A stretch of DNA of 64,000 bases from a virus: the IMG/VR virus record IMGVR_UViG_3300024259_002152, positions 62,001-126,000 of that record; one strand, given 5' to 3'. Below are positions 1 to 64,000 of this stretch, one piece after another. Positions within the stretch are counted from its first letter, which is position 1. Each line of letters opens with the position of its first letter. Position numbers and translations under genes: made by a program. The notes under the pieces are model-generated. The model did not search any database, was not told where the DNA came from, and worked only from the letters and a program-made list of their open reading frames with translations.

Positions 1-136
1 GCTCCCAGAAGAAGTTTATCAAAAATATCAAAGCAATAAATTATCTAAAAGTTTGGATATTGATAGATTTAAACAAAATTATGATAAAGATGATACTAAT
101 TTTAAATTTGGGAACCCAGGATATTATAGGAAATAA
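1..136 (+). CDS. 3' end of an unrecognised gene (partial)
   Basis: An open frame (reading frame 2) enters from the left edge and stops at TAA 134-136, encoding about 44 residues ending in GNPGYYRK. The tail is rich in Lys, Asp and Asn, and no domain is recognisable. Its stop lies two bases before the ATG of the next virion-type gene, so it probably belongs to the same structural operon. Its start and function lie outside the window. Confidence 0.7.
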   Translation, partial: LPEEVYQKYQSNKLSKSLDIDRFKQNYDKDDTNFKFGNPGYYRK

Positions 137-138
137 TT

Positions 139-2397
139 ATGGCTATAGATTTAACATCTAATACTATTGCTCAGTATAAAATGAATGATAATTCTGCGAA
201 TACTGTTGTTATAGATTCTGCTAGAAATTATAACGGAATGTATGGCGGAGCAAATACTGACGCTAAAAGTGTTGTGGGAGTTATTAATACTGCTTTGTCT
301 TTTAATGGGATCAATAACTATATTGATACTAATCAAACATTTCAGTCTACTTTACAAAATAGTTTTTCTATAAATTTGTGGTGCAAAGATATTGGTGAAG
401 GTACCAATCAGCAGCATTTTGTGGCGGTAAGTTGGGGTTTATATATTTTAGAATTCTTTAAAACAGGAACGACTGTTGGAATAAATTATACTACTCAAGC
501 TCCTGTGCCTGTTTCAGCTATTATTACCAATACACCATTAACATCTTGGAGTATGGTTACTGCTGTTGTGGAAAATTTAGATGGCTCTAATACTAGAGCT
601 TTATTATACATCAATGGGGATTTAGTAAAAATTGGAACAACAATGGGTATACCCATGTCGGATTGGGGGACCGTTGGTACAAATCTTAATGTATATGTAG
701 GTTGTGGCAATATCGTTGGTCATGCAATTGAAAATTTTGATGGTTATCTTGATGATGTAAGAATATTTAATAAAGTATTAACTGTAGATGAAATATCATT
801 TCTTTATAATGATGGGACCGGAACCGAGTTATCATCTTCTGGAAATATTGATCTTATTAGCGCTCCTAGTATTATTTATCCAAATGGTGGAGAAACTTTT
901 ACAGAAGGAGATATAAATATTCAATGGGTAGAACCAGGAAATTTATCTACCACCGAGTTGATATGGTATGAAATTTTTATAACTGATGATTATGATCCTC
1001 ATAAAAAATCAGAGTTGATTCAAATAGCAACGATTCCTTCTGGCAATACGTCTTATAGTTATACTATACAAAAAAATCTTAAAGGGACTAGGAGTCGAAT
1101 TGGCATTAGAGCAACGGACAGTACTGGGCTGAGAAGTAATATGTCTTTCTCTGCGGATTATTTTATCATTACTAATGAAAGTCTACCATCTCCTTCTATG
1201 ATAGAACCAGTTAAAGGAGATACTTATTTTTCATATGTGCCTTTTATATTTGATCATAATGCAGTTATGGGCAGATCTTCACAAAGGAGTTTTTATCAGA
1301 TATATTATAAATCTGATAATCAAGATTTGGATTGGACTTTATTAAAGAGTAATATCATGGTCGGTTCAGATCCTATTAATATCGATGTAAGTAATTTTAT
1401 AACTAATTCTGATTATGTTTTTAAAATAGAGTTGGTTGATGGGGATAATGTTTCTTCTCCTGTTTTTATTGATAATATTAATATTAATAATATTAATTTG
1501 TTTCTTATTGATACTACTCCACCTTCTGGAACTGTTCGGATAGTAGATAATGAAGAATATACTAAGGATAAGAGTTTGATACTTAGAATATCGGCAAGTG
1601 ATGAAGTAACTTTTGTGAAAGATGTTCAGATTCAGCAAACTAATACACAATCTCAGTTATCAGTTACTGGAGAATATGTCCCTCTTACTCCTTTGTTGAC
1701 ATGGGATATCAAAGAGGAGATAGCGGGTGGGGGAGTTATTGATGGGGTTAAATTAATACAGGCTAGATTTAGAGATTATGGGGGGAATACTGTAACAGCT
1801 AGTCAGGAAAAATATTTTAGGACTTATAAAAATTTGGAAAACAGGGAAGTAACCTCTTTATTCTATGATCATGCTCAAGATAATTTATATTTTTCTTTTG
1901 CTGGTGATTTAATTTCCTCTGCTTCGGCGGAATTGTATAGAAATTTAACTTTTATATCTACGCTAGATGGAGATGCTACTGCTTTAGAAGTATATAATAA
2001 CGTGTTATATGTCGCTATAAAAGACGATGAAAATAAAGGTATTTTACAAAGGTTGACAGGCGGGTCTATTAATACTATTGCTGATAATGAAGATGAATTT
2101 TTAGATGTGTCAGAAACTGTTATAAATTCCTTATATTCTGCTGATTCAGTTATAAATGCAATGGAAGTGTTTGATAATGTTTTATTTTTAGGGTTGGATA
2201 ATGGGGAAATATTGAGTTTTAAGGGGGCAACAGTTTCTTCGGAAAATGATGATTATCTTAATCTTAAAAGTGTCAGAAACATAAGGACTGACGGTATTAT
2301 GTTATATATATTTTTCTATAATACTACAGAGATGTTGGTGATGAGCCAAGATTCTAGCGGAGATTATGTTTTTAGCACGGTGGATACGGAGAATTAA
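139..2397 (+). CDS. LamG/ConA-like lectin, Ig-like and propeller virion adhesin (752 aa)
   Basis: Probable virion surface or baseplate/fibre protein. Residues about 1-235 look like a LamG/concanavalin-A-like jelly roll: an N-terminal IAQYKMND, then LSFNGINNYI, SINLWCKD, ALLYINGDLV and the closing GYLDDVRIFNKVL typical of phage LamG-3 domains. Two or three Ig/FN3-like modules follow, at about 241-345 (starting APSIIYPNGGETF), 350-460 and 460-570 (TTPPSGTVRI). The C-terminal 180 residues contain repeats like NVLYVAIKDD and NVLFLGLDNGEI that suggest beta-propeller blades. No signal peptide or membrane segment is seen. It opens a run of nine adhesin-like genes on the same strand with gaps of only a few bases. 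The adhesin role is inferred from domain content; no catalytic site is visible. Confidence 0.75.
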   Translation: MAIDLTSNTIAQYKMNDNSANTVVIDSARNYNGMYGGANTDAKSVVGVINTALSFNGINNYIDTNQTFQSTLQNSFSINLWCKDIGEGTNQQHFVAVSWGLYILEFFKTGTTVGINYTTQAPVPVSAIITNTPLTSWSMVTAVVENLDGSNTRALLYINGDLVKIGTTMGIPMSDWGTVGTNLNVYVGCGNIVGHAIENFDGYLDDVRIFNKVLTVDEISFLYNDGTGTELSSSGNIDLISAPSIIYPNGGETFTEGDINIQWVEPGNLSTTELIWYEIFITDDYDPHKKSELIQIATIPSGNTSYSYTIQKNLKGTRSRIGIRATDSTGLRSNMSFSADYFIITNESLPSPSMIEPVKGDTYFSYVPFIFDHNAVMGRSSQRSFYQIYYKSDNQDLDWTLLKSNIMVGSDPINIDVSNFITNSDYVFKIELVDGDNVSSPVFIDNININNINLFLIDTTPPSGTVRIVDNEEYTKDKSLILRISASDEVTFVKDVQIQQTNTQSQLSVTGEYVPLTPLLTWDIKEEIAGGGVIDGVKLIQARFRDYGGNTVTASQEKYFRTYKNLENREVTSLFYDHAQDNLYFSFAGDLISSASAELYRNLTFISTLDGDATALEVYNNVLYVAIKDDENKGILQRLTGGSINTIADNEDEFLDVSETVINSLYSADSVINAMEVFDNVLFLGLDNGEILSFKGATVSSENDDYLNLKSVRNIRTDGIMLYIFFYNTTEMLVMSQDSSGDYVFSTVDTEN

Positions 2398-2399
2398 CG

Positions 2400-3410
2400 A
2401 TGGCGACATTAAAATTATATTTAACTAGTTTAGAGCCAGATATGAATCAAACTATTTATTCTCAGTCAATAGGAGGGTATATTAGTAATTCTCTTATTTA
2501 TCCAGAAACTACTTTGGCAGCATCAATGGACTTATATAGTACTAATTTAAGTCTTGCTACCCCCGCTTCAGGAAGTTGGTCAGAATGGCAAGGAATAGAA
2601 TACATTAACGTTGGGAACGAGCTTATGAAAGTTCCTGCTGTAGTTAATGGTTCTATTGTGGTTACTCAAAGAGCTTATAATAATATTTATAATATCCATC
2701 TTTCAGGGGATGTAGCGAGAGCATCAGCATCTAAAGAGTTATTTAATGATAATTTTAATGATAGTTATAAACAATATAGATGTATTGCAATAAAGAATGT
2801 TTCTACAGATTCTACCGATCCTTCCAATGAACAAGTTGCTTATAATTTAGCAGTATATATAAAACAAAATAGTAGGAGTGTTAACTCTTCTATCAAAATA
2901 TCTTTAGAAAGGCCTTCTAGTGGATATATAACAGGGACTGCTACTAGTTGGAGCACAATGCAATTGATTGATACTTCTTTAATTGGTGTTTATGATGATG
3001 ATTATTTTAAAGAATCTTATTTAAAAATAACAAGTGGTGGGGCCATTGGCCAGGGGAAAATAATTAGTAGTTTTGATAATGATACTGGGACTTTTACTTT
3101 TTATAGTTCTTTTTCATCTGCTTTTGATTTTTCTGGGACTGTGGAGTATGAAATATTACCTGCTCCTGCTCAAAGAATTAAAACTGGAACGGTTTCTCCT
3201 GTGGTGGGAAATATTAATGTGACACAGTTTTTTATTCCTGATTCAAATACTCCGTTAACTTTTTATGAGCAGCCTAGTGTTTTTAATATGGGTGATTTAT
3301 TTCCAAATGATATCATGTACGTATGGGTTGAAAGATATGTGGAAAAAGGTAGTGCTGAGTTTTTAAATAATGATTTTGTTATAAACGCTAGATATAAGGT
3401 AACAGAATAA
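2400..3410 (+). CDS. putative baseplate/tail structural protein (336 aa)
   Basis: Unrecognised at family level. The region around residues 60-105 (YINVGNELMKV, then VTQRAYNN and HLSGDVARA) resembles a segment found in many myovirus baseplate and tail proteins, in which a 'property is known, value is set, sequence alternates' beta motif ends in a His-rich turn. The rest is beta-rich, with PSSGYITGTATSW and FTFYSSFSSAFDFSG. It starts two bases after the upstream stop and ends one base before the next ATG, so it is co-transcribed with the adhesin genes. A structural role is inferred from this context. Confidence 0.6.
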   Translation: MATLKLYLTSLEPDMNQTIYSQSIGGYISNSLIYPETTLAASMDLYSTNLSLATPASGSWSEWQGIEYINVGNELMKVPAVVNGSIVVTQRAYNNIYNIHLSGDVARASASKELFNDNFNDSYKQYRCIAIKNVSTDSTDPSNEQVAYNLAVYIKQNSRSVNSSIKISLERPSSGYITGTATSWSTMQLIDTSLIGVYDDDYFKESYLKITSGGAIGQGKIISSFDNDTGTFTFYSSFSSAFDFSGTVEYEILPAPAQRIKTGTVSPVVGNINVTQFFIPDSNTPLTFYEQPSVFNMGDLFPNDIMYVWVERYVEKGSAEFLNNDFVINARYKVTE

Positions 3411-3411
3411 T

Positions 3412-4392
3412 ATGTTTATAAATGATTTGAAATTTTTAGTAAGATTTAGTTCTTCTTCTATGTTTGAAGAAGTTAGTCAAACAAATTTAGTACCTATAGG
3501 AGATAATATAACTCCGTCTATTTCTACTGGTGGGTATTTAATGCAGAATGACCAATATTTACTTGGTGATGGGATTGGATCGAATGGTTATAATTTGAGT
3601 GTTACTGATGAATATGCTCTTGGTTTTTGGTTATATTCTGCCAGTCCAGGTCTTGTGATTGATTCCCTTTCTGGAGTCTTAGTATCTATTGAAATGCCTG
3701 TATTGAATTTTGTAGATGTGAGTAGCGCAGAACATACAATTATAGAGATAACAGAGCATACTCAAACTTCTGGTAATAATTCTTTGAAGTTATCAGAGAG
3801 AGGAGGGTATTCTGTTTTTACAGAAGAATACTTACCTAATAAATGGCATTATTTCTGGGTGTCTCGTATCACAGGTCATTTGAGAATTTTTGTAGATGGG
3901 TCTGAACAAACTCTGCAAGATGAAACAGGATCTCGTTCTTCAAATTTAATGGAAGGGTTAGGTTCTCTTTTAAATCTATATGTAAATCATAGTTTAGATG
4001 GTTACTCTACTAGTGTTGCTAAAAACACAGGTATTATTGATGATATATTCTTTTTAAATGTTAGAAATAGTTCTCAAACAGATATTCAGAGATCTATTAA
4101 TGATGGCGTGCTTTATGTAGTAGATGATATTTTTACGGGAACTAATATTGTTAAATCAGATATTTATATGAATGATCCAGAAACGATTACCATTAATTCT
4201 ATGATTGATGATTTAAGCTATATTTTCATAGGTAGAAATGATGGCAAAATAATGAGAGGATCGTCTTTATTCTGGGAGACAAGAAGGTCTTTTTCTGATT
4301 CTGCTGAATTTTCTGGTTTTGACTTTAGCGGATCATCTAGTGGTCAAACTGGAGGTTTTTTAAGATTGATTAATGATACTATAAGGTTATAA
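3412..4392 (+). CDS. LamG-like virion protein (326 aa)
   Basis: A beta-rich protein whose central part has LamG/ConA-like hallmarks: YALGFWLYSA, KWHYFWVSR, LRIFVDGSEQ and IIDDIFFLNVR, in the usual order for a phage LamG-3 fold. Residues about 250-326 contain a blade-like stretch (DDLSYIFIGRNDGKIM) similar to the propeller ends of its neighbours. No signal peptide is seen. It lies between a baseplate-like gene and a multi-domain adhesin with gaps of 1-2 bases. Glycan binding on the host surface is a plausible but unproven role. Confidence 0.65.
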   Translation: MFINDLKFLVRFSSSSMFEEVSQTNLVPIGDNITPSISTGGYLMQNDQYLLGDGIGSNGYNLSVTDEYALGFWLYSASPGLVIDSLSGVLVSIEMPVLNFVDVSSAEHTIIEITEHTQTSGNNSLKLSERGGYSVFTEEYLPNKWHYFWVSRITGHLRIFVDGSEQTLQDETGSRSSNLMEGLGSLLNLYVNHSLDGYSTSVAKNTGIIDDIFFLNVRNSSQTDIQRSINDGVLYVVDDIFTGTNIVKSDIYMNDPETITINSMIDDLSYIFIGRNDGKIMRGSSLFWETRRSFSDSAEFSGFDFSGSSSGQTGGFLRLINDTIRL

Positions 4393-4394
4393 AA

Positions 4395-6482
4395 ATGAAT
4401 TTGCAATTAACATTAAAATTAAATAATCAGGCAGTCACTGATCATACTTTTAGAATCAGAATATTGAATGATTATCCGATATGGAGCTGGGTATTTGATA
4501 CGGTTGATAAGGTTTCTATAGACCCTAATACTGGAGTTGTTACTGATGTAGGGGATTTCAGTCAAGTAGGTTATGAAATAAAAATAGGTACTTCTGATTA
4601 TGGTATAGGGACTATTGATTTTGTAGGAGATGTGGTTAGAACGGGGTATACAACTAGTCAAGAGTTATTTTGGTCATATAAAGGTTTGTCTTTGGCAAGA
4701 GGGGTTAAGTATTATGGCCAAATATATGCTATTGATGAGTTGAGTAGATCGACTGATATCTCTACTTTTTCATTTTTTTATAATGAGTTGCCATTTGTAA
4801 ATAATGTGGTTATTTCTCCTGCTAATCCCGCTCCTACTGATAATCTTATATTAACTTATGATTTTTTTGACGTGGACGGAGATTTAGAGTCAGGAACAAT
4901 TATAAGATGGTTTAAAAATGGAGTACATCAGAGACAATTTGATAATGCTACTAGTATAGTTTCCTCTTTTTTACAGAATGAAGATATATGGAATGCTGAT
5001 GTGTATCCGTCAGATGGATTTGAGTATGGAGTGAGAGTAACTTCTCCTCAAATAAAAATAGCAGCTACAGCTATTACTGTTTCTGAGTTAGCGGTATTGC
5101 CTTCGCATCCTAATCCTAATGATATTTTAAAAGCTGCTTATGAAACTAGTAGCGAATTAGAGTCTAGTAATGTATCTATTAGATGGTACATTAATAATAG
5201 AATTTTCCAGGATTTCAATGACCAGCAGTTTGTTAGACTTAATATAGAAGAAAATGATCAAGTTCGATTTGAAATTAAACATAATGATGCTTCTGTTTAT
5301 ACCTCTTCTTCTATAGTTACGGTTGTAGCTTCTGATTTTATTGTTACAGGCATACAAATAGATGGCAAAAGCGATCCTTTAGATGTTTCTACAATAACTC
5401 CCCATGTTAGATGGAAGAGATTTATTCCGGATGGTAAAAGTGTGAATTATATATCTATAAAAATAGGAACTTTTTTTGAGGCGAATAATATATATTCTAC
5501 AGTTATTACGGGAGATAGAAATACATTTACGATTCCTACAAATATTTTAGAAAAAGGTAGAGATTATTACATTGGTATTGCTTTGAGCGATACTTCAACT
5601 TTTAACAAGTATTCTACAAGTCATTTTAGAGTTAGGGGCAGTAGGTGGGAAGAGGATGTTTCTAACTCAACAGGATGGACTTTTGAGGTTATGTTTGTAG
5701 TTAATGCAGGAGGTACTTCCGAAGATTATCAAACTATTAGGATTAATGATGGTGATAGATTTGCAGAAGTTAGGATATATAATAGTAAAATATCTTTGAT
5801 TTCTGGTTCTCAGTTAGAATACACAGTATCAACGACTACCAACAATTTTTTAACAGTAGCTGCTCGAGATGATGATATAAAGATTTATTTAAATCGAGAT
5901 TTAATAATAAATGGAGAAGGAATTTTTACGCAAACTTCTAATATAAAAAGATTAGAGATATCTCATGATAATGCGACTTCTCTATTTTCGGTTGATTATA
6001 AATATTTTTTCTATACAACTTCAGGATATTTTCTGCCTGATGTTTCAAGTGAATATACTAATTTGCAATTTCATGATTACATCGAATTTCAGAACAATGA
6101 AGTGATTGCTTTGCAGGGGTATGTTGGAGGTAAATATGTTTTTGGTCTTAACTCAGACAGCGAAAATGAGAGTAGCACTATTTATGCGATTAGGGCAGGA
6201 GATATTAAAGAAACAGGAACAATTGCTCGAACATATTCTCCTATTAATAGGATAAATAAATCTCCAGATGGAAAATTTACTGTGGCCGCTCATGCAAAAG
6301 GGGCTACTATTATTACGGGATATTTGATAAATCCTTTTAATCATTCAATGATTTTTGTTGATGCTAATAATAATTTAAATGAGACGTTTCCCACAGCAAG
6401 CGGGTGGGAATTAGTTGAGAATATTAATATCGATTCTGCTTATTTTCAATCAGATGGTTTTCATATAGATACTATCCAATAA
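4395..6482 (+). CDS. multi-domain Ig/FN3-like and ConA-like virion protein (695 aa)
   Basis: Contains several Ig-like modules. The clearest is at about residues 135-225, with VISPANPAPTDNLILTYDFF followed by an IIRWFKNG turn. A second copy is at about 230-310, with ILKAAYE and VSIRWYINN. The same module recurs in the gene at 27284-30427. Residues about 310-410 form an FN3-like unit, and 415-540 look like a second ConA-like sandwich (WTFEVMFVVN, FLTVAARDDDIKIYLN). The end has propeller-like repeats. It has no catalytic signature and no membrane segment. A structural or adhesion role is inferred from context and domain type. Confidence 0.65.
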   Translation: MNLQLTLKLNNQAVTDHTFRIRILNDYPIWSWVFDTVDKVSIDPNTGVVTDVGDFSQVGYEIKIGTSDYGIGTIDFVGDVVRTGYTTSQELFWSYKGLSLARGVKYYGQIYAIDELSRSTDISTFSFFYNELPFVNNVVISPANPAPTDNLILTYDFFDVDGDLESGTIIRWFKNGVHQRQFDNATSIVSSFLQNEDIWNADVYPSDGFEYGVRVTSPQIKIAATAITVSELAVLPSHPNPNDILKAAYETSSELESSNVSIRWYINNRIFQDFNDQQFVRLNIEENDQVRFEIKHNDASVYTSSSIVTVVASDFIVTGIQIDGKSDPLDVSTITPHVRWKRFIPDGKSVNYISIKIGTFFEANNIYSTVITGDRNTFTIPTNILEKGRDYYIGIALSDTSTFNKYSTSHFRVRGSRWEEDVSNSTGWTFEVMFVVNAGGTSEDYQTIRINDGDRFAEVRIYNSKISLISGSQLEYTVSTTTNNFLTVAARDDDIKIYLNRDLIINGEGIFTQTSNIKRLEISHDNATSLFSVDYKYFFYTTSGYFLPDVSSEYTNLQFHDYIEFQNNEVIALQGYVGGKYVFGLNSDSENESSTIYAIRAGDIKETGTIARTYSPINRINKSPDGKFTVAAHAKGATIITGYLINPFNHSMIFVDANNNLNETFPTASGWELVENINIDSAYFQSDGFHIDTIQ

Positions 6483-6497
6483 AGATTTGGAGCAAAC

Positions 6498-9400
6498 ATG
6501 AGTTTATATAGTAATTTAATTGCACAGTGGAAATTTAATGGTAGTCTTTTAGAAACAAAAGGCAATCATCCTGGCTCATGGACAGGTGGTTATGGTAATG
6601 AAACATACAGCTTTGGAGTCAATGGGGATCTTGATAGCTCTATAGATTTAATTGGAGTTAATGACTATGTCCGTATAGCTGACGATTCAAGATTGCAATT
6701 GAGTGAATTCTCTATATCTTTATGGATTCATCCTAGCGATTTGGGTAATGGTGATACACTTGTGTATTACGGAGAGACGACTAGTCCAAGTCAAGGAGAT
6801 GATGGATGGGGGATATATTACAAAAGCGGGTATATTCGCCTAACTGTTGGAGATAGGTCAAATTATTCTTCTTTTCCAGAAGCTATTGTTGGACCTATGG
6901 CTATGTGGCATCATATTGTTTGTACATATGATGGGGCTATTGGTAAGGTGTATGTTGATTCTAATAAAGGGGAGGATGGTGGACTAACTTTTAACGGATA
7001 TGGCAATTCAACTTTTGTTATTGGGGATGATGGTTCTAGATTATATCATACCAATAGTTTGTTCGATAATGTATGTTATTTTAACAGGGTATTAGACCAA
7101 GATGAAATAAATATTTTATACAATTCTGGGAATGGTATAGAGGATTTGACGGTATTTGATGATTCGTTAGCAATTGATTCTGCTATTAATGAATATGGAG
7201 ATGAAGCCAATAAAGGAGGAACATGGTATTATACTCAAAATAAGTTTGGTTCTGATTGGGTTAATAAGGTAGATAATTCAAAAGGGTGGACAGTAGATTT
7301 TAATTTGAGAGTAGAAAATGTTGTAGATAGCGATTGGATTATTGATGAAAATAACAAGGGCAGAGGAATAGGATTGTACGTAAACGACGGGACAAAACAA
7401 GAAACAATCAATTTTCTCATGCAGCAAATTGTTTTTGCTAATGCTAATCATACTGAAATTTATGACACAACTCAAGAAATAAATTATAGGTTAACTGGTC
7501 AAAATAATAATTTGAAACTTTATGCTCGTCCTGCATCTGATGCTACTTACAAACAAATATCAGATGTTAATTTCACCATGGACGCCACAGTAAATGGTAA
7601 TTCTTTAAATCCTGTTGTTTTTGAAGATACCAATAGTAATTTACATGTTGTGTGGTGGGATGATGGAGGAAATCTAGGTTCTATTTATTATTCTAAATTT
7701 AATGGAACGACATGGACAAATCCTGAAGAAATTGTTTCTTTGGATAATGGGGTTCAATTTCCTTCGATTGTTGTTGATGGGGAAGAAACTGTTTATGTTT
7801 CTTTCGAATCAAAACAGACTGAAGGGAGCGTAATAGGTTTCGTTTATAGAAATAATTTGGGATGGAGTGAGCCATATTATACAGGTGTGGATATAGGCTA
7901 TTGTAAATATCCTCAAATGACACTGGATAGTTTATCTAATCCTTGCGTTGTTTGGGAGGATCATAGAAGAACTCATCAAGAAATATATTTGAATATATTT
8001 TTGGCAGATGAGCTGAGATGGAGAGGGGAAGAAAAAGTATCTACTAATTTATTTGGTAGTTATCGTCCATCCATTTCTTCTTATATGGATGATTTATTTA
8101 TCACATGGTCATCAGTTTCTCAAGATGTTACTTCTCATATAGAGATAATGAGATATAATGTTTTGAATTCTTCCAAATTGTCTGCCGTTACAATCTCTAG
8201 GACTGATAGTAGAGCTGATCATTCTAATGTTCTTTGTAATGTTGGTGGAAAAGTGTTTGTGGTCTGGCATGATAATCCTGATGGTAAATATAAGATTTAT
8301 TCAACTATTTTATCTCCGTCTTTAGATGTTTTAACGAATGAATTTGCTATTGTAGAGGGTCATGGAGGGGCCAAGTATCCTACTTTATCAGAGCAACTTG
8401 CTACAGGTTATATTTATATAGCGTGGCAAGATTATAAGACTGGTGATTATAATGAATTTGGTATAGATCTTGATCCGTCAGATCTTGATCCATACGGGGA
8501 ACGCTCAGTGCAATCTTTAGAGCCTTCTGATTCAGCTATATTTGTTGCTCTTTATAATGGGAATTATCTGTCTAGTGGTAATGGATCTTTTGATGTAAAG
8601 ATGGTATTTGATGACGATAGAAATTCTTATGCTCCTGCCATTCCTATATTTTTTAATGGAGAATTGCCAATATTGTATGAGTCATATTTATTTGATGAAT
8701 ATGGTTTTTTAAATAATAATGATCTGTTACGTAGAGTTAGATGTGCTTTTTATTCTTTAGATAGGAGTAGTGCGGAATTTTTGGCTGACAACGTAACTAT
8801 ATCAGATCCGTCATCTAGAATATTTAATATTCATAGAGATTATATTTTAAATGAGAATATATCGACTAAGGAAATACGATTTGGAGATTTTTCTGATGTT
8901 ATAGATTCTCATTATGTGTTTAAGGAGTTTAAATATTACATAGACGACGCTGTTGAACCATATGATATTAAAGAAATAGATTATAGCTCGATAGGAATCG
9001 ATTCTATATCTGCATCAGATGCTGTTATTAATAATTATGGTGATGCATGGATTGTTGGTATTTGCGGGGCTTATTTTTACTATAATCATCAGAGTAGGTC
9101 TCTGGAAATAGGGAGAGATTTGCCAGGAATAGAAGATGATATAGATAATGAAGATATAGCATCATGGAGCAATATGAAAGCAATATCTTTTGATGTATAT
9201 AATAATTTATTTATTGGTGGTTATGGCAGTGATGATAAGGGATTAATAAGGTATAGTTTTAATCATGTTGATGGATTTAAAGATTTGTCAATAACAGATC
9301 TTCCAAGCGATGTAGTTATTACATCTATGATATTTGATAAGGATAATAGATTATATGTAGGAACATCTTCATTAGTGGATGGTGTCTCATCTGGGCTTTA

Positions 9401-12400
9401 TGGCTTTGATTTGTCTTATACCGAGATAGTGACTGACGGGATTGCTGATATAACAATTAATGCTACTGGGTTTAGAAATAGCGGAGGAGAGGTAAGTCTA
9501 ACATCGATATTCTCAGAGTTCCCAAATGTTTTGACAGATACTATATCTTCATTGAAAGTAGATGATAATAATAATATTTGGATTTGTACTAATAGTGGTT
9601 TGTATAGGCTTTATAAGAATAAGGCATTATGTTTTACGACTTCTAATGGATTGCCTTCTAATAAAATAAATGATATAGCTGTTAGGAATACAGCGATAAG
9701 ATATATTGCTACTGCTAATGGTATAGCTAAAATGGTAGGATTTAATTTTGATAATTTTATAACATCCGAAGATGAAACTATATGGAATAATAATGTTAAA
9801 AGTATAATGTGGAAAAATCCTAATGTTTTATTAGCTGGTACTATGTCAAGATTGAATCAGATCATTATTAATGATGTTGATGAAACATATTCTACAGCAA
9901 TTTATGAACCTGCATCTTCTATTAATGTGTCTCCAGATGATTTGCAAACATATTATTTAGATAATCCTACAATTGCTGAAGATGACATTGTTGAAGTCTA
10001 TATAAATGGAAATAAAATACATTACGGATATGTTGTTAGTATTGATAAAAAAACGATAAGATTTGGAATGTCTCTTAATAATGATGATATTGTGGAAGTG
10101 GTTGCTAGGAGTGATTTAGAAGTTGTTTCTGATTTTTCCCAGACTATTGCCGAAAGAACAGATATTGGTAGCACTTTATTAAAGATTAAAGATATTGCTG
10201 TTAGGGATAATCAAGATGGAACTGGAGATGTATTTGTTATTTCGGAAGGGTCCGAGAATGAGGTAAAAATAAATGATGCTGATAGTGTTCTACCTTTTGA
10301 TAGAGTTCATCTTGATACTCATGCTCCAATTTTTTTAAACAGTGGTGAGGGAATTAAAATAGGAGAACAAATTGATAGAAGTGTTGTTCGTATTAATATC
10401 GGAGGAGCAACAGATGATGTGTTTGAGACGGAGGGTGATTCTACCACTTCTTTAGTATCAGCAGGATCTGGTATAGATAGTATGATAATATCTAATAATG
10501 AAGAATTTTTAGATAATGACGGTATTACTCCGTTGGTTGCTATTCCATTTTCTAATTCTGCGACTCATGATTTAGGTTTGTCATTAGAAAATATTGTTAA
10601 GAATCTAACTTTGACTAGCGGGGAGGGTTCAGTTATTTCATACATATCAGATGAAAATGAATTATATGTAGGAGTTTCTAAACCAGCTATTGTTTATAAA
10701 TATAATTGGGATACAGAAGTGTGGGATGAGTTGTATACTTACGATACGGACCAATATGTTGATTTTATAGAAAAATATAATAACAATCTTATGATAAGTA
10801 TAGGTCACGATACAGATCCTGCTATTATTTATACTTACACGTATAATAGTGGAACTTTGCAAGCTAATAGTGTTTTACCTTTATTTGAATCTAGAGCTTA
10901 TTCTTCTCATATTCTAGATGGTAAGTTTTATATTGGAACTGGTATAGGATCTGGAGATGAATATACTAGTGGCTCTGGATCAAGTGGAGCCATCTATTTG
11001 TTTGATGATGGAACTACGCAAGCCATAGATCCTTCTTTATCTAAAGTAGTAGATGATCTAGATGAAAATGTTTATGGTTTAACGAGTGCTTTAGGTAGTT
11101 CTAATTTGTTAGCATCAACAGGTCCGAGTGCTTATATCTATGAAGTTGATATAGAAAATCAGGCTTCATTTATTATTTATAACTCTACTGAGGCTATTGT
11201 TTCTCTAAATCATCAGGGAGATATAGGAGAAACTTTTGCTGGATCAGAAACGAGTGGAGTTATTAGAAGATCAATTACTTCTAATAATACTTATGATATA
11301 TCTTTTAGAACAACGCCTGGCAAAGTAAGTGTTTTAAAGATTTTTCCTGTTATTACGGGGATTGAAGGGGCAACGAGTTATTCTTCTACTTTTGCTGCTG
11401 TGGGTAATGTTATTTATTATTTGTCTGATGCTGGGACATGGGTATGGAAATATACCCATAACGAAATTATCAACGATATGACATTTGATAATAGATCTAT
11501 TTCTAATGTATTATATGTAATTTCTGATACTGGTGTTACAAAAATTAATCCTCTAGTTTCAGAAAAAGTTGTATACTTAAAACTGATTGATAGAGCAGGT
11601 AATGCGTCTGTTCTCGATGTTTCTCTTGAATCTGACGGGAGCGTAGATGTAGATAGTAGTAAGTTTGTGGATGGGGTTGCTATAGCAAGTTTGGTTGATT
11701 TTGTAAGTGAAAATATGATTTTTGAGTTAGACGAATTAGGAAATAATCTTTATACTTTAACTGGTGATAGTAGATTTTATTCTGCTGGAAAAATAGAAGA
11801 GGAGAAGGGAGAATATGTTAGTGAAATATTTGATGGTACAAATGATCTTGTTAAATGGGAAACTCTTTCATGGCAAGTAACAGAATTATTTGATACTCAA
11901 GTTTTGATATATGTTAGAACTTCGACATCTTCTAATGATATATTAACAGCAGCATGGCAAGGTCCGTATTCTAGTTTGCAATCTGCTGGAGTCGCTCTGA
12001 GTCATTTGCTTGGTCAATTTATACAATTTAAAGCAGTGTTAATAAGTAATGCAAAGGGTATGTCTCCTACTTTTCATAGGGCAACTATTAGAGCAATTAC
12101 AAGTGAATCGGTTCATTTCTTTACTACTAATTTTGCGATGCCAACAAAACTTAATAAAGGTATTATAACTAGTAAGAAAGTAGTCCCTGTGGCGGCAGAT
12201 GTTGTTTTCGGTCTTAATACAACGAATTCTATTGATTGGACTGAGTATCAGGAGGTTGATGAAAATAGGATATTTAATATTAATCAAACAGGTCATAATT
12301 TAAGAGTAGGGATTAAATTTATAAGTCCTAATCGTTCTACGATAGATACAACAGATTTTGGAGAATATGGTCCATATGATTCTAATTTATATGTTAATAC

Positions 12401-13163
12401 AATAGATTTTGATGTTCTTAATGATACAGGGGTGGTACAGAATTATCATTTTAAGGTTACTTTATTTAGTGATGTTTATCTTAGGGATGAAGTTTTTTCA
12501 GCTTCGTCTTCTGATAGTCCTGACGGATTTAGCGTAAATGGTGTAGCTGTTCCTGAAGGCGGGGTTAGTTTGCTTCATGGAGAGACAGCAGAAGTGTTAT
12601 TTGCTGTTTCTGGAGCGGCTAATATTGATTGCGAAACTTATTATTTTGTAAGGGTAGAATATATATATAACTCTACGTCTTATACTTTGTCTGAAGATAG
12701 ATCATTTGTTGCTAGTTGCACATCTTCATTTATTGATACTATTGATTTTAATTTTACTAATAATGATACAGTATTAAATAACTATCATTTTAGAATAAAA
12801 TTTTATCAAGATTTAGAGAGAACTAATGAATATGCTACAGTTTTTAGCGGAAATGATAGAACTGGATGGATGGTTGATGATGTTTTAATTCCTGAGGATG
12901 GTGCGACCGTGGCATCTGGTCAAACAGTTGGTGTGGTTTATAGACCAGATGCAGATGATTTTTCTTCAGGTTCTATTTATTATATTACAATAGAAGCACA
13001 TGACGGAGATGACTACGTATTCTCTGATAGCTCTTATAGTTTTCAAGTTAGAGATGTTCAAAGCGCAGAGGTGTGTGGAGAATATGCTGATGTTCCTATT
13101 GTGGAGAATTTTGGTCTTATGTTTGAACTAGATAACAACGAATTTATCACTTTGAATATTTAA
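6498..13163 (+). CDS. giant LamG, sialidase-like and multi-propeller virion adhesin (2221 aa)
   Basis: A very large virion-type protein. Residues about 1-215 form a LamG domain (LIAQWKFNGSL, SISLWIHPSD, WHHIVCTYDG, GKVYVDSN, LFDNVCYFNRVL). Residues 225-370 resemble a second ConA-like sandwich. About 370-700 carry BNR/sialidase-like blades (LHVVWWDDGG, NPCVVWEDHRR, KVFVVWHDNPDG, IYIAWQDYKTGD), but I cannot assign sialidase catalytic residues. About 820-1130 look like two-component-type propeller blades (NNIWICTNSGLYRL, GLPSNKINDIAV), and further propeller sequence follows. Two tandem Ig-like repeats of about 100 residues lie near the C-terminus (NTIDFDVLNDTGVVQNYHF and DTIDFNFTNNDTVLNNYHF). 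Probably a fibre or baseplate arm. AGGAGC-like pairing is weak, but ATG at 6498 is preceded by TTTGGAG. Confidence 0.75.
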   Translation: MSLYSNLIAQWKFNGSLLETKGNHPGSWTGGYGNETYSFGVNGDLDSSIDLIGVNDYVRIADDSRLQLSEFSISLWIHPSDLGNGDTLVYYGETTSPSQGDDGWGIYYKSGYIRLTVGDRSNYSSFPEAIVGPMAMWHHIVCTYDGAIGKVYVDSNKGEDGGLTFNGYGNSTFVIGDDGSRLYHTNSLFDNVCYFNRVLDQDEINILYNSGNGIEDLTVFDDSLAIDSAINEYGDEANKGGTWYYTQNKFGSDWVNKVDNSKGWTVDFNLRVENVVDSDWIIDENNKGRGIGLYVNDGTKQETINFLMQQIVFANANHTEIYDTTQEINYRLTGQNNNLKLYARPASDATYKQISDVNFTMDATVNGNSLNPVVFEDTNSNLHVVWWDDGGNLGSIYYSKFNGTTWTNPEEIVSLDNGVQFPSIVVDGEETVYVSFESKQTEGSVIGFVYRNNLGWSEPYYTGVDIGYCKYPQMTLDSLSNPCVVWEDHRRTHQEIYLNIFLADELRWRGEEKVSTNLFGSYRPSISSYMDDLFITWSSVSQDVTSHIEIMRYNVLNSSKLSAVTISRTDSRADHSNVLCNVGGKVFVVWHDNPDGKYKIYSTILSPSLDVLTNEFAIVEGHGGAKYPTLSEQLATGYIYIAWQDYKTGDYNEFGIDLDPSDLDPYGERSVQSLEPSDSAIFVALYNGNYLSSGNGSFDVKMVFDDDRNSYAPAIPIFFNGELPILYESYLFDEYGFLNNNDLLRRVRCAFYSLDRSSAEFLADNVTISDPSSRIFNIHRDYILNENISTKEIRFGDFSDVIDSHYVFKEFKYYIDDAVEPYDIKEIDYSSIGIDSISASDAVINNYGDAWIVGICGAYFYYNHQSRSLEIGRDLPGIEDDIDNEDIASWSNMKAISFDVYNNLFIGGYGSDDKGLIRYSFNHVDGFKDLSITDLPSDVVITSMIFDKDNRLYVGTSSLVDGVSSGLYGFDLSYTEIVTDGIADITINATGFRNSGGEVSLTSIFSEFPNVLTDTISSLKVDDNNNIWICTNSGLYRLYKNKALCFTTSNGLPSNKINDIAVRNTAIRYIATANGIAKMVGFNFDNFITSEDETIWNNNVKSIMWKNPNVLLAGTMSRLNQIIINDVDETYSTAIYEPASSINVSPDDLQTYYLDNPTIAEDDIVEVYINGNKIHYGYVVSIDKKTIRFGMSLNNDDIVEVVARSDLEVVSDFSQTIAERTDIGSTLLKIKDIAVRDNQDGTGDVFVISEGSENEVKINDADSVLPFDRVHLDTHAPIFLNSGEGIKIGEQIDRSVVRINIGGATDDVFETEGDSTTSLVSAGSGIDSMIISNNEEFLDNDGITPLVAIPFSNSATHDLGLSLENIVKNLTLTSGEGSVISYISDENELYVGVSKPAIVYKYNWDTEVWDELYTYDTDQYVDFIEKYNNNLMISIGHDTDPAIIYTYTYNSGTLQANSVLPLFESRAYSSHILDGKFYIGTGIGSGDEYTSGSGSSGAIYLFDDGTTQAIDPSLSKVVDDLDENVYGLTSALGSSNLLASTGPSAYIYEVDIENQASFIIYNSTEAIVSLNHQGDIGETFAGSETSGVIRRSITSNNTYDISFRTTPGKVSVLKIFPVITGIEGATSYSSTFAAVGNVIYYLSDAGTWVWKYTHNEIINDMTFDNRSISNVLYVISDTGVTKINPLVSEKVVYLKLIDRAGNASVLDVSLESDGSVDVDSSKFVDGVAIASLVDFVSENMIFELDELGNNLYTLTGDSRFYSAGKIEEEKGEYVSEIFDGTNDLVKWETLSWQVTELFDTQVLIYVRTSTSSNDILTAAWQGPYSSLQSAGVALSHLLGQFIQFKAVLISNAKGMSPTFHRATIRAITSESVHFFTTNFAMPTKLNKGIITSKKVVPVAADVVFGLNTTNSIDWTEYQEVDENRIFNINQTGHNLRVGIKFISPNRSTIDTTDFGEYGPYDSNLYVNTIDFDVLNDTGVVQNYHFKVTLFSDVYLRDEVFSASSSDSPDGFSVNGVAVPEGGVSLLHGETAEVLFAVSGAANIDCETYYFVRVEYIYNSTSYTLSEDRSFVASCTSSFIDTIDFNFTNNDTVLNNYHFRIKFYQDLERTNEYATVFSGNDRTGWMVDDVLIPEDGATVASGQTVGVVYRPDADDFSSGSIYYITIEAHDGDDYVFSDSSYSFQVRDVQSAEVCGEYADVPIVENFGLMFELDNNEFITLNI

Positions 13164-13164
13164 T

Positions 13165-16100
13165 ATGCCTTTCAAAACAACATACTATGATTTAGAAGCC
13201 TTTAAAACAGGAGATATTTACTCTTCTAGAGTAGATAAAAGAAGATTCACCATTATAGATAATGAGATGGCTTTTATTTCTGACTATATAGGTTCTGGAC
13301 TTATTTTTGGATGGGACATCACAAATAATAAAGACGGAACAATATCAATTTCTAATGGTATGGGATTAATTAATAGAAGAGTAGTAGAGTCATTTGGAGG
13401 TTTTGAGGCAACATTAACTAATAATTCAATTCACTATTTGGTGATTGAGGCAAGAGACGGGGTTGTTGGTGGTCGTAGTGGCCATTCTAATATCGCCCAG
13501 GTTACCGCTATAGACACAATTTCTCCTGCATCTCCTTTAGGAGTTCAAAAAGAGAGTAGTATATTAGCCTATTTGGCTTCTTTGCCTTCTGTTAGTGATG
13601 AGTTGAGGAATTATTTGAGGAATTTAATGGACAAAGGGGAAGAAGATGATACTTTAGAATTAACTCCCTATAAAGAAGTTGCTTTTAGTTGGAGCGCTAA
13701 TACAGAGATTGATTTTAGTCATTATAAAATAACTAGTGGTTTTGGCAGTGATATAACTACTCTTGGAACTACTACAGAATTAATATATGTTGATATTAAT
13801 TTAGAACAAAATACGCATTATGAGTATCAAGTTATAGCGGTTGATTTTAGTGGTAATGAAAGTGATTCTACAGATATAAATATATCAACAGATGTAGATG
13901 CTAGGATTCCTGCTTCTCCTCTTTTTGTGCAGGTATTTCCAGGAGATGAAACTTTACAAGTTATTTGGGATAATGCTCCTACTGATAATGTTCCTAATTA
14001 TAGGGTCGAGGTCCAAGAATTAGATGTGGATTATAATTCTGTAGGAGACCCTACTATTAGTATTGTTTCTGCTGAGGAAGATGTTGAATTTGGTTCTAGT
14101 TATGTAGTATTTGAAAATCTTAGTTTAAATACTAATTATCAGGTGACAGTCTATTCTGTTAGTAGGGCTGGAAATTTATCTGACGGAGCTTCCAAAAGGG
14201 TTTTGTTGAAAAGTAATCCTGGAGCTGGGGAAGTTAATAATATTGAATTAGAATTTTCTGTCAGCACTTTTGAGAATGTCGGAGTAGAAACAAAGGTATC
14301 ATGGAAATATCAACGTTTAAACCCCTCTATATCTTATGCTGATAAATTTTTAGTAACTTTTATTGAGAACGGAAATAGATTTTCTGAGCCTATAGAGGTA
14401 TTAGAAACAGTTGCCAACGTGTCATGTCCAGGAGGAGATGAAACAAATGGTAAATGTTATGAAATGGATGTCAAATATATTCCTTATATGAATAATGATG
14501 TTTTAGAATATGAGTCTATTAAGCAATATGAATCCTATGTAGTTGTTGTACAAACTGAGGACGAAGATGGTAATATTAGTGCTGGGTCAATTATTAGGGT
14601 TGCCAAAACTCCTGTTTCTGATTTGCTTCCTGCTGTTACTAGTTTTAGCATAGAGAGAGCAACTGATAATGATTTGTTATTATTATGGAATAATCCTGTT
14701 CAGACTTATTTTTCGCATAATCTGATAACGGTTAATATAATAGATGTAACTACGACTGATGTGGTAGGAGCTAATTATGTAACAGATCTGTTAATAGGGA
14801 AAGCCAATAGCTTTATTATACCTTCGTCTCAATTTAGTATTAATTTTAGATATACTATCTCTATTATTCCATATGATGCTTTTGGAGCAGAGGGGAATGA
14901 TTTTTCGTATATTAAGCAATTTACAGAATCTCCTAATGTATTAAGACCATCTGTTCCTATTGGTTTAACAATAGATACTGGAGATAAGGAGTTAGAATTA
15001 GCGTGGGACAAAGACACAAAAGATGAGGATATAGAATTTTATAAGGTTTATAGAGCAGTATATTCTCTATATCAGAGGGCTAGTTCTTTTTCTAATATAG
15101 CGACTCTTGTATCTTCTTTGACTACTTTTGTAGATTACACAGTAATAAACAGTACAAGTTATTCATATTTTGTAACTTCCGTTGATACTCATGGCACAGA
15201 ATCATTAAATCCAATAGATGATGGCCATATATCTACAAATACGGTTTCTGCTACTCCTAGCGAAAGCGCTTCGTTATCACCACCAGAAGGGTTAATTGTT
15301 GCTGCTTCCAGTAATAATACTGATGCTGAATTATCCTGGGATGCAAGTGCTGGGACTTTTGATGGCTATGAAATTTTGAGATCGGTAGGTAATAATTATT
15401 CTTTTGAAGTTATAGATCAAGTGCTTGTATCCGAATTGAGCTATATCGATACTGACACTTTATTGAAGCACGATGAAGTTTATTATTATATGGTTAGAAA
15501 ATATAGGGATGAAGTTTTTCTTATTGTGAAGAGTTCTTCTGTATTAACTGACAATCAAATATCGATAGGTAAGGTTACTACTTCCAGTGGCACAAGTAGT
15601 GTGATTATTGATCTTTCATCTGTGGTTAATATTTTAAACTTAGAAGATCCTTTAACAGATTTAACTAATGCCGCCATAGATGTCCATCATCATGATAACG
15701 ATAATGATGAAGGTATTGATAAGAGAATCGAGCTTCGGTCAAATGTTCATATATCAGATTGGACTACAAATGATTATAAGGTGTACACTACGGAAGAAGA
15801 TATAGAAGGAGCAGTTAATTATTATTTGCAGATTTCAGGAACATTAAATACAGAATATTTTACAATTAATGGAGTAACCAATACGGCAGCATTAAGACAG
15901 GCTCAAGCTGGAGAATCTCCTATTTTATTTGAAGTAGATGAAGATAATAATCAAATAATTTTTAATGAACCATTGTTTTCTCAAAATGGGTCGTTTTCTG
16001 CTCCTTATTCGGCAGCTCCTTCTTTAGCTTTAGAATTGTTAGGTATATCTGAAGTTGATAATCTCCTCCCAGAAATTAAAGTGGAGAACATTAGTGCTTC

Positions 16101-19068
16101 TCAGTTTAGTAGTGGCAGATTTGAATCTACACAAATGCCGACTATTAATCATGATGGGAGAAAATCAGAAAGATTGTTGCCTCTACGTCTACCTATGCAA
16201 ACTATAGATAAGTTTATTTATAGTTTATCAGCTATTTATGATGATTCGTTTAGAAATAAAATGGGTGATTCTGTAACTTTTTATGATATTATAACTACAG
16301 ATAGTGAAGTTTTATTATCAGCCACTAGTAATGGGGTATGGATAAGTGAAAATTATGGAAACGATTGGGAGCAAGCTTCTGATTTCCTTGTGGCAGTTCA
16401 TAAATTATATAAATCTGTGAATGAGGAATATTATGCTTTAACTAATTATGGTGTTTATAAAAATAATGGAACAAGTTTTAGAACGTGGGATTTGATGGAA
16501 GGTTTAGAATTTGTAAAAAGTGTAAGAGATATAATTGAGGATGGTAGTGGTAATATATATATTAGTACGGATATGGGGGTATTTAAATTAAATAGTGAGC
16601 TTATTCCATACATAGAAGATACTTGGCAAAAAATGCCTATATTTGGAGCTAAAAGTTCAGAATCATATGCGATCACTTATGATGGAGACTATGACAGAGG
16701 GTCTATTGCTGGGGTTGGAAGGCTTCTTGTGAGTAATGAGATTGGTTTGGTTCAATCTATCGATGAGGGGTTAACATGGAGTTACATATCTGATCTAGAG
16801 GCATTTATTAAAATTAGAGATTTTATAATAGATGGAAATTATATATTTGCATTGTCAGATAATGCAATTTATAGAGAACTAAAAGGAAATGACACATTTA
16901 TAAAAATTGCAGAAATAGATTCGTCTAGAACTAAAGATATGATTATTTTTGCAGGTCAGTTATATATTACCACAGATAATGGGTTGAAAAAAACAATAAC
17001 TGGAGATATATATATTGACGAAAATATTTCAATTGTGCCTACGTTTGAAAATCTAAATATAAACAATACTGTTGTTCCTGCTACCACGATAAATAATATT
17101 AATGATAATATGATGGTTGGATCAGATAGGTTATTATACATTGTAGAAGTATCTGGTAATTCTTGGTTGCAATATGAACAAAAAGAAACAGTTGTTCCAA
17201 GTATATATGTAGATGATGTATTGCAGAAATTAGGATTTTATTATAATAATAGTGGTTCAAATCATAATATTAGTTTTGATGAAATATTAGATGAAGAAAG
17301 TGCAGTAGTAGTTGCTAATAAGTATGATATATATACTACTGAGTTTGGAGGATGGGCATATAATAAATATGACGCTAAATTTAAAATATATAATAATAAT
17401 TCGTTATTTGGGGAATCAAGAGATGAAATATCAGTAGATATCAATCAGTTTGCTGTTGTAGTGTTTCCTACTTATGATGATAATAATGCTCATAAAATAG
17501 GAGCGGATAAATATAAAACAGATGTAGAAGCAAATATTACAACTATAACTACTGAAGAATTACCAACAGGAGATGATCTTATTAGTTTGATTTCCGATAC
17601 ATATCAAAATTTTGAATTATTTTTATCTCAACTTTATGAAGAAGCTAGAGTTGTGACTGATTCAAATGGTCAAACATCTAATTTTGTCCTTCCTGCTATA
17701 AACACTGATATAATAACTAAAAGGAATAGTACTTCTAATGCTGGGGAAGTGATAGAAATAGAAGAACCAGTGTATACAGTAATTAATTCAGAAAGATCAA
17801 CTTCTTACACTACATTAGTTAACGTTGTAGATGGATTTTTTACTTTTGGTTTGCCTTTTGATAAGTATGATACTTTGACAGCGGACATATTTGATGTTAC
17901 AATCAAAAATGCAGGAGATAATTCACATAGAGAGTTAGAAGATGTTTTTGAAGAGGCTTATTCTGGTCCTCCTTCTTATTTGTCTCAAGTTCAGCAAGTT
18001 AATTTGGTAAAAATGGGGCTATTTACAGAAAAAACATATCCAGGAGAACAGGAGCTGATTAGTCCATTGACTCAATTCAAAGCTGTTATTCCAGATACTA
18101 ATAGCGGATGGTATGATTCTTTAAATTCTACTATTAACTATGATGTTCAAGAGGTCAACGAGACAACAACACTGTCAATAAGTTATCCTTCAGCAGTGAG
18201 ATATATATCTGAAACGGGTTTGGTTTTAGTTGGCGGTAAAAGTGGCGTTTTGTCTATTCATCATGACACTCTAGAAGTTAATGAAGTTAATTTTGGCTCT
18301 ATTGGTGACGAATTAGTAAGAGAAATATTACAAACAAATAACAATGTATATATATTGATTGATAGTGATATATTTGTTTCTTCTGATAATGGTGCAACAT
18401 GGGCAGAATATAATAGAAGTGGATTGCCTAATAATTTGTATTCTATGGGATTTATTAGTAATAACCTTTTAGTCGGTGCAGAAGACGGTATTTACATAAA
18501 ATTGTCGGATTCAGATGCGATTGATTGGGAAAAGGTTAAGGATTCCGAAACTCCCGTAGAAATTATTTATAGTTCTAATATATTATTTGCAGTTGTTGGT
18601 GTTGTGAACACGCAGGATAATACAATTGATAAAAAGATATTTTTAACGTCTAATGGATTTACTTATACAGATACTACGATAGGAAAAGATCTAGATATAA
18701 CAGATATTGATAGACACGGTTTTGTTAATACTTATGTTTCTACTAATCAAGGACTATATTCTGATAATGGGACATTTAACAGTTTGACTCCATTACTAGA
18801 ATCTGTGGATTTGGGTGGTCTTATCGAAGACGGTGATACTATCAATAACACAACTACAGATGATGCCAATAAAGTTGTGATTGGAGCTAGTAATGGATCG
18901 TTTGGATTAATAACAGATAATGTATTAAATATAAAGGAAAATACATCGTTAGATGTTATTCATAAAGTTCTTATTGTGGATGAAGAAGAATGGTTATTTG
19001 GTCAGAATTTATTTAAAGTACCTTTCTTGGATTATCCGATTAGATTAACAACAGGCGCTCCTATGTAG
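13165..19068 (+). CDS. FN3-array and propeller virion protein (1967 aa)
   Basis: The first 150 residues are a distinct N-terminal domain (a DLEAFKTGDIYSSRVD start), possibly the attachment part. About six FN3-like modules follow between residues 165 and 820; typical signatures are HYEYQVIAVDFSGN, FYKVYRAVYS, SYSYFVTSVDTHG and YYYMVRKYRD. A His/Asp-rich strip (VHHHDNDND) near 845 could bind metal. Two propeller-like regions follow, with BNR-style turns (GVWISENYGNDW, IGLVQSIDEGLTW, IFVSSDNGATW). It lies one base after the upstream stop. The function is inferred as a long structural or adhesion arm; no enzyme motif is seen. Confidence 0.72.
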   Translation: MPFKTTYYDLEAFKTGDIYSSRVDKRRFTIIDNEMAFISDYIGSGLIFGWDITNNKDGTISISNGMGLINRRVVESFGGFEATLTNNSIHYLVIEARDGVVGGRSGHSNIAQVTAIDTISPASPLGVQKESSILAYLASLPSVSDELRNYLRNLMDKGEEDDTLELTPYKEVAFSWSANTEIDFSHYKITSGFGSDITTLGTTTELIYVDINLEQNTHYEYQVIAVDFSGNESDSTDINISTDVDARIPASPLFVQVFPGDETLQVIWDNAPTDNVPNYRVEVQELDVDYNSVGDPTISIVSAEEDVEFGSSYVVFENLSLNTNYQVTVYSVSRAGNLSDGASKRVLLKSNPGAGEVNNIELEFSVSTFENVGVETKVSWKYQRLNPSISYADKFLVTFIENGNRFSEPIEVLETVANVSCPGGDETNGKCYEMDVKYIPYMNNDVLEYESIKQYESYVVVVQTEDEDGNISAGSIIRVAKTPVSDLLPAVTSFSIERATDNDLLLLWNNPVQTYFSHNLITVNIIDVTTTDVVGANYVTDLLIGKANSFIIPSSQFSINFRYTISIIPYDAFGAEGNDFSYIKQFTESPNVLRPSVPIGLTIDTGDKELELAWDKDTKDEDIEFYKVYRAVYSLYQRASSFSNIATLVSSLTTFVDYTVINSTSYSYFVTSVDTHGTESLNPIDDGHISTNTVSATPSESASLSPPEGLIVAASSNNTDAELSWDASAGTFDGYEILRSVGNNYSFEVIDQVLVSELSYIDTDTLLKHDEVYYYMVRKYRDEVFLIVKSSSVLTDNQISIGKVTTSSGTSSVIIDLSSVVNILNLEDPLTDLTNAAIDVHHHDNDNDEGIDKRIELRSNVHISDWTTNDYKVYTTEEDIEGAVNYYLQISGTLNTEYFTINGVTNTAALRQAQAGESPILFEVDEDNNQIIFNEPLFSQNGSFSAPYSAAPSLALELLGISEVDNLLPEIKVENISASQFSSGRFESTQMPTINHDGRKSERLLPLRLPMQTIDKFIYSLSAIYDDSFRNKMGDSVTFYDIITTDSEVLLSATSNGVWISENYGNDWEQASDFLVAVHKLYKSVNEEYYALTNYGVYKNNGTSFRTWDLMEGLEFVKSVRDIIEDGSGNIYISTDMGVFKLNSELIPYIEDTWQKMPIFGAKSSESYAITYDGDYDRGSIAGVGRLLVSNEIGLVQSIDEGLTWSYISDLEAFIKIRDFIIDGNYIFALSDNAIYRELKGNDTFIKIAEIDSSRTKDMIIFAGQLYITTDNGLKKTITGDIYIDENISIVPTFENLNINNTVVPATTINNINDNMMVGSDRLLYIVEVSGNSWLQYEQKETVVPSIYVDDVLQKLGFYYNNSGSNHNISFDEILDEESAVVVANKYDIYTTEFGGWAYNKYDAKFKIYNNNSLFGESRDEISVDINQFAVVVFPTYDDNNAHKIGADKYKTDVEANITTITTEELPTGDDLISLISDTYQNFELFLSQLYEEARVVTDSNGQTSNFVLPAINTDIITKRNSTSNAGEVIEIEEPVYTVINSERSTSYTTLVNVVDGFFTFGLPFDKYDTLTADIFDVTIKNAGDNSHRELEDVFEEAYSGPPSYLSQVQQVNLVKMGLFTEKTYPGEQELISPLTQFKAVIPDTNSGWYDSLNSTINYDVQEVNETTTLSISYPSAVRYISETGLVLVGGKSGVLSIHHDTLEVNEVNFGSIGDELVREILQTNNNVYILIDSDIFVSSDNGATWAEYNRSGLPNNLYSMGFISNNLLVGAEDGIYIKLSDSDAIDWEKVKDSETPVEIIYSSNILFAVVGVVNTQDNTIDKKIFLTSNGFTYTDTTIGKDLDITDIDRHGFVNTYVSTNQGLYSDNGTFNSLTPLLESVDLGGLIEDGDTINNTTTDDANKVVIGASNGSFGLITDNVLNIKENTSLDVIHKVLIVDEEEWLFGQNLFKVPFLDYPIRLTTGAPM

Positions 19069-19077
19069 GAAAATTAA

Positions 19078-21036
19078 ATGGCTTATGCTCAGATACAAAA
19101 GATAGAGAATCCGAATCCTGGAGCTGCTCATGGTTTTGGGCAGAGATCTGTCATTGACGGGTATCATATAATAGTGGCTCGCGACGGTCATGATAGAGCG
19201 GATTTGTATAAAAGAAATGTTGGAGGAGCATGGATATATCAGGACGATAATGCTTACAAATGGGGTCAGTCCATGCATAATAATTATTTTACGTCTAATC
19301 TGACAGCCGTTAGTCAAGGCGGTTATATATGGCATAAAGATGATTTCAACACCACTTTGAGATATTTTAATCCTACAGATTTTGTTTCGACTTCTGATTT
19401 TCCTAAGTCATCCGCCATCTCAGATGATTTGGTGATTTTTGGAGATTATGGATATAACTTAAATCGAGGAGCAGTAGTTGTTTTTGAAAGGATAGGTTTA
19501 GATACGTGGACTGCTAACGATGATTATACTTTGTTAACTCCGGATATAAGCAATGAAAATGATTATTTTGGCTATTCGGTTGCGACTAATGGTGAATCAA
19601 TTATAGTTGGAGCCTATGGGGATAATCAAGGCAAGGGAACGGTTTATATTTTTCAAAAAGATGCGGATACGGGGTTATGGGAGCAAACTCAAAAATTGTT
19701 TGCTTCTGATGGGGAATCTAACGATCGTTTTGGTGAATCTGTTTCTGCTTCTGGAGATTATTTTATTGCAGGAGCCAGCTTAAAGGATAGTTTAAATGGG
19801 GATGTAAATTCTGGAGCTGCATATGTGTTTAAATATTCTACAGGTTGGTATGAGGTTGATAGGTTAGTAGGTATTGGTGAAGATGATTATGAAGGGAATC
19901 ATTTTGGAGAATCTGTTTATATTAATGGAGATCATATTATAGTTGGTTCTCCTGAAGCTAGAAGTGGGAGAGGTGTGGCAGATATTTTTTACAAGAAAAG
20001 AAGCTGGGGTCATTTAACAAAACTTGTAGGGTCGGATTCGTCAGTAAATGATAACTTCGGTACTTCTGTATCTATTTCTGGAAGATTTGCTGCGGTTGGT
20101 TCTCCTAGCTACGAATCGGCTACTACTGGGGGCGCGGTTTATTTGTATGAAGATTCCCCCGTAAGATTGAGATTAGCACAAGAGTTTGAAGTTAATAGTC
20201 AGTTTGTACCGACTAAAGCATCTGTTTATTTAAAAAGGGTAGGAAAAAATACGAGTAATTATTGGCCTATTTATAATACTGTTAAAACTGTTATAGATGC
20301 CACCAATTTTTCCACCATAGATAAAGAAAATAATATTGTTATATTTGGTGACACGGTTTCTGGATTTACTGGTAATGGGTATATGATTCTTAGTAGTGAT
20401 AATCCGTCTTTTTCTGATTTTGATATGAGTGTTATAAATTATCCTATTAGAGCAATAACTCCCGATACGTATAATCTATGGATTAGATGTATAAATATTA
20501 ATACTAATATTTTTGAAGCAGAAATATTAATAGATGGGATAACATTTAAAACTATCGATACTCTCATAGATAATCCTTCTGATGGGTTGGAGTGGACTTG
20601 GGTGAATACTACTCTTGTTTTGCCTGATGCTAGAGAACATATTTTAGGAATAAAGATGAAGGAAAATGGGTCTGCTATTGATAAAATATATATAGAGGCT
20701 GATAATACAACCCCTTATACAGAAGGTCCTGATTATAGTCTTAGTCCATATTTAACTGCTCATATGCAAGTTTATGATTCTCTTCGTGGAGAACCAGGAA
20801 TCTCTCTTTATATTTATGATTATAAGAATAGTATAACAGAAATTATTCAAGACGATTGGTATAATTTTGATATAAAAGTATTGGACAATATCCACGGGTA
20901 TAATGAAGCAAATGATTTTACAGAAGATTATTATTTAGTTATGTCAGTGGCAGGCTCTAACACTTCTAATTTTATTATTTGGGAATTGATTGATAATGAT
21001 GAATATGTGGCACCATCATCAGCAATTAAGTTTTAA
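19078..21036 (+). CDS. FG-GAP beta-propeller virion protein (652 aa)
   Basis: Residues about 10-370 contain integrin-type FG-GAP repeats: DDYFGYSVATNG, IIVGAYGDNQGKG, DRFGESVSASGDYF, NHFGESVYINGDHIIVGS and DNFGTSVSISG. Each unit has the Phe-Gly-x-Ser-Val and Gly-Ala/Ser-Pro core and an intervening Asp/Asn-rich loop of the kind that binds calcium in integrins. The C-terminal 280 residues are a beta-rich region of unknown type with carbohydrate-binding-like features (LWIRCININTN, HILGIKMKENGS). It is part of the adhesin array, with short gaps on both sides. Surface binding is inferred. Confidence 0.75.
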   Translation: MAYAQIQKIENPNPGAAHGFGQRSVIDGYHIIVARDGHDRADLYKRNVGGAWIYQDDNAYKWGQSMHNNYFTSNLTAVSQGGYIWHKDDFNTTLRYFNPTDFVSTSDFPKSSAISDDLVIFGDYGYNLNRGAVVVFERIGLDTWTANDDYTLLTPDISNENDYFGYSVATNGESIIVGAYGDNQGKGTVYIFQKDADTGLWEQTQKLFASDGESNDRFGESVSASGDYFIAGASLKDSLNGDVNSGAAYVFKYSTGWYEVDRLVGIGEDDYEGNHFGESVYINGDHIIVGSPEARSGRGVADIFYKKRSWGHLTKLVGSDSSVNDNFGTSVSISGRFAAVGSPSYESATTGGAVYLYEDSPVRLRLAQEFEVNSQFVPTKASVYLKRVGKNTSNYWPIYNTVKTVIDATNFSTIDKENNIVIFGDTVSGFTGNGYMILSSDNPSFSDFDMSVINYPIRAITPDTYNLWIRCININTNIFEAEILIDGITFKTIDTLIDNPSDGLEWTWVNTTLVLPDAREHILGIKMKENGSAIDKIYIEADNTTPYTEGPDYSLSPYLTAHMQVYDSLRGEPGISLYIYDYKNSITEIIQDDWYNFDIKVLDNIHGYNEANDFTEDYYLVMSVAGSNTSNFIIWELIDNDEYVAPSSAIKF

Positions 21037-21047
21037 AGGGATGTTTA

Positions 21048-24000
21048 ATGTCGTTTAGTTTATTAGAATATTATAAAGCTCTAAATGGAGAGTCAACAGA
21101 GAGTAGTAATGTATGGCATATTAATTATACTAAAAGGCATGCTTATAGAATATCTAGCGATTTTGATGCTATAGATGAACATAATAAAAAGATCAATTTA
21201 CCTCCGTCAGAGGCAGAAACAGATCTTGTGAATGTATTTTCTGACAAGTTGGGGCAGAAGTTAAAAAATACTAAGATTACAGATAATGGGGATGGAACGG
21301 AGAGTATAGATTTAGAGCTAGATGATAGGATTGTAACTATTATTATGGACCAAAGTGGCAGTATGACATGGAATGACCATAACAATTTTCGTCATGATGT
21401 GGCGACTGATTTAGTTAATAAAATAGAGATCAATTATCCAGGAGATATCACATATAATCTTATAGAATATGGTGCTGATATTATTAATGTTTTATTTTTT
21501 GGGATTATTGAGAATGATTCTTTTGATCCTAATGATATTGATAGTCTTAGTAAAATGATAAAAGCAGATGATCTTGCTAATTATGATGGAATGAGAATTA
21601 TTAGGAATGATGATCATTATCCTACTTCTGTTCTTGATGGGGAAATAGTGGATGATGGATTTATTAGCAGAATTAAAGATAGCGGATTGGTAGAGGGGCA
21701 TACATATTATTATACTATTTATACTTATGATAAAGATTATAAGTTCAGTGAGGGTGTTAGAGTTAAAGTAACTTCGAGAGCAAGAGTAGTTCCTAGATCT
21801 ATTTCTAATTTTAGGACAGTGGTAAATTCAGAAGATTTAACTAAAGGTGTTCCTTTTACAGGTTATGGTATTAATAGGGATGATAATACTGTGGGTATCT
21901 GGCACATGGATGAGGGAGAAGGAAAGTTTTTATATGATTTTAGTGATAATGATAATATATTAGAGCATAGTAAAGAAAATCCTATTTGGTATGAAAGTAG
22001 ATTTGTTCCTGCAGGGACTTCGGGACTATTTTTTGATGGGGTGGGTGATTATGCTTATTTGGATGGGGTTTCAGAGTTGGAACTTTCATCTCAAACATCT
22101 ACTACAGTATGTGCTTGGATTTATCCATATTCTGTTGATGGTCTTTATGTTATTGCTAGCTCTATGCAGGCAGATACTATTTCTTTTATTCTTTATACGC
22201 TTAATGGAAGATTACATCTTATCCAGAATTATGGAGACGTTCGATATAATGCTTATAGTAATGATGCTCTAATAGAGGTTAATAAATGGCAGCATGTTTG
22301 TGTAACTACTACTGGCGGAATATTTACATTATATATTAATGGGATTGAAATATCCTATGGTCTAACAACCGCATCACCAGTGCTAATAGGAACAACTAAT
22401 CTTCGTTTTTCTATTGGAGTTTATCGTTCGGACTCTTTTCCATTTCTTTATTATTTTAGAGGCAAAATAACAGAATTTAGTATTCATAATACCGTAAGGG
22501 ATCTGGCATACATACAATCTCAAGTGGTTTCTAATCCTATTTTAAATTCAGAAGGAGGTCAAGTAGATAGCGAGTTTTCAGGAATAAAGGAAGATAATGG
22601 AGATAGACTGGCAGTTTTTAAATATAATGTTCCTAAAGATTATAACTATGTTGGAGGAGAAATTTCTGTTGTAAGAAATGAAAAGCATATTCCTTCATGG
22701 GAGGAAGACGGAGATATAATTTATCAAGTTGACGACCCTGGTTCGGGGGAATTCTTTATATCTAATGTTGATGATTTTGTGCTGGGAGAGAAATATTATT
22801 ATAGATTATTTACTAAAAACTCTTTGGGTAATGTTAGCTTTCTGTCGGATTCTCCCTCATTGACTGTAGAAATTCCAGAAGCGGCTACAGATGACTACTT
22901 TTTAGATTTAGATACTTCTGTTCTTTTAAATCCTTCAGGAGATCCTATTGGTACTAAAGGTGATGCTATAGACTCACCTGAATCTCCAGATGTTGGCCAG
23001 TTAATTACTTCTGGAAATGGGAAGGTTTACTTAAGATGGAAACAAAATGACCCTATAGATAGTAGAATAGCAAGAGTTAAAATATTTTATTCTTCTTCGG
23101 ACTTTCCTGTTGTGAATATTAATGGTGGATCAAGTGGGCGGTTAGTTTTTACTGGATTGACGACAGATGAAAAATTTGTTCATAGGAATATTCCTAACGA
23201 TATTAATGCTTACTATACAATAGTTAATACTGATAAGTATGGAAGATCTTCTAATTATAATGAAGATGGTGTTCAAGTAGAAGATTTCTTACATGCTTCG
23301 GTGGTGCCTACTTCTTCTGCCAATGAAAATACATTTCCATTGATAGAAATTGAAAATGTTAATTATGAATTGGTTGATAGTAATACTATTACTATAGGGT
23401 GGGACCAACCTCAAAAAAGTATAGAAGATATAGAAGCATATTTTGATCAAACAATATATGTATATGGCGCTATTTCAGATGAATTTGGAGATGCTATTTC
23501 AGAAGATACTCCTATTAAAATGAGTATCACTGCTGCTATTAGTAGAGAGACACAAGCAGATGATATTTTTGGTGGTGGAGTATTAACTCAATTTGAAGAT
23601 ATAGAAGCTTATGATTTTTTTGTTACAAAAACTAATGATGGATTCTTTAAAGGCGTATTAAGGATGACCTCTAATGTTTCTATTATGGCCCAAATAAGAG
23701 AAGCTACTTTTCAGATACAATTGAAAGCGTTAATTCCTAGAGAGGGAGGGTATACGCCTCCTAATGATAATACTATAAGTGGAGATCCTATATCAGAATA
23801 TGCTAGTTTGATCGAACAGTTAGCAGGGGAAGAAGAAAGCACATCCACATCGAGTGATAATTTTTATGAATATTATTCTAAAACGATACAAGTTCATTAT
23901 ACTAATCCTTGGGAAGTAGAATTAGTAGGTAGAGATAATCAGAAGGTTTATCAAAGATGTTATTGTGTAAAAACGGATGAAAAGACTTCTGAGAAAGTTC

Positions 24001-27000
24001 TTAATGTAGAATCAGCATCTTTTCATGGTATATATATGAAAGCAACAAATCCGTTTGTTGCACGAGCAAAGGTAAAATATAAAGGACAACCTCTGGAATC
24101 GGGAAATATACAATTGGCGGTATGGGACGCTGATTCTACGGAGCTTTGTAAAAATTCATGTTCTGGTTCCTCTTCCTCTCCTTCTTCATCTTATGAAGGA
24201 CCAAAGCTTCAGCCTAGCATAACGGTTCCTCCTCCTGATTCTATTTTGTCTATTATTCAAGGTCAAGAAGAAACCTATGATGGCAGCGGAGTATATACTG
24301 ACATATCATACGTTGATATACCCTTATATGCCCCAGAAGCGTTTCAAGCTGTTAGACTATTTGTGAAAGGAGAAAAAGCGGGATATTCTTCTGTTAAAGA
24401 TATATACATTCTGTTTCAGAGTATATTGCTGATTGATATAGATACGAATTCTGAGGGTCTTACTGTTGATGGAAAGGATATTGCTGAATTTAGATCTAAT
24501 GCTTTCATTATAAATCCAGATTATCCTAATTATTATATTCCTGATTCTCTTGATGCGTCGTTAGTAACATATCCTGAAGATTTAACAGTTGTCCAATGGG
24601 ATGTTGAGTTTATACAGGCGATAGATGGGGCAGCAGGTAGCGGACCGAGATCTATTTACTCAACTGATAGTGTTCCATTAACTAATGGTGTTTACTCTTA
24701 CACTCGTAGTGGAACTGCTAGAAATGTGTTTTTAGGACCTGTTCCCAAAGGGGATGAAAAGATTAATGAAGATCATGAGATTAAGGCATCAATTGTATAT
24801 CAGGGTTTGTCATCGTTTGCTAAAACATTCTTTAGTGTTGGTCCTTATGATCCTGAAGAATTTGATAGAACATCAGCCAGATTTTTGATGGAGATAGATG
24901 GTGGATGGGAAGGAGATCTTCCTAATCAATTGTATGGAGGTGGAGGGTGGTCAACAGCGGAAAATTGGCCTTTATGGACCGATGGTATTCATTACAAGAA
25001 AATTAAAATAAGTAGAAATCCAAGAATTGCCGAGTCAGGCACAGCAGCGGGAGAGTTTGCTTATGCGAATTGTTTTAGAGATTGTGCGTCAGATGATGAT
25101 AATGAATTATTAGAGTTAAGTTCTGGGCAGATAGTGGAAGTTTCATTAGGGGGGGTTACTGGTCCTGTTTCTAGTGCTATTGTTGATAGCACGAATCTTC
25201 TTAATTCTGAAGTAGAAATTTTACATGGAGAAATATATGAAGTAGAGGACGCCTATACTGGTTTGCATTATCTGGAAGTTGGTGATGAAGGATTTATAGA
25301 TAACGGAACTGCGTTTATTGAGTTAAATGCAGAAGATGTCTCAGATGTTACTTATTTTTATATAAGAATAAATAAAACTATTTCTGATTCAGGAAAAATT
25401 TCAGATGAATTCTGTGACGAACCAGAACCTGTGGTTATTAATGATTGTCTTTGTCTTAATGGGAGTGATGGGATCACAGAATGTGATGTGCCAGCATGGG
25501 AACCGACTTCGTATGTGAATGGAAAAACCACTGTATTTTTAAATAATAATCCATTGGTTTTAAATGGGGGAGGAAATATGTATAATGGTATTCCTCCGTG
25601 TCCTATATGTATGAACGAACCTTTGCTTATGGAAACTGTATGGAGAAAAGTTACAGATTATTTTTATGACACAGATTTAGGTAACCCTTCAAATGATTTT
25701 CTTTATCCTGTTGACACTTTTACAGATAGTAATAATTTTACAGATGATAATGGAGAAACTCTTGTAAAGCATACTTCGGATGTCACAATCAGGGTTAAAG
25801 TTTTATGGAGAGGTCAAAATGTTCCTGATGGCACTCCTGTTTATGTTTCTGTTGGAGATAATACAGCTTCTTCGTTGTTTGTTGCTAGCCAAAATGTATA
25901 TTATACACAAACAATTAGTACTGATTATAGTTATGTAGATGTTCTTATTAATGCTCGCAGATATATAGATTCAACAAGGACTGAGCAAATCGAGATATTT
26001 TCTACTTATGATGAAAGCGATAAAACGGTAAGGCATATAGGGCAAAATTATTCTCTTACTTTAGATAAAAAGAATAAAGAAATAGAAGAACCTCCAGTGC
26101 TTCCAGTAGATCCAAGTACAGGTATTGCTATAGATCCTGTCCCAATTACCCCATATTCTCCAACAATGGACAGATATAGTATTACGGATAATGGATGGGA
26201 TAGAGTTTCCAATATGAGCGAAGCGAGAGGTAATGGTTTTTCCGGATCTGTAGGAAATTTTATTTATTATATAGGAGGGTTATTAGGAAATAGTCTTAAT
26301 ATATCTGATAAAAATGAACAATATGATATTCTTAATGATGAATGGAATGATGTAACAAAAATGACGATTCCTCGTTTTGGGGGTATGTCAGTTACTATCG
26401 GAGATGATATATATACGATAGGAGGAATTTTTTCTAATGATAAGACTGGCGGGAATCTTGGTGTAAGTATTTTAGTAGAAGTATATCATGCTGATGTTGA
26501 TATGTGGGAGGAACTCGAGCATATGCCGATAATAGCCGAGGGAAGTGCTTTTGAAAAAGAATTAGGAGTTGCATTTGGATCTGCATCTCATGTTATGATG
26601 GGAAAGAAGAATTATATATATATTGTTGGTGGAGTAAAAGATGCAATCGTAACTGCTGACCAATTTACTATAAGAGAACATAATCAAAGGATTTTAAGAT
26701 ATTGTGTAGAAGATGATGAATGGGAATATTCTAATATTTTGAGAAGTAATGAGTTAAATACTTATGAGAGAATTTCTCCTTTATCGATTGTTTTTGATAA
26801 TAAATTAATAGTATTTAATGGGGCTATTTTAGAGGGTAATAATTTTACCTATCCATCAGAAGAGTTTTATATAGATCTGTCAGGATCATTTGTTACTCCA
26901 TCTTCTGGGGAGTGGTTGACTTTGGGAAGCAATTGGTTACGTAGTGCCTCGGTTCCTAAGGCTCAGTCAGCAATGACAGAATACAATTTGAATCCCTCCG

Positions 27001-27275
27001 CTGATCATGCTGATTATTATATTTTTGGCGGGTTTAACAATAATTCTCCAAGTTTAGATATTACAGAAAAAATTACTGCTCAAGATAGTGGTTTTGAATA
27101 TTATTCTAGCTATAATATGCCAAATCCTTCAGTAGATTTGGAAAAAATGCTTATAGGTAAACATGGAGCTAGTGCAGAATTTTCTGATGTGGATGGTTCT
27201 CCGTTTATTTATCTTATGGGTGGTTATACAGTTAATAGAGATGATGATTATGTTGATATTTCTTTTGACCTTTAG
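21048..27275 (+). CDS. vWA-like, LamG and Kelch multi-domain virion protein (2075 aa)
   Basis: Residues about 92-150 match the first half of a von Willebrand A domain, including the metal-site motif DQSGSM after a hydrophobic strand. The sequence then passes into FN3-like modules without the usual second half. A LamG domain occupies about 280-490 (VGIWHMDEGEGKFLYDFS, YLDGVSELELS, TVCAWIYPYS, WQHVCVTT, FTLYINGIEI). Long Ig/FN3-like stretches follow, with Cys-containing segments near 975-1045 and 1345-1360. The last 350 residues carry Kelch-type blades (FIYYIGGLLGN, DDIYTIGGIFS, YIYIVGGVKD, YYIFGGFNN). Upstream spacing is 11 bases, with AAAGGGA before ATG. Probably part of a fibre or baseplate; enzyme activity is not indicated. 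Confidence 0.75.
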   Translation: MSFSLLEYYKALNGESTESSNVWHINYTKRHAYRISSDFDAIDEHNKKINLPPSEAETDLVNVFSDKLGQKLKNTKITDNGDGTESIDLELDDRIVTIIMDQSGSMTWNDHNNFRHDVATDLVNKIEINYPGDITYNLIEYGADIINVLFFGIIENDSFDPNDIDSLSKMIKADDLANYDGMRIIRNDDHYPTSVLDGEIVDDGFISRIKDSGLVEGHTYYYTIYTYDKDYKFSEGVRVKVTSRARVVPRSISNFRTVVNSEDLTKGVPFTGYGINRDDNTVGIWHMDEGEGKFLYDFSDNDNILEHSKENPIWYESRFVPAGTSGLFFDGVGDYAYLDGVSELELSSQTSTTVCAWIYPYSVDGLYVIASSMQADTISFILYTLNGRLHLIQNYGDVRYNAYSNDALIEVNKWQHVCVTTTGGIFTLYINGIEISYGLTTASPVLIGTTNLRFSIGVYRSDSFPFLYYFRGKITEFSIHNTVRDLAYIQSQVVSNPILNSEGGQVDSEFSGIKEDNGDRLAVFKYNVPKDYNYVGGEISVVRNEKHIPSWEEDGDIIYQVDDPGSGEFFISNVDDFVLGEKYYYRLFTKNSLGNVSFLSDSPSLTVEIPEAATDDYFLDLDTSVLLNPSGDPIGTKGDAIDSPESPDVGQLITSGNGKVYLRWKQNDPIDSRIARVKIFYSSSDFPVVNINGGSSGRLVFTGLTTDEKFVHRNIPNDINAYYTIVNTDKYGRSSNYNEDGVQVEDFLHASVVPTSSANENTFPLIEIENVNYELVDSNTITIGWDQPQKSIEDIEAYFDQTIYVYGAISDEFGDAISEDTPIKMSITAAISRETQADDIFGGGVLTQFEDIEAYDFFVTKTNDGFFKGVLRMTSNVSIMAQIREATFQIQLKALIPREGGYTPPNDNTISGDPISEYASLIEQLAGEEESTSTSSDNFYEYYSKTIQVHYTNPWEVELVGRDNQKVYQRCYCVKTDEKTSEKVLNVESASFHGIYMKATNPFVARAKVKYKGQPLESGNIQLAVWDADSTELCKNSCSGSSSSPSSSYEGPKLQPSITVPPPDSILSIIQGQEETYDGSGVYTDISYVDIPLYAPEAFQAVRLFVKGEKAGYSSVKDIYILFQSILLIDIDTNSEGLTVDGKDIAEFRSNAFIINPDYPNYYIPDSLDASLVTYPEDLTVVQWDVEFIQAIDGAAGSGPRSIYSTDSVPLTNGVYSYTRSGTARNVFLGPVPKGDEKINEDHEIKASIVYQGLSSFAKTFFSVGPYDPEEFDRTSARFLMEIDGGWEGDLPNQLYGGGGWSTAENWPLWTDGIHYKKIKISRNPRIAESGTAAGEFAYANCFRDCASDDDNELLELSSGQIVEVSLGGVTGPVSSAIVDSTNLLNSEVEILHGEIYEVEDAYTGLHYLEVGDEGFIDNGTAFIELNAEDVSDVTYFYIRINKTISDSGKISDEFCDEPEPVVINDCLCLNGSDGITECDVPAWEPTSYVNGKTTVFLNNNPLVLNGGGNMYNGIPPCPICMNEPLLMETVWRKVTDYFYDTDLGNPSNDFLYPVDTFTDSNNFTDDNGETLVKHTSDVTIRVKVLWRGQNVPDGTPVYVSVGDNTASSLFVASQNVYYTQTISTDYSYVDVLINARRYIDSTRTEQIEIFSTYDESDKTVRHIGQNYSLTLDKKNKEIEEPPVLPVDPSTGIAIDPVPITPYSPTMDRYSITDNGWDRVSNMSEARGNGFSGSVGNFIYYIGGLLGNSLNISDKNEQYDILNDEWNDVTKMTIPRFGGMSVTIGDDIYTIGGIFSNDKTGGNLGVSILVEVYHADVDMWEELEHMPIIAEGSAFEKELGVAFGSASHVMMGKKNYIYIVGGVKDAIVTADQFTIREHNQRILRYCVEDDEWEYSNILRSNELNTYERISPLSIVFDNKLIVFNGAILEGNNFTYPSEEFYIDLSGSFVTPSSGEWLTLGSNWLRSASVPKAQSAMTEYNLNPSADHADYYIFGGFNNNSPSLDITEKITAQDSGFEYYSSYNMPNPSVDLEKMLIGKHGASAEFSDVDGSPFIYLMGGYTVNRDDDYVDISFDL

Positions 27276-27283
27276 GGAATAAA

Positions 27284-30200
27284 ATGGCTACAACTAATGA
27301 ATATAAAATAATTGTAGATAAGATAGATGGTAAAAAATCTATTTCTATTCCTGTGGACTTTAAAAAGAACGGGGTATATATTCCCGATGTGCTTGATGTT
27401 ATTGTTAGGGGTTTCTTAAAATTTGAAGAGACCGTGACTCAAACATCAGAAGATAGTTTAAACGAATTAGAAGATAAAACGGTAGTTCATCCTGTTGTTT
27501 TTTCAAGTGATACTATTCGTATTAGTAATGGTCGATGTGTCATTGTTCTTTTGCCAAGATCAGAAGATTTGTTTGAGGAAACGAGTACAGTTCAATCTAG
27601 AGCAGGGGAAACGATTACTGATAGTATGATCATATCAGATGGTGGGGTTAGAGCAGATGAGCAGATTACTGATCCAGATAAAATTCCAGTAGTTATTAAG
27701 ATAGAGACAGGAGTTACAAGAAAACCTTATAAAATATCTTTACAGGTTACTGTTACTTCTGTAAATGATGATAGTTTTTATATCCAAACTATTGATAGGG
27801 GAACTAGTCCTAAAATAGAAGAAGTATCTGCTTCTAAATCATTATTCCATAAGGCTACAGCTAGAATTTCTAGTAACTTAATCATTAATTGTGAAACCGA
27901 TCTTGAATGGATACCTTCGGTTAACTCTATTTTGGGAAGTAATAATGGTTCCCAAAATATTATTTTAGATGAAATAGAAAAGTTAAAAAATTCGACACCT
28001 CTCGGTACTTCTACAATGTTTGATGCTGTAGTTGCTGGTGATAGAATATTATCTGATAGCGATGTTAATAATAGTAAAAAAACTATCTATTTATTTACTG
28101 ATAATGAAGCAAATATTTCAGTTGCTTCTATACAAAACGCCATTGATGAAACTAATGATATAGATGGGAATAAAGAGGTTCCTATTCTTGTAGGTAATAT
28201 GGCAATTTCTGATAATGCTACTTTGTCCATAAAAGCTAATAGATCAGATACTAAGACTATTAATCAGTTGGCTTTTGAGACAGGAGGGCAAAGTATAACG
28301 GTAGCAGATGAAGATTATTTAGATGATATTGTTGGAATATTTTATAGAGAAGCTGTTGGATCAATGGGGTATGGAACTTATGAATTTATTAATGATTTCG
28401 GAGAGGAAGTTTTAATCAATAGAATTTCTGCCAGTTTTACTATACCTTCTTCTGATTCTAATGCTACATGGACAATAGAAACAAGTTTAGATGGATATAA
28501 TTACACAGCAATAAATCTTAATTATAATTCCACAGATAGTGTTTCTTTTAGCAATCTTCTAGTAAGATATATAAGATTTAAAATCATTATGGTTACAGGA
28601 ATTAGTTCAGTACCTGTGGATGAATATGGAACAACTCCTGCCACTCCTTCTTTAGAATCAATAGAAATAGTATTTAATGCTAATAAGGTAGCTTATTTGT
28701 ATCTAAACAAAGAAGATGTTACGGTCCCTCCGTATCAAATAACATTGGGAGTAGATGCTAATGAAATAAATGATGATCAAATTAAAGTAGGAGTGGCTAA
28801 ATCAGATGCTGTTAATTGGAATGATTATTTCACAGAATCTCAACCCACTGTTGATCAAAATGGTAAAGTAGTTATACCCATAAGATTTTCACAGGACGTT
28901 ACACAATTTGAGCACGAACCATTAAGAAAAATAGATAATTTTGCAACAAAAACGGAATATGGAAGATGGGATCAGAATGCTAGAGTTATTATATATGATA
29001 AGAATAATGCTCCAATGCCAACAGATTACTATAATACTCACCCGAGAGAAGGAAGAATAGTTTTTAATACGGCACTCCCTTCTGATTATCAAGATGGCGA
29101 TTATAAGATAGGTATTTTGAATGTGGGAGAGTATAAGGTTGGTCTAGAATTAACTAATAAAACAGAAACAGATACATTAGATATTTATGGAATAGGATAC
29201 GAATATACTACAGGTAAAAATTTATTGCCGCCTGTCTCTAAGGCGTCTCCTGAAGTACAACAAGTTGCTATTTCTAATGAAACTCCTAATAGATTTAGTC
29301 TTATTACGCTTACCTATATCTATTTTGACTCTAACTTTGATCCAGAAGATACTTCTAAAAGAGTTATTACATGGTATATAAATGGAGTGCCAAATGCAGC
29401 TTTAAATAATATGATACAATGGAATAATATTAATGATTTTCAAGATCCTTTATATACTACCACTGCTTTGGAATATCCCGACATTGATGATTTAAATGGT
29501 CTTACAATATCCGAATGGGTTCAACAACAAACAGTATCACTAATAAAAGCGGGAGATATTATTCATGCTGAAGTTAATGTGAGTGATGGAGAATTGTTGA
29601 GCGATAAAGGGACATCTATTCCTGTAACAGTAATTGAATCTGTTCCTGTTTTAACTGGTTTAAATATTAAGGGTAGAGATCCTGATGGGAATATTATTTC
29701 GAGGATAGCGACTAATACTGATGCTATAATAGATCCTCCTTTGACAGAATCATTCTTTAGTGATAGTGGTGGAGATAATCAGTCGCAAATAATATGGTAT
29801 GTTAATGATGAAATATTTAAGCAAGGTGTTTATGGAGATACTTTGCCTGAAGGACAACCTCCAATAACAGAAATAAGAGTTAATGAGATAGCTTCAGGGA
29901 CTTTGATTGATTATGGTTTAAGAATTACTAATTCTATTTATGTTCAGGTCATTCCCAAAACAAGTAGTACTGATGGGGCATTGGTAACAAGTCCTGCTAT
30001 TATCGTACAAAATGCTATACCCACAGTTTTTGATTTAACATATCTTACTAATGTATTTGTTCCAACAAATGATATTATTCTAGATTATGAATTTTTTGAT
30101 TTTGAGGTGATCGCTCTAGGAGATGTTGATGAAACGTTACAGGAAGATCAGACTATGGTTAGATGGTATAGGAAAAACCCAGGAGATAATAATTTTACCT

Positions 30201-30427
30201 TGGTTTATGGTTTTAATGATGTAGACAATGGGCTGCAAGAGACATTTTATGTCGAAGAATATCGAGGATTTATTACTACTAATATAGCAGAGACAAATAC
30301 TACTGTGAGTAAGGACATATTGTTTGAGAATCAAAAATTTTACTGTGTTATAACTCCATTTGATACGATCGATTATGGAACTCCTGTGAGTTCAGAAACT
30401 GTTACAATCACATCATCTACTAATTAA
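27284..30427 (+). CDS. vWA-like, discoidin-like and Ig-like virion protein (1047 aa)
   Basis: Residues about 200-360 resemble the second half of a vWA domain: LGTSTMFDAV provides the Thr of a metal site and TIYLFTDNEAN the conserved Asp, but I do not find a preceding DxSxS. About 365-480 look like a discoidin/F5-8C-type domain (INRISASFTI, WTIETSLDGYNYTAI, VRYIRFKI). The C-terminal half has Ig-like modules with the ITWYINGVPN, IIWYVNDEIF and MVRWYRKN turns also seen in the gene at 4395-6482. It is the last gene of the adhesin array. The 78 bases after it carry the first copy of a recurrent promoter-like box. Structural role by context. Confidence 0.7.
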   Translation: MATTNEYKIIVDKIDGKKSISIPVDFKKNGVYIPDVLDVIVRGFLKFEETVTQTSEDSLNELEDKTVVHPVVFSSDTIRISNGRCVIVLLPRSEDLFEETSTVQSRAGETITDSMIISDGGVRADEQITDPDKIPVVIKIETGVTRKPYKISLQVTVTSVNDDSFYIQTIDRGTSPKIEEVSASKSLFHKATARISSNLIINCETDLEWIPSVNSILGSNNGSQNIILDEIEKLKNSTPLGTSTMFDAVVAGDRILSDSDVNNSKKTIYLFTDNEANISVASIQNAIDETNDIDGNKEVPILVGNMAISDNATLSIKANRSDTKTINQLAFETGGQSITVADEDYLDDIVGIFYREAVGSMGYGTYEFINDFGEEVLINRISASFTIPSSDSNATWTIETSLDGYNYTAINLNYNSTDSVSFSNLLVRYIRFKIIMVTGISSVPVDEYGTTPATPSLESIEIVFNANKVAYLYLNKEDVTVPPYQITLGVDANEINDDQIKVGVAKSDAVNWNDYFTESQPTVDQNGKVVIPIRFSQDVTQFEHEPLRKIDNFATKTEYGRWDQNARVIIYDKNNAPMPTDYYNTHPREGRIVFNTALPSDYQDGDYKIGILNVGEYKVGLELTNKTETDTLDIYGIGYEYTTGKNLLPPVSKASPEVQQVAISNETPNRFSLITLTYIYFDSNFDPEDTSKRVITWYINGVPNAALNNMIQWNNINDFQDPLYTTTALEYPDIDDLNGLTISEWVQQQTVSLIKAGDIIHAEVNVSDGELLSDKGTSIPVTVIESVPVLTGLNIKGRDPDGNIISRIATNTDAIIDPPLTESFFSDSGGDNQSQIIWYVNDEIFKQGVYGDTLPEGQPPITEIRVNEIASGTLIDYGLRITNSIYVQVIPKTSSTDGALVTSPAIIVQNAIPTVFDLTYLTNVFVPTNDIILDYEFFDFEVIALGDVDETLQEDQTMVRWYRKNPGDNNFTLVYGFNDVDNGLQETFYVEEYRGFITTNIAETNTTVSKDILFENQKFYCVITPFDTIDYGTPVSSETVTITSSTN

Positions 30428-30438
30428 GAATTATTAAC

Positions 30439-30467
30439 TTAAAAGTGAAAAAATATCGATTTATAAT
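30439..30467 (+). promoter_or_regulatory. candidate phage promoter, box copy 1
   Basis: The box TTAAAAGTGAAA (30439-30450) is followed after 11 bases by TATAAT (30462-30467). It lies in the 78-base gap after the adhesin array and before the gene at 30506. It is one of eight intergenic copies of the same box, each just upstream of a gene. The promoter function is inferred from recurrence and spacing. Confidence 0.5.
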
Positions 30468-30505
30468 ATAGTTAATATTTTTGGTTTGTAAAATGGGAGA
30501 TAAAA

Positions 30506-30760
30506 ATGAGGTATAAAATAGGTGATAGAATTAAAATAAGGACCTGGGAAAATATGATGAAAGAGTATGGTTCTTTTCCTGATGGAAAAGAAATTATGCT
30601 TGATAGTCCATTATATTTTGCGTCCGAGGTAGAGGAAGAAATAAATAAAAATTTCCCAGATAGAATTTTAACAGTCTTAAGCGCAGTAAGTGGGTTTTAT
30701 ACAATGGAAAAAACCATTCATGCATTCACTGATGAGATGATAGAGGGATTAGTAGAATAA
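30506..30760 (+). CDS. small conserved beta-type protein, family of three (84 aa), untagged member
   Basis: Starts with MRYKIGDRIKIRTWE and ends in FTDEMIEGLVE. The same frame, K-x-GDK/R-[VI]-[RK]-I-[KR] at the start and W/F-T-[DE]-[DE]-M-I-[DE] near the end, is seen in the genes at 52684 and 53671, so these are three paralogues. The GDKVRIK opening is typical of small SH3-like barrels. Unlike the copy at 52684, this one lacks the C-terminal RFEILDI peptide and simply stops after the shared domain. It follows a promoter-like box and a GGGAG ribosome site. Function unknown. Confidence 0.65.
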   Translation: MRYKIGDRIKIRTWENMMKEYGSFPDGKEIMLDSPLYFASEVEEEINKNFPDRILTVLSAVSGFYTMEKTIHAFTDEMIEGLVE

Positions 30761-30770
30761 TATTAGATTT

Positions 30771-31478
30771 ATGATTATAGATATAATATTATTAACTTAC
30801 AATAATGTAGAAAATACTAAACAATGTATAAATAATCTTTACAAATTTACTGATAATTTTGGTTTAGTTATTTTAGATAATCACTCCACAGATGGTACTG
30901 TTGATTATTTGAAAAAAATATCAGACCAAAATGATAATATAACTTTATTCCTTTCTGATCTTAATTTGGGTATTATTAATGGCAGGAATAGTGCGTACAA
31001 ATTATCAAAAGGAACTGACTATATCGTTTTTCTCGATAATGATCAATATGTTCAAAAAGATTGGTTGGATAGTTATTTAAAATTAATGATAGATAAAGAA
31101 TTTGATTTGATTGGTTGTGAAGCATGGAAAATGAGAGAAAAAGATTTTTACCCATATAAAAAAATAATAGATAACAATGACACTTTTTCCTATGTCGGCG
31201 CTGGTGGATTAATGATTAAGAATAAGATATTCGAAAAATTAGGATTATTCGATGAAGATTATGATTTTATCTATTTTGAAGATCCTAGTTTATGCTTTAA
31301 GGCACATTATCAGGGATATAAAATAGGATGGAATTATAATCCAATAATAGACCATAATCATAAGGGGGCATTGTTAAGCAATGAGAATAGGAAATATTTT
31401 CTGAACAATTGGAAAGTATTTCAGAATAAATGGCAGGGAAAAAGAATCCCTATCTTCTCAAATACTGTTGAAAAGTGA
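30771..31478 (+). CDS. GT-A glycosyltransferase, family 2-like (235 aa)
   Basis: The N-terminus has the nucleotide-sugar-binding pattern of family 2 enzymes: IILLTYNNVENT, then VILDNHSTDGT. FLDNDQ near residue 92 supplies the DxD-type metal site, and a late EDPSLCFKAHYQG and DHNHKG fit the acceptor side. It transfers a sugar from an activated donor to an unknown acceptor. It is the first of three glycosyltransferases within 3 kb, next to the virion adhesin genes. This suggests glycosylation of virion proteins, phage DNA or host envelope, which I cannot decide between. Its stop (TGA 31476-31478) lies inside the next promoter-like box. Confidence 0.85.
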   Translation: MIIDIILLTYNNVENTKQCINNLYKFTDNFGLVILDNHSTDGTVDYLKKISDQNDNITLFLSDLNLGIINGRNSAYKLSKGTDYIVFLDNDQYVQKDWLDSYLKLMIDKEFDLIGCEAWKMREKDFYPYKKIIDNNDTFSYVGAGGLMIKNKIFEKLGLFDEDYDFIYFEDPSLCFKAHYQGYKIGWNYNPIIDHNHKGALLSNENRKYFLNNWKVFQNKWQGKRIPIFSNTVEK

Positions 31479-31502
31479 AAAAGTATCATATAAAAGTATA
31501 AT
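31468..31502 (+). promoter_or_regulatory. candidate phage promoter, box copy 2
   Basis: TTGAAAAGTGAAA (31468-31480) overlaps the end of the upstream glycosyltransferase gene. TATAAA (31489-31494) follows after 8 bases, and a second TATAAT (31497-31502) touches the next start codon. Spacing is less regular here than in the other copies. Confidence 0.4.
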
Positions 31503-32594
31503 ATGAAACTAGGAATATTTTGTAATTTTTCATATAAGCATGTTGGTGGCTCTGAAAATGTTATTAAGAACATATCGGACAGATTAGTCAACGATTTTGA
31601 TTATGAGGTAAATGTTTATAGTTTCAGCGTTAATGCTCCTTTTTACGAGAATAAGGTTAGATATTTTCCTTGTAAAAAGGGAGATGGACTGTTTGCTCAG
31701 ATTGCTCAAAACGACCATATCTTTATTTATAGTGATTCTTTTTGGCAGCTCGATACATTACTCCAAAATATCGATAAAATCGATTGTAGGGCATCCTTGG
31801 CACTCGTAGGTGCTTACCATTTACAATCTCATCCTGAATCTTTTAGATTATTAAAAGAGAATATAGAGAAATTTAATCTTATTACCCATTCTGAGACAAC
31901 TCCTGACTATAAGTGGTGTATTGACAATAACTTACCTGTTAAAGTGGTGCCCAACGGGGTTGATTTGTCTGAATTTTGGGAAAATAGAGTAAATTTTCGT
32001 GAAAAGTATAAAATAAAAGAAAAATATATTATTCTTAGCGTTTTTTCATATTTTTTTGGCAAAGGGTTTGAAATTCTTCCCAAAATAGCTGAAAAACTAT
32101 CAGAGCATTTAGATGATTTTTTAATTCTACAATGCTCAAACACCTCCCAGTACCCCTATGATAAACCATTTTTTGAGAGGACAAAAAAACAAAGTAGAGG
32201 ACTACCTATAAGGTTTTTAAGGGATATTCCTAGGGAAGATATTGTTTCGGCTTTTAATTGTTCTGATGTGTTTTTATCGCCAAGTAAGAAAGAAGTTGCT
32301 CCTATTGTTATTCTAGAATGTAGAGCGGCGAAATTGCCTTATGTTTCTTTTGCTGTGGGGAATGTTGGAGAACAAGGAGGAATTCCTTTGATAGTCCAAC
32401 AAAAGGATAATAAGGGTTATGCTATAGTTGAGAAGAGAGATATTGATCATTTTTCTGCTGCTATACTTCAACTATTGACCTGTAAAGATGAGAGATATAA
32501 AAATATAGTAATAGAAAAAGGACAACACTTTATAAACAACATTGATTGGGACAATATAGTTCTTTTGTATGATAGAGAATTTAGACATGAATAA
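31503..32594 (+). CDS. GT-B glycosyltransferase, family 4-like (363 aa)
   Basis: Has the layout of family 4 enzymes. A Gly-rich acceptor-side loop (VGGSENV) lies near residue 15, VPNGVD near 150 marks the linker into the donor domain, and FGKGFEILPKIAEKL follows. SPSKKEVAPIVILECRAAK near 260-275 carries the EX7E motif that contacts the donor sugar nucleotide. Length is typical for the family. It lies between two GT2-type genes and ends inside the start of the next gene (8-base overlap). The substrate cannot be read from the sequence. Confidence 0.85.
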   Translation: MKLGIFCNFSYKHVGGSENVIKNISDRLVNDFDYEVNVYSFSVNAPFYENKVRYFPCKKGDGLFAQIAQNDHIFIYSDSFWQLDTLLQNIDKIDCRASLALVGAYHLQSHPESFRLLKENIEKFNLITHSETTPDYKWCIDNNLPVKVVPNGVDLSEFWENRVNFREKYKIKEKYIILSVFSYFFGKGFEILPKIAEKLSEHLDDFLILQCSNTSQYPYDKPFFERTKKQSRGLPIRFLRDIPREDIVSAFNCSDVFLSPSKKEVAPIVILECRAAKLPYVSFAVGNVGEQGGIPLIVQQKDNKGYAIVEKRDIDHFSAAILQLLTCKDERYKNIVIEKGQHFINNIDWDNIVLLYDREFRHE

Positions 32595-32901
32595 ATTAAT
32601 AGGAACTACTGTATTTTATTGGCATGATGCTAAAAAGGAAATGCCAAAGTATGATAGGCCAGTTCTCTTAAAAAGAGAGCCACGTGATAAAGGCAATCCA
32701 ACAAGAGAGAATTTTATTAGTGCATGTCGGAAAATAGATTGGTCCGACGGGCAGGATTATTGGGATTATGTTGGGAAGGTATTTGAAGAATATGAGTTTA
32801 ATGTTGTTGGTTGGGCATATCTGGCAGAAATGGTATCTAATGATATATCAGAGAATAAGACAAGTGAAATAAATGATAGATTTGAGATATTAGATTTATA
32901 G
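32587..32901 (+). CDS. small DUF551-like protein with C-terminal RFEILDL tag (104 aa)
   Basis: I choose ATG 32587 (MNKLIGTTVFYW); an in-frame ATG at 32569 would add six residues from within the upstream gene. The body has a W-x-D-A-x4-P-x6-VLL opening and a late VVGWAYL, a pattern like small phage DUF551 proteins, though the match is by eye. The protein ends DRFEILDL, the first copy of a C-terminal peptide shared with about fifteen other proteins of this window. The remaining tagged genes begin 11 kb downstream, so the tag is not limited to one cluster. Function unknown. Confidence 0.65.
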   Translation: MNKLIGTTVFYWHDAKKEMPKYDRPVLLKREPRDKGNPTRENFISACRKIDWSDGQDYWDYVGKVFEEYEFNVVGWAYLAEMVSNDISENKTSEINDRFEILDL

Positions 32902-32914
32902 AAAAGGAGAAAAA

Positions 32915-33103
32915 ATGAGCAAAACATGTAAAGAATGTAAAGGTAAGGGAAAGATAAAAAAGAAAGAATGTGATACCTGTCATGGGTTTGGATGGGTAGA
33001 ATGTCGCTGTGGGTCATATTGTTGTAAAGAGTGTAATCCAGCCAGTAATGAGGAATCAACTATGTTATTTCCTGGTTGTTCGTTCGGAAAGTGTAACGAT
33101 TAG
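32915..33103 (+). CDS. DnaJ-type zinc-finger mini-protein (62 aa)
   Basis: Nearly the whole protein is a Cys-rich finger with CKECKGKGKI and CDTCHGFGWV, two CxxCxGxG-type units as in the central zinc domain of DnaJ. CRCGSYCCKEC and a last Cys pair follow. No J domain is present, so it is not a full chaperone. A good AAAGGAG site lies before ATG. It is short but its Cys spacing makes it a convincing gene. It could help folding, bind metal or bind a partner protein; the role is unknown. Confidence 0.7.
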   Translation: MSKTCKECKGKGKIKKKECDTCHGFGWVECRCGSYCCKECNPASNEESTMLFPGCSFGKCND

Positions 33104-33106
33104 ATT

Positions 33107-33820
33107 ATGAGCACTCCATTAGTTAGTGTAATTACGACAGCATATAATTGTGAAAAATATATAAAAGAGTCTATAAATTCTATTATTAATCAGACTTTTA
33201 GAGACTTTGAGATTGTCGTTTATAACGATGCTTCTACGGATAAAACGTGGGACATTGTTTTTCATATGGATTTATTTTGTGATCATAATATTTTTAGAGG
33301 AGATAAAAATGTGGGTTGTGGAGAAGGGAGAAATAGGGCGATAAAACAAGCAAGAGGGAAATATATAGCGATACAGGATGCTGATGATATAAGTCTTCCA
33401 GAGAGATTGGAGAAAGAAGTCAATTTTTTAGAAGAGAATGATGATATATTTTGTGTGGGAGCATGGGCCATAAAGATAAAAGAAGATGGTAGTTTTATCG
33501 AATCTATGACATATCCTCGTTCTGCACATGAAAAAATATATGAAGATATAATAGTTAAAAAAAATAATCCTATTATTGATCCTTCTTGTATGTATAGGAG
33601 GGGATTGTTTAATGAATTAGGGGGTTATGATGGTCGATGGAAACTAGTTCCTGATTTTAATCTGTGGGCTAGAGCGGCTAAAGCAGGTTTTAAATTTTTC
33701 AATTTTCAGGAAGCATTGGTGTATTATCGTCAACATCCTAATAGTGTGACAAATAAGAGTGAAATGGCTGTCGTTAGAGAGCATTACAGGATGTGTAAAG
33801 AGGTTTTAGGGAATAAATAA
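33107..33820 (+). CDS. GT-A glycosyltransferase, family 2-like (237 aa)
   Basis: Classical family 2 signatures are present: VSVITTAYNCEKYI at the N-terminus, FEIVVYNDASTDKT near residue 35, and IQDADDIS near 90 with the metal-binding DxD. PDFNLWARAAKAG near 185 matches the late acceptor/base segment. Length fits a single catalytic domain. It is distinct in sequence from the GT2 gene at 30771. With the two glycosyltransferases upstream it suggests a small pathway that adds more than one sugar. Acceptor unknown. Confidence 0.87.
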   Translation: MSTPLVSVITTAYNCEKYIKESINSIINQTFRDFEIVVYNDASTDKTWDIVFHMDLFCDHNIFRGDKNVGCGEGRNRAIKQARGKYIAIQDADDISLPERLEKEVNFLEENDDIFCVGAWAIKIKEDGSFIESMTYPRSAHEKIYEDIIVKKNNPIIDPSCMYRRGLFNELGGYDGRWKLVPDFNLWARAAKAGFKFFNFQEALVYYRQHPNSVTNKSEMAVVREHYRMCKEVLGNK

Positions 33821-33882
33821 AGGTTTTTGATAAGATGTATTGGAATAATATAAATGGGATACTTTGATACGGAGATATGAAT

Positions 33883-34350
33883 ATGCAAGAGATACCCAAC
33901 TGGATTGTCAAAGTAGTCGAGACGGAAAAATTAGAATGTCGAAACTGTAAAATGGTATTTAGTGTTGATAATCTGATGTCAATTAGTGTTCAAGAAAGCA
34001 GTAAATCTCCTCATAAAGATACTTTATGTATAGGTTTATATTGTCATGACTGTAAAGAATTGATGATTTTTGAATTAAAAGAAATGAGTTTGATTGATTT
34101 TGCATTTGAGATACTAGACCAAGAGACATCTAATAAGATTCAGAAGAAATCCAAAGATGATTCTCCAGCATTGGCAAATAAATCAGGAAAAAAGAGAATC
34201 AAAAGAATAAATTCTAAAAGCAAAATAACACGTAAAGAGGTAGATGATATAAAGAAGTTTTTAGGTGATAAGAATTTATCTCATGAAGAATTTTTAATAG
34301 CTTTAGGGATGTTGCCAGAAGATATTAAGAAATATAATTATAAAAAATAG
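33883..34350 (+). CDS. zinc-ribbon protein with basic tail (155 aa)
   Basis: Of two nearby ATGs, 33883 lies 8 bases after GGAG (33871-33874), while 33877 is only 2 bases away, so I choose the former. Residues about 17-60 hold two Cys pairs, CRNC and CHDC, a likely zinc ribbon. A Lys/Arg/Ser-rich linker follows (GKKRIKRINSKSK), and then a short helical end (KKFLGDKNLSHEEFLIALG). The layout would suit nucleic-acid binding, but no family is recognised. It is monocistronic-looking, with 62 bases upstream. Confidence 0.6.
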   Translation: MQEIPNWIVKVVETEKLECRNCKMVFSVDNLMSISVQESSKSPHKDTLCIGLYCHDCKELMIFELKEMSLIDFAFEILDQETSNKIQKKSKDDSPALANKSGKKRIKRINSKSKITRKEVDDIKKFLGDKNLSHEEFLIALGMLPEDIKKYNYKK

Positions 34351-34358
34351 AGAATAAC

Positions 34359-35414
34359 ATGAGTAAAATAAGTGATTTCAAAATAGCCGAATCTATTCTT
34401 AGGAAGATATGTAGAAAGTATAATGTTAATTTTATAGATGTTCCAATCTCTTTTGAAGAACAGGTATCAGGATCTTTGTTTATCGGAGAAACAAGAAACG
34501 TAGCTCATACAACATTTAAGATTGTAGCGGAGTATATGGAGAATTCGTTAGATATTTTAGATATTCAGCTAATGCCAGATAGAGATGATTTTCTTATTGT
34601 TTTAGCCTCTAATCTGAGAACTTTTATGTATGGGGATGATCCTGATTGCGATTTTGTAGATGAGGCTCATGTTTTGAGATTGTATCAATTCCCTATGGTT
34701 TGGATTTTATTAAAAGACATTATTTGTCCTTTACATAATAAAGAGCTGATCAATTTTAAAATTATTTGTGATGGTAATCCAGAACTAGATATTGCTAAAT
34801 ATTATAAGAAAGAAGATTTACCATCGAAAGAGATATCAGATGAGTCATTTATTTTTGTGAATATAATTAATAATAGGGTTGTTCAGAATGCTTTTATTTT
34901 CATAGAGGTATTAAAAGCGTATGGACTATCTCCGATAGAGGTTGTTAAAAATATATATGAAACAGATGTGTATGATAAATATAAGGGTTTGCTTGAGATT
35001 GCTTTAGAGGAAGAAGAGGTATCTGATTTCGAGTGTGCAATTATGGCTAATTTGGGTATTAATTTTTATGCTTTAATTTCTAATAAAATGGCACGCATCA
35101 ACTCTAATTCCATTAAGACTGCTCAAAATTCGGTTCCAGGATTGCCGAATCAATTTTGGCAGTTAGGGGTATTAGAGCAAATGATTGAGCCTGCACGTGG
35201 TGACGATTGGACGGTTTATAATAATTTAGAGCCATATGTTAAGGATTTCTGGGACAAAGTGGAAGACGTGAGGAAGAAAAGGGTCGCAAATGGTCATGAT
35301 GATGGTGTGCCATTTAATGTCCTTTTACGTCTAAAGCAAAAGCAGACCGTAGGTTATAAAACAGATCCAACATTAACTATTCAGTCTTTATTGTCATCTG
35401 ATAGGGTCTGGTAA
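34359..35414 (+). CDS. hypothetical protein (351 aa)
   Basis: Not recognised. It appears to be a soluble, mostly helical protein without signal peptide or Cys cluster. The N-terminal part (SDFKIAESILRKICRKYNV) is basic, the middle is acidic (EIALEEEEVSDFECAIM) and the C-terminus is basic and Gln-rich (LLRLKQKQTVGYKTD). It lies 8 bases after the zinc-ribbon gene and is followed by a promoter-like box, so it may end an operon. Its place just before the recombination helicase suggests, weakly, a role in DNA metabolism. Confidence 0.6.
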   Translation: MSKISDFKIAESILRKICRKYNVNFIDVPISFEEQVSGSLFIGETRNVAHTTFKIVAEYMENSLDILDIQLMPDRDDFLIVLASNLRTFMYGDDPDCDFVDEAHVLRLYQFPMVWILLKDIICPLHNKELINFKIICDGNPELDIAKYYKKEDLPSKEISDESFIFVNIINNRVVQNAFIFIEVLKAYGLSPIEVVKNIYETDVYDKYKGLLEIALEEEEVSDFECAIMANLGINFYALISNKMARINSNSIKTAQNSVPGLPNQFWQLGVLEQMIEPARGDDWTVYNNLEPYVKDFWDKVEDVRKKRVANGHDDGVPFNVLLRLKQKQTVGYKTDPTLTIQSLLSSDRVW

Positions 35415-35420
35415 ATACCC

Positions 35421-35449
35421 TTGAAAAGTGAAAGTAATAGAAATATTAT
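35421..35449 (+). promoter_or_regulatory. candidate phage promoter, box copy 3
   Basis: TTGAAAAGTGAAA (35421-35433) is followed after 10 bases by TATTAT (35444-35449). It lies in the gap before the gene at 35488 and the UvsW-like helicase downstream. Confidence 0.5.
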
Positions 35450-35487
35450 TGTAGAATGTTTGGTTGTTAATTATCGAGGTAGATAAA

Positions 35488-35808
35488 ATGAATAGCGATG
35501 AATATGTTGTTTTTTTGACGAGTGTTTTAATTAAAATAGAAAATGCTATTAATTTATTAGAGCATAAACCTGCTAAACATATACCGGCATATCATAAAAT
35601 GCTAGGAGTTCAGCAAAAATTAGCAGGTTTGGACTGCGATTATAGAAGTAAATTATTTTCACAGTTAATAGTAACGAGAGGGATAATTAGTTATTTGACT
35701 AATGGTCAGTATGAAAATGCTCTTGTTCAAATAATGAATTTAAAGGGAGATTTAATAAACATTTGTTTAGAAATAAAGAATGAAAAAGATACAGTCAAAA
35801 AAGTTTAA
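35488..35808 (+). CDS. small hypothetical helical protein (106 aa)
   Basis: I choose ATG 35488 behind GAGGT; an upstream in-frame TTG at 35464 lacks such support. The protein looks helical (VFLTSVLIKIENAINLLEHK, then YENALVQIMNLKGDLINICLEIKNEK). It follows promoter box 3 and precedes a UvsW-like helicase. By position it could be a small recombination accessory protein like those near uvsW in T4-like phages, but I see no sequence signature for that. Its end overlaps a short downstream frame. Confidence 0.55.
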   Translation: MNSDEYVVFLTSVLIKIENAINLLEHKPAKHIPAYHKMLGVQQKLAGLDCDYRSKLFSQLIVTRGIISYLTNGQYENALVQIMNLKGDLINICLEIKNEKDTVKKV

Positions 35809-35950
35809 AAAATTACAAGCAGATTTAATAGAGCATCCTCCAATTAGTGAAGAAGATGATAATAATCTGATTAAAGATAAAAAAAAGAAAAAGATTTATC
35901 AATTAAATTATTTTGTTGATGATATTGATATTAATGATGTCGTAGAGTAG
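35780..35950 (+). CDS. short basic/acidic hypothetical protein (56 aa)
   Basis: An ATG-initiated frame that overlaps the previous gene by 29 bases and fills the gap before the helicase gene. It starts with a Lys-rich stretch (MKKIQSKKFKKLQ), has an acidic middle and a KDKKKKKIYQL segment, and ends in DDIDINDVVE. Coding potential is supported mainly by its filling an otherwise empty stretch in the same direction. The ribosome site is weak. The function is unknown, and it may be spurious. Confidence 0.4.
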   Translation: MKKIQSKKFKKLQADLIEHPPISEEDDNNLIKDKKKKKIYQLNYFVDDIDINDVVE

Positions 35951-35969
35951 GAGAGTAGGAGTTTGCAAT

Positions 35970-37514
35970 TTGAGTACTAATCAGTTAATCCTACGCGTTG
36001 ATCATAATTCAACGTATGTAGCAGGTAGGATGAGCAGTGAAATATATGATAAATTTAAGAGAGAATTAGGTTATCTTCCAGAAAATTCTTTTTGGATGAT
36101 TAAGAATAGTTCTGAAAACGCTAAAGAACACGAGAAGTGGAAAAAAGAGTGGGACGGCAATATTTCTGCTGTTTGTTGGAATAAACAATTCTGCCATTGT
36201 CATATAAAAAAAAGCGGCTTACATTTTCAATCGGGATTACTATCTAAGGCGGTAGATTTTTTTAGGGCCAATGGAGTGTCCTTTAGAAGAATAGATATTA
36301 GGAGTAAAACTGAAAAAACAAATAGATATTCTATGTCTAGTGAATTTGAATCGAGGGATTATCAGCAGGATCTTATTGATAAAATAATAGGAACGCAGCA
36401 AATCCAAGGTATAGATAGAGGTATTATTAAGGCAGCAACAGGGTCTGGGAAAACTGGTATTGCTTGTGGTGTTATAGCAGGGGTAGGAGTGGCTCCTGCT
36501 GTATTTTATGTGCCTAGTATTGATCTCTTAAGACAGGCTAAGGATGAGCTAGAAAGATTTATAAGGCAAAATAATCTAGGTATAGAAGTTGGGATAATTG
36601 GTGGGGGCAGTAAGGATATAAAAGACATTAATGTTATGACCATACAAACAGCAGTTAGAGCATTGGGTGGAGTATGGGTGAAATTTGATGATGAAGATGA
36701 TACCAAAGATGATACGGACATTGATGATGTTAAAGAAAATGTTAGGGATTTAATTAGAAATTCAAAACTAATGATATGCGACGAAGTGCAACATTGGGCG
36801 GCTGAGACCTGCCAGATAATATCTGATGCTTCTTCTTCTTGTCAGTATAGGTATGGTTTATCGGCAACACCTTATAGAGATCAAGGAGATGATATATTAA
36901 TTCATGGATGCTTTGGAAAAACTATTCAGGATATTAGCGCTTCTTTTTTAATTAAGAAGGGATATCTTATTAAGCCTACAATCTATTTTATAAAAATTAG
37001 TAATATGAGAGGACTAAGGACTGCAACATATGCTAATGTTTATAAGCAAGCTATTATAGAAAATTCATATAGAAATAATAAAATAGTAGAAATGGCTAAT
37101 CGTTGTTTAGCGGGAGGTAGAAAAGTTCTTATTCTTGTGAAGCAAATAAAGCATGGAAAGATGTTGGAAAAATTAATGCCAGGAAGTGCTTTTATATATG
37201 GAGGCACAGCTAAAAAGAAAAGAAAATCTCATCTGGACCATATGAGGAAAGGAGATCCTCAGATTACTATTGCTAGTGTAATTTTCGATGAGGGTATTGA
37301 TGTTAGGCCTTTAGATACTTTGATTTTAGCAGGAGCGGGTAAATCTCCTACTAGAGCTTTGCAAAGAATAGGGAGAATCTTAAGACCTTATGAGGGTAAG
37401 AAAGATGCGATAGCTATTGATTTTATGGACAATTGTAAATACATGCAAAGTCATAGCAAAAAGAGGTTAAATATCTATAAAACAGAAGAAGAGTTTGAGA
37501 TTATAGGAGATTAG
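35970..37514 (+). CDS. uvsW: UvsW-like superfamily 2 DNA helicase (514 aa)
   Basis: An ATP-driven DNA helicase that in T4-like phages unwinds branched recombination and replication intermediates. Visible motifs are the Q-like SRDYQQDLI, Walker A ATGSGKT near residue 150, motif II CDEVQH (the DExH position), motif III GLSATPYR, and the C-terminal IFDEGIDVRPLDTLI and RALQRIGRILRPYEGKK with the arginine finger region. Length is close to T4 UvsW. The start is probably TTG 35970, 8 bases after AGGAG; the next in-frame ATG would remove 20 residues. It lies upstream of replication genes including DnaB-like helicase and primase parts. Confidence 0.85.
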   Translation: MSTNQLILRVDHNSTYVAGRMSSEIYDKFKRELGYLPENSFWMIKNSSENAKEHEKWKKEWDGNISAVCWNKQFCHCHIKKSGLHFQSGLLSKAVDFFRANGVSFRRIDIRSKTEKTNRYSMSSEFESRDYQQDLIDKIIGTQQIQGIDRGIIKAATGSGKTGIACGVIAGVGVAPAVFYVPSIDLLRQAKDELERFIRQNNLGIEVGIIGGGSKDIKDINVMTIQTAVRALGGVWVKFDDEDDTKDDTDIDDVKENVRDLIRNSKLMICDEVQHWAAETCQIISDASSSCQYRYGLSATPYRDQGDDILIHGCFGKTIQDISASFLIKKGYLIKPTIYFIKISNMRGLRTATYANVYKQAIIENSYRNNKIVEMANRCLAGGRKVLILVKQIKHGKMLEKLMPGSAFIYGGTAKKKRKSHLDHMRKGDPQITIASVIFDEGIDVRPLDTLILAGAGKSPTRALQRIGRILRPYEGKKDAIAIDFMDNCKYMQSHSKKRLNIYKTEEEFEIIGD

Positions 37515-37521
37515 GACATTG

Positions 37522-38472
37522 ATGATGGCACAAAAAGATGCTAAAGATATTCTCAGAGATATAAAGGCAGATATAGAAGGGGTAGACCCTAAAGACATAC
37601 AGTTTCAAGACTTACGTAAAAGAAGAAATAAAAAAAAGAAAGTAGAAAAATCTAATGAAAGTGAAAGTGGAAGTGGTATAATTGGAAACACTGAAGGTTT
37701 CTCACTTTTGGAAGTAGAGACTAAATGTTGCGATTATAGAGATATAAGTAAGAAAGGAAAGTTGAGAGAAAAGGGTAGTCTTGAGGAGTGGGGACCTTTT
37801 GATTTTTTTAAATTTGCTCATAAATTATATGTTAATCGATATCAGATAGAGTGGGATTTAAATATGGGGGGAAGTAGTCTTGAGATTAACCGGATTAAAG
37901 ATAAGTTTGTTGATGTTTTCGGTTATTGTTGTAATTTAATGATATATGATTATATTGTTTATTTTTTCGAATATCATATTGATTATTTTAAGAATAAAGA
38001 TGGTTTTTATTTTAGCCAAATGAAAACAGATTGGATAATTCTAACATTTCAAGAGACATATGATTTTAGAGAGCGTTTCGTTAATTATATGACGCAGAAA
38101 AAACAAAAGAATAAGAAATATCAATTAACACATGATGAAATTCAAAAATCTTATGATATGGGCGATACAACTTTAATTGGGAATTATGGAATTGTTATCG
38201 CTTTAAACTGGCTTTTGAAGATAAAGAAGATTAACAAAAAAGATGCGATAAAGGTTGTCGTTGATGCATGTAAAGATATGTATAAAAAGCATTTGATAGA
38301 TGTTGTCCAAAGCGCAACGGAGATATATTCTCCATATCCTGTTAATCTAATATTCAAAAGTCCTCAACTTGTTCTAAATAAAATAGATAAAAATATTAAA
38401 CTTAAAGTAGAGTTTAATGATAATAATCAAATGGAATTTTTACAAAAGGGAGATAATACGAAAGGTGCTTAA
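37522..38472 (+). CDS. hypothetical protein (316 aa)
   Basis: Two consecutive ATGs (37522 and 37525) follow AGGA 37513-37516, so the start may be one codon later. The first 60 residues are charged, with a Lys/Arg cluster (LRKRRNKKKK) and a Ser/Glu linker. The remainder is a helical domain rich in Tyr, Phe and Ile (YDYIVYFFEYHIDYF, TDWIILTFQETYDF, ALNWLLKIKKINKKDAI). It ends by overlapping the start of the IF-3 gene (TTAATGG), so the two are translationally linked. No family recognised. Confidence 0.6.
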   Translation: MMAQKDAKDILRDIKADIEGVDPKDIQFQDLRKRRNKKKKVEKSNESESGSGIIGNTEGFSLLEVETKCCDYRDISKKGKLREKGSLEEWGPFDFFKFAHKLYVNRYQIEWDLNMGGSSLEINRIKDKFVDVFGYCCNLMIYDYIVYFFEYHIDYFKNKDGFYFSQMKTDWIILTFQETYDFRERFVNYMTQKKQKNKKYQLTHDEIQKSYDMGDTTLIGNYGIVIALNWLLKIKKINKKDAIKVVVDACKDMYKKHLIDVVQSATEIYSPYPVNLIFKSPQLVLNKIDKNIKLKVEFNDNNQMEFLQKGDNTKGA

Positions 38473-38981
38473 TGGAACGAACATATAATGTTAACGGCCA
38501 GATCGAAGCAGATATAGTTAATTTGGTTTTGACTGATGGACAAGTTAAGAAGGCTATTAGTTTATCTGATGCACTAGACATTGCTGAAGATGAAGGGTTA
38601 GATGTTGTAGAAGTATCTTCAAATGGGGAAAATGGTATTCCTGTTTGTAAGATGATAGATTATGGCAAAATGATGTATCAACAAAGAAAAAAGAAAAAGA
38701 ATCAAAAGCAAATACAGCATGTTAAAGAGATTAAATATAATTTAAATATTGGTTCTCATGATCTTGGCATTAGACATACAAAGATATTAAAGTTTTTATC
38801 AAAAAAATATACTGTTAAATATACTTTGGAACTTAATGGCAGAGAAAGGAATATGATTGATAGTGCTGTAGTTACAATTAATAAAAATTTGGAAGAATTT
38901 AGAGATGTGGCGACATGGAAACCTCCAAAAGTTTCAACAGGTAGAAGAGTAACGATATCTACCACTCTTGTCCCAGTATAG
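38472..38981 (+). CDS. infC: translation initiation factor IF-3 homologue (169 aa)
   Basis: Matches bacterial IF-3 over both domains. The N-domain has YNVNGQIEA, LTDGQVKKAISLSDALDIAEDEGLDVVEVS and IPVCKMIDYGKMMYQQRKKKK. The C-domain has VKEIKYNLNIGSHDLGIRHTKILKFL and a closing SNGRRVT-type strand (STGRRVTISTTLVPV). IF-3 binds the 30S subunit, prevents premature joining of 50S and checks start-codon pairing. Length is slightly under the usual 170-180. A phage copy could bias initiation towards phage messages or replace the host factor. It is coupled to the upstream gene and followed by promoter box 4. Confidence 0.92.
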   Translation: MERTYNVNGQIEADIVNLVLTDGQVKKAISLSDALDIAEDEGLDVVEVSSNGENGIPVCKMIDYGKMMYQQRKKKKNQKQIQHVKEIKYNLNIGSHDLGIRHTKILKFLSKKYTVKYTLELNGRERNMIDSAVVTINKNLEEFRDVATWKPPKVSTGRRVTISTTLVPV

Positions 38982-38983
38982 TG

Positions 38984-39012
38984 TTGAAAAGTGAAAAGTA
39001 AGTTGTTAATTT
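38984..39012 (+). promoter_or_regulatory. candidate phage promoter, box copy 4
   Basis: TTGAAAAGTGAAA (38984-38996) starts just after the IF-3 stop codon. TAATTT (39007-39012) follows after 10 bases, a weaker hexamer than in other copies. It lies upstream of the AAA+ ATPase gene at 39044. Confidence 0.42.
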
Positions 39013-39043
39013 AGTAGTAGTGTTTTTAGAAAAGGATTAATAG

Positions 39044-40702
39044 ATGAAACCGATTAGTAAAAAAGTGAGCGAAGCGACATTAGACGAGATGTGTACGAAA
39101 AAATTTAAGGATGATTTTACAAATATTTTACGTTGTCGTTATCCTTTATTTTATATCACTCACAATGAGGAAAAAAGATTAACACAATTTTTGACTCACT
39201 TTTGTAAGGTCAAAGGTTATGAATGCTTTTTATGGGATAGCTATAATGGGCTTGTAAATTTGTTTAGTGGAGAAGAGGTGGCAGGTACTACTGAGGATCT
39301 GAAAAATAATCCTCTGGCTATTCTCGATCATGTTATTGGGGAAGGTAGAACTTTTGAGAAAAAGAAAACAAGTGTTCTAGAGAAGAAGGAGAAGGGTTGT
39401 AATGGGATAATTTATGTCCTGTTGGACTTTTTTAATTTTATCCAAGCAAATCCAGATATTGAAAGACGTTTTGTAGCATTGTCTAATTTGAATTCTATTG
39501 TTAGTACTGTTTGTACAGGTCCGTATTATCAGTCCACCGATGTGATTCAAAACATTTTACCGATGATTGAGTTTCCTTTTGCTAACAAAAAAGAAATTCG
39601 TCATGCTTTATATGATGTGGTTCATGGTGCTGAAAGAAAGATTCCTACTATTGCTAAAGAGACTAAGGCAATGGAAGAAGAACTGATTAGTGCTGTTTCT
39701 GGTTTGACTCTTATGGAGGCACAAACGGCATTTAGTAAATCTCTTGTGTCGCGCCATACTTGGGACACAGATCTCATTTTAGAGGAAAAGAAACAGATTA
39801 TCAGTAAAAGTGGCATGTTGGAGTATTTTGATAAAACTGTTTCGATGGAAGATATCGGAGGATTAAAGAATTTAACCACATGGATAAAAGAGAGAAAAAA
39901 ATGTTTTTCACAAGAGGCAGAAGATTATGGGATAAAGAAGCCTAGGGGTCTGTTGACTATTGGTATGCCTGGGTGCGGGAAGTCTTTAGTATGTAAAGCC
40001 ATTAGTAGTGTATGGAAAATGCCTTTATTAAGGTTGGACTTTGGTAAGCTTTTTGGGAATCTTGTTGGTGATTCTGAGAAGAATGCTCGGGAAGCCATTA
40101 AACAGGCCGAAGCAATTGCTCCCTCGATTTTGTGGATAGATGAAATTGAGAAAGCTATTTCTGGAGTTAATTCTAGTGGTCGCTCAGATGGAGGAACTAC
40201 AAGTCGAGTGTTGTCCACTTTCCTAACATGGATGCAGGAAAAAACCTCTCCTGTATTTGTGGTTGCTACTGCTAATAATCATGATGCGATACCTCCTGAA
40301 TTTTTGAGAGCAGGTCGTTTTGACGAGATCTTTTTTGTTGATTTGCCGAATATAGATGAGAGAGAAGAGATTTTTAATGTTCTTCTCAGACTTAGGGAAA
40401 TTAACACCAAAAAGATTAACATACCTTTATTGGCAGAAAAAAGTTCTGGGTATAGTGGTGCCGAGATTGAAAAAGGGATCGATAATGCTATGCTAGTCGG
40501 CTTTAGCGATTCAGCTAGGCCAATTGATAGTGACGACATTGTTACTGCTCTTGGTCAATTTAAATCTTTGTTTGAAATGAGACAAGCAGATTTTGAAGAG
40601 CTTAGAGAATGGGCAACAAATAAATGTCGTATGGCAAACGATGAACCTAAGAGAATCGTTAATCTAGGACAAGATAATTCTGCTAAAGATTTGGATTTAT
40701 GA
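39044..40702 (+). CDS. Ycf46-like AAA+ ATPase (552 aa)
   Basis: The N-terminal half begins with FTNILRCRYPLFYITHNEEKR-like sequence, the type found in Ycf46 proteins of cyanobacteria, plastids and some phages, followed by a helical domain. The AAA+ core has Walker A GMPGCGKS near residue 302, Walker B ILWIDEIEK near 360, sensor-1 VVATANN, an arginine finger in RAGRFDE and a small lid domain (GYSGAEIEKGIDNAM). The cellular role of Ycf46 is poorly known, so substrate remodelling is all that can be said. It overlaps the helicase-loader gene by four bases (ATGA), suggesting replication function. The C-terminus KDLDL faintly recalls the shared LDL tag. Confidence 0.82.
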   Translation: MKPISKKVSEATLDEMCTKKFKDDFTNILRCRYPLFYITHNEEKRLTQFLTHFCKVKGYECFLWDSYNGLVNLFSGEEVAGTTEDLKNNPLAILDHVIGEGRTFEKKKTSVLEKKEKGCNGIIYVLLDFFNFIQANPDIERRFVALSNLNSIVSTVCTGPYYQSTDVIQNILPMIEFPFANKKEIRHALYDVVHGAERKIPTIAKETKAMEEELISAVSGLTLMEAQTAFSKSLVSRHTWDTDLILEEKKQIISKSGMLEYFDKTVSMEDIGGLKNLTTWIKERKKCFSQEAEDYGIKKPRGLLTIGMPGCGKSLVCKAISSVWKMPLLRLDFGKLFGNLVGDSEKNAREAIKQAEAIAPSILWIDEIEKAISGVNSSGRSDGGTTSRVLSTFLTWMQEKTSPVFVVATANNHDAIPPEFLRAGRFDEIFFVDLPNIDEREEIFNVLLRLREINTKKINIPLLAEKSSGYSGAEIEKGIDNAMLVGFSDSARPIDSDDIVTALGQFKSLFEMRQADFEELREWATNKCRMANDEPKRIVNLGQDNSAKDLDL

Positions 40703-41541
40703 GAAATATAGAAAAGGTTAAAAAACAGTTAATCTGTGATTTCGCTCAGAAATATTTTAATAAGGAAGAAATAGATTTAACAGAACAAGAGTTTAAAGTT
40801 ATTTCATTTAATGCGGAATTATGGGCATATGTAAAAAGTGTAGTCCCCGATGGGTTTGGGGATTACACTATTTTTAATTTTAATGGTTGTGCTACAGATA
40901 AAAAAGACAATAGTAAAACTAATATTATTTCTAATAAAGTTGCCTCGATTGCCAGGGATAAAGTATGCGCATATTGCTGGGGCTTAAGATGGGAAGAGAT
41001 ATTGCAGCAAAAAAAGAAAGATGAAAATTCCATCGAATCTTTTTTAAGAGATAGTAATATTATGATGCAGAGGGTAGAGAATGGTAATAATATAGTTATT
41101 CATGGGCTATCAGATCGACCTATCGGGAGAACAATGCTTGCTTCTATCGTAATGAAAGAAGCTATAAGATTAAGGGTTACTCATCATATACGAGGACATA
41201 CTTATGACTGGGTAGATTTTTCCAAGCTATTTCAAGCGATAGAGCAAGACTCAATGGAGTTGGCAGATTACAAGAGTTGTGATTGGTTGGTGGTTGATAA
41301 TATTATAAAAAAATCTCGAAGCGAAAAACAAACTACTTTAATGAGCGATTTGGTTGATCCTTTTTTTCTCGATAGATATTATAATAGACAACCTACAATC
41401 CTAGTGTTTAAATTTGATATAAGAGACAAATTGCTGAATATGGAAAAGGCATTTGGAGTCGGTATCGGTAGAATTATCGATAGTAGAAGAACATTTAAAA
41501 TTGCTTTAAGCGAGAATTTAATTAATAATTATATAGTATGA
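40699..41541 (+). CDS. DnaC/IstB-like helicase loader with degenerate nucleotide site (280 aa)
   Basis: By position directly upstream of a DnaB-like helicase (four-base overlap ATGA) and by fold pattern this looks like a DnaC-type AAA+ loader. The Walker A region is altered: IHGLSDRPIGRTML has Arg where the catalytic Lys is expected. Walker B is DWLVVDNI, with Asn in place of the usual catalytic Glu. A short Cys pair (CAYC) occurs in the N-terminal half. It may have lost ATP hydrolysis and act as a structural loader, or use the host loader cycle. The assignment rests on these remnants and the neighbourhood. Confidence 0.6.
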   Translation: MRNIEKVKKQLICDFAQKYFNKEEIDLTEQEFKVISFNAELWAYVKSVVPDGFGDYTIFNFNGCATDKKDNSKTNIISNKVASIARDKVCAYCWGLRWEEILQQKKKDENSIESFLRDSNIMMQRVENGNNIVIHGLSDRPIGRTMLASIVMKEAIRLRVTHHIRGHTYDWVDFSKLFQAIEQDSMELADYKSCDWLVVDNIIKKSRSEKQTTLMSDLVDPFFLDRYYNRQPTILVFKFDIRDKLLNMEKAFGVGIGRIIDSRRTFKIALSENLINNYIV

Positions 41542-43145
41542 GTGAATTACTTAATATCCAAGAAGAAAGGGAGTTAATTTATTTATTACTTCATCATAAA
41601 GATGCAATTGATCGTTTTTATGATGCTGGGTTATCTCCTGATCAATTTAGTGAAGAAAATCGTCCGATTCTTCTTTCTATTATCGATTCGTATGATAAAA
41701 ACGGTGTTTTATTAACTCGAAAATCGTTTAAAGAAAAGTTGAAACTTAACACCGTTCCAAAAGAGAGAATATCACAAGAACTAGCTTTTAATTCATGTTA
41801 TGCAGCATCATCAGATATAGAAGATCTGCCCATGCTGATGAATAAAGTTATTGATCGTAATATTGATAATTCTATTACCAGTGTTTTGGAAAAGTTTGTT
41901 AAAAGCAGAAAGAAAGTTGGTAATGTTCCCGCAATTAAAAGTTTAGTAAATGATTGTGATGATATTTTAAGCGGGGCAAAAGTTACGGATGAAAAATCTT
42001 ACTATGAAGATATTCGAGTGTTATCAGAAGTACAGGTTAAATATCTTGAGGATGTTCGTAGTGGCAAGATTAAAGAAGATCCTATTATCCTGAGTGGGAT
42101 AAGGGAAATGGACTATACTATGGTTACAGGATTCGAGAAAGGAACTCTCACATTAATATGCGCTGATGTTGGCGGATTTAAAAGTGCTATGATGCTGAAT
42201 GTGGGTCTAAATGTCTGGAGTCAGGGGTTTGACGTTTTATTTGTTCCTCTTGAGATGCATAGAGATCAGATGTGGCGACGAGCTTGTGCCAGGGAGGCAA
42301 GAATACGATCAGAATTAATTACAAGAAATATTAAAGATCTGACTGATGATCAGATGCAGCAGATTAGAGATATGAATAAAGTATGGAATGATATTCCTGC
42401 TAAATTTTATATGATGCAAGAACCAGGGAATACAACTGTTCTTAAAATACAAAGACAAATAGAAAGAAATATAGAACTTATCAGACCTAAACTTGTAGTA
42501 ATAGATTATGTAGCTAATCTCGAAGCACATAAAAATAGATATGGTAGAAACGATCTTGAAATTGGAGATATGTTAAAAACCATGAGACAGATGGGAAAAG
42601 ATTTAGATTTTGCTGTTTTGTCTGCGGCACAATTGGGTAGAGAAGCATTAAAAAGAGTTAGAAAAGCTAGTGGGGATAGAGATAAAACTTCCATTAATTC
42701 AGAAGATATAAGAGGTTCTCATGAATATGCTGCTGATGCTGATAATATTTTTGCACAATTAAAAAATGTTTCACAGCCATCTTCGTTGTTAGATATTTTT
42801 TGTGTGAAATCAAGAAATGGTCCAACAGTTTTTGAGAATGGAAAAGTGAGAGCGACACTTGATATACATCCAGAATATGGTTTGATTTGTAGTTCTCCTT
42901 ATAATAAAACCTCTGATGATCCAGGGGAGAATGATGAGAATGAAAAAATTACTGCTGACACAAATGCTCTTATGGATCAGATAGAGAAGGATGGAGTAGT
43001 TATGAATAAAGCATTTGAAGAACCTGATAATTTATATGAGCCTAATTATGATGATTATAATTGTGAGGATAGCTCTGATGATAATACAGATATAGAAAAA
43101 TCTATTAATGATGGAGAATCAGGAGATGATTTTGAGTTTGATTAA
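41538..43145 (+). CDS. dnaB: DnaB-like replicative helicase (535 aa)
   Basis: Replicative 5'-3' helicase of the RecA-fold DnaB family. The N-terminal domain is visible as ERELIYLLLHHKDAIDRFYD with DQFSEENRPILLSI. The motor has the ATP site ICADVGGFKSAM near residue 208 (Phe before the Lys instead of Gly), the strand FVPLEMHRDQMWRRACAR, Walker B LVVIDYVANLE, sensor-like LSAAQLGREALK and the closing DIRGSHEYAADAD. It ends in a long acidic tail whose last residues are GDDFEFD, much like DEFDFD at the end of the gene at 56745. It is followed by the primase zinc-domain gene, giving a loader-helicase-primase order. Confidence 0.87.
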   Translation: MSELLNIQEERELIYLLLHHKDAIDRFYDAGLSPDQFSEENRPILLSIIDSYDKNGVLLTRKSFKEKLKLNTVPKERISQELAFNSCYAASSDIEDLPMLMNKVIDRNIDNSITSVLEKFVKSRKKVGNVPAIKSLVNDCDDILSGAKVTDEKSYYEDIRVLSEVQVKYLEDVRSGKIKEDPIILSGIREMDYTMVTGFEKGTLTLICADVGGFKSAMMLNVGLNVWSQGFDVLFVPLEMHRDQMWRRACAREARIRSELITRNIKDLTDDQMQQIRDMNKVWNDIPAKFYMMQEPGNTTVLKIQRQIERNIELIRPKLVVIDYVANLEAHKNRYGRNDLEIGDMLKTMRQMGKDLDFAVLSAAQLGREALKRVRKASGDRDKTSINSEDIRGSHEYAADADNIFAQLKNVSQPSSLLDIFCVKSRNGPTVFENGKVRATLDIHPEYGLICSSPYNKTSDDPGENDENEKITADTNALMDQIEKDGVVMNKAFEEPDNLYEPNYDDYNCEDSSDDNTDIEKSINDGESGDDFEFD

Positions 43146-43147
43146 TA

Positions 43148-43771
43148 ATGAATTTTCATATCAATAAAATATTAGAAGAAAAGACTATTACTTCTTACCT
43201 CGAAGAGAAGGGAGTGCTTCCTCAGAAAAAAACAGGAGATAAATATGTTTATCGTTGTCCTGTTCATCAGGGGGATAATGATCCATCTTTTATTGTTTAT
43301 CCTGTTGGGACAAAAAGTAGAAATTATCAGACATATTACTGCTTTGGCTGTCATTCAGGGATTACTTTAATTAATTTAAAAAGTGATCTCGAGGGAATAA
43401 GCACGAAAGAATCTGTTCGGCATTTTCTTAAAGATGTAAAAATAGATAGTCAAGATGTGATGCAGTCTATTATAGATGATCTTAAAAAGAATGAATCAGG
43501 TATTGAGGACAATAAGAGTGTTGAATTTTTATTGTTATTGATTAATACTACGTGTCGGAGACATATCGTAGAGCAATGTCAGAAGGATGAAGAGGAAATA
43601 ACTTTTTTTGAGAAGTTTTTTCAGAGGGTTAATGATATAGCTAGAGCTAGAGATGTGGATCTATTGGAAAAGGTGGTTGATCTTTTACCTAGGGGAAATG
43701 AAAAAAGGACACAGAGTTATAATAAGAGAAACGAAATGCAGGAAGTATCTTCTTTAACTTGGAAAATATAG
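43148..43771 (+). CDS. dnaG: DnaG primase zinc-binding domain, separately encoded (207 aa)
   Basis: Residues 1-105 match the N-terminal zinc domain of DnaG: a helix-rich start, then C37-P-V-H40 and C65-F-G-C68 giving a CHC2-type zinc site, with DPSFIVYP and YYCFGCHSGITLINL. The domain reads template trinucleotides during primer synthesis. No TOPRIM catalytic motif follows; the C-terminal 100 residues are helical and unassigned. The TOPRIM half is encoded 16.4 kb downstream at 60188. It directly follows the DnaB-like helicase gene, the partner of primase. Confidence 0.82.
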   Translation: MNFHINKILEEKTITSYLEEKGVLPQKKTGDKYVYRCPVHQGDNDPSFIVYPVGTKSRNYQTYYCFGCHSGITLINLKSDLEGISTKESVRHFLKDVKIDSQDVMQSIIDDLKKNESGIEDNKSVEFLLLLINTTCRRHIVEQCQKDEEEITFFEKFFQRVNDIARARDVDLLEKVVDLLPRGNEKRTQSYNKRNEMQEVSSLTWKI

Positions 43772-43772
43772 T

Positions 43773-44195
43773 ATGGATAATGAGTTTATAATTAATTTTA
43801 CAGATATAACTCTTAATGAAACTGATGGAATTTTTGAAGATACAAAGAAGATAATGCTAAATGAAACTCCCCGTAGTGATAAGTGGGTATTGAGAAGTTT
43901 TATTACTATTGTTAGCAATAGTGGTGAAGGGTCAATGGAAATTCAATGTCATGGAGATAAGAATATATATATACTAGATTATGAGCCATCGATAGGAGAT
44001 TTATATTATAATCCTGATATACAGGCGATATCTATGTGGGCTCAAGAAAATGGATGGAATATTCCTCAACCTCATCCTGATTTAATTAAATCAAATAAAG
44101 AATTTTGGAAGTATTTTTACGATACGCTTGTGATAGATTCGGATTATCTCGATAAATTATATGGAGGTAGGCCTCAAATAGATGGGAGCAAATAA
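43773..44195 (+). CDS. hypothetical protein (140 aa)
   Basis: Not recognised. The N-terminal half is beta-like (EFIINFTDITLNETDG, RSFITIVSNSGEGSMEIQC), and the second half is Trp/Tyr-rich (IQAISMWAQENGWNIPQP, EFWKYFYDTLVIDSDYL). There is no Cys cluster, signal peptide or membrane segment. It starts one base after the primase gene and its stop overlaps the ATG of the next gene, so it belongs to the replication operon. No function assigned. Confidence 0.6.
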   Translation: MDNEFIINFTDITLNETDGIFEDTKKIMLNETPRSDKWVLRSFITIVSNSGEGSMEIQCHGDKNIYILDYEPSIGDLYYNPDIQAISMWAQENGWNIPQPHPDLIKSNKEFWKYFYDTLVIDSDYLDKLYGGRPQIDGSK

Positions 44196-44422
44196 TGAAT
44201 GCAGAAATAGCAATAGAAAAAGGGTATAAATATTTTTGCTTAAATTGTAATAGACCTTATAAAGAAATTCCTACTCAATGGGAAGAAAAGAATAATTGTT
44301 TAGGCGCAGAGATAGATATGTGTAGTTGTGGTTGTGATTTATTTATGTCTTTTGAAGAGTATTTAAAAAAGCAACAAGACGAAGGTCCAATAGAAAGCAG
44401 AATGGATATTTTGGATTTATAA
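44195..44422 (+). CDS. Cys-rich zinc-ribbon-like protein with C-terminal RMDILDL tag (75 aa)
   Basis: C15 and C18 (CLNC), then C35, C43, C45 and C47 (CSCGC) suggest a small zinc ribbon. The C-terminus is SRMDILDL, a member of the shared tag series, with codons AGA ATG GAT ATT TTG GAT TTA. The tag follows a Glu/Gln-rich linker, as in other members. It is translationally coupled to the gene before it and separated by two bases from the PRPP synthetase gene. Function unknown. Confidence 0.65.
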   Translation: MNAEIAIEKGYKYFCLNCNRPYKEIPTQWEEKNNCLGAEIDMCSCGCDLFMSFEEYLKKQQDEGPIESRMDILDL

Positions 44423-44424
44423 TT

Positions 44425-45381
44425 ATGAGTGAATTAGCAATTTTTTCAGGAAGATCGAATCCCAAACTAACACAAAATATTTGTGATTATGTTGGTGTAG
44501 ATATGGGGAAGGCGACTATCTCTAATTTTCCAGATGGGGAAACGATGGTAAAAATAGAGGAGAATGTGAGGGGAAAAGATTGTTTTGTTGTTCAATCTAC
44601 TAATGACCCAGTTAATCAAAACATCATGGAACTTTTGATTTTTATTGATTGTTTAAAGAGAGCGTCGGCAAATAGTATTAATGTTGTTATCCCTTATTAT
44701 GGCTATGCTAGACAAGATAGGAAAACTGAAGGCAGAACTCCTATTACTGCTAAAATGGTAGCAGATTTAATTACTACTCTTGGCGCTAAAAGGATTTTGA
44801 CTATAGATATTCATGCAAGGCAGATTGAAGGATTTTTTAATATACCTGTAGATCATCTTCAAGCTTTTCCCGTATTTGTAGATTATTTTAAGAATAGGGA
44901 TTTAGATAATTATGTTGTTTTATCTCCCGATGTTGGGAATATGAAAACTGCTGATTTGTATGCACAAGAATTAAATCTCGAATTAACAGTTATAGATAAA
45001 AAAAGAATAAATGGGGAAAAAACAGTTGCTCGTAAATTAATGGGAGATGTAAAAGATAAGCATGTATTAATGTTTGATGATATGATTTCTACAGCAGGAA
45101 CTATATGCGAGGCGGCCAAAAAAGCTAAGAAAGAGGGAGCAAAAAGTATAGCAGTCACAGCAACTCATGGATTGTTTTCGGGAGTGGCTTATCAAAGGAT
45201 GCCTGAAAGCGAGATCGATGAGGTAATAGTCTCCGATACTGTTGCTCGTACAAAAAGTATATATTATCCTGAAATTAAAGTAATCTCTATTGCTAAATTA
45301 TTAGGAGAGGCAATTATAAGGATTCACGACAATAGATCTGTGAGTGTTTTATTGGAGAGTAATTATGAAAATTGTATGTGA
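44425..45381 (+). CDS. prs: ribose-phosphate pyrophosphokinase-like enzyme (318 aa)
   Basis: Full-length relative of PRPP synthetase, which makes PRPP from ribose 5-phosphate and ATP for nucleotide and NAD synthesis. Seen in order: ISNFPDGETMVKI, the flexible catalytic loop YYGYARQDRK near residue 95, PITAKMVADL, the histidine segment TIDIHARQIEGFF, SPDVGNMKTAD, and the ribose-phosphate loop MFDDMISTAGTI near 215. In that loop Ser replaces the Asp usual in DD-[MI]-[IA]-DT. Phage enzymes annotated as prs can belong to NAD+-restoring pathways; no partner transferase is present here. The next gene starts inside its 3' end. Confidence 0.9.
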   Translation: MSELAIFSGRSNPKLTQNICDYVGVDMGKATISNFPDGETMVKIEENVRGKDCFVVQSTNDPVNQNIMELLIFIDCLKRASANSINVVIPYYGYARQDRKTEGRTPITAKMVADLITTLGAKRILTIDIHARQIEGFFNIPVDHLQAFPVFVDYFKNRDLDNYVVLSPDVGNMKTADLYAQELNLELTVIDKKRINGEKTVARKLMGDVKDKHVLMFDDMISTAGTICEAAKKAKKEGAKSIAVTATHGLFSGVAYQRMPESEIDEVIVSDTVARTKSIYYPEIKVISIAKLLGEAIIRIHDNRSVSVLLESNYENCM

Positions 45382-45598
45382 CAAATGTGAGTATATTATT
45401 GATAAAGATATACATGATATAGATGGAAATTTAATAGAAGAGTATAAGAATGTATTTGGGACTATTTGTCCTAACTGTAAGATAAAAATAGAACCTTTTC
45501 AGAAATCTTCTTTTGAAGAACAGAGAGAAATTAAAATGGAGAGATTAAGAGAACAGATGAGAGATAAGCTTAGAAAGAATATAAAAGGAGAAAACTAA
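45365..45598 (+). CDS. small zinc-ribbon protein with charged helix (77 aa)
   Basis: I choose ATG 45365, behind TTGGAGAG, although an in-frame GTG at 45344 is possible. Two Cys pairs (CDKC near residue 5 and CPNC near 39) suggest a zinc ribbon. The C-terminal third is a highly charged helix (FEEQREIKMERLREQM). It overlaps the prs gene by 17 bases and shares TAATG with the next gene, so expression is tightly coupled. No known family. Confidence 0.6.
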   Translation: MKIVCDKCEYIIDKDIHDIDGNLIEEYKNVFGTICPNCKIKIEPFQKSSFEEQREIKMERLREQMRDKLRKNIKGEN

Positions 45599-46197
45599 TG
45601 CCTATAGAAGAAAAAGCTCAATTATTAGAATTTAATTGCACTCTGGAGGGAATGCCAGATATTGTATGGAATATAAAATATGATCCAAATAGTAAGATTG
45701 GCCTTCAGGTTTCAGGTAATGGGCAGGAATTTCATTGTCCTGTAGAATTGTTTGGAGATGTGGCAGATTTTCTTCAAAATAAACAAATTTTAAAACCTAA
45801 TAATGTGCTTACCCGTTCTGCTACTGTGCCAACTCGTATTCCAGGAATTCGTGAAGGTAGTTTTGCTGCTGGTTTGTTGCCTCCTCAAATAGATGGGCAA
45901 GTTGATACTGCTGCTCCAATAAATGCTGCTCCAATGGACGCATTATCATCCTTCGATATAACCGAAGGGCAGGAGGTAGATGCTCCCACAGAGAGAGCAA
46001 ATGAAAATGTTGGTGTAGAAGTTGGTAATAAGGTGATAACGTCTGACACTAAGACAAACATTATAGATAGACCTGTTATTCGAACAAGGGTTACTCAGGC
46101 TGACCCCACTAGTGCCGAACGAGATGCTGCAGCAATAAGAGGTTCGGATACGGCTGGGGGAAAAAAGATAATTAAGAAAAGGCATGAATCAGAATAA
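45598..46197 (+). CDS. hypothetical protein with disordered Ala/Pro/Thr-rich tail (199 aa)
   Basis: Residues 1-70 look like a compact beta domain (LLEFNCTLEGMPDIVWNIKY, IGLQVSGNGQEF). The remaining 130 residues are low-complexity and probably disordered, rich in Ala, Pro, Thr and Asp, with a basic end (GGKKIIKKRHESE). Not recognised. TAATG overlaps on both sides show it is part of the same translated unit as its neighbours. The tail could be an interaction linker. Confidence 0.55.
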   Translation: MPIEEKAQLLEFNCTLEGMPDIVWNIKYDPNSKIGLQVSGNGQEFHCPVELFGDVADFLQNKQILKPNNVLTRSATVPTRIPGIREGSFAAGLLPPQIDGQVDTAAPINAAPMDALSSFDITEGQEVDAPTERANENVGVEVGNKVITSDTKTNIIDRPVIRTRVTQADPTSAERDAAAIRGSDTAGGKKIIKKRHESE

Positions 46198-46412
46198 TGG
46201 AATATAAATGTCAAACAGTTGATATGTCTCGTATGATCGTGGGTTCAATGGGCTTTTTTAGTCCTATTTGTGAAAGTTGTTCTACTCAAGATTGTAGCAA
46301 TCCTATCGAAAAAACAAAAGTTAGTATTATGGGGGTTGTAAAAGAAGTAAAGGTCTATAGTAGAGGTAGTCAATCTAGATTTGTTGTTCAATGTGAAGGA
46401 TATATGCCATAA
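46197..46412 (+). CDS. small Cys-containing hypothetical protein (71 aa)
   Basis: Contains C5, then CESC near residue 25 and a fourth Cys at 33 (CSTQDCSN), a possible metal-binding site. The second half is beta-like (KVSIMGVVKEVKVYS, SRFVVQCEGYM). Start and stop both overlap the neighbours by one base in TAATG. Not recognised; gene status is supported by tight packing and same-strand continuity. Confidence 0.5.
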   Translation: MEYKCQTVDMSRMIVGSMGFFSPICESCSTQDCSNPIEKTKVSIMGVVKEVKVYSRGSQSRFVVQCEGYMP

Positions 46413-47203
46413 TGTTTAAATCGATTTGTTTGTCAGAAGCTTATTTAAAAGATCATAGACTTCGTAAAGACGCTCAAAAGCAATATGAATTAACTCAGAA
46501 AAATATTCATAAAATCAAGCAAATTGCTCTTAAGATGATATCTTATCCTGAGTACCAATTGGCTTATGATTATGTTGATAATTTATTTCCCAGAGTTAAA
46601 GTAAAAGAAATTTCTATTTATAAGGTTGCAGCAAAAGATTTGGCAAAGATGGGATATTCTGGAGCAGAGGGATTTTATGATCCTGTGTCTAAGATAATTG
46701 TAGCTTGCGGTGCTCGCAAATTATCTCAACCTGTTAATAAGAAATATTATATAACAGCCAAGATAGAGAGAGATGAAGTTATTGTTCATGAATTATGTCA
46801 TTACTGTTATGTCTTTGAGGGGAAAAGATCTCTTAGTAGTGAAATCAGAGAAGAATTTGCTTATGGTTGGTCAGTTGGGTATCTCAGACAAAAAGGTTAT
46901 AGTGATGAGCAAATTGTTAGATATAATTTCTTACCGTATTTGGTGGGGTTGTCGTATGACGAGGCTATAAAAAATATATTAGTGAGAAATAATATAAGCA
47001 CTTATGCATATAATAATCATTCTCGATATCAAAGAAAAGAATTTGAGAGAACATATTTTGGTAGAATTTTTGATAGAGCTAAAGAAATAGCTATGGAGAG
47101 AGGATTGAAGTTGATTGATATTTATTCCAAAAAAATAGAAGAAGGGACAGGGTTAATAGACGAAGAAGTCGATTGTGATCGATTTGATATTTTAGATTTA
47201 TGA
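46412..47203 (+). CDS. HExxH zinc metallopeptidase-like protein with C-terminal RFDILDL tag (263 aa)
   Basis: HELCH at residues 126-130, in a DEVIVHELCHYCYVF helix, followed by SSEIREEFAYGWSVG about 20 residues later, gives the zinc-ligand and catalytic-Glu arrangement of metallopeptidases with a downstream Glu ligand. The N-terminal 100 residues are helical (KNIHKIKQIALKMISYPEY). The end is DRFDILDL, the shared tag, after a short acidic linker. It is the largest tagged protein and the only one with an enzyme motif. It overlaps the next tagged gene by ATGA. Substrate unknown; DNA-protein-crosslink or maturation proteolysis are possibilities. Confidence 0.7.
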   Translation: MFKSICLSEAYLKDHRLRKDAQKQYELTQKNIHKIKQIALKMISYPEYQLAYDYVDNLFPRVKVKEISIYKVAAKDLAKMGYSGAEGFYDPVSKIIVACGARKLSQPVNKKYYITAKIERDEVIVHELCHYCYVFEGKRSLSSEIREEFAYGWSVGYLRQKGYSDEQIVRYNFLPYLVGLSYDEAIKNILVRNNISTYAYNNHSRYQRKEFERTYFGRIFDRAKEIAMERGLKLIDIYSKKIEEGTGLIDEEVDCDRFDILDL

Positions 47204-47445
47204 AGAAACAAGTTATTGATAAAGATGATAGGATGTGGATAGGACTAGGTTTTAAGTCCTTTGCCCGATTTTTTGGTTTAAGTATCGAAGAAGCTTATAA
47301 AATCATTTCTAATCCTAATGAGGTTTTTGAAGAAATGATAGAAGAAATGGATTCTTCATTAAATGAATATGAAAATTTCATGGTTAAGACAATGAGAATG
47401 GATGAGAAAGAAGAACTGACTCGGCTTGATATTTTAGATTTATAG
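47200..47445 (+). CDS. small acidic protein with C-terminal RLDILDL tag (81 aa)
   Basis: Starts at ATGA overlapping the stop of the metallopeptidase gene. The body is a short helical protein (WIGLGFKSFARFFGLSIEEA, then EVFEEMIEEMDSSLNEYENF). It ends TRLDILDL with codons CGG CTT GAT ATT TTA GAT TTA, which differ at the codon level from most other copies of the tag. No family recognised. An AGGGGA-type site for the next gene lies just after the stop. Confidence 0.6.
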   Translation: MKKQVIDKDDRMWIGLGFKSFARFFGLSIEEAYKIISNPNEVFEEMIEEMDSSLNEYENFMVKTMRMDEKEELTRLDILDL

Positions 47446-47456
47446 GGGAAAACAAT

Positions 47457-47717
47457 ATGCCAATTTATGAGTACGAACACCCTGAGACAGGGGAGATATT
47501 TAGAGAAATAAGAAAAGTGAAAGAGAGAGATAATCCTTTTATATCTAAAGATGGAAAGATATGTAAAAGGATAACATTTCCTGGGGGAATAAAAGGTTGG
47601 AAGAAGAATAGGGAAGTTTTCGAAGCTGATCCTGCGTATGTTAAGCAGTCCAACCCCAAGTTCGTTCAATTCCAAGACGGTCATAAAGAGAGATATGACT
47701 CTACAAAACACTGTTGA
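47457..47717 (+). CDS. FmdB-like small protein lacking the zinc site (86 aa)
   Basis: The start MPIYEYEHPETGEIF resembles the FmdB putative regulatory family, whose members begin MPIYEY and then carry two CxxC pairs. Here the Cys pairs are absent (HPETGE stands where CxxCG is expected), so this is a degenerate or divergent form. The rest is basic (KRITFPGGIKGWKKNREVF). It is untagged, unlike its neighbours, and ends next to promoter box 5. Function unknown. Confidence 0.55.
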   Translation: MPIYEYEHPETGEIFREIRKVKERDNPFISKDGKICKRITFPGGIKGWKKNREVFEADPAYVKQSNPKFVQFQDGHKERYDSTKHC

Positions 47718-47742
47718 AAAGTGAAAGATAAAAAGACATAAT
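47714..47742 (+). promoter_or_regulatory. candidate phage promoter, box copy 5
   Basis: TTGAAAAGTGAAA (47714-47726) overlaps the stop of the FmdB-like gene. CATAAT (47737-47742) follows after 10 bases, ending 6 bases before the next ATG, so a transcript from here would have almost no leader. Confidence 0.42.
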
Positions 47743-47748
47743 AGATGG

Positions 47749-48108
47749 ATGAGATTTATACGTAAAGAGTTTATAGTTACTACTATATTTAATAAAGAAT
47801 TAACAGAGAGGGACGAAGTCCTAATCGTTTTTAACAATTTATTAAATGAGAGGATAGAGTTCGCTATGACTATGAAGAAGTATATGCCTATGCAACAAGA
47901 CTATTTCAATATGAGTTTTGAAAAAGTTAGGGTGAAGAGAATCAACGATGATGATACTGTTGATTTGTTAGCTTTCAAGAGTGGGGTTAAAACTAACATA
48001 AAGGGGGTTCCTTTTGATCATATCATAGAAGTAAATGCGACTACTAAAAAACATAAAATTTTAGATATTGACTCCGATTTAAATCGTTTTGATATATTAG
48101 ACTTGTAA
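47749..48108 (+). CDS. small protein with C-terminal RFDILDL tag (119 aa)
   Basis: The body is basic and beta-like (RFIRKEFIVTTIFNKELTE, FNMSFEKVRVKRINDDDTVDLLAF). It ends NRFDILDL with codons CGT TTT GAT ATA TTA GAC TTG, quite different synonymously from the other tag copies, so peptide rather than DNA conservation is indicated. A Lys-rich linker (KKHKILDIDSDL) precedes it. Its TAATG overlaps the first 23-residue-repeat gene. Not recognised otherwise. Confidence 0.6.
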   Translation: MRFIRKEFIVTTIFNKELTERDEVLIVFNNLLNERIEFAMTMKKYMPMQQDYFNMSFEKVRVKRINDDDTVDLLAFKSGVKTNIKGVPFDHIIEVNATTKKHKILDIDSDLNRFDILDL

Positions 48109-48815
48109 TGACAGAAGAAGTAAAAAAAGAAGTAAAAGAATTAATAGATCAATATAAATTAGATTGTTCTATTGAAGAGTTTAAAAACAAAGCAAATTGG
48201 GAAAAAATTTCTCATTATGACTTCCTTTCAGAAGATTTTATTAGAGAATTTCAAGATGAAGTACATTGGGAATATCTTTGTTTTTATCAACTATTGCCAG
48301 AAGACTTTATTAGAGAATTTAAAGACGAGGTACATTGGGATAATGTTTTTATATGTCAAAAAATATCAGAGAATTTTATTAGAGAATTTAAGGATAAAGC
48401 AAGTTGGAGAGAAATTTCTTATTATCAAGAATTATCAGAGAATTTTATTAGAGAATTTAAAGATGAAGTAAATTGGAACAATATTTGTCAGAAACAAAAG
48501 TTATCAGAGAATTTTATTAGAGAATTTCAGGATAGGGTAAATTGGCATTGGACTCCCTTTTATCAAACCTTATCAGAAGATTTTATTAGAGAGTTTCAAG
48601 ATAAAGTAGATTGGGTGGCTGTATCTTTTTGTCAAGTATTATCAGAAGATTTTATCAGGGATTTTAGAGACAAGATTTCTTTAGGGTATTTATCGAGTAA
48701 TCAAAAAATAAATGTCTCAGAAGAATTTCGAAAAGGAATAAAAAATGGAAAAATATTACCTCCTCCAATAAAACCATTTTCTTTTGGTAATAGAGTAGAA
48801 ATGTTGGACTTATAA
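48108..48815 (+). CDS. 23-residue FIREF-repeat protein with C-terminal RVEMLDL tag (235 aa)
   Basis: About eight tandem units of 23 residues with consensus LSEDFIREFxDxVxWxxISxxQ run from residue 20 to 205. The first unit is degenerate and the rest are regular, as in a helical solenoid. Similar repeats occur in uncharacterised bacterial, phage and giant-virus proteins, from memory. A basic, Pro-containing linker (KNGKILPPPIKPFSF) leads to NRVEMLDL, the shared tag. The gene at 49162 has the same linker and tag with fewer repeats. A protein-interaction scaffold is likely but unproven. Confidence 0.7.
   Translation: MTEEVKKEVKELIDQYKLDCSIEEFKNKANWEKISHYDFLSEDFIREFQDEVHWEYLCFYQLLPEDFIREFKDEVHWDNVFICQKISENFIREFKDKASWREISYYQELSENFIREFKDEVNWNNICQKQKLSENFIREFQDRVNWHWTPFYQTLSEDFIREFQDKVDWVAVSFCQVLSEDFIRDFRDKISLGYLSSNQKINVSEEFRKGIKNGKILPPPIKPFSFGNRVEMLDL
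48226..48690 (+). repeat. tandem 69-base repeats encoding 23-residue units
   Basis: Seven clear units within the gene at 48108, each with a core reading GA[GA]/AATTTTATTAGAGAATTT (SE[DN]FIREF) followed by a [DE]-x-V-x-W codon block. They diverge at third positions and in the spacer, so they are coding repeats rather than a fresh DNA duplication. Confidence 0.75.
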
Positions 48816-49162
48816 TGTATAGAGTTGTAGTATTAAAAGAGAAAGATAATAGTTGTTCAGGTTGTTTTGGAAAATCACTTGGATTCTGCTCGAGTTATCA
48901 GTGCCTTACAGGAAATACCTCTTCTGATAGGTCCACTACTGCTTGTATTAATAAAAACAAAGATATTAATAGATATGTCCAGGGTTTTTTGAGATCAAAA
49001 GCACAAGTCCTAAATGACTATAATAGCACAGAAGAAGTTATTAATTCGTTCATAAGATATCTAGAAAATATTGGTAGTACAGATGATGATGCTATTATTG
49101 TAGAAGAAAAGGAAGAAAAAGAAGAAATTATTGAAGACAGATTCGAAATGTTGGATTTGTAA
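48815..49162 (+). CDS. Cys-rich protein with C-terminal RFEMLDL tag (115 aa)
   Basis: The N-terminal 35 residues hold five Cys (SCSGCFGKSLGFCSSYQC), a possible metal or disulfide cluster. A helical middle (RYVQGFLRSKAQVLNDY) and an acidic linker (EEKEEKEEIIE) lead to DRFEMLDL. It lies between two FIREF-repeat genes and shares TAATG overlaps with both. Not recognised otherwise. Confidence 0.6.
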   Translation: MYRVVVLKEKDNSCSGCFGKSLGFCSSYQCLTGNTSSDRSTTACINKNKDINRYVQGFLRSKAQVLNDYNSTEEVINSFIRYLENIGSTDDDAIIVEEKEEKEEIIEDRFEMLDL

Positions 49163-49650
49163 TGACAGAAAAAGTAAAAAAAGAAGTAGAAGAAATAATA
49201 AAAGAATATAAATCACAAGTTTCTGTTAGTTATATTCGGGCATTTGAAGATCAGAAATTTGAAAGTCAGGCATTTTGGCAGTCTATTTCTCAATTCCAAA
49301 TTTTATCAGAAGATTTTATTAGAGAATTTCAAGATAAAGTATGGTGGTATGCTATTTCTTGGCATCAAAAATTATTAGAAGATTTTATTAGGGAATTTAA
49401 AGATGAAATAAATTGGTATCAAATTTTTTTACATCAAAAATTATCAGAAGGTTTTATTAGGGAGATTACTGAGAACTTGAAAGACGACAAGAAGTTTTAT
49501 TATGAAGAAAATTTAAGATGTTTACTTAGAAACAAAAATATACCAAATCAAATAAGAAAAGAGATAAATAATTATGGAAAAATATTACCTCCTCGTGGTC
49601 CAATAAAATTATTTTCTTTTAGTGATAGAGCAGAAATGTTGGACTTATGA
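49162..49650 (+). CDS. FIREF-repeat protein with C-terminal RAEMLDL tag (162 aa)
   Basis: A shorter relative of the gene at 48108: same N-terminus (MTEKVKKEVEEIIKEYK), about four 23-residue units (ILSEDFIREFQDKVWWYAIS, LLEDFIREFKDEINWYQIF, LSEGFIREI), a related linker (YGKILPPRGPIKLFSF) and the tag DRAEMLDL. It is a tandem paralogue separated by one unrelated Cys-rich tagged gene. It overlaps the third repeat gene by ATGA. Probable interaction scaffold. Confidence 0.65.
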   Translation: MTEKVKKEVEEIIKEYKSQVSVSYIRAFEDQKFESQAFWQSISQFQILSEDFIREFQDKVWWYAISWHQKLLEDFIREFKDEINWYQIFLHQKLSEGFIREITENLKDDKKFYYEENLRCLLRNKNIPNQIRKEINNYGKILPPRGPIKLFSFSDRAEMLDL

Positions 49651-50165
49651 CAGAAGAATTAAAAAAAGAAATAGAAGAAATAATAAGAATTGAGAATCTT
49701 AGTTGTTCTGTAGAAGAATTTATTATAGAGGCAAATGATCCTATTTATAGAATTCCCATAGAAGAAGTTCCTTCTATGGAGGGGAAGAAAAGGGTGTGTA
49801 TAAAAACTACTCTGTGGAGTAGAATTTGTCAACATTGTAGTTTATCAGAAGATTTGATGAGAGAATTTATTGAATTACTTCATTGGCCTGGTGTATCTTG
49901 TCATCAAAAATTATCAATAGAATTTGTTAGAGAGTTTAAACACAAAATTCATTGGTATTGGCATACTCATAGAACAGATTTGTCTTATGATTTTATTTTA
50001 GAATTTGAAAAATATTTAGATTGGGAATATTTGATGAAAAAGAAATATTATATATCTGATAATCAAGGTTTTTTTAATGGTGATTTAGATTTTTCTTTAG
50101 AAGAATATAAAAGATTTAAAGAAGAAAATAAAATTCATAGTAGATTTGGTATTTTGGACTTATGA
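49647..50165 (+). CDS. divergent FIREF-repeat protein with C-terminal RFGILDL tag (172 aa)
   Basis: Third member of the repeat family: MTEELKKEIEEIIRIENLSC at the start, then an insert of about 40 residues and three or four weakened repeats (LSEDLMREFIELLHWPGVS, LSIEFVREFKHKIHWYWH, LSYDFILEFEKYLDWEYL). It ends SRFGILDL, a variant in which Gly replaces the acidic residue. Its divergence from the two upstream copies suggests an old duplication. It is followed after 24 bases by the dnaE N-part gene. Confidence 0.6.
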   Translation: MTEELKKEIEEIIRIENLSCSVEEFIIEANDPIYRIPIEEVPSMEGKKRVCIKTTLWSRICQHCSLSEDLMREFIELLHWPGVSCHQKLSIEFVREFKHKIHWYWHTHRTDLSYDFILEFEKYLDWEYLMKKKYYISDNQGFFNGDLDFSLEEYKRFKEENKIHSRFGILDL

Positions 50166-50189
50166 AGAAATGGTTGAAGGAAAGAGGTT

Positions 50190-51605
50190 ATGAAATACAA
50201 TAATAAAGATTTTGTTCACTTTCACACACATTCGGAATTTAGTCAGTTTGACGGTTTGGCCAAGGTAGATGATCTTGTTCTTCAAGCTCGAAAGATGGGA
50301 TTTCCATCATTAGCACTTACGGACCATGGATCGGTTATGGGCTGGGTTAAATTTCTCCAGGCAGCAAGAGCTACTAAGGACAAAAAAGGGAAAGATATTC
50401 CTTACGCTCCTATTAAACCTATCCTTGGTTGTGAATTTTATCTGGCTCGAAAAATGAGTATAGGTCAAAATGAGGAGAAAAGAGATACTGATCTTATAAA
50501 AAAATGGCAGCCCGATGGGAGAAGAGGAAATAGACATTTGAATCTCTATGCTATGAATTTTGAAGGATATAAGAATGTATGTCGTATGTCCCAAAGGTCT
50601 TTTACCGAGGGTTTTTATTATGATGCACGTATCGATATTGATTTAATATCAAAACACTCTAAAGGAGTAATGTGTGGTTCAGCATGTCTATCTAGCGTTA
50701 TTAACGCTAATTTAATGTATGGTCGTTACAACCAAGCTAAACAGGTTTGTGGTGTTTTGAATGAGATATTTGATGGTAATTTTTTTCTAGAAATAATGTA
50801 TCATGGGATTAGGGAAGAAAGAGAAATTATTCCTTTAATCTTAAAATTATCATCAGAATTAGATATTCCTGTAGTTGCTACGAATGATTCTCACTACATT
50901 TATAAGGATCAAGGAGAATCTCAAGAAGTCCTATTGTGTATGTCTCAGCAAAGATGTGTTAAAGATCCAAAGAGATTAAAATTTGGTCATATGGAGTTCT
51001 ATCTAAAAAGTGCAGAAGAAATGGGCAGGATGTTTGGGCATATCCCTCATAGTTTGACTAATTCTGTTGCTCTTGCGGAGAGAATTAATACTAAAGATAT
51101 AGAAGATAACCTTTTTGGGGGCATGAGACTGCCAAAGTTCGATATACCTGAAAAGTATAAAAGTCCTTATGATTATTTATCTGATTTAGCATGGCAAGGC
51201 ATGAAAAGAATAGGTTGGGATCAGAGTAAAGAGCATGTTGAAGCACTAAAAAAAGAGTTAGAAGATGTTCTGGTCGCTCAAGAAAATAATAATTATGATT
51301 TCTCAACTTATTTTCTAATTGTTCGTGATTACATTCTTGACGCAAAGGAAAAGGGTGTTTTGGTGGGTTGCGGTAGAGGGAGTGGTTATGCTAGTGTGCT
51401 ATTAAGATGTATTGAAATTACTTATGGAGTTGATCCATTAAAATATGGACTTCTTTGGGAAAGGTTTTTAGGATTTGATTCTAAGAAGTTTATTAAAGAG
51501 TCAGATTTCGGCTTTGAAGAAGATTTGGTGCAGGCGGCGGCAGATAAAGATTTAGGAGGAGATAGAGAGTTAGAAGATGATTTGGGAGGGGTAGATAGAT
51601 ATTAA
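50190..51605 (+). CDS. dnaE: DNA polymerase III alpha, N-terminal part: PHP and start of palm (471 aa)
   Basis: Matches the first third of bacterial DnaE. The PHP domain has HFHTHSEFS near residue 10, LALTDHGS near 42, GCEFYLA near 80 and ATNDSHY near 233, so its metal ligands look intact and it could be an active 3'-5' exonuclease. The palm begins with VGCGRGSGYASVLL near 396 and DPLKYGLLWERFLGF. The protein then ends with an acidic tail (LGGDRELEDDLGG) just before the position where PDxDxD should come. That motif is in the gene at 54542. Together the two products total 1128 residues, close to one DnaE. No intein motif is seen. Confidence 0.9.
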   Translation: MKYNNKDFVHFHTHSEFSQFDGLAKVDDLVLQARKMGFPSLALTDHGSVMGWVKFLQAARATKDKKGKDIPYAPIKPILGCEFYLARKMSIGQNEEKRDTDLIKKWQPDGRRGNRHLNLYAMNFEGYKNVCRMSQRSFTEGFYYDARIDIDLISKHSKGVMCGSACLSSVINANLMYGRYNQAKQVCGVLNEIFDGNFFLEIMYHGIREEREIIPLILKLSSELDIPVVATNDSHYIYKDQGESQEVLLCMSQQRCVKDPKRLKFGHMEFYLKSAEEMGRMFGHIPHSLTNSVALAERINTKDIEDNLFGGMRLPKFDIPEKYKSPYDYLSDLAWQGMKRIGWDQSKEHVEALKKELEDVLVAQENNNYDFSTYFLIVRDYILDAKEKGVLVGCGRGSGYASVLLRCIEITYGVDPLKYGLLWERFLGFDSKKFIKESDFGFEEDLVQAAADKDLGGDRELEDDLGGVDRY

Positions 51606-51619
51606 AGATTGGAAAAATA

Positions 51620-51880
51620 ATGACAGACAAAAAAGAAAAATTTAATATAGGGTGGGGAGACAGACGGGTAGGAGTTATTGGAAAAGATGGAGAAATGATA
51701 GGCAATTTTGTTGTTTTTGACCCCAAAACAAGAATGTTGAAATCTGTTGATGAAAAAGGAGAAGTAGTAAATTTAATTATGGATGCCGATTGTAGGACAT
51801 GGATTCCAGAAGAAATAGAGAAAAAAGAAACAGAAGAGGATATAGGGATAGAGAATCGTTCAGATATTTTGGATATTTGA
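51620..51880 (+). CDS. small protein with C-terminal RSDILDI tag (86 aa)
   Basis: A small beta-type protein (FNIGWGDRRVGVIGKDGEMIG, NFVVFDPKTRMLKSVDEKG) with an acidic linker (EEIEKKETEEDIGIE) and the tag NRSDILDI. It is the first gene of the cassette lying between the two dnaE halves. It starts 14 bases after the dnaE stop. Not recognised; from here on most tags end in Ile instead of Leu. Confidence 0.6.
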   Translation: MTDKKEKFNIGWGDRRVGVIGKDGEMIGNFVVFDPKTRMLKSVDEKGEVVNLIMDADCRTWIPEEIEKKETEEDIGIENRSDILDI

Positions 51881-51997
51881 AGAAAGTAGATAGATATTAG
51901 TGCAGAGAAGAAAGAGATAATATATCTAAACTTTAGTAATGAATGTTCTATTTGGAAGATTAGTTCTATCATTAACAAAAGGGATGTGAAACATTTT

Positions 51998-52153
51998 ATG
52001 ATAGATGATAATAAATGTTTTGTTATAGGGTGTCTTGGTGTTAATGAAGAAGCATATGTAGGAGAATATGTGTTTTTCAGAGATTTTAATCATTGTCTGA
52101 GGTTTAAAAAAATAGAAGCAATTCATGATAGATTTGAGATAATGGACTTATAG
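51998..52153 (+). CDS. short protein with C-terminal RFEIMDL tag, start uncertain (51 aa or longer)
   Basis: An open frame from 51890 ends at TAG 52151-52153 with DRFEIMDL, the shared tag, which is strong evidence that the frame is translated. The first ATG is 51998; GTG 51986 or a non-standard start nearer 51890 would add up to 36 residues and would extend the protein back over the otherwise unexplained 118 bases before it. The body contains VIGCLGVNEEAYVGEYVFF and a basic segment before the tag. Family unknown. Confidence 0.5.
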   Translation: MIDDNKCFVIGCLGVNEEAYVGEYVFFRDFNHCLRFKKIEAIHDRFEIMDL

Positions 52154-52162
52154 GAGAAAAAA

Positions 52163-52687
52163 ATGAAGAGATCGTGTCATATTTGCAAACATGGTGTTAT
52201 AGTTGAATATAAATATGAAGATGATTATGACGAGGACTATATTTTTAAAGGATCGGTTATATTTTGTATTGCAAATCCTCCTCTTTTTGTAGGGGATGAT
52301 GATCATCGTTTTGGGAATGATCTTCAGATCGTAGAAGGAGAAAAGGAGATAAAGGAATATTGTTATTATCCTGTTGTTTATAGAAATGATAATGAGAATA
52401 TAGAAGAAGATGATGAAGATGATGAATATTATGGTAATGGAGAGATAAGTGTTGCTCCTTGTTCTCTTTATTGTGAATCGGCCACTAATAAAACTAAATA
52501 TACGAAGAAATTGGAGAAAATAGAAAAAGAAAAGCAAGAGCAAATAAAAAAAGCAGAAACTAAGAAGAAAGCAGAAGCCAAGAAAAAAGCCGATAAGTTA
52601 CAACGTAAAAAAAATAATAAAAAACGGAAACTAAAAGAGCAAGAAGAAATGAAATTAAAAAACAGATTTGAAATATTGGATATATGA
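52163..52687 (+). CDS. Cys-containing protein with Lys-rich coiled coil and C-terminal RFEILDI tag (174 aa)
   Basis: The N-terminal part has CHIC near residue 5, further Cys near 35, 67 and 98-103, and a long acidic loop (EEDDEDDEYYG). Residues 110-165 form a highly charged Lys/Glu/Ala helix (EKIEKEKQEQIKKAETKKKA), probably a coiled coil. The tag NRFEILDI ends it and the last ATA TGA overlaps the next ATG. It may be a zinc protein with a long helical arm. Function unknown. Confidence 0.6.
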   Translation: MKRSCHICKHGVIVEYKYEDDYDEDYIFKGSVIFCIANPPLFVGDDDHRFGNDLQIVEGEKEIKEYCYYPVVYRNDNENIEEDDEDDEYYGNGEISVAPCSLYCESATNKTKYTKKLEKIEKEKQEQIKKAETKKKAEAKKKADKLQRKKNNKKRKLKEQEEMKLKNRFEILDI

Positions 52688-53010
52688 AATACAAAGTAGG
52701 AGATAAAGTAAGGATTAAGATATGGGAAGACATGTTAATAGAGTTGTGTAATTATTGGGAGACTCTAGAACAGGCAAGAAACCGTCTTGAGGATCAACAT
52801 ATCTGTCTTGAAAAGGAACTTAACAAGGTAAATGTTGATAGGATTTTGACTATTGAAAGTATAGAAAAACGTGAAGGTTATTATTGTTATCGTACAAAGG
52901 AGAAAGGTTGGGAATGGACTGAGGATATGATAGAAGGGATAGTAGAAGACGTGATAGAGGACCGAATTGAGGATAGAATAGAAAGTAGATTTGAGATATT
53001 GGATATATGA
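52684..53010 (+). CDS. small SH3-like family member with C-terminal RFEILDI tag (108 aa)
   Basis: Starts MKYKVGDKVRIKIWEDM and has the late WTEDMIEGIVE shared with the genes at 30506 and 53671. After this domain, where the untagged copy stops, it continues with a repetitive acidic linker (EDVIEDRIEDRIES) and RFEILDI. This shows the tag as an add-on to a conserved small domain. It overlaps both neighbours by ATGA. Function unknown. Confidence 0.65.
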   Translation: MKYKVGDKVRIKIWEDMLIELCNYWETLEQARNRLEDQHICLEKELNKVNVDRILTIESIEKREGYYCYRTKEKGWEWTEDMIEGIVEDVIEDRIEDRIESRFEILDI

Positions 53011-53402
53011 AATTTATAGAAGTAATAGATTATAATAAGTCATATCCTCAAGGTATTTTTGTAAAAATTCCTATCAAAGATATAAAGAAATTTCATAAGG
53101 TTGAAAAATATACTAGATATTATATAGATTTAGATGATTCAGAACGTTTGTTAAAACGTAAGTATAAAGAACACCTTGGTAATCACATGTTTATCGAGAA
53201 ATCTGAAAATGGTCAATATTATAGTGCTGGGATTATGATTAATCATAAAACACAGATACAATGCCAATCGTCATGTGGTGGTAGTATATATTTTTATTTT
53301 TCAGATTTGGATTATGAAGAATTTGAGGGAGAAGCTCGGTTGTATGATTTGTCGTTACATATTGCCGATATTAATTATAGATTTGAGATATTGGATATAT
53401 AA
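53007..53402 (+). CDS. small protein with C-terminal RFEILDI tag (131 aa)
   Basis: Body: KFIEVIDYNKSYPQGIFVKI, a DLDDSERLLKRKYKEHLG helix, and a Cys/Gly turn (IQCQSSCGGSIYFYF). It ends with DINYRFEILDI, and the same eleven residues end the in-frame part of the next gene, with nearly identical DNA, so this end was probably copied between the two genes. Not recognised otherwise. Confidence 0.6.
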   Translation: MKFIEVIDYNKSYPQGIFVKIPIKDIKKFHKVEKYTRYYIDLDDSERLLKRKYKEHLGNHMFIEKSENGQYYSAGIMINHKTQIQCQSSCGGSIYFYFSDLDYEEFEGEARLYDLSLHIADINYRFEILDI

Positions 53403-53404
53403 AA

Positions 53405-53671
53405 GTGACAGATAAAGAATTTTTACAGATGGTGAGAAATTCATTTGCTCAGGTTCGTAATAAGGGTAATTTGCCTACTGGTCCTGAGCTAATTGAATCA
53501 TTATTATCAGTTCAACCTATGACTGATGAATTAGTTGCAGAGGGATATACTAATGAATTAATAAAATTAGGAAGTTCTAATTTGCAGCGTAAAAAAGTTA
53601 TTATTACAGCATATATGGATATTAATTATAGATTTGAAATATTGGATATACAAAAACAGGAGATAAAGTAA
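53405..53671 (+). CDS. small protein whose RFEILDI tag has lost its stop codon (88 aa)
   Basis: Starts at GTG 53405. The body is a helical domain (FLQMVRNSFAQVRNKGNLP, ELIESLLSVQPMTDELVAEG). DINYRFEILDI occurs in frame, but the codon after it is CAA instead of TAA, so six further residues (QKQEIK) follow up to a TAA that overlaps the next ATG. The tag is therefore internal here. A single T-to-C change explains it; sequencing error cannot be excluded. Function unknown. Confidence 0.55.
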   Translation: MTDKEFLQMVRNSFAQVRNKGNLPTGPELIESLLSVQPMTDELVAEGYTNELIKLGSSNLQRKKVIITAYMDINYRFEILDIQKQEIK

Positions 53672-53940
53672 TGAAATATAAAACAGGAGATAAAGTAAGG
53701 ATAAAGACAAAGGGTCAGATGGAGAAAGAATTTGGCTATTATGACGAAGAAAGCAAATTCATAAATTGTGATCAACATTTTTCTTCTATTATGGAAGAGG
53801 CACTGAATCGGCTAGATAGTGATAGAATTCTTACTATTAATCATTTAGAATATTTTCAAAATGTTAATTATTATTACATGAGGGAAATAGAGGGATTTTG
53901 GACTGATGATATGATAGATGAGTTAGTAAATGATAAATAG
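53671..53940 (+). CDS. small SH3-like family member, tag out of frame (89 aa)
   Basis: Third member of the K-x-GDKVRIK family (MKYKTGDKVRIKTKGQM, and FWTDDMIDELVNDK at the end), with an AGGAG site before ATG. It stops at TAG 53940, but in the +1 frame the sequence continues NRFEILDI and stops at 53962. Removing one A from the run at 53936-53938 would make the end VNDNRFEILDI, a normal tag. So the tag was lost by a one-base insertion, is made by frameshifting, or the base is an error. Confidence 0.6.
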   Translation: MKYKTGDKVRIKTKGQMEKEFGYYDEESKFINCDQHFSSIMEEALNRLDSDRILTINHLEYFQNVNYYYMREIEGFWTDDMIDELVNDK

Positions 53941-53962
53941 ATTTGAGATATTGGATATATAG
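53930..53962 (+). other. orphan, out-of-frame RFEILDI tag sequence
   Basis: The frame ATG ATA AAT AGA TTT GAG ATA TTG GAT ATA TAG encodes MINRFEILDI. The last 24 bases are almost identical to the tag ends of the genes at 52684 and 53007. It overlaps the end of the gene at 53671 in a different frame. It is read as a decayed or frameshift-dependent tag. Confidence 0.7.
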
Positions 53963-53971
53963 GAATAAAAG

Positions 53972-54505
53972 ATGAGTGAAGTAAGTAAATTATCAGAAGA
54001 AGATCTTAAAAAAATAGCGGATATGATGGTTGATCAGGCAGTAGTGCCGTCTCCTAAAGCAATTATTAAAATAGAAAATGAGACTGTTCCTGAAACTGAT
54101 ACAATTAAAAGATATAAAAGGTCTAATAAACAATTACGGACAAAAGTAGAAAGACAGATTAGCGAAATAGCCAAACAGGAAGCAGAGATAAAAGAGTTGC
54201 AGGTAAGTGCTTATCTTAATACGGATGAGGCTAAAGATACGATCAATAAAAAATTAAGAGAAGAAAAACAAGCATTAAAGCTAAAAATGGAAGAGCAGGG
54301 ATTAAATTTTGAAAAAGAGCGCAAAGAAATAATAGAGACAAGAAGTAAGATTTATGAGTTAGAACGAACAATAGGGAGTAATAAGAAAGAGATTGAGGGG
54401 CTAAGAACAGAAGTGGATCAATTAATGAATGATAATAGAGAACTTCAAGCAGAGATAGATGCTAGAATTAAAGCAGATGGTAGATTTAATATAATGGATT
54501 TATAA
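53972..54505 (+). CDS. coiled-coil protein with C-terminal RFNIMDL tag (177 aa)
   Basis: After a short N-terminal segment (SEEDLKKIADMMVDQAVVP) residues 55-165 form a long charged heptad-type helix (IKRYKRSNKQLRTKVERQIS, KLREEKQALKLKMEEQGLNF, KKEIEGLRTEVDQLMNDNRE), a probable coiled coil. It ends GRFNIMDL, a variant tag with Asn in place of Asp/Glu. It is the last tagged gene, immediately before promoter box 6 and the second dnaE part. A dimeric tether is a plausible role. Confidence 0.65.
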   Translation: MSEVSKLSEEDLKKIADMMVDQAVVPSPKAIIKIENETVPETDTIKRYKRSNKQLRTKVERQISEIAKQEAEIKELQVSAYLNTDEAKDTINKKLREEKQALKLKMEEQGLNFEKERKEIIETRSKIYELERTIGSNKKEIEGLRTEVDQLMNDNRELQAEIDARIKADGRFNIMDL

Positions 54506-54506
54506 T

Positions 54507-54535
54507 TTGCAAAGTGAAAGTTTTGAAAATATATT
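54507..54535 (+). promoter_or_regulatory. candidate phage promoter, box copy 6
   Basis: TTGCAAAGTGAAA (54507-54519) begins just after the coiled-coil gene stop. TATATT (54530-54535) follows after 10 bases, and the dnaE C-part ATG comes 6 bases later. Confidence 0.45.
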
Positions 54536-54541
54536 TAGAGA

Positions 54542-56515
54542 ATGGCAGATTTAGCAGATATTAAAAAAGAGATAATAGGATATATCACTAAAAAGCACTC
54601 CAAGAGCGATAAATTACCAAAAATTATTTCTAAAGTGAAAGAAGAACTCGATGTTTTAGAATCGACTGACGGTTTAGAAGGCAAGAATAATTTAGAAGTA
54701 TTTTATAATACATGGAAGAGCCACAAGGGAGAGGTGGGTCATAAAAATGACATTAATAGTTGGGCTGCTTTCTTCCTGGGGATAACGGAAGTAAAACCTG
54801 ATGGAGATTTTCTTCCGACTAGGCGTGCTTTTGCTAGGGCGGGATTCCCTGATATTGACACTGATTTTGATTACGAGAATAGGGATACTGTTTATTCTTA
54901 TATAATTGATAAGTATGGAAGAGAGAATGTAGGGAATATTGGCACTCACGGATTATTGAAATTTAAATCATGTGTGACCAGGGTGACTAAAGCTTTAGAT
55001 CTAGCAAATGCTTATCACAAAGGTAGTGATGCTTTTGTTAGCGAAAATGCTGCTAAGGTAACAGAAATTTTATCTCCTTTTCCGAAAATGGGACTAGTGA
55101 AAGTTACTGACGATGATGGTGAAAGTTACCTTATAAAAACTTTCCAAGATGCTTATGATCATTGTCCAGATTTTAGACATTATGTTGACAAATATGAGAG
55201 TAGTCATTTCAAAGAATATATGGAGCATATAGAAGGGACATTTGCTAATTTCGGCTGCCATGCTGCAGGAATAGTTGTTTCTGATATTCCTCTTGATGAA
55301 ATTGCTCCTTTGAGAAATGCTAAAAAGGGAGTTCTTGCCACTCAATTCCCTAATGAAGATTTGGAATCAATAGGTCTTATTAAATTTGATGATCTTGCTC
55401 TTTCTACTTTATCCATTGTGAAAAAAACAGTAAAAATGGTAAAAGAACATTGGGGAATAGAAGTAGATCTAGAAAATCTGCCTATGGAAGATGATGCTAC
55501 TTTCGAATTATATCGTAGAGGAAATTTGGGTGGAGTTTTTCAGTGTGAAAATAGTGGCATGCAAAAAACTATGAGAGATATAGGAGTAGATCGTTTTGAA
55601 GATATTATAGCGGGACTAGCTCTTTATCGTCCTGGACCTATGGATAGTATTCCTGAGTATTGTGCAAGAAAGCATGAAGAAAATGAAATTAGTTACTTTC
55701 ATAGGTCAATTGAGCCATTTGTAAAATCTTATTTAGAAAGCACATATGGAATCTTATGTTATCAAGAGCAAGTTATGCAGATTTGTAATAGTCTTGCAGG
55801 TTTTACTATTACTGATGGCTACATAATGATTAAGTCGATTGGTAAGAAAAAAGAATACTTAATGAAGCGTTTTGAAGAACAATTTATTTTAGGTTGTGAA
55901 AGAAATAAAGTGCCGTCAGATGTTGCTAAGCAATATTGGGATAAATTTATAGTTCCTTTCTCTGGTTATGGGTTTAATTTGGCTCATAGTGCTTGTTATG
56001 GTTATAATTCTTACACTACAGCATATCTAAAAGCTAATTATCCTGATGAATTTATATGTTCTTTATTAGATGTGACGATAAATAGTTCTCAGGGTGAAAG
56101 GTATGATAAAGTTTCAGCATTTGAGAGGGAATTTAAAAGAAAGATGGGTGTTAAATTTCTTCCCAGAGATATAAATAAGTGTAAAGTATCATTTACTATC
56201 GAAAAAAGAAAAGATCTTGCAGAAGGTGTAAAAAAAACAGAAATACGTCCTAGTCTTTTATGTAAAGGGCTTTTAACTAAATCTGCCAAGAACATAGAAG
56301 AAAATCAACCTTATGAAGATATGAGAGATATAGTTAGAAAAACTGATTCTTCGTTAGTTGATACTAGGGTTATAGACGCTTTGGCTACAGGGGGATATTT
56401 AGGTAAAAAGCATATAGAAGACTCTTCTGTTATAGTAAAAGATTTTGTCATGATCAGAGAGGATATGAAAAAAACTGCTAAAAGAGGGGTAGAAACTATT
56501 GATATATTTGGTTAA
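54542..56515 (+). CDS. dnaE: DNA polymerase III alpha, C-terminal part: palm, fingers, HhH (657 aa)
   Basis: Residues 1-85 are not DnaE-like and may bind the other half. From about 90 the protein continues exactly where the gene at 50190 stops: GFPDIDTDFD at 101-110 supplies two catalytic Asp, then NIGTHGLLKFKS, FGCHAAGIVVS, LIKFDDLALSTL with the third Asp, GGVFQCENSGMQKTM, LALYRPGPMDSIPEYCARKH, GILCYQEQVMQI, FSGYGFNLAHSACYGYNSY and KANYPDEF. A short HhH-like end follows; the OB and tau-binding domains of long DnaE are missing. The last residues VETIDIFG could be a clamp-binding end. ATG 54542 lies just after box 6. Confidence 0.9.
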   Translation: MADLADIKKEIIGYITKKHSKSDKLPKIISKVKEELDVLESTDGLEGKNNLEVFYNTWKSHKGEVGHKNDINSWAAFFLGITEVKPDGDFLPTRRAFARAGFPDIDTDFDYENRDTVYSYIIDKYGRENVGNIGTHGLLKFKSCVTRVTKALDLANAYHKGSDAFVSENAAKVTEILSPFPKMGLVKVTDDDGESYLIKTFQDAYDHCPDFRHYVDKYESSHFKEYMEHIEGTFANFGCHAAGIVVSDIPLDEIAPLRNAKKGVLATQFPNEDLESIGLIKFDDLALSTLSIVKKTVKMVKEHWGIEVDLENLPMEDDATFELYRRGNLGGVFQCENSGMQKTMRDIGVDRFEDIIAGLALYRPGPMDSIPEYCARKHEENEISYFHRSIEPFVKSYLESTYGILCYQEQVMQICNSLAGFTITDGYIMIKSIGKKKEYLMKRFEEQFILGCERNKVPSDVAKQYWDKFIVPFSGYGFNLAHSACYGYNSYTTAYLKANYPDEFICSLLDVTINSSQGERYDKVSAFEREFKRKMGVKFLPRDINKCKVSFTIEKRKDLAEGVKKTEIRPSLLCKGLLTKSAKNIEENQPYEDMRDIVRKTDSSLVDTRVIDALATGGYLGKKHIEDSSVIVKDFVMIREDMKKTAKRGVETIDIFG

Positions 56516-56519
56516 TAGT

Positions 56520-56548
56520 TTGCAAAGTGATTGTTATTATATTAGAAG
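56520..56548 (+). promoter_or_regulatory. candidate phage promoter, box copy 7
   Basis: TTGCAAAGTGATT (56520-56532) follows the dnaE stop. TAGAAG (56543-56548) at a 10-base spacing is a poor hexamer; TATATT (56538-56543) is nearer. Box conservation supports it more than the hexamer. Confidence 0.38.
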
Positions 56549-56559
56549 AGTAATTATAT

Positions 56560-56742
56560 ATGAATATTATAAAGTGTCCTAAGTGTGAGAGCACAGACTT
56601 ATTCATATATGATACAAAAGGATGCATTGAGGATGGGGAGATCATCGAGGAAACAGAATGTTTGTGTTGTGATTTCACTTTTACTGTTAAAGCTCAATTA
56701 TCAAAAATTGAGATAGAGATAGGAATAAAAATAGGAGATTAA
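56560..56742 (+). CDS. small zinc-ribbon protein (60 aa)
   Basis: Two Cys pairs, CPKC at residues 6-9 and CLCC near 34-37, enclose a short beta segment (TDLFIYDTKG), the shape of a TFIIS-like zinc ribbon. A basic/acidic helix end (SKIEIEIGIKIGD) follows. It lies 11 bases after promoter box 7 and two bases before the next gene. It may bind DNA or a polymerase partner; no family assigned. Confidence 0.6.
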   Translation: MNIIKCPKCESTDLFIYDTKGCIEDGEIIEETECLCCDFTFTVKAQLSKIEIEIGIKIGD

Positions 56743-56744
56743 TT

Positions 56745-57056
56745 ATGGCAGAAGAAAATAAGACTACTTTGAGATTAGAGATAGATAGAACTATTCAGCC
56801 GAAACAATTTGAGTCGATTAAAGTTATCGTAGATGTGCAGGAAAGTTTTTATTGGAAAGATGAAAAAGATAGAACGAATAAGATAAAAGCTCATACTGAA
56901 AAAATATCAGAAGATTTTGTTTCTACCTTTAATCATGTTGTTAAGAGGATAGGGGAAGAGGATAGGTGTATTGGTAAGGTTATCACTGGTGGTGATGTTT
57001 CTATTGAGGAAAAAAAACAAATTATTTCTTCAGATGATGAGTTTGATTTTGATTAA
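56745..57056 (+). CDS. hypothetical protein with acidic Phe-rich C-terminus (103 aa)
   Basis: The body looks like an alpha/beta domain (TLRLEIDRTIQPKQFESIKVI, DVQESFYWKDEK). It ends SSDDEFDFD, very like the GDDFEFD end of the DnaB-like helicase at 41538. Acidic, aromatic C-termini on replication proteins are known to bind partners in other phages (T7 gp2.5 and gp4). It lies between a zinc ribbon and a large acidic protein upstream of the ssDNA-binding protein, so a replication role is plausible. Confidence 0.58.
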   Translation: MAEENKTTLRLEIDRTIQPKQFESIKVIVDVQESFYWKDEKDRTNKIKAHTEKISEDFVSTFNHVVKRIGEEDRCIGKVITGGDVSIEEKKQIISSDDEFDFD

Positions 57057-57068
57057 TAGGTGTAAAGT

Positions 57069-58256
57069 ATGACAAGTGAAAATAGTCTAAAAGAATTTGA
57101 AGAGATGTTTGATCTATCTTCTAAGGATGAAGATAACGGTCAAGCAGAGGAATATGGACATAGTGCTAATTCTGAGGCATCTTTTGATGAATTAGAGGGA
57201 GAGTTAAGCAATGATATAAAAGATGTTTCTGATAAAGGGGCAGCTTTAGAAGTTGTAGAAAATGTTCATGATATTATAAGAGATGTTTCTTCTAAAACCG
57301 AAGAAGAGCAAGAGGCAGATACTGTTTCTCCTGAATCGGAAAAATCAGAGGAGGTAGATACAGATAGTATAGCAGGTATTGTAGAGAGCATGCAGGGTGA
57401 GGATGATTTTGATTGTTTGCCAGATCAGTGTATTCCAGAAAAAAATACTGAGAAGGAAGAAGTATCAGAAGAAGTAGTCGATCTTGCTAAAAATATTGCT
57501 GATTTTCATACAGAAGCAAAGAAAGATGGAAAGGAGGAGGAAACGTCTTTTGATCAAGTTAATGTAGAGAGCGATTCTATGCTTGATGGAGATCAGGTTA
57601 AATGGTCTCTAAAGAGTCCTGCTGGTATGTATGATCCATTTTATAGGCAAAAGAAAAGGGTATTGGATAGTTGTCTTGTTGGTGGCCAAGTGGAATTTAC
57701 TAGGTGGGACAAAGAGTTACAAGATGCCCAGGTTGATGTAGTTAGTGAAGTATTCGATAAGGAAGTAATTACAAAACAGATGGAAGATGTTCAGCAGTTT
57801 AGGAACAGAGTTAAATACATTGGTGTAAGAGTTAATAATCAACATTTTTTATTCGATAGGTTTGTGCCTTTGCTAAGGGGATTTTTGGCACGTATTCAAT
57901 ATCTCAAACCCGTTTTAAAACAAGATGGTCTTATTCTAGAGCATATGGGTGATGTTGAAATGTATTTTGAGAGATTAAGAGGTTTATATAAATCTGTCTC
58001 TGATACTGAAAAGAATTTAGCAGCAGCTTATGAAATGTTGAGTAGAAAAGTCACTATTTGTATGGATTTGCCTCCTGTTGAGAGACATGGTAAACCAGAG
58101 TATAAATCATATCGTTCTAAATTTTCGGAAAATACAATAAATACAGAAGCTGCAGCAGCATCTTCTGAGATGGACGGTTTTGATGATCTTCCTGATAATG
58201 CTAAAGCAGGTGATTCAGGGAATAAAAACGGGACAATAGGATGGGATGATATTTAA
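57069..58256 (+). CDS. hypothetical replication-region protein with long acidic N-terminus (395 aa)
   Basis: The first 175 residues are Glu/Asp/Ser-rich and probably disordered, with repeated acidic stretches. From about 178 a folded domain begins (VKWSLKSPAGMYDPFYRQKK), followed by helical segments (VQQFRNRVKYIGVRV, FVPLLRGFLARIQYLKPVLK, VEMYFERLRGLYKSVSDTEK, AAAYEMLSRKVTICMDLPPV). It ends TIGWDDI. Not recognised. Its place directly before the gp32-like gene and RecA suggests a recombination mediator or replisome organiser, by context only. Confidence 0.55.
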   Translation: MTSENSLKEFEEMFDLSSKDEDNGQAEEYGHSANSEASFDELEGELSNDIKDVSDKGAALEVVENVHDIIRDVSSKTEEEQEADTVSPESEKSEEVDTDSIAGIVESMQGEDDFDCLPDQCIPEKNTEKEEVSEEVVDLAKNIADFHTEAKKDGKEEETSFDQVNVESDSMLDGDQVKWSLKSPAGMYDPFYRQKKRVLDSCLVGGQVEFTRWDKELQDAQVDVVSEVFDKEVITKQMEDVQQFRNRVKYIGVRVNNQHFLFDRFVPLLRGFLARIQYLKPVLKQDGLILEHMGDVEMYFERLRGLYKSVSDTEKNLAAAYEMLSRKVTICMDLPPVERHGKPEYKSYRSKFSENTINTEAAAASSEMDGFDDLPDNAKAGDSGNKNGTIGWDDI

Positions 58257-58264
58257 TTTTTAGA

Positions 58265-58283
58265 AATCACTTTAAAAGTGATT
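58265..58283. promoter_or_regulatory. 19-base perfect palindrome overlapping promoter box 8
   Basis: AATCACTTT, a central A, then AAAGTGATT. The right arm contains the conserved AAAGTGA core of the box. It has no T-run after it on either strand, so it is more like an operator or dimer site than a terminator. It lies in the 82-base gap before the ssDNA-binding protein gene. Confidence 0.5.
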
Positions 58284-58299
58284 GTAAAACGATTATAAA
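58271..58299 (+). promoter_or_regulatory. candidate phage promoter, box copy 8
   Basis: TTTAAAAGTGATT (58271-58283) is followed after 10 bases by TATAAA (58294-58299). It lies upstream of the ssDNA-binding protein gene, a highly expressed gene in other phages. Confidence 0.5.
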
Positions 58300-58338
58300 A
58301 TAAAGTGTAATGTAATTTTTTTGATAGGAGTTTAAATT

Positions 58339-59043
58339 ATGGCAGAGTATGTTCAATGGGGCGCAGTCCCACAAGGCGGTGGCAATGGAGAGAAATCGGA
58401 GTATCTGAAGCTAAAGAGTGGCAATACGTATAAAATTCGCCCAGTGTTTGACCCTGTGGTATTTTATAAGTATTTTCACAAACATGAAGGCAAATTAAGA
58501 ACAGCTATTTGTGCAAAACCTGATGTTTGCCCTGTTAGAGACAGGCATCCGGATCTTAAAAAACCTTCTAAACGTTATGCGGCTTACGTTATTGATCGAG
58601 CTGATGGTAAAGTAAAGATTCTTGAAGCTCCTCAAACTGTTTTCCGTCCAATTGGTAGCAGTTTTGAAGCTACAGGGAAAAATCCTGGTAGTGGAAAAGA
58701 TGGTAGTGATTGGCAGATCAAAGTTACAGGAACGGGTTTGAATACTACTTATGATGTGGCGTTTGCAGGTAATACCCCTCTCACTCAAGAGGAGATAGCA
58801 TTGTTCAAGGAAGCCTTGGACGGGGATAAGCTAAAGCTTCAGAAGCTTTATAAGGTTGATACTCCACCAGAAATTGAAGAAAAGTTGTTTGGAGATCTCA
58901 ATAAAACAGAAGCTGAGCCTTCTGTTGATATGGGCTTTGATAGCTCACCTGATTCAACACCTGATTCAACACCTGATTCAACACCTGTTGCAACAGCAGA
59001 CACTGCGACAGATAGTGGAGATGATTGGGAAAGCAACTTTTAA
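58339..59043 (+). CDS. gp32-like single-stranded DNA-binding protein (234 aa)
   Basis: Resembles T4-type gp32 proteins: LKLKSGNTYKIRPVFDPV, FYKYFHKH, ICAKPDVCPVRDRHP with a Cys/His set, KRYAAYVIDRADGKVKILEAP, and DGSDWQIKVTGTG with the OB-fold core. A flexible linker with three DSTP repeats (about 207-220) leads to an acidic end GDDWESNF, the usual partner-binding tail of phage ssDNA-binding proteins. It coats single-stranded DNA at the fork and supports RecA loading. It has its own promoter-like box and a TAGGAG site, and is followed by recA after 14 bases. Confidence 0.82.
   Translation: MAEYVQWGAVPQGGGNGEKSEYLKLKSGNTYKIRPVFDPVVFYKYFHKHEGKLRTAICAKPDVCPVRDRHPDLKKPSKRYAAYVIDRADGKVKILEAPQTVFRPIGSSFEATGKNPGSGKDGSDWQIKVTGTGLNTTYDVAFAGNTPLTQEEIALFKEALDGDKLKLQKLYKVDTPPEIEEKLFGDLNKTEAEPSVDMGFDSSPDSTPDSTPDSTPVATADTATDSGDDWESNF
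58951..58987 (+). repeat. 12-base tandem repeat in the ssDNA-binding protein linker
   Basis: GATTCAACACCT is repeated three times in exact copies (D-S-T-P units), preceded by a partial unit. The copies are identical at the DNA level, so this is a recent or slippage-prone expansion in a flexible linker. Confidence 0.85.
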
Positions 59044-59057
59044 AGAGGGTTATCAAT

Positions 59058-60188
59058 ATGGCAAAAAGTAAAAGTAATAAAGCGAATGAAGATGAACTTT
59101 TTAAAAACCTAGGAGGTTTTTGTCAGATGGGAGCCAGGGCATCGAGCCCTGGTAACATCCCTACAGGTCATTTTAATTTGGATTTTATTATCCAGTATGG
59201 TCAAGATCCTACCAAAGTGGATTTGAATAGTCTCGAAGGATATGATCCTAAGACTGCTCTTGGAATACCATTAGGAAAATTGGTTGAAATATTTGGAGAA
59301 GAAGGTAGTGGCAAATCATCCTTAGCGTATCGTATTGCAGGCTATGCTCAAAAGATGGGATACAAGACTGCATGGATTGATGTTGAGCATTCTTTTCAAG
59401 AAAATTTAGCATATATTAATGGTTGTGATATTGATAAGTTGATTTATTCCAATATGGTAAATCATGAAAATCCTGATGATGATTATTATGCGGAAGATGT
59501 GATCGATGCTATGCAGCTAATGATGAAAAATGGAGTTCAAGTTATAGTTTTGGACTCTGTTGCTAATTTGATTCCTAAAAGTTTGTTCGAGGCAGCAACT
59601 GAAAAAGAGTTTATGGGGTTGCTGTCAAGATTGTTGAGTAAATCTTTAGGTAAATTAGTTTCTTATGCTGAGAAATATGGAGCATTGCTTGTTTTTATTA
59701 ATCAGTTAAGAGAAAAAATAGGACAAACTTGGGGAGACCCAAGAACAAGTCCAGGTGGTCATTCTTTACATCATAATGCCTCTTTGCGTTTGCGAATGGA
59801 TAAACGAAATGCTAAAGAGGCAGACATCTTTGTTCCAGATCCTGAAACGGGCGAGGATATGTTGATAGGTAGACATTCTAAGGTAGCTCTGATTAAGAAT
59901 AGATTTGCTAAACCGTATAGGGAGTCTCTTGATGTGCCCATTTATTACGAGGCTTATTTTCCAGAGATAGATGATATCGCTTTCGATACGGGTAGACAGA
60001 TAAAACTTATTTCAGTTAGGAAAGGAATCTTTAGTTGGGGTGAGTTAAAAATAGAAGGAAGAAAAGCTTTTATTGATCATATTATAAAAAATAAGCTTAC
60101 AGATAAACTTATTGAAGCAATAAGAGTCAAAGCTTCTGAAAAAGATCTTATCCTGCCTCCCGAGATTGTCCTATATGGATCAGAGTAA
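59058..60188 (+). CDS. recA: RecA-type recombinase (376 aa)
   Basis: ATP-dependent strand-exchange protein. Walker A GEEGSGKSS at residues 80-88, the AWIDVEHSF segment, Walker B VIVLDSVANL, then LLVFINQLREKIGQTWGDP and SPGGHSLHHNASLRL, which match the L1/L2 DNA-binding region of bacterial RecA. The C-terminal domain is moderately conserved. I use ATG 59058 behind AAAGAGGG; an in-frame ATG at 59025 would add eleven residues read from inside the upstream gene. Located between the ssDNA-binding protein and the primase TOPRIM gene, it fits T4-like recombination-dependent replication. Confidence 0.9.
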   Translation: MAKSKSNKANEDELFKNLGGFCQMGARASSPGNIPTGHFNLDFIIQYGQDPTKVDLNSLEGYDPKTALGIPLGKLVEIFGEEGSGKSSLAYRIAGYAQKMGYKTAWIDVEHSFQENLAYINGCDIDKLIYSNMVNHENPDDDYYAEDVIDAMQLMMKNGVQVIVLDSVANLIPKSLFEAATEKEFMGLLSRLLSKSLGKLVSYAEKYGALLVFINQLREKIGQTWGDPRTSPGGHSLHHNASLRLRMDKRNAKEADIFVPDPETGEDMLIGRHSKVALIKNRFAKPYRESLDVPIYYEAYFPEIDDIAFDTGRQIKLISVRKGIFSWGELKIEGRKAFIDHIIKNKLTDKLIEAIRVKASEKDLILPPEIVLYGSE

Positions 60189-60895
60189 TGAACAAATGGA
60201 TAAATGGGTTTCCTGAAACTGAAAGACATAAAATTGTCAATGCGGCTAAAATAACTCTTTCTAAACCTGAGGGGAAAATTGCTCTTGATTATTTACTTAA
60301 TGAAAGAAAATTTTCTCCTGACATAATTGAAAAGTTCGATATGGGCTATTGCCCTTCAGATGTAAATCATGAAGTAAGAGGTAGAATTATTACTCCTATC
60401 TATAGTGCTTATGGGGAATTGGTCGCCCTATCAACTCGTCATTTAGATAAGAATCATTCTCAAAGATTTTTACACGAATCATTTGATAAAGGTTCTTATC
60501 TTTATGGCTTATTTTACGCGAAAGAAAATATTCAAAGAACTAATAAAGTGATTATTGTTGAGGGAGAGTGTGATGTAGCCTGTTTTCATACTTTTGGGTT
60601 CAATATGACTGTTGGACTATGCGGAAGTGCTTTTACTCTTTTTCAGACGGCTCTTTTAACGAAATATTGTACAGATTATTATCTTTTATTTGATGGAGAT
60701 GAAGCTGGTAGGAGATCGATAAAAAGAGCTATGGAATCTTATGAGAAATATAATCTAAGTGCTTATTCATTAAGGTTCATTCCTGTTTATCTTCCTAAGA
60801 ATTGCGATCCTGACGATTTCCTGATCAGAGAAGGTAAAAAAAACATGATAGAGAAACTAAAAACATCTAAAGAAGATTGTGGATTTAATATTTAA
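60188..60895 (+). CDS. dnaG: DnaG primase TOPRIM (RNA polymerase) domain, separately encoded (235 aa)
   Basis: Corresponds to the catalytic middle part of DnaG: SPDIIEKFDMGYCPSD, RGRIITPIYSAYGELVALSTR, FLHESFDKGSYLYGL, then the TOPRIM signatures VEGECDV near residue 125 and LLFDGDEAG near 170, and CDPDDFLIREG. These acidic residues bind the metals for primer synthesis. No zinc domain and no helicase-binding domain are attached; the zinc part is encoded at 43148. It starts by TAATG overlap with recA. Confidence 0.88.
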   Translation: MNKWINGFPETERHKIVNAAKITLSKPEGKIALDYLLNERKFSPDIIEKFDMGYCPSDVNHEVRGRIITPIYSAYGELVALSTRHLDKNHSQRFLHESFDKGSYLYGLFYAKENIQRTNKVIIVEGECDVACFHTFGFNMTVGLCGSAFTLFQTALLTKYCTDYYLLFDGDEAGRRSIKRAMESYEKYNLSAYSLRFIPVYLPKNCDPDDFLIREGKKNMIEKLKTSKEDCGFNI

Positions 60896-60905
60896 AGGAT
60901 AAATT

Positions 60906-61910
60906 ATGGCAGATAAATATACTCCCCAGGAAGTAACATCAGTAATGAATCTCATAGACACTTATATTAGATGGGACGTTGTTGATAGAAGGGAAGAAAG
61001 AAGTTATGATCATTATCATCCATCAGAGTTTGGTAAATGTTTGAGGATGCAACAGTATAAGCATTATGCATGGAAAGGGCTTATTGATGTAAGTTATCCA
61101 GAACCAGATAGTGAAAAACATAGATTATTCCATAAGGGGCATAACATGCATGATCGTTGGTCTAACTATTTTGATAATATAGGAAATATTTTAATGGGAA
61201 GGTGGAGATGTAAAAATGCTCTCTGTTATATGTTTGATAATGAGGGGCAAGTTAAGAAAGATTATTCTTTAGAGAAAATATATGCGGAGAAAAAAACAAG
61301 AATCGCGAAGGGTAAAAATGGACCAATTTTTAGGCCAAAAAAATGTCTTTGTGGTTGTTCTGATTTTGAATATTTAGAAACCCAGGTGAGAGCACCAGAG
61401 TTACATATAAAAGGTAATGCAGATATAGTTCTTAATTGTAAGAATTTGAAAGAGGAAAGGTTTAAAGGTGTTAGGATTTCTTATAATCAGAAATTCTTAC
61501 CTCTTAAAAATAATAAAATTGTTATTGATATGAAAACATGTGGTAGTAATGCATGGAAGAATCAGATTATGTCGAAAGGGCCTCATAAGGATTATCTTAT
61601 TCAGCTTACTATATATGCTCATATCTTAGATTGTGATTATGGCATAATTGCTTATGAGAATAAAGATAATTCTAAGATGGCCTGGTTCCAAGTTCCAAGG
61701 AATGATACGTGGTGGGAAATTATTCAGGATCAGGCTAGGACTATGGTAGAAATGAGAAAGAATCGAAAGCTTCCTCCTCCCAAATATACTTCGAAAAGAG
61801 ATTATGGTTGCACATATTGCGATTTTAAGAAGCTGTGTAATAAATCGAAAATATGGGATAGTCCAACCTTAGAACAAAAGAGAAGAGAATTTTATAAATC
61901 TTTATTATAA
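60906..61910 (+). CDS. Cas4/RecB-type PD-(D/E)XK nuclease with Fe-S cysteines (334 aa)
   Basis: A probable DNA exonuclease. C45 (FGKCLRMQ) near the N-terminus and C302-x2-C305-x5-C311 (CTYCDFKKLC) at the end form the four-Cys pattern of Fe-S nucleases such as Cas4 and AddB. Catalytic residues fit: D173 in KGNADIV, D208-x-K210 in VIDMK, and Q233 with the following Tyr. An insertion at about 100-155 with two Cys groups (CKNALC, CLCGC) looks like a zinc ribbon not usual in the family. It lies after recA and primase, so DNA end processing or recombination is likely. Confidence 0.8.
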   Translation: MADKYTPQEVTSVMNLIDTYIRWDVVDRREERSYDHYHPSEFGKCLRMQQYKHYAWKGLIDVSYPEPDSEKHRLFHKGHNMHDRWSNYFDNIGNILMGRWRCKNALCYMFDNEGQVKKDYSLEKIYAEKKTRIAKGKNGPIFRPKKCLCGCSDFEYLETQVRAPELHIKGNADIVLNCKNLKEERFKGVRISYNQKFLPLKNNKIVIDMKTCGSNAWKNQIMSKGPHKDYLIQLTIYAHILDCDYGIIAYENKDNSKMAWFQVPRNDTWWEIIQDQARTMVEMRKNRKLPPPKYTSKRDYGCTYCDFKKLCNKSKIWDSPTLEQKRREFYKSLL

Positions 61911-61976
61911 AGTTTTTTTGGTAAAAATACGATTATATGGTAGTTTTAGAAATTTATTTTTAAGGAGAATGTGGTT

Positions 61977-62297
61977 ATGACAGAAGGCGTTAATGAAAAA
62001 AATGAGGCAAAAGATGAAACTTTACTTTTGGTTAGTGGAGGCAAGGGGGGAGATAAAGAGTATATTAAAAAACTTTCTAATGCTATTATGCAAGTATATG
62101 CAAAGCACTCAGCAGTAAAGTTGAGGTGTGTAGGAGCAGCTTCTCTTAATAATGGTATTAAATCTTTTATTATTGCCAAGGGAGAAGCAAAAAAGAATGG
62201 GGATAATCTATGGATGAGTCCTAGTTTTACAACTGTTGATTTTAATGGGGAAGAAAAAACAGGTATTCTGTTAGAGGTCTTATCAAAAGAGGAATAA
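61977..62297 (+). CDS. SpoVS-like (Alba superfamily) protein (106 aa)
   Basis: Residues about 18-105 match the small SpoVS fold: LLLVSGGKGGDKEYIKKLSN, KLRCVGAASLNNGIKSFIIA, KGEAKKNG, MSPSFTTVDFNGEEKTGIL. In SpoVS the same order gives the GAGALNQAVKA helix and PAFTDI-x-IDGEERTA strand. SpoVS proteins act in sporulation and are thought to bind nucleic acids. A phage copy may bind DNA or RNA or affect host development. ATG 61977 is 9 bases after GGAG; the GTG at 61971 is too close. An extra 15-residue N-terminus is charged. Confidence 0.78.
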   Translation: MTEGVNEKNEAKDETLLLVSGGKGGDKEYIKKLSNAIMQVYAKHSAVKLRCVGAASLNNGIKSFIIAKGEAKKNGDNLWMSPSFTTVDFNGEEKTGILLEVLSKEE

Positions 62298-62313
62298 TTT
62301 ATGAGGTGTTAAA

Positions 62314-62976
62314 ATGTCAGAATTTGAAAATGTTTTTAAGCGTAAAGAGCTGCACGATATGTTTGCAGCGGGAGAAATTCGTCCCCTGGACGATTTATAC
62401 CTATTAGAAGATGTAGCTTTAACTATCAAAGAGCTTGAGAAGCAAAAAGATTTTTATAAAGATTATAAGAAGAAAAAATCTCAAGATGTTAGTGATGCTG
62501 TTAAAGTTATTGAGAATAAGGTTGCCTTTTATAAATCTATTATGGTATCTACTCTTGAAAGTAATAATGAGAAAAGTGTTAAATTTCCTGGATCTTGTGC
62601 TGTTTCTTCGAGAAATCAGAAAGCTAAATGGGTTGTTAATGATGAAGAAGAATTTATAGCTGTTTTGAAAGAAGCTCAAAAAGCAGGAGAAGATGTTGAT
62701 GACGTTCTTGAGGAAGTTGTTCAATATAATATTAGAAAAAGAGAAGCTAGTAAGCTGATTGCGATATGGGAGCAAAGTGGCAAATTAGAAGATTTTCTAA
62801 AAAAGGCCAAAAAGAGTAATGATGATATTATAGTGAAAGAGTCTGAGAAAAAAACAGTTTCCATTAAATTTTTGGAAGTAGTAGATGAAGGTATGGACGA
62901 TAGTGCAGAGGATGTTGATATTCCTGTAAAAGAAGGGGCATCTTCTGATAACATGGGAGACTATGATAGTCTTTGA
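62314..62976 (+). CDS. hypothetical protein, possibly Gp157-like (220 aa)
   Basis: The N-terminal helical part (LYLLEDVALTIKELEKQKDFY) and the following DAVKVIENKVAFYKSIM, VKFPGSCAVSSRNQKAKWVV and NDEEEFI resemble the phage Gp157/DUF type, in which a coiled helix leads into a small S-x-R-x3-x beta unit. The match is by eye and weak. The C-terminus is acidic (MDDSAEDVDIPVKEG) and ends NMGDYDSL. It lies between the SpoVS-like and YkgJ-like genes. Function unknown. Confidence 0.5.
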   Translation: MSEFENVFKRKELHDMFAAGEIRPLDDLYLLEDVALTIKELEKQKDFYKDYKKKKSQDVSDAVKVIENKVAFYKSIMVSTLESNNEKSVKFPGSCAVSSRNQKAKWVVNDEEEFIAVLKEAQKAGEDVDDVLEEVVQYNIRKREASKLIAIWEQSGKLEDFLKKAKKSNDDIIVKESEKKTVSIKFLEVVDEGMDDSAEDVDIPVKEGASSDNMGDYDSL

Positions 62977-62981
62977 TAATT

Positions 62982-63743
62982 ATGAAAGATTTTGAATTTT
63001 ATAAACTGATTCGTCTTTCCGGTAATAACGAGAAGATAGTAAAATCATTCCCTGAATTACACAATCTTTATCATAAGATTCCTGATACGAAGGGGTGTAT
63101 GGAAAATATAAACGCCGAAGGAGGAAGCTGTAATGCTTGGTGTTGTAAGATCCAAACACCCCAACTTTTATATTCAGAGTTTCTTTTGCTCTGGCATTTT
63201 ATATCTAAGAATTGGACTGATGAGCATATATGTGATTTATTTGAGAAATGTATGCTCAATGCTGTTAATCCTGTTCCTTCAAAAGGTTGTGTGTTTTTTG
63301 ATGAAGACACATGTATGTGTAGGATTCATAAAGTAAGACCTTATAATTGTCGAATTTATGGGATTACTTCTAATGAAGAATTTGAGCCAAGATATCAACG
63401 TTTAAAAGAAGAATATAAAACTATTATAGGAGCGGTTGTTAAGCCACAATGCCTTTTGGTATCTACTGTCAATGGTAGTGATATAACTAAAGATAATACT
63501 GATAAATGGTGGGAAAAACTTGCTCAAATAGAAAAATCCATTGGTATTCCTAAAGAGATGATCACAGATTCTATTGGGGGTAGTTATCGAACTCCTCATG
63601 ATCATGTTCTGCTTTATAATATGCCTGAGAATGTTCTTAATGCTTTGGCAGGTATAAAAAAGTATGATGATGAATTTGATAAGAAAAAAATGATTATAGA
63701 ATTAGTGAGGGTAATTAAAGATGTCTTCAGTAGTAAAGGCTAA
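62982..63743 (+). CDS. YkgJ-type Cys-cluster (Zn/Fe-binding) protein (253 aa)
   Basis: Two Cys groups fit the CxxxCC family of metal-binding proteins: CNAWCC near residue 48, then GCVFFDEDTCMCRIHKVRPYNCRIYG near 108-133. The spacing and the CRIH/RPxxCR segment are typical. These proteins are widespread but their role is poorly understood. I choose ATG 62982; an in-frame TTG at 62973 is unlikely. The C-terminal 100 residues are helical. The next gene starts inside its 3' end. Confidence 0.75.
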   Translation: MKDFEFYKLIRLSGNNEKIVKSFPELHNLYHKIPDTKGCMENINAEGGSCNAWCCKIQTPQLLYSEFLLLWHFISKNWTDEHICDLFEKCMLNAVNPVPSKGCVFFDEDTCMCRIHKVRPYNCRIYGITSNEEFEPRYQRLKEEYKTIIGAVVKPQCLLVSTVNGSDITKDNTDKWWEKLAQIEKSIGIPKEMITDSIGGSYRTPHDHVLLYNMPENVLNALAGIKKYDDEFDKKKMIIELVRVIKDVFSSKG

Positions 63744-64000
63744 AATATTAAATATAACATATGATAGAGAGAATAATCTTTTTCAATTATCATTGAGAGA
63801 TGTAAAAGAACATAAACATATCAATATAGCAGTTAAAGGGACAGATTGGGGAGTGACCCAAGACATCCCAGATGAGATTATAGAAGAATTTTGTAAGAAT
63901 ATGATAGGGCAAGAAAAGAATCTTCATGTAGAAACAGAACAAGCTTCTTTAAGAGACGCGGAAAAAGATGATAAGGGGATAGTCTCTCAGGAGGAAATCA
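63721..64000 (+). CDS. 5' part of an unrecognised gene (partial, at least 93 aa)
   Basis: Starts at ATG 63721, overlapping the YkgJ-like gene by 23 bases in another frame, and stays open to the window edge. It encodes MSSVVKAKILNITYDRENNL, then HINIAVKGTDWGVTQDIPDE and an acidic, Gln-rich stretch. A beta-type domain is likely. No family can be named from this fragment. Its end lies outside the window. Confidence 0.6.
   Translation, partial: MSSVVKAKILNITYDRENNLFQLSLRDVKEHKHINIAVKGTDWGVTQDIPDEIIEEFCKNMIGQEKNLHVETEQASLRDAEKDDKGIVSQEEI

Follow-up and report, generated by a model that had tools for sequence, protein, structure and literature searches.

Many unrelated proteins end in the peroxisomal tripeptide PTS1 and share one receptor. 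The capsid-targeting sequence of phage T4 internal proteins is carried by several unrelated small proteins, in this case at the N-terminus, and is removed by the prohead protease. About 30 cofactors serve p97/Cdc48, and many dock through short linear motifs: SHP (consensus h(x)1-2F/W(x)0-1GxGx2L), VIM, and VBM (PMC5389986). Short C-terminal cargo-loading peptides direct different proteins into the HK97-fold shell of family 1 encapsulins (PMC8346489). The β-clamp-binding hexamer, Q-phi-x-[LM]-x-[FL], is short, often C-terminal, and found on unrelated proteins that bind one hub (PMC11139829). Phage G encodes an expanded zinc-ribbon family in which many proteins have a common C-terminal sequence, YWKENDRYL... 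(PMC7824862).

The locus described here comes from a probable relative of Bacillus phage G. In the window (the whole stretch of 64,000 nucleotides that was analysed), proteins with unrelated bodies share a short C-terminal peptide, the tag. Like PTS1, the tag consists of a few C-terminal residues common to many unrelated proteins; unlike PTS1, it spans 7 to 11 residues and tolerates a short extension. Like the T4 sequence, it is one short peptide common to unrelated small phage proteins, but it lies at the C-terminus or no more than about 16 residues from it. The p97 cofactors resemble the tagged proteins in their number, their short motif, and their single (here putative) hub, and a Cdc48-like AAA+ ATPase is encoded in the window; however, the tag sits at or near the C-terminus, and it lacks the conserved glycines and departs from the SHP consensus. 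Encapsulin cargo peptides also are short, C-terminal, and attached to different proteins, although the megaphage bodies are far more numerous and diverse. Phage G, a related giant phage with a common C-terminal sequence on many proteins, was considered as a second tag system and rejected: its homology spans the whole proteins of one zinc-ribbon family, whereas the megaphage proteins share the tag alone. The initial annotation knew of no described system of this kind, and a literature search for a shared C-terminal phage tag likewise gave nothing relevant.

The Tag and the Proteins That Carry It

Fifteen genes in the window had been annotated as encoding products that end in R-x-[DEGN]-[IM]-[LM]-D-[LI], followed by a stop codon and written with varied synonymous codons. 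All 15 are as described, coordinates included (Table 1). In a sixteenth gene (53429-53671, or 53405-53671 with a GTG start), the tag ...INYRFEILDI is followed by QKQEIK and a stop codon, so the tag need not form the last residues of a protein. Indeed, natural tags exist with 1 to 16 residues after the motif, which argues against a simple carboxyl-end signal. The typical form is approximately RFEILDL (seven residues), and the conserved stretch reaches further upstream to give P-I-x-[SND]-R-F-[ED]-I-L-D-L (11 residues). Among 124 tags, F predominates at position −6 and E/D at position −5, position −3 is L or M, and position −1 is L (or I). The Arg and penultimate Asp residues, first described as invariant, are indeed seen, but their constancy is imposed in part by the search pattern; a looser scan also yields the endings RANWLDL, RWEILIL, and RFEILDFRP. 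A variable charged linker precedes the tag region, in line with the annotation, and this region has low confidence in structure models. Both properties are expected of a short linear motif.

Table 1. Tagged genes, untagged paralogs, and other features of the window.
Feature	Coordinates	Strand	Remarks
Tagged protein, 110 aa, ends NDRFEILDL	32569..32901	+	
Tagged protein, 75 aa, ends ESRMDILDL	44195..44422	+	G001 ortholog tagged too
Conserved tagged zincin-like protein (HELCHY...EEFAYG), 263 aa, ends CDRFDILDL	46412..47203	+	
Tagged protein, 81 aa, ends TRLDILDL	47200..47445	+	
Conserved tagged protein, 119 aa, ends NRFDILDL	47749..48108	+	G009 ortholog end: TRWDLIDVGEDMDA
Tagged phrog_3532 helical-repeat family protein, 235 aa, ends NRVEMLDL	48108..48815	+	phage G homologs untagged
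Tagged protein, 115 aa, ends DRFEMLDL	48815..49162	+	
Tagged phrog_3532 helical-repeat family protein, 162 aa, ends DRAEMLDL	49162..49650	+	
Tagged phrog_3532 helical-repeat family protein, 172 aa, ends SRFGILDL	49647..50165	+	
Tagged protein, 86 aa, ends NRSDILDI	51620..51880	+	
Tagged protein, 51 aa (55 aa from GTG at 51986), ends DRFEIMDL	51998..52153	+	
Tagged protein, 174 aa, ends NRFEILDI	52163..52687	+	
Tagged SH3/Tudor-like protein, 108 aa, ends SRFEILDI	52684..53010	+	
Tagged protein, 131 aa, ends YRFEILDI	53007..53402	+	
Tagged protein, 80 aa, tag + six residues (NYRFEILDIQKQEIK)	53429..53671	+	not in the initial annotation
Tagged protein, 177 aa, ends GRFNIMDL	53972..54505	+	
Untagged SH3/Tudor-like paralog, ends DDMIDELVNDK	53671..53940	+	natural control adjoining tagged genes
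Untagged SH3/Tudor-like paralog, ends TDEMIEGLVE	30506..30760	+	
Cdc48/p97-like AAA+ ATPase (phrog_8638), conserved short tail AKDLDL	39044..40702	+	
Split DnaE, N-terminal half (PHP domain)	50190..51605	+	context
Split DnaE, C-terminal half, ends VETIDIFG	54542..56515	+	context

Chance is excluded as the origin of the tag set. With a PSSM score of at least 8, 37 of 437 C-termini in the full record match, whereas internal windows predict 0.33, and other genomes of the clade give 34/436 and 68/725. Three giant phages outside the clade have between none and one matching C-terminus at this threshold. In a de novo pattern search the tag also ranked first among C-terminal patterns (28-45 proteins per genome; none in an internal control window), and the motif is nearly confined to in-frame protein ends, with almost no internal copies. 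Altogether, 37-38 of the approximately 467 genes called in the 350,866-nt virus record are tagged; the calls come from a simple in-house caller, and several of the records may be incomplete.

The bodies behind the tag are unrelated, as annotated: the 16 window proteins form 14 body clusters; the 38 tagged proteins of the 350,866-nt record, 31; and the 149 tagged proteins pooled from five contigs, 85. Membrane-like segments occur in 8 of 143 tagged proteins. The SH3/Tudor-like family to which gene 52684-53010 belongs has 18 members, 16 of them tagged, and its SH3-like model matches Tudor domains weakly (best E 0.23). Homologs of tagged bodies that have no tag are found in phage G, in the large relative G048, and as paralogs adjoining tagged genes. 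Orthologs of the zincin-like protein end in RFDYLDL (G001), RFDLLDL (G002), and RYDFIEIEDEEE (G009), and a distant homolog in G056 ends in RRFDLEL. A PDB search with the zincin found no sequence relative, and its structure model (mean pLDDT 53) is too poor for use. Tagged genes co-occur with replication-type promoters; most belong to replication-type operons, and the structural region has few of them. The C-terminal half of the split DnaE has an ending that resembles the clamp-binding motif and differs from the tag.

Selection on the Peptide

In 37 reciprocal-best ortholog pairs, which are not independent of one another, the tag codons comprise 129 same, 101 synonymous, and 29 nonsynonymous. 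The 20 codons upstream of the tag in these pairs comprise 186 same, 113 synonymous, and 441 nonsynonymous. Synonymous changes thus dominate in the tag, unlike the codons upstream, and by this measure the tag is a selected peptide, with selection acting on the peptide rather than on the DNA. The earlier view that the peptide is selected is therefore sustained, and the surplus of synonymous changes already contradicts an element that acts at the DNA or RNA level.

Nevertheless, DNA has left its mark. Leu codons in the tags are 95% TTA or TTG, compared with 61% genome-wide, and the neighbouring tags that end at 52687, 53010, and 53402 have nearly identical 3' ends. Part of the tag conservation may reflect recent copying, since the choice of Leu codon is shared. 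This suggests that copies spread as 3' ends were locally duplicated or recombined, and that selection later retained them. These same features could point to a DNA- or RNA-level repeat (a recombination hot spot or an mRNA element) that is translated in frame by accident. Such a repeat is scarcely credible, however: Arg, Ile, and Asp codons in the tags match genome usage, synonymous changes prevail, and the motif occurs almost exclusively at in-frame ends.

Distribution among Phages

Core proteins of G000 match those of G002 and G003. The latter two encode a phage-G-type major capsid protein (55% to gp27); the G000 record gave no such match, and its left end aligns beyond the corresponding region of G003. 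A more distant relative has degenerate tags at the same place (RYDFIEI, RWDLIDV, and RWEIFDL). The tag was not found in phage G, in a 334-kb relative, or in two other giant phages, and a search of G035, G042, and G063 for diverged tags found none. An unrelated 33.5-kb phage contig, G004, encodes two tandem tagged proteins, whose bodies are unrelated. This contig has its own matches to terminase, portal, major head, and tape-measure proteins, and its head protein belongs to an unrelated family.

No other unrelated tagged phages emerged from the IMG/VR scans, and a scan for LDI-type tags added four contigs with DNA matches and no in-frame tags. Across 84,980 bacterial species genomes there were 16 DNA matches: 15 that are not in-frame protein ends, and one in-frame C-terminal tag. 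Alignment searches with the zincin and the AAA+ ATPase, both poor seeds, returned known contigs only. As judged from these searches, the tag is restricted to a small clade of phage-G-like megaphages, plus one unrelated phage contig. G004 and the megaphages have low G+C in common (32-35% versus 31-34%); this, together with similar metagenome numbers, hints that they may come from the same host or site.

A Proposed Docking Model

The initial annotation proposed a docking, sorting, or packaging tag recognised by one common partner. A selected, portable, clade-restricted peptide fits the proposal of a tag with one common partner. Packaging is weakened by the replication-type promoters, by how heavily tagged genes are represented in the replication module, and by the unrelated capsid protein of G004. 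Most likely, and most economically, the tag would be read by a single common partner. The main reading, with a probability of roughly 0.7, is that RFDILDL/RFEILDL constitutes an autonomous C-terminal short linear motif, a docking tag for one common putative partner.

According to this model, dozens of small proteins of the clade, unrelated to one another and mostly soluble, would have acquired the tag, and one partner in the infected cell would read it on all of them. Each body would bring its own binding or catalytic activity, and the tag would deliver that body to a common place. We infer that there is a single reader and that it is a protein hub, for which the tagged proteins would be interchangeable adaptors or clients at replication time. 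On balance it also seems probable that some giant phages, together with at least one unrelated phage, use a shared C-terminal docking code during infection, by which dozens of small, rapidly turning-over proteins with no relation to one another plug into one hub.

Family libraries leave dozens of tagged proteins unexplained. If one partner reads the tag, then the tag becomes a direct handle on the hub, provides function by association for these proteins, and by itself flags effectors in uncultured phages. The model, if true, describes a modular effector system in which one added short peptide confers a new function, and shows how giant phages could gain functions quickly by combining a body with a portable tag. 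Its presence in an unrelated phage contig makes the tag a possible marker of a shared host factor.

Alternative Functions and Candidate Readers

The tag could instead act within the virion: as a C-terminal cargo peptide that binds the interior of the HK97-fold capsid, it would bring tagged proteins into the particle for injection. The initial stretch of three tagged proteins (G000 30146, G002 508421, and G001 32529) resembles the arm at the N-terminus of the phage-G-type major capsid protein, two others bear a zinc ribbon that also occurs in the giant protein encoded upstream of the capsid, and the encapsulin peptides provide a precedent in form (PMC8346489). A cargo peptide should accompany its shell protein, however, and 47 contigs with a similar capsid protein (62-96% identical; many are fragments) are untagged, whereas G004 is tagged and has an unrelated head. 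Together with the scarcity of tagged genes in the structural region, this leaves packaging improbable. A resemblance to T4-type polymerase tails first suggested a sliding-clamp motif, an idea that was rejected. In this reading the tag would dock small proteins onto the phage or host clamp. Replication genes surround the tagged genes, the phage encodes a weakly matched clamp, and the [LM]-x-[L] ending after a hydrophobic residue recalls the hexameric motif, as in the E. coli Pol IV tail RQLVLGL (PMC11139829). But the tag has F and E/D where the motif calls for its defining Gln and then an aliphatic residue, and the DnaE C-terminal half of the same phage ends otherwise, in a clamp-motif-like TIDIFG, so clamp binding is decidedly improbable. 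The tag could also be a degradation or stability signal: bacterial degrons can consist of hydrophobic C-terminal residues. The small, variable bodies would suit a degron that shortens the lifetime of middle-expressed proteins. This function is very unlikely, because the near-invariant Arg and Asp, the conserved 11-residue stretch, and the up to 16 residues that trail natural copies are a poor fit to a simple C-end degron (an ssrA-like signal has a free C-terminus).

Given the docking model, the reader would be host-encoded with a chance of about 45%, and phage-encoded with a chance of about 40%. One possible, if tentative, host reader is a core machine (such as RNA polymerase, a chaperone or protease, or a replication hub) common to the hosts of the megaphages and G004. 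The tandem tags of G004, a small phage with its own head genes and like G+C, point in this direction. Moreover, phage G and other untagged relatives infect hosts of their own, so the absence of the tag could follow host range. Against a host reader stand the failure of IMG/VR to supply further unrelated tagged phages, and the lone in-frame tag among the bacterial genomes.

The best phage-encoded candidate is the Cdc48/p97-like AAA+ ATPase, or its complex. As a specific form of the docking model, the tagged zincin would serve it as a peptidase, and the remaining tagged proteins would be adaptors that recruit clients, much as p97 cofactors rely on short motifs. We regard this version as unlikely. 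AAA+ homologs are present in G035, G042, and G063, where neither tag nor zincin was found, and tagged G004 has no AAA+ match. Perhaps the ATPase is the reader; perhaps it is a fellow client of the tag hub. Its ATPase domain profile matches Cdc48/p97 structure chains (E about 1e-54), and it is 86, 75, and 62% identical to its counterparts in G001, G002, and G009. Each of the five contigs in which the tagged zincin was detected (G000, G001, G002, G009, and G056) also carries the ATPase, although these co-occurrences are not phylogenetically independent; the large relatives G043, G044, G048, G057, and G060 yielded neither. The ATPase also ends in its own linker, followed by a short acidic-hydrophobic tail, [KR][DE]L[DE]L. 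In G056, the last four residues of the ATPase and of the zincin are identical (DLEL).

A shared C-terminal peptide

All 15 window proteins listed in the initial annotation do terminate in R-x-[DEGN]-[IM]-[LM]-D-[LI]-stop. The whole virus record (G000, 350,866 nt; window, 62001-126000), read in stretches, encodes 37-38 such tagged proteins, every one on the + strand; they cluster at 10.6-13.3, 106-117, 131-145, and 250-256 kb, with isolated tagged genes elsewhere. One window gene absent from that list (53429-53671) encodes the tag followed by QKQEIK.

The enrichment at C-termini that the initial annotation proposed checking was found in the full genome and its relatives by two routes, with gene calls from a simple purpose-written caller and several records incomplete. 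A tag PSSM (cut-off score at least 8), applied to the last 30 residues of each protein and to internal control windows, identified 37/437 proteins in G000, 34/436 in contig G001, and 68/725 in contig G002 (expected: 0.33, 0, and 0, respectively). Giant phages outside the clade yielded one (phage G) or none (LR745208, Tunturi_5). When four-residue patterns at C-termini were enumerated de novo, without the tag being supplied beforehand, it ranked first in G000, G001, and G002 (28-45 proteins vs 0 in the control window); the same enumeration returned no pattern in G048, LR745208, and Tunturi_5.

The consensus from 124 exact C-terminal tags is [P]-I-x-[SND]-R-F-[ED]-I-L-D-[LI]. The reported invariance of Arg and Asp holds for the listed tags, but in part because the regular expression demanded both: looser scans recovered RANWLDL, RWEILIL, and RFEILDFRP. 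About 20 further proteins, mostly from G002, carry the tag 1-16 residues ahead of the stop; the tag therefore does not depend on a free carboxyl terminus. Internal copies are almost nonexistent in ~399,000 residues.

The bodies differ, as claimed: 149 tagged proteins from five contigs form 85 body clusters, the 38 from G000 form 31, and the 16 from the window form 14. Median size is 104-113 aa, and membrane-like segments are rare (8/143 vs 84/855 other small proteins). One tagged protein matches DUF4116 (E 2.5e-51). Homologs of tagged bodies occur without the tag in phage G and in G048, and the window itself contains untagged SH3-like paralogs. The sole usable structure model has a confident SH3/Tudor-like body followed by a tag region with pLDDT ~55; the zincin model is of poor quality. 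The run [SND]-R-F-[ED] resembles a helix capping box, and therefore the tag may fold on binding.

Features of the tagged genomes (window coordinates unless another record is named; L-handles are stretches read)
Feature	Position	Remark
AAA+ ATPase	39044-40702	Cdc48-like
HExxH zincin	46412-47203	tagged body
Split DnaE	50190-51605, 54542-56515	tagged genes in between
SH3-like paralogs	53671-53940, 30506-30760	untagged
SH3/Tudor-like family		tagged bodies, 18 members
phrog_3532-type helical repeats		tagged bodies
Zinc ribbons		tagged bodies
UvrD-like helicase with intein	G000 127991-130972 (L007:2091-5069)	Intein_splicing, E 3e-15
Zincin ending	G009	RYDFIEI-EDEEE
119-aa protein ending	G009	RWDLIDV-GEDMDA
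Other endings	G009	RWEIFDL-WD; RTDLIDI-EGDED...
TTGAAAGTGAAAGT-N-TATAAT	G000 10549, 20507, 226239, 249474, 266754, 268962, 272875, others	21 forward matches to -35/-10 pattern
TTCCAGACAAG(TG)	G000 285-350 kb (L014-L018), e.g. 293002, 324190, 349559	intergenic repeat

Selection and possible spread

Selection on the peptide, also claimed initially, is borne out by 37 reciprocal-best pairs of tagged proteins. In the tag itself, 129 codons were identical, 101 synonymous, and 29 nonsynonymous; the 20 codons upstream gave 186, 113, and 441, respectively (Fisher odds ratio 13.6; p ~1e-34 assuming independent pairs, which these are not). Arg, Ile, and Asp tag codons follow genome usage, but 95% of Leu tag codons are TTA/TTG (vs 61%). 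This bias suggests that tags spread as 3'-end copies, which selection would then have kept.

Distribution

The tag and many core genes are common to G000, G001 (297,710 nt), G002 (547,943 nt), and G003 (64,827 nt); G002 and G003 encode a capsid protein that shares 55% identity with gp27 of Bacillus phage G (PDB 6wkk). The window is a replication module (DnaB-like helicase, two-gene split DnaE, and RecA), followed by the intein-bearing UvrD. DnaE is also in two genes in G002, G009, G048, and apparently G001, with varying small genes between the halves; in G048, a tag-free relative of 334 kb, these are two unrelated untagged genes. The more distantly related G009 (102,984 nt) retains diverged tag endings, and a distant zincin homolog in contig G056 ends in RRFDLEL. 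The tag is absent from phage G, LR745208, and Tunturi_5, and no tag DNA match was found in 47 contigs with phage-G-type capsid proteins, many of them fragments, the set including records of 494, 476, 371, 334, and 255 kb.

An unrelated phage, contig G004 (33,533 nt), lies outside the clade: terminase, portal, major head, and tape-measure genes of its own were matched, and only 2/42 of its genes match the clade. It encodes two adjoining tagged proteins, whose bodies lack matches. G004 and G002 come from metagenomes with similar numbers (3300033143 and 3300033145, respectively), from which we infer a related sampling site. A 120-aa ORF on a Kuenenia-binned contig (CAMDDF010000006.1; L099:48-410) ends in an exact tag (VVSRFEILDL), beside what by eye are probable phage replication genes; this tag may be real, or else due to chance.

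What the tag may do

The reading best supported by sequence comparison is that the peptide serves as a docking tag, with one putative partner shared by all the tagged proteins. The tag is short, selected, and portable, and a variable charged stretch joins it to unrelated bodies. The initial proposal of a docking, sorting, or packaging tag with a single partner is partly supported. Capsid packaging is suggested by the few tagged proteins with capsid N-arm or zinc-ribbon stretches, but is weakened by G004 and by tag-free contigs with a nearly identical capsid protein. The sliding clamp was also a candidate dock, and was rejected: the tag lacks the defining Gln and the aliphatic residue after it.

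Two identities for the partner are nested within the docking reading, their confidences being parts of its own and not added to it. The tags in G004 favor a host hub; their simplest explanations are a host-encoded partner or exploitation by G004 of the megaphage's. The other candidate is the Cdc48-like AAA+ ATPase, which is clade-conserved (86/75/62% identity to G001/G002/G009), bears its own linker and short [KR][DE]L[DE]L tail, and in G000, G001, G002, G009, and G056 accompanies the tagged zincin, both being missing from the largest tag-free relatives. However, AAA+ homologs occur in three contigs without detected tag or zincin, and a search of the tagged G004 gave no AAA+ match.

A docking tag would work much as do p97 cofactor motifs (PMC5389986), encapsulin cargo peptides (PMC8346489), and PTS1, but the tag satisfies the full definition of none of the systems tested. 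The tag was undetectable in a large survey of mosaicism among phage proteins, which required a shared length of at least 50 residues (PMC10684548); the open-licence papers searched describe no comparable shared phage tag.

Expression

The promoter-like element TTGAAAGTGAAAGT-N-TATAAT, full or partial, lies upstream of the clamp gene, replication genes including the DnaE C-half, and several first tagged genes. Under our own scheme of element classes and gene assignment, a gene is likelier to be tagged when the closest element upstream of it belongs to this class (odds ratios 2.4-3.5, p 0.0008-0.004; G000, G001, and G002). A second element, TTCCAGACAAG, probably an early-promoter or regulatory element, characterizes the tag-free region of G000 at 285-350 kb, where nearly all of 23 forward copies of TTCCAGACAA lie, in intergenic positions. 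Together, the TTGAAAGTGAAAGT association and the tag-free TTCCAGACAAG region point to expression of tagged genes alongside replication genes, not structural genes.

Other features

G000 283387-285114 (L014:17487-19214) encodes a Ro60/TROVE and vWA protein, adjoining an AAA ATPase and with an RNA ligase (286281) nearby. The product of G000 30539-31597 (L004:10539-11597) is highly conserved (85% G002, 75% G009, 63% G048) and by eye resembles an actin-type ATPase, with no PHROG match found. Three small tagged proteins (L004:10146-10370, G002 508421-508639, and G001 32529-32756) begin with 30-35 residues similar to the N-arm of the major capsid protein of phage-G type. Near the capsid gene (e.g., G003 37383-42750, 25792-27360), 11 G002 and five G003 genes share the start MNWYK[KR]..., and 5-6 G003 genes share MK[IL][IL][KR]T[AK]...; these starts may form a second set of tag-like peptides, for capsid targeting at the N-terminus. 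Phage G (JN638751) encodes 26 homologous zinc-ribbon proteins at 26-33, 100, and 352-370 kb with a common C-terminus, YWKENDRYL..[IL]L.K.
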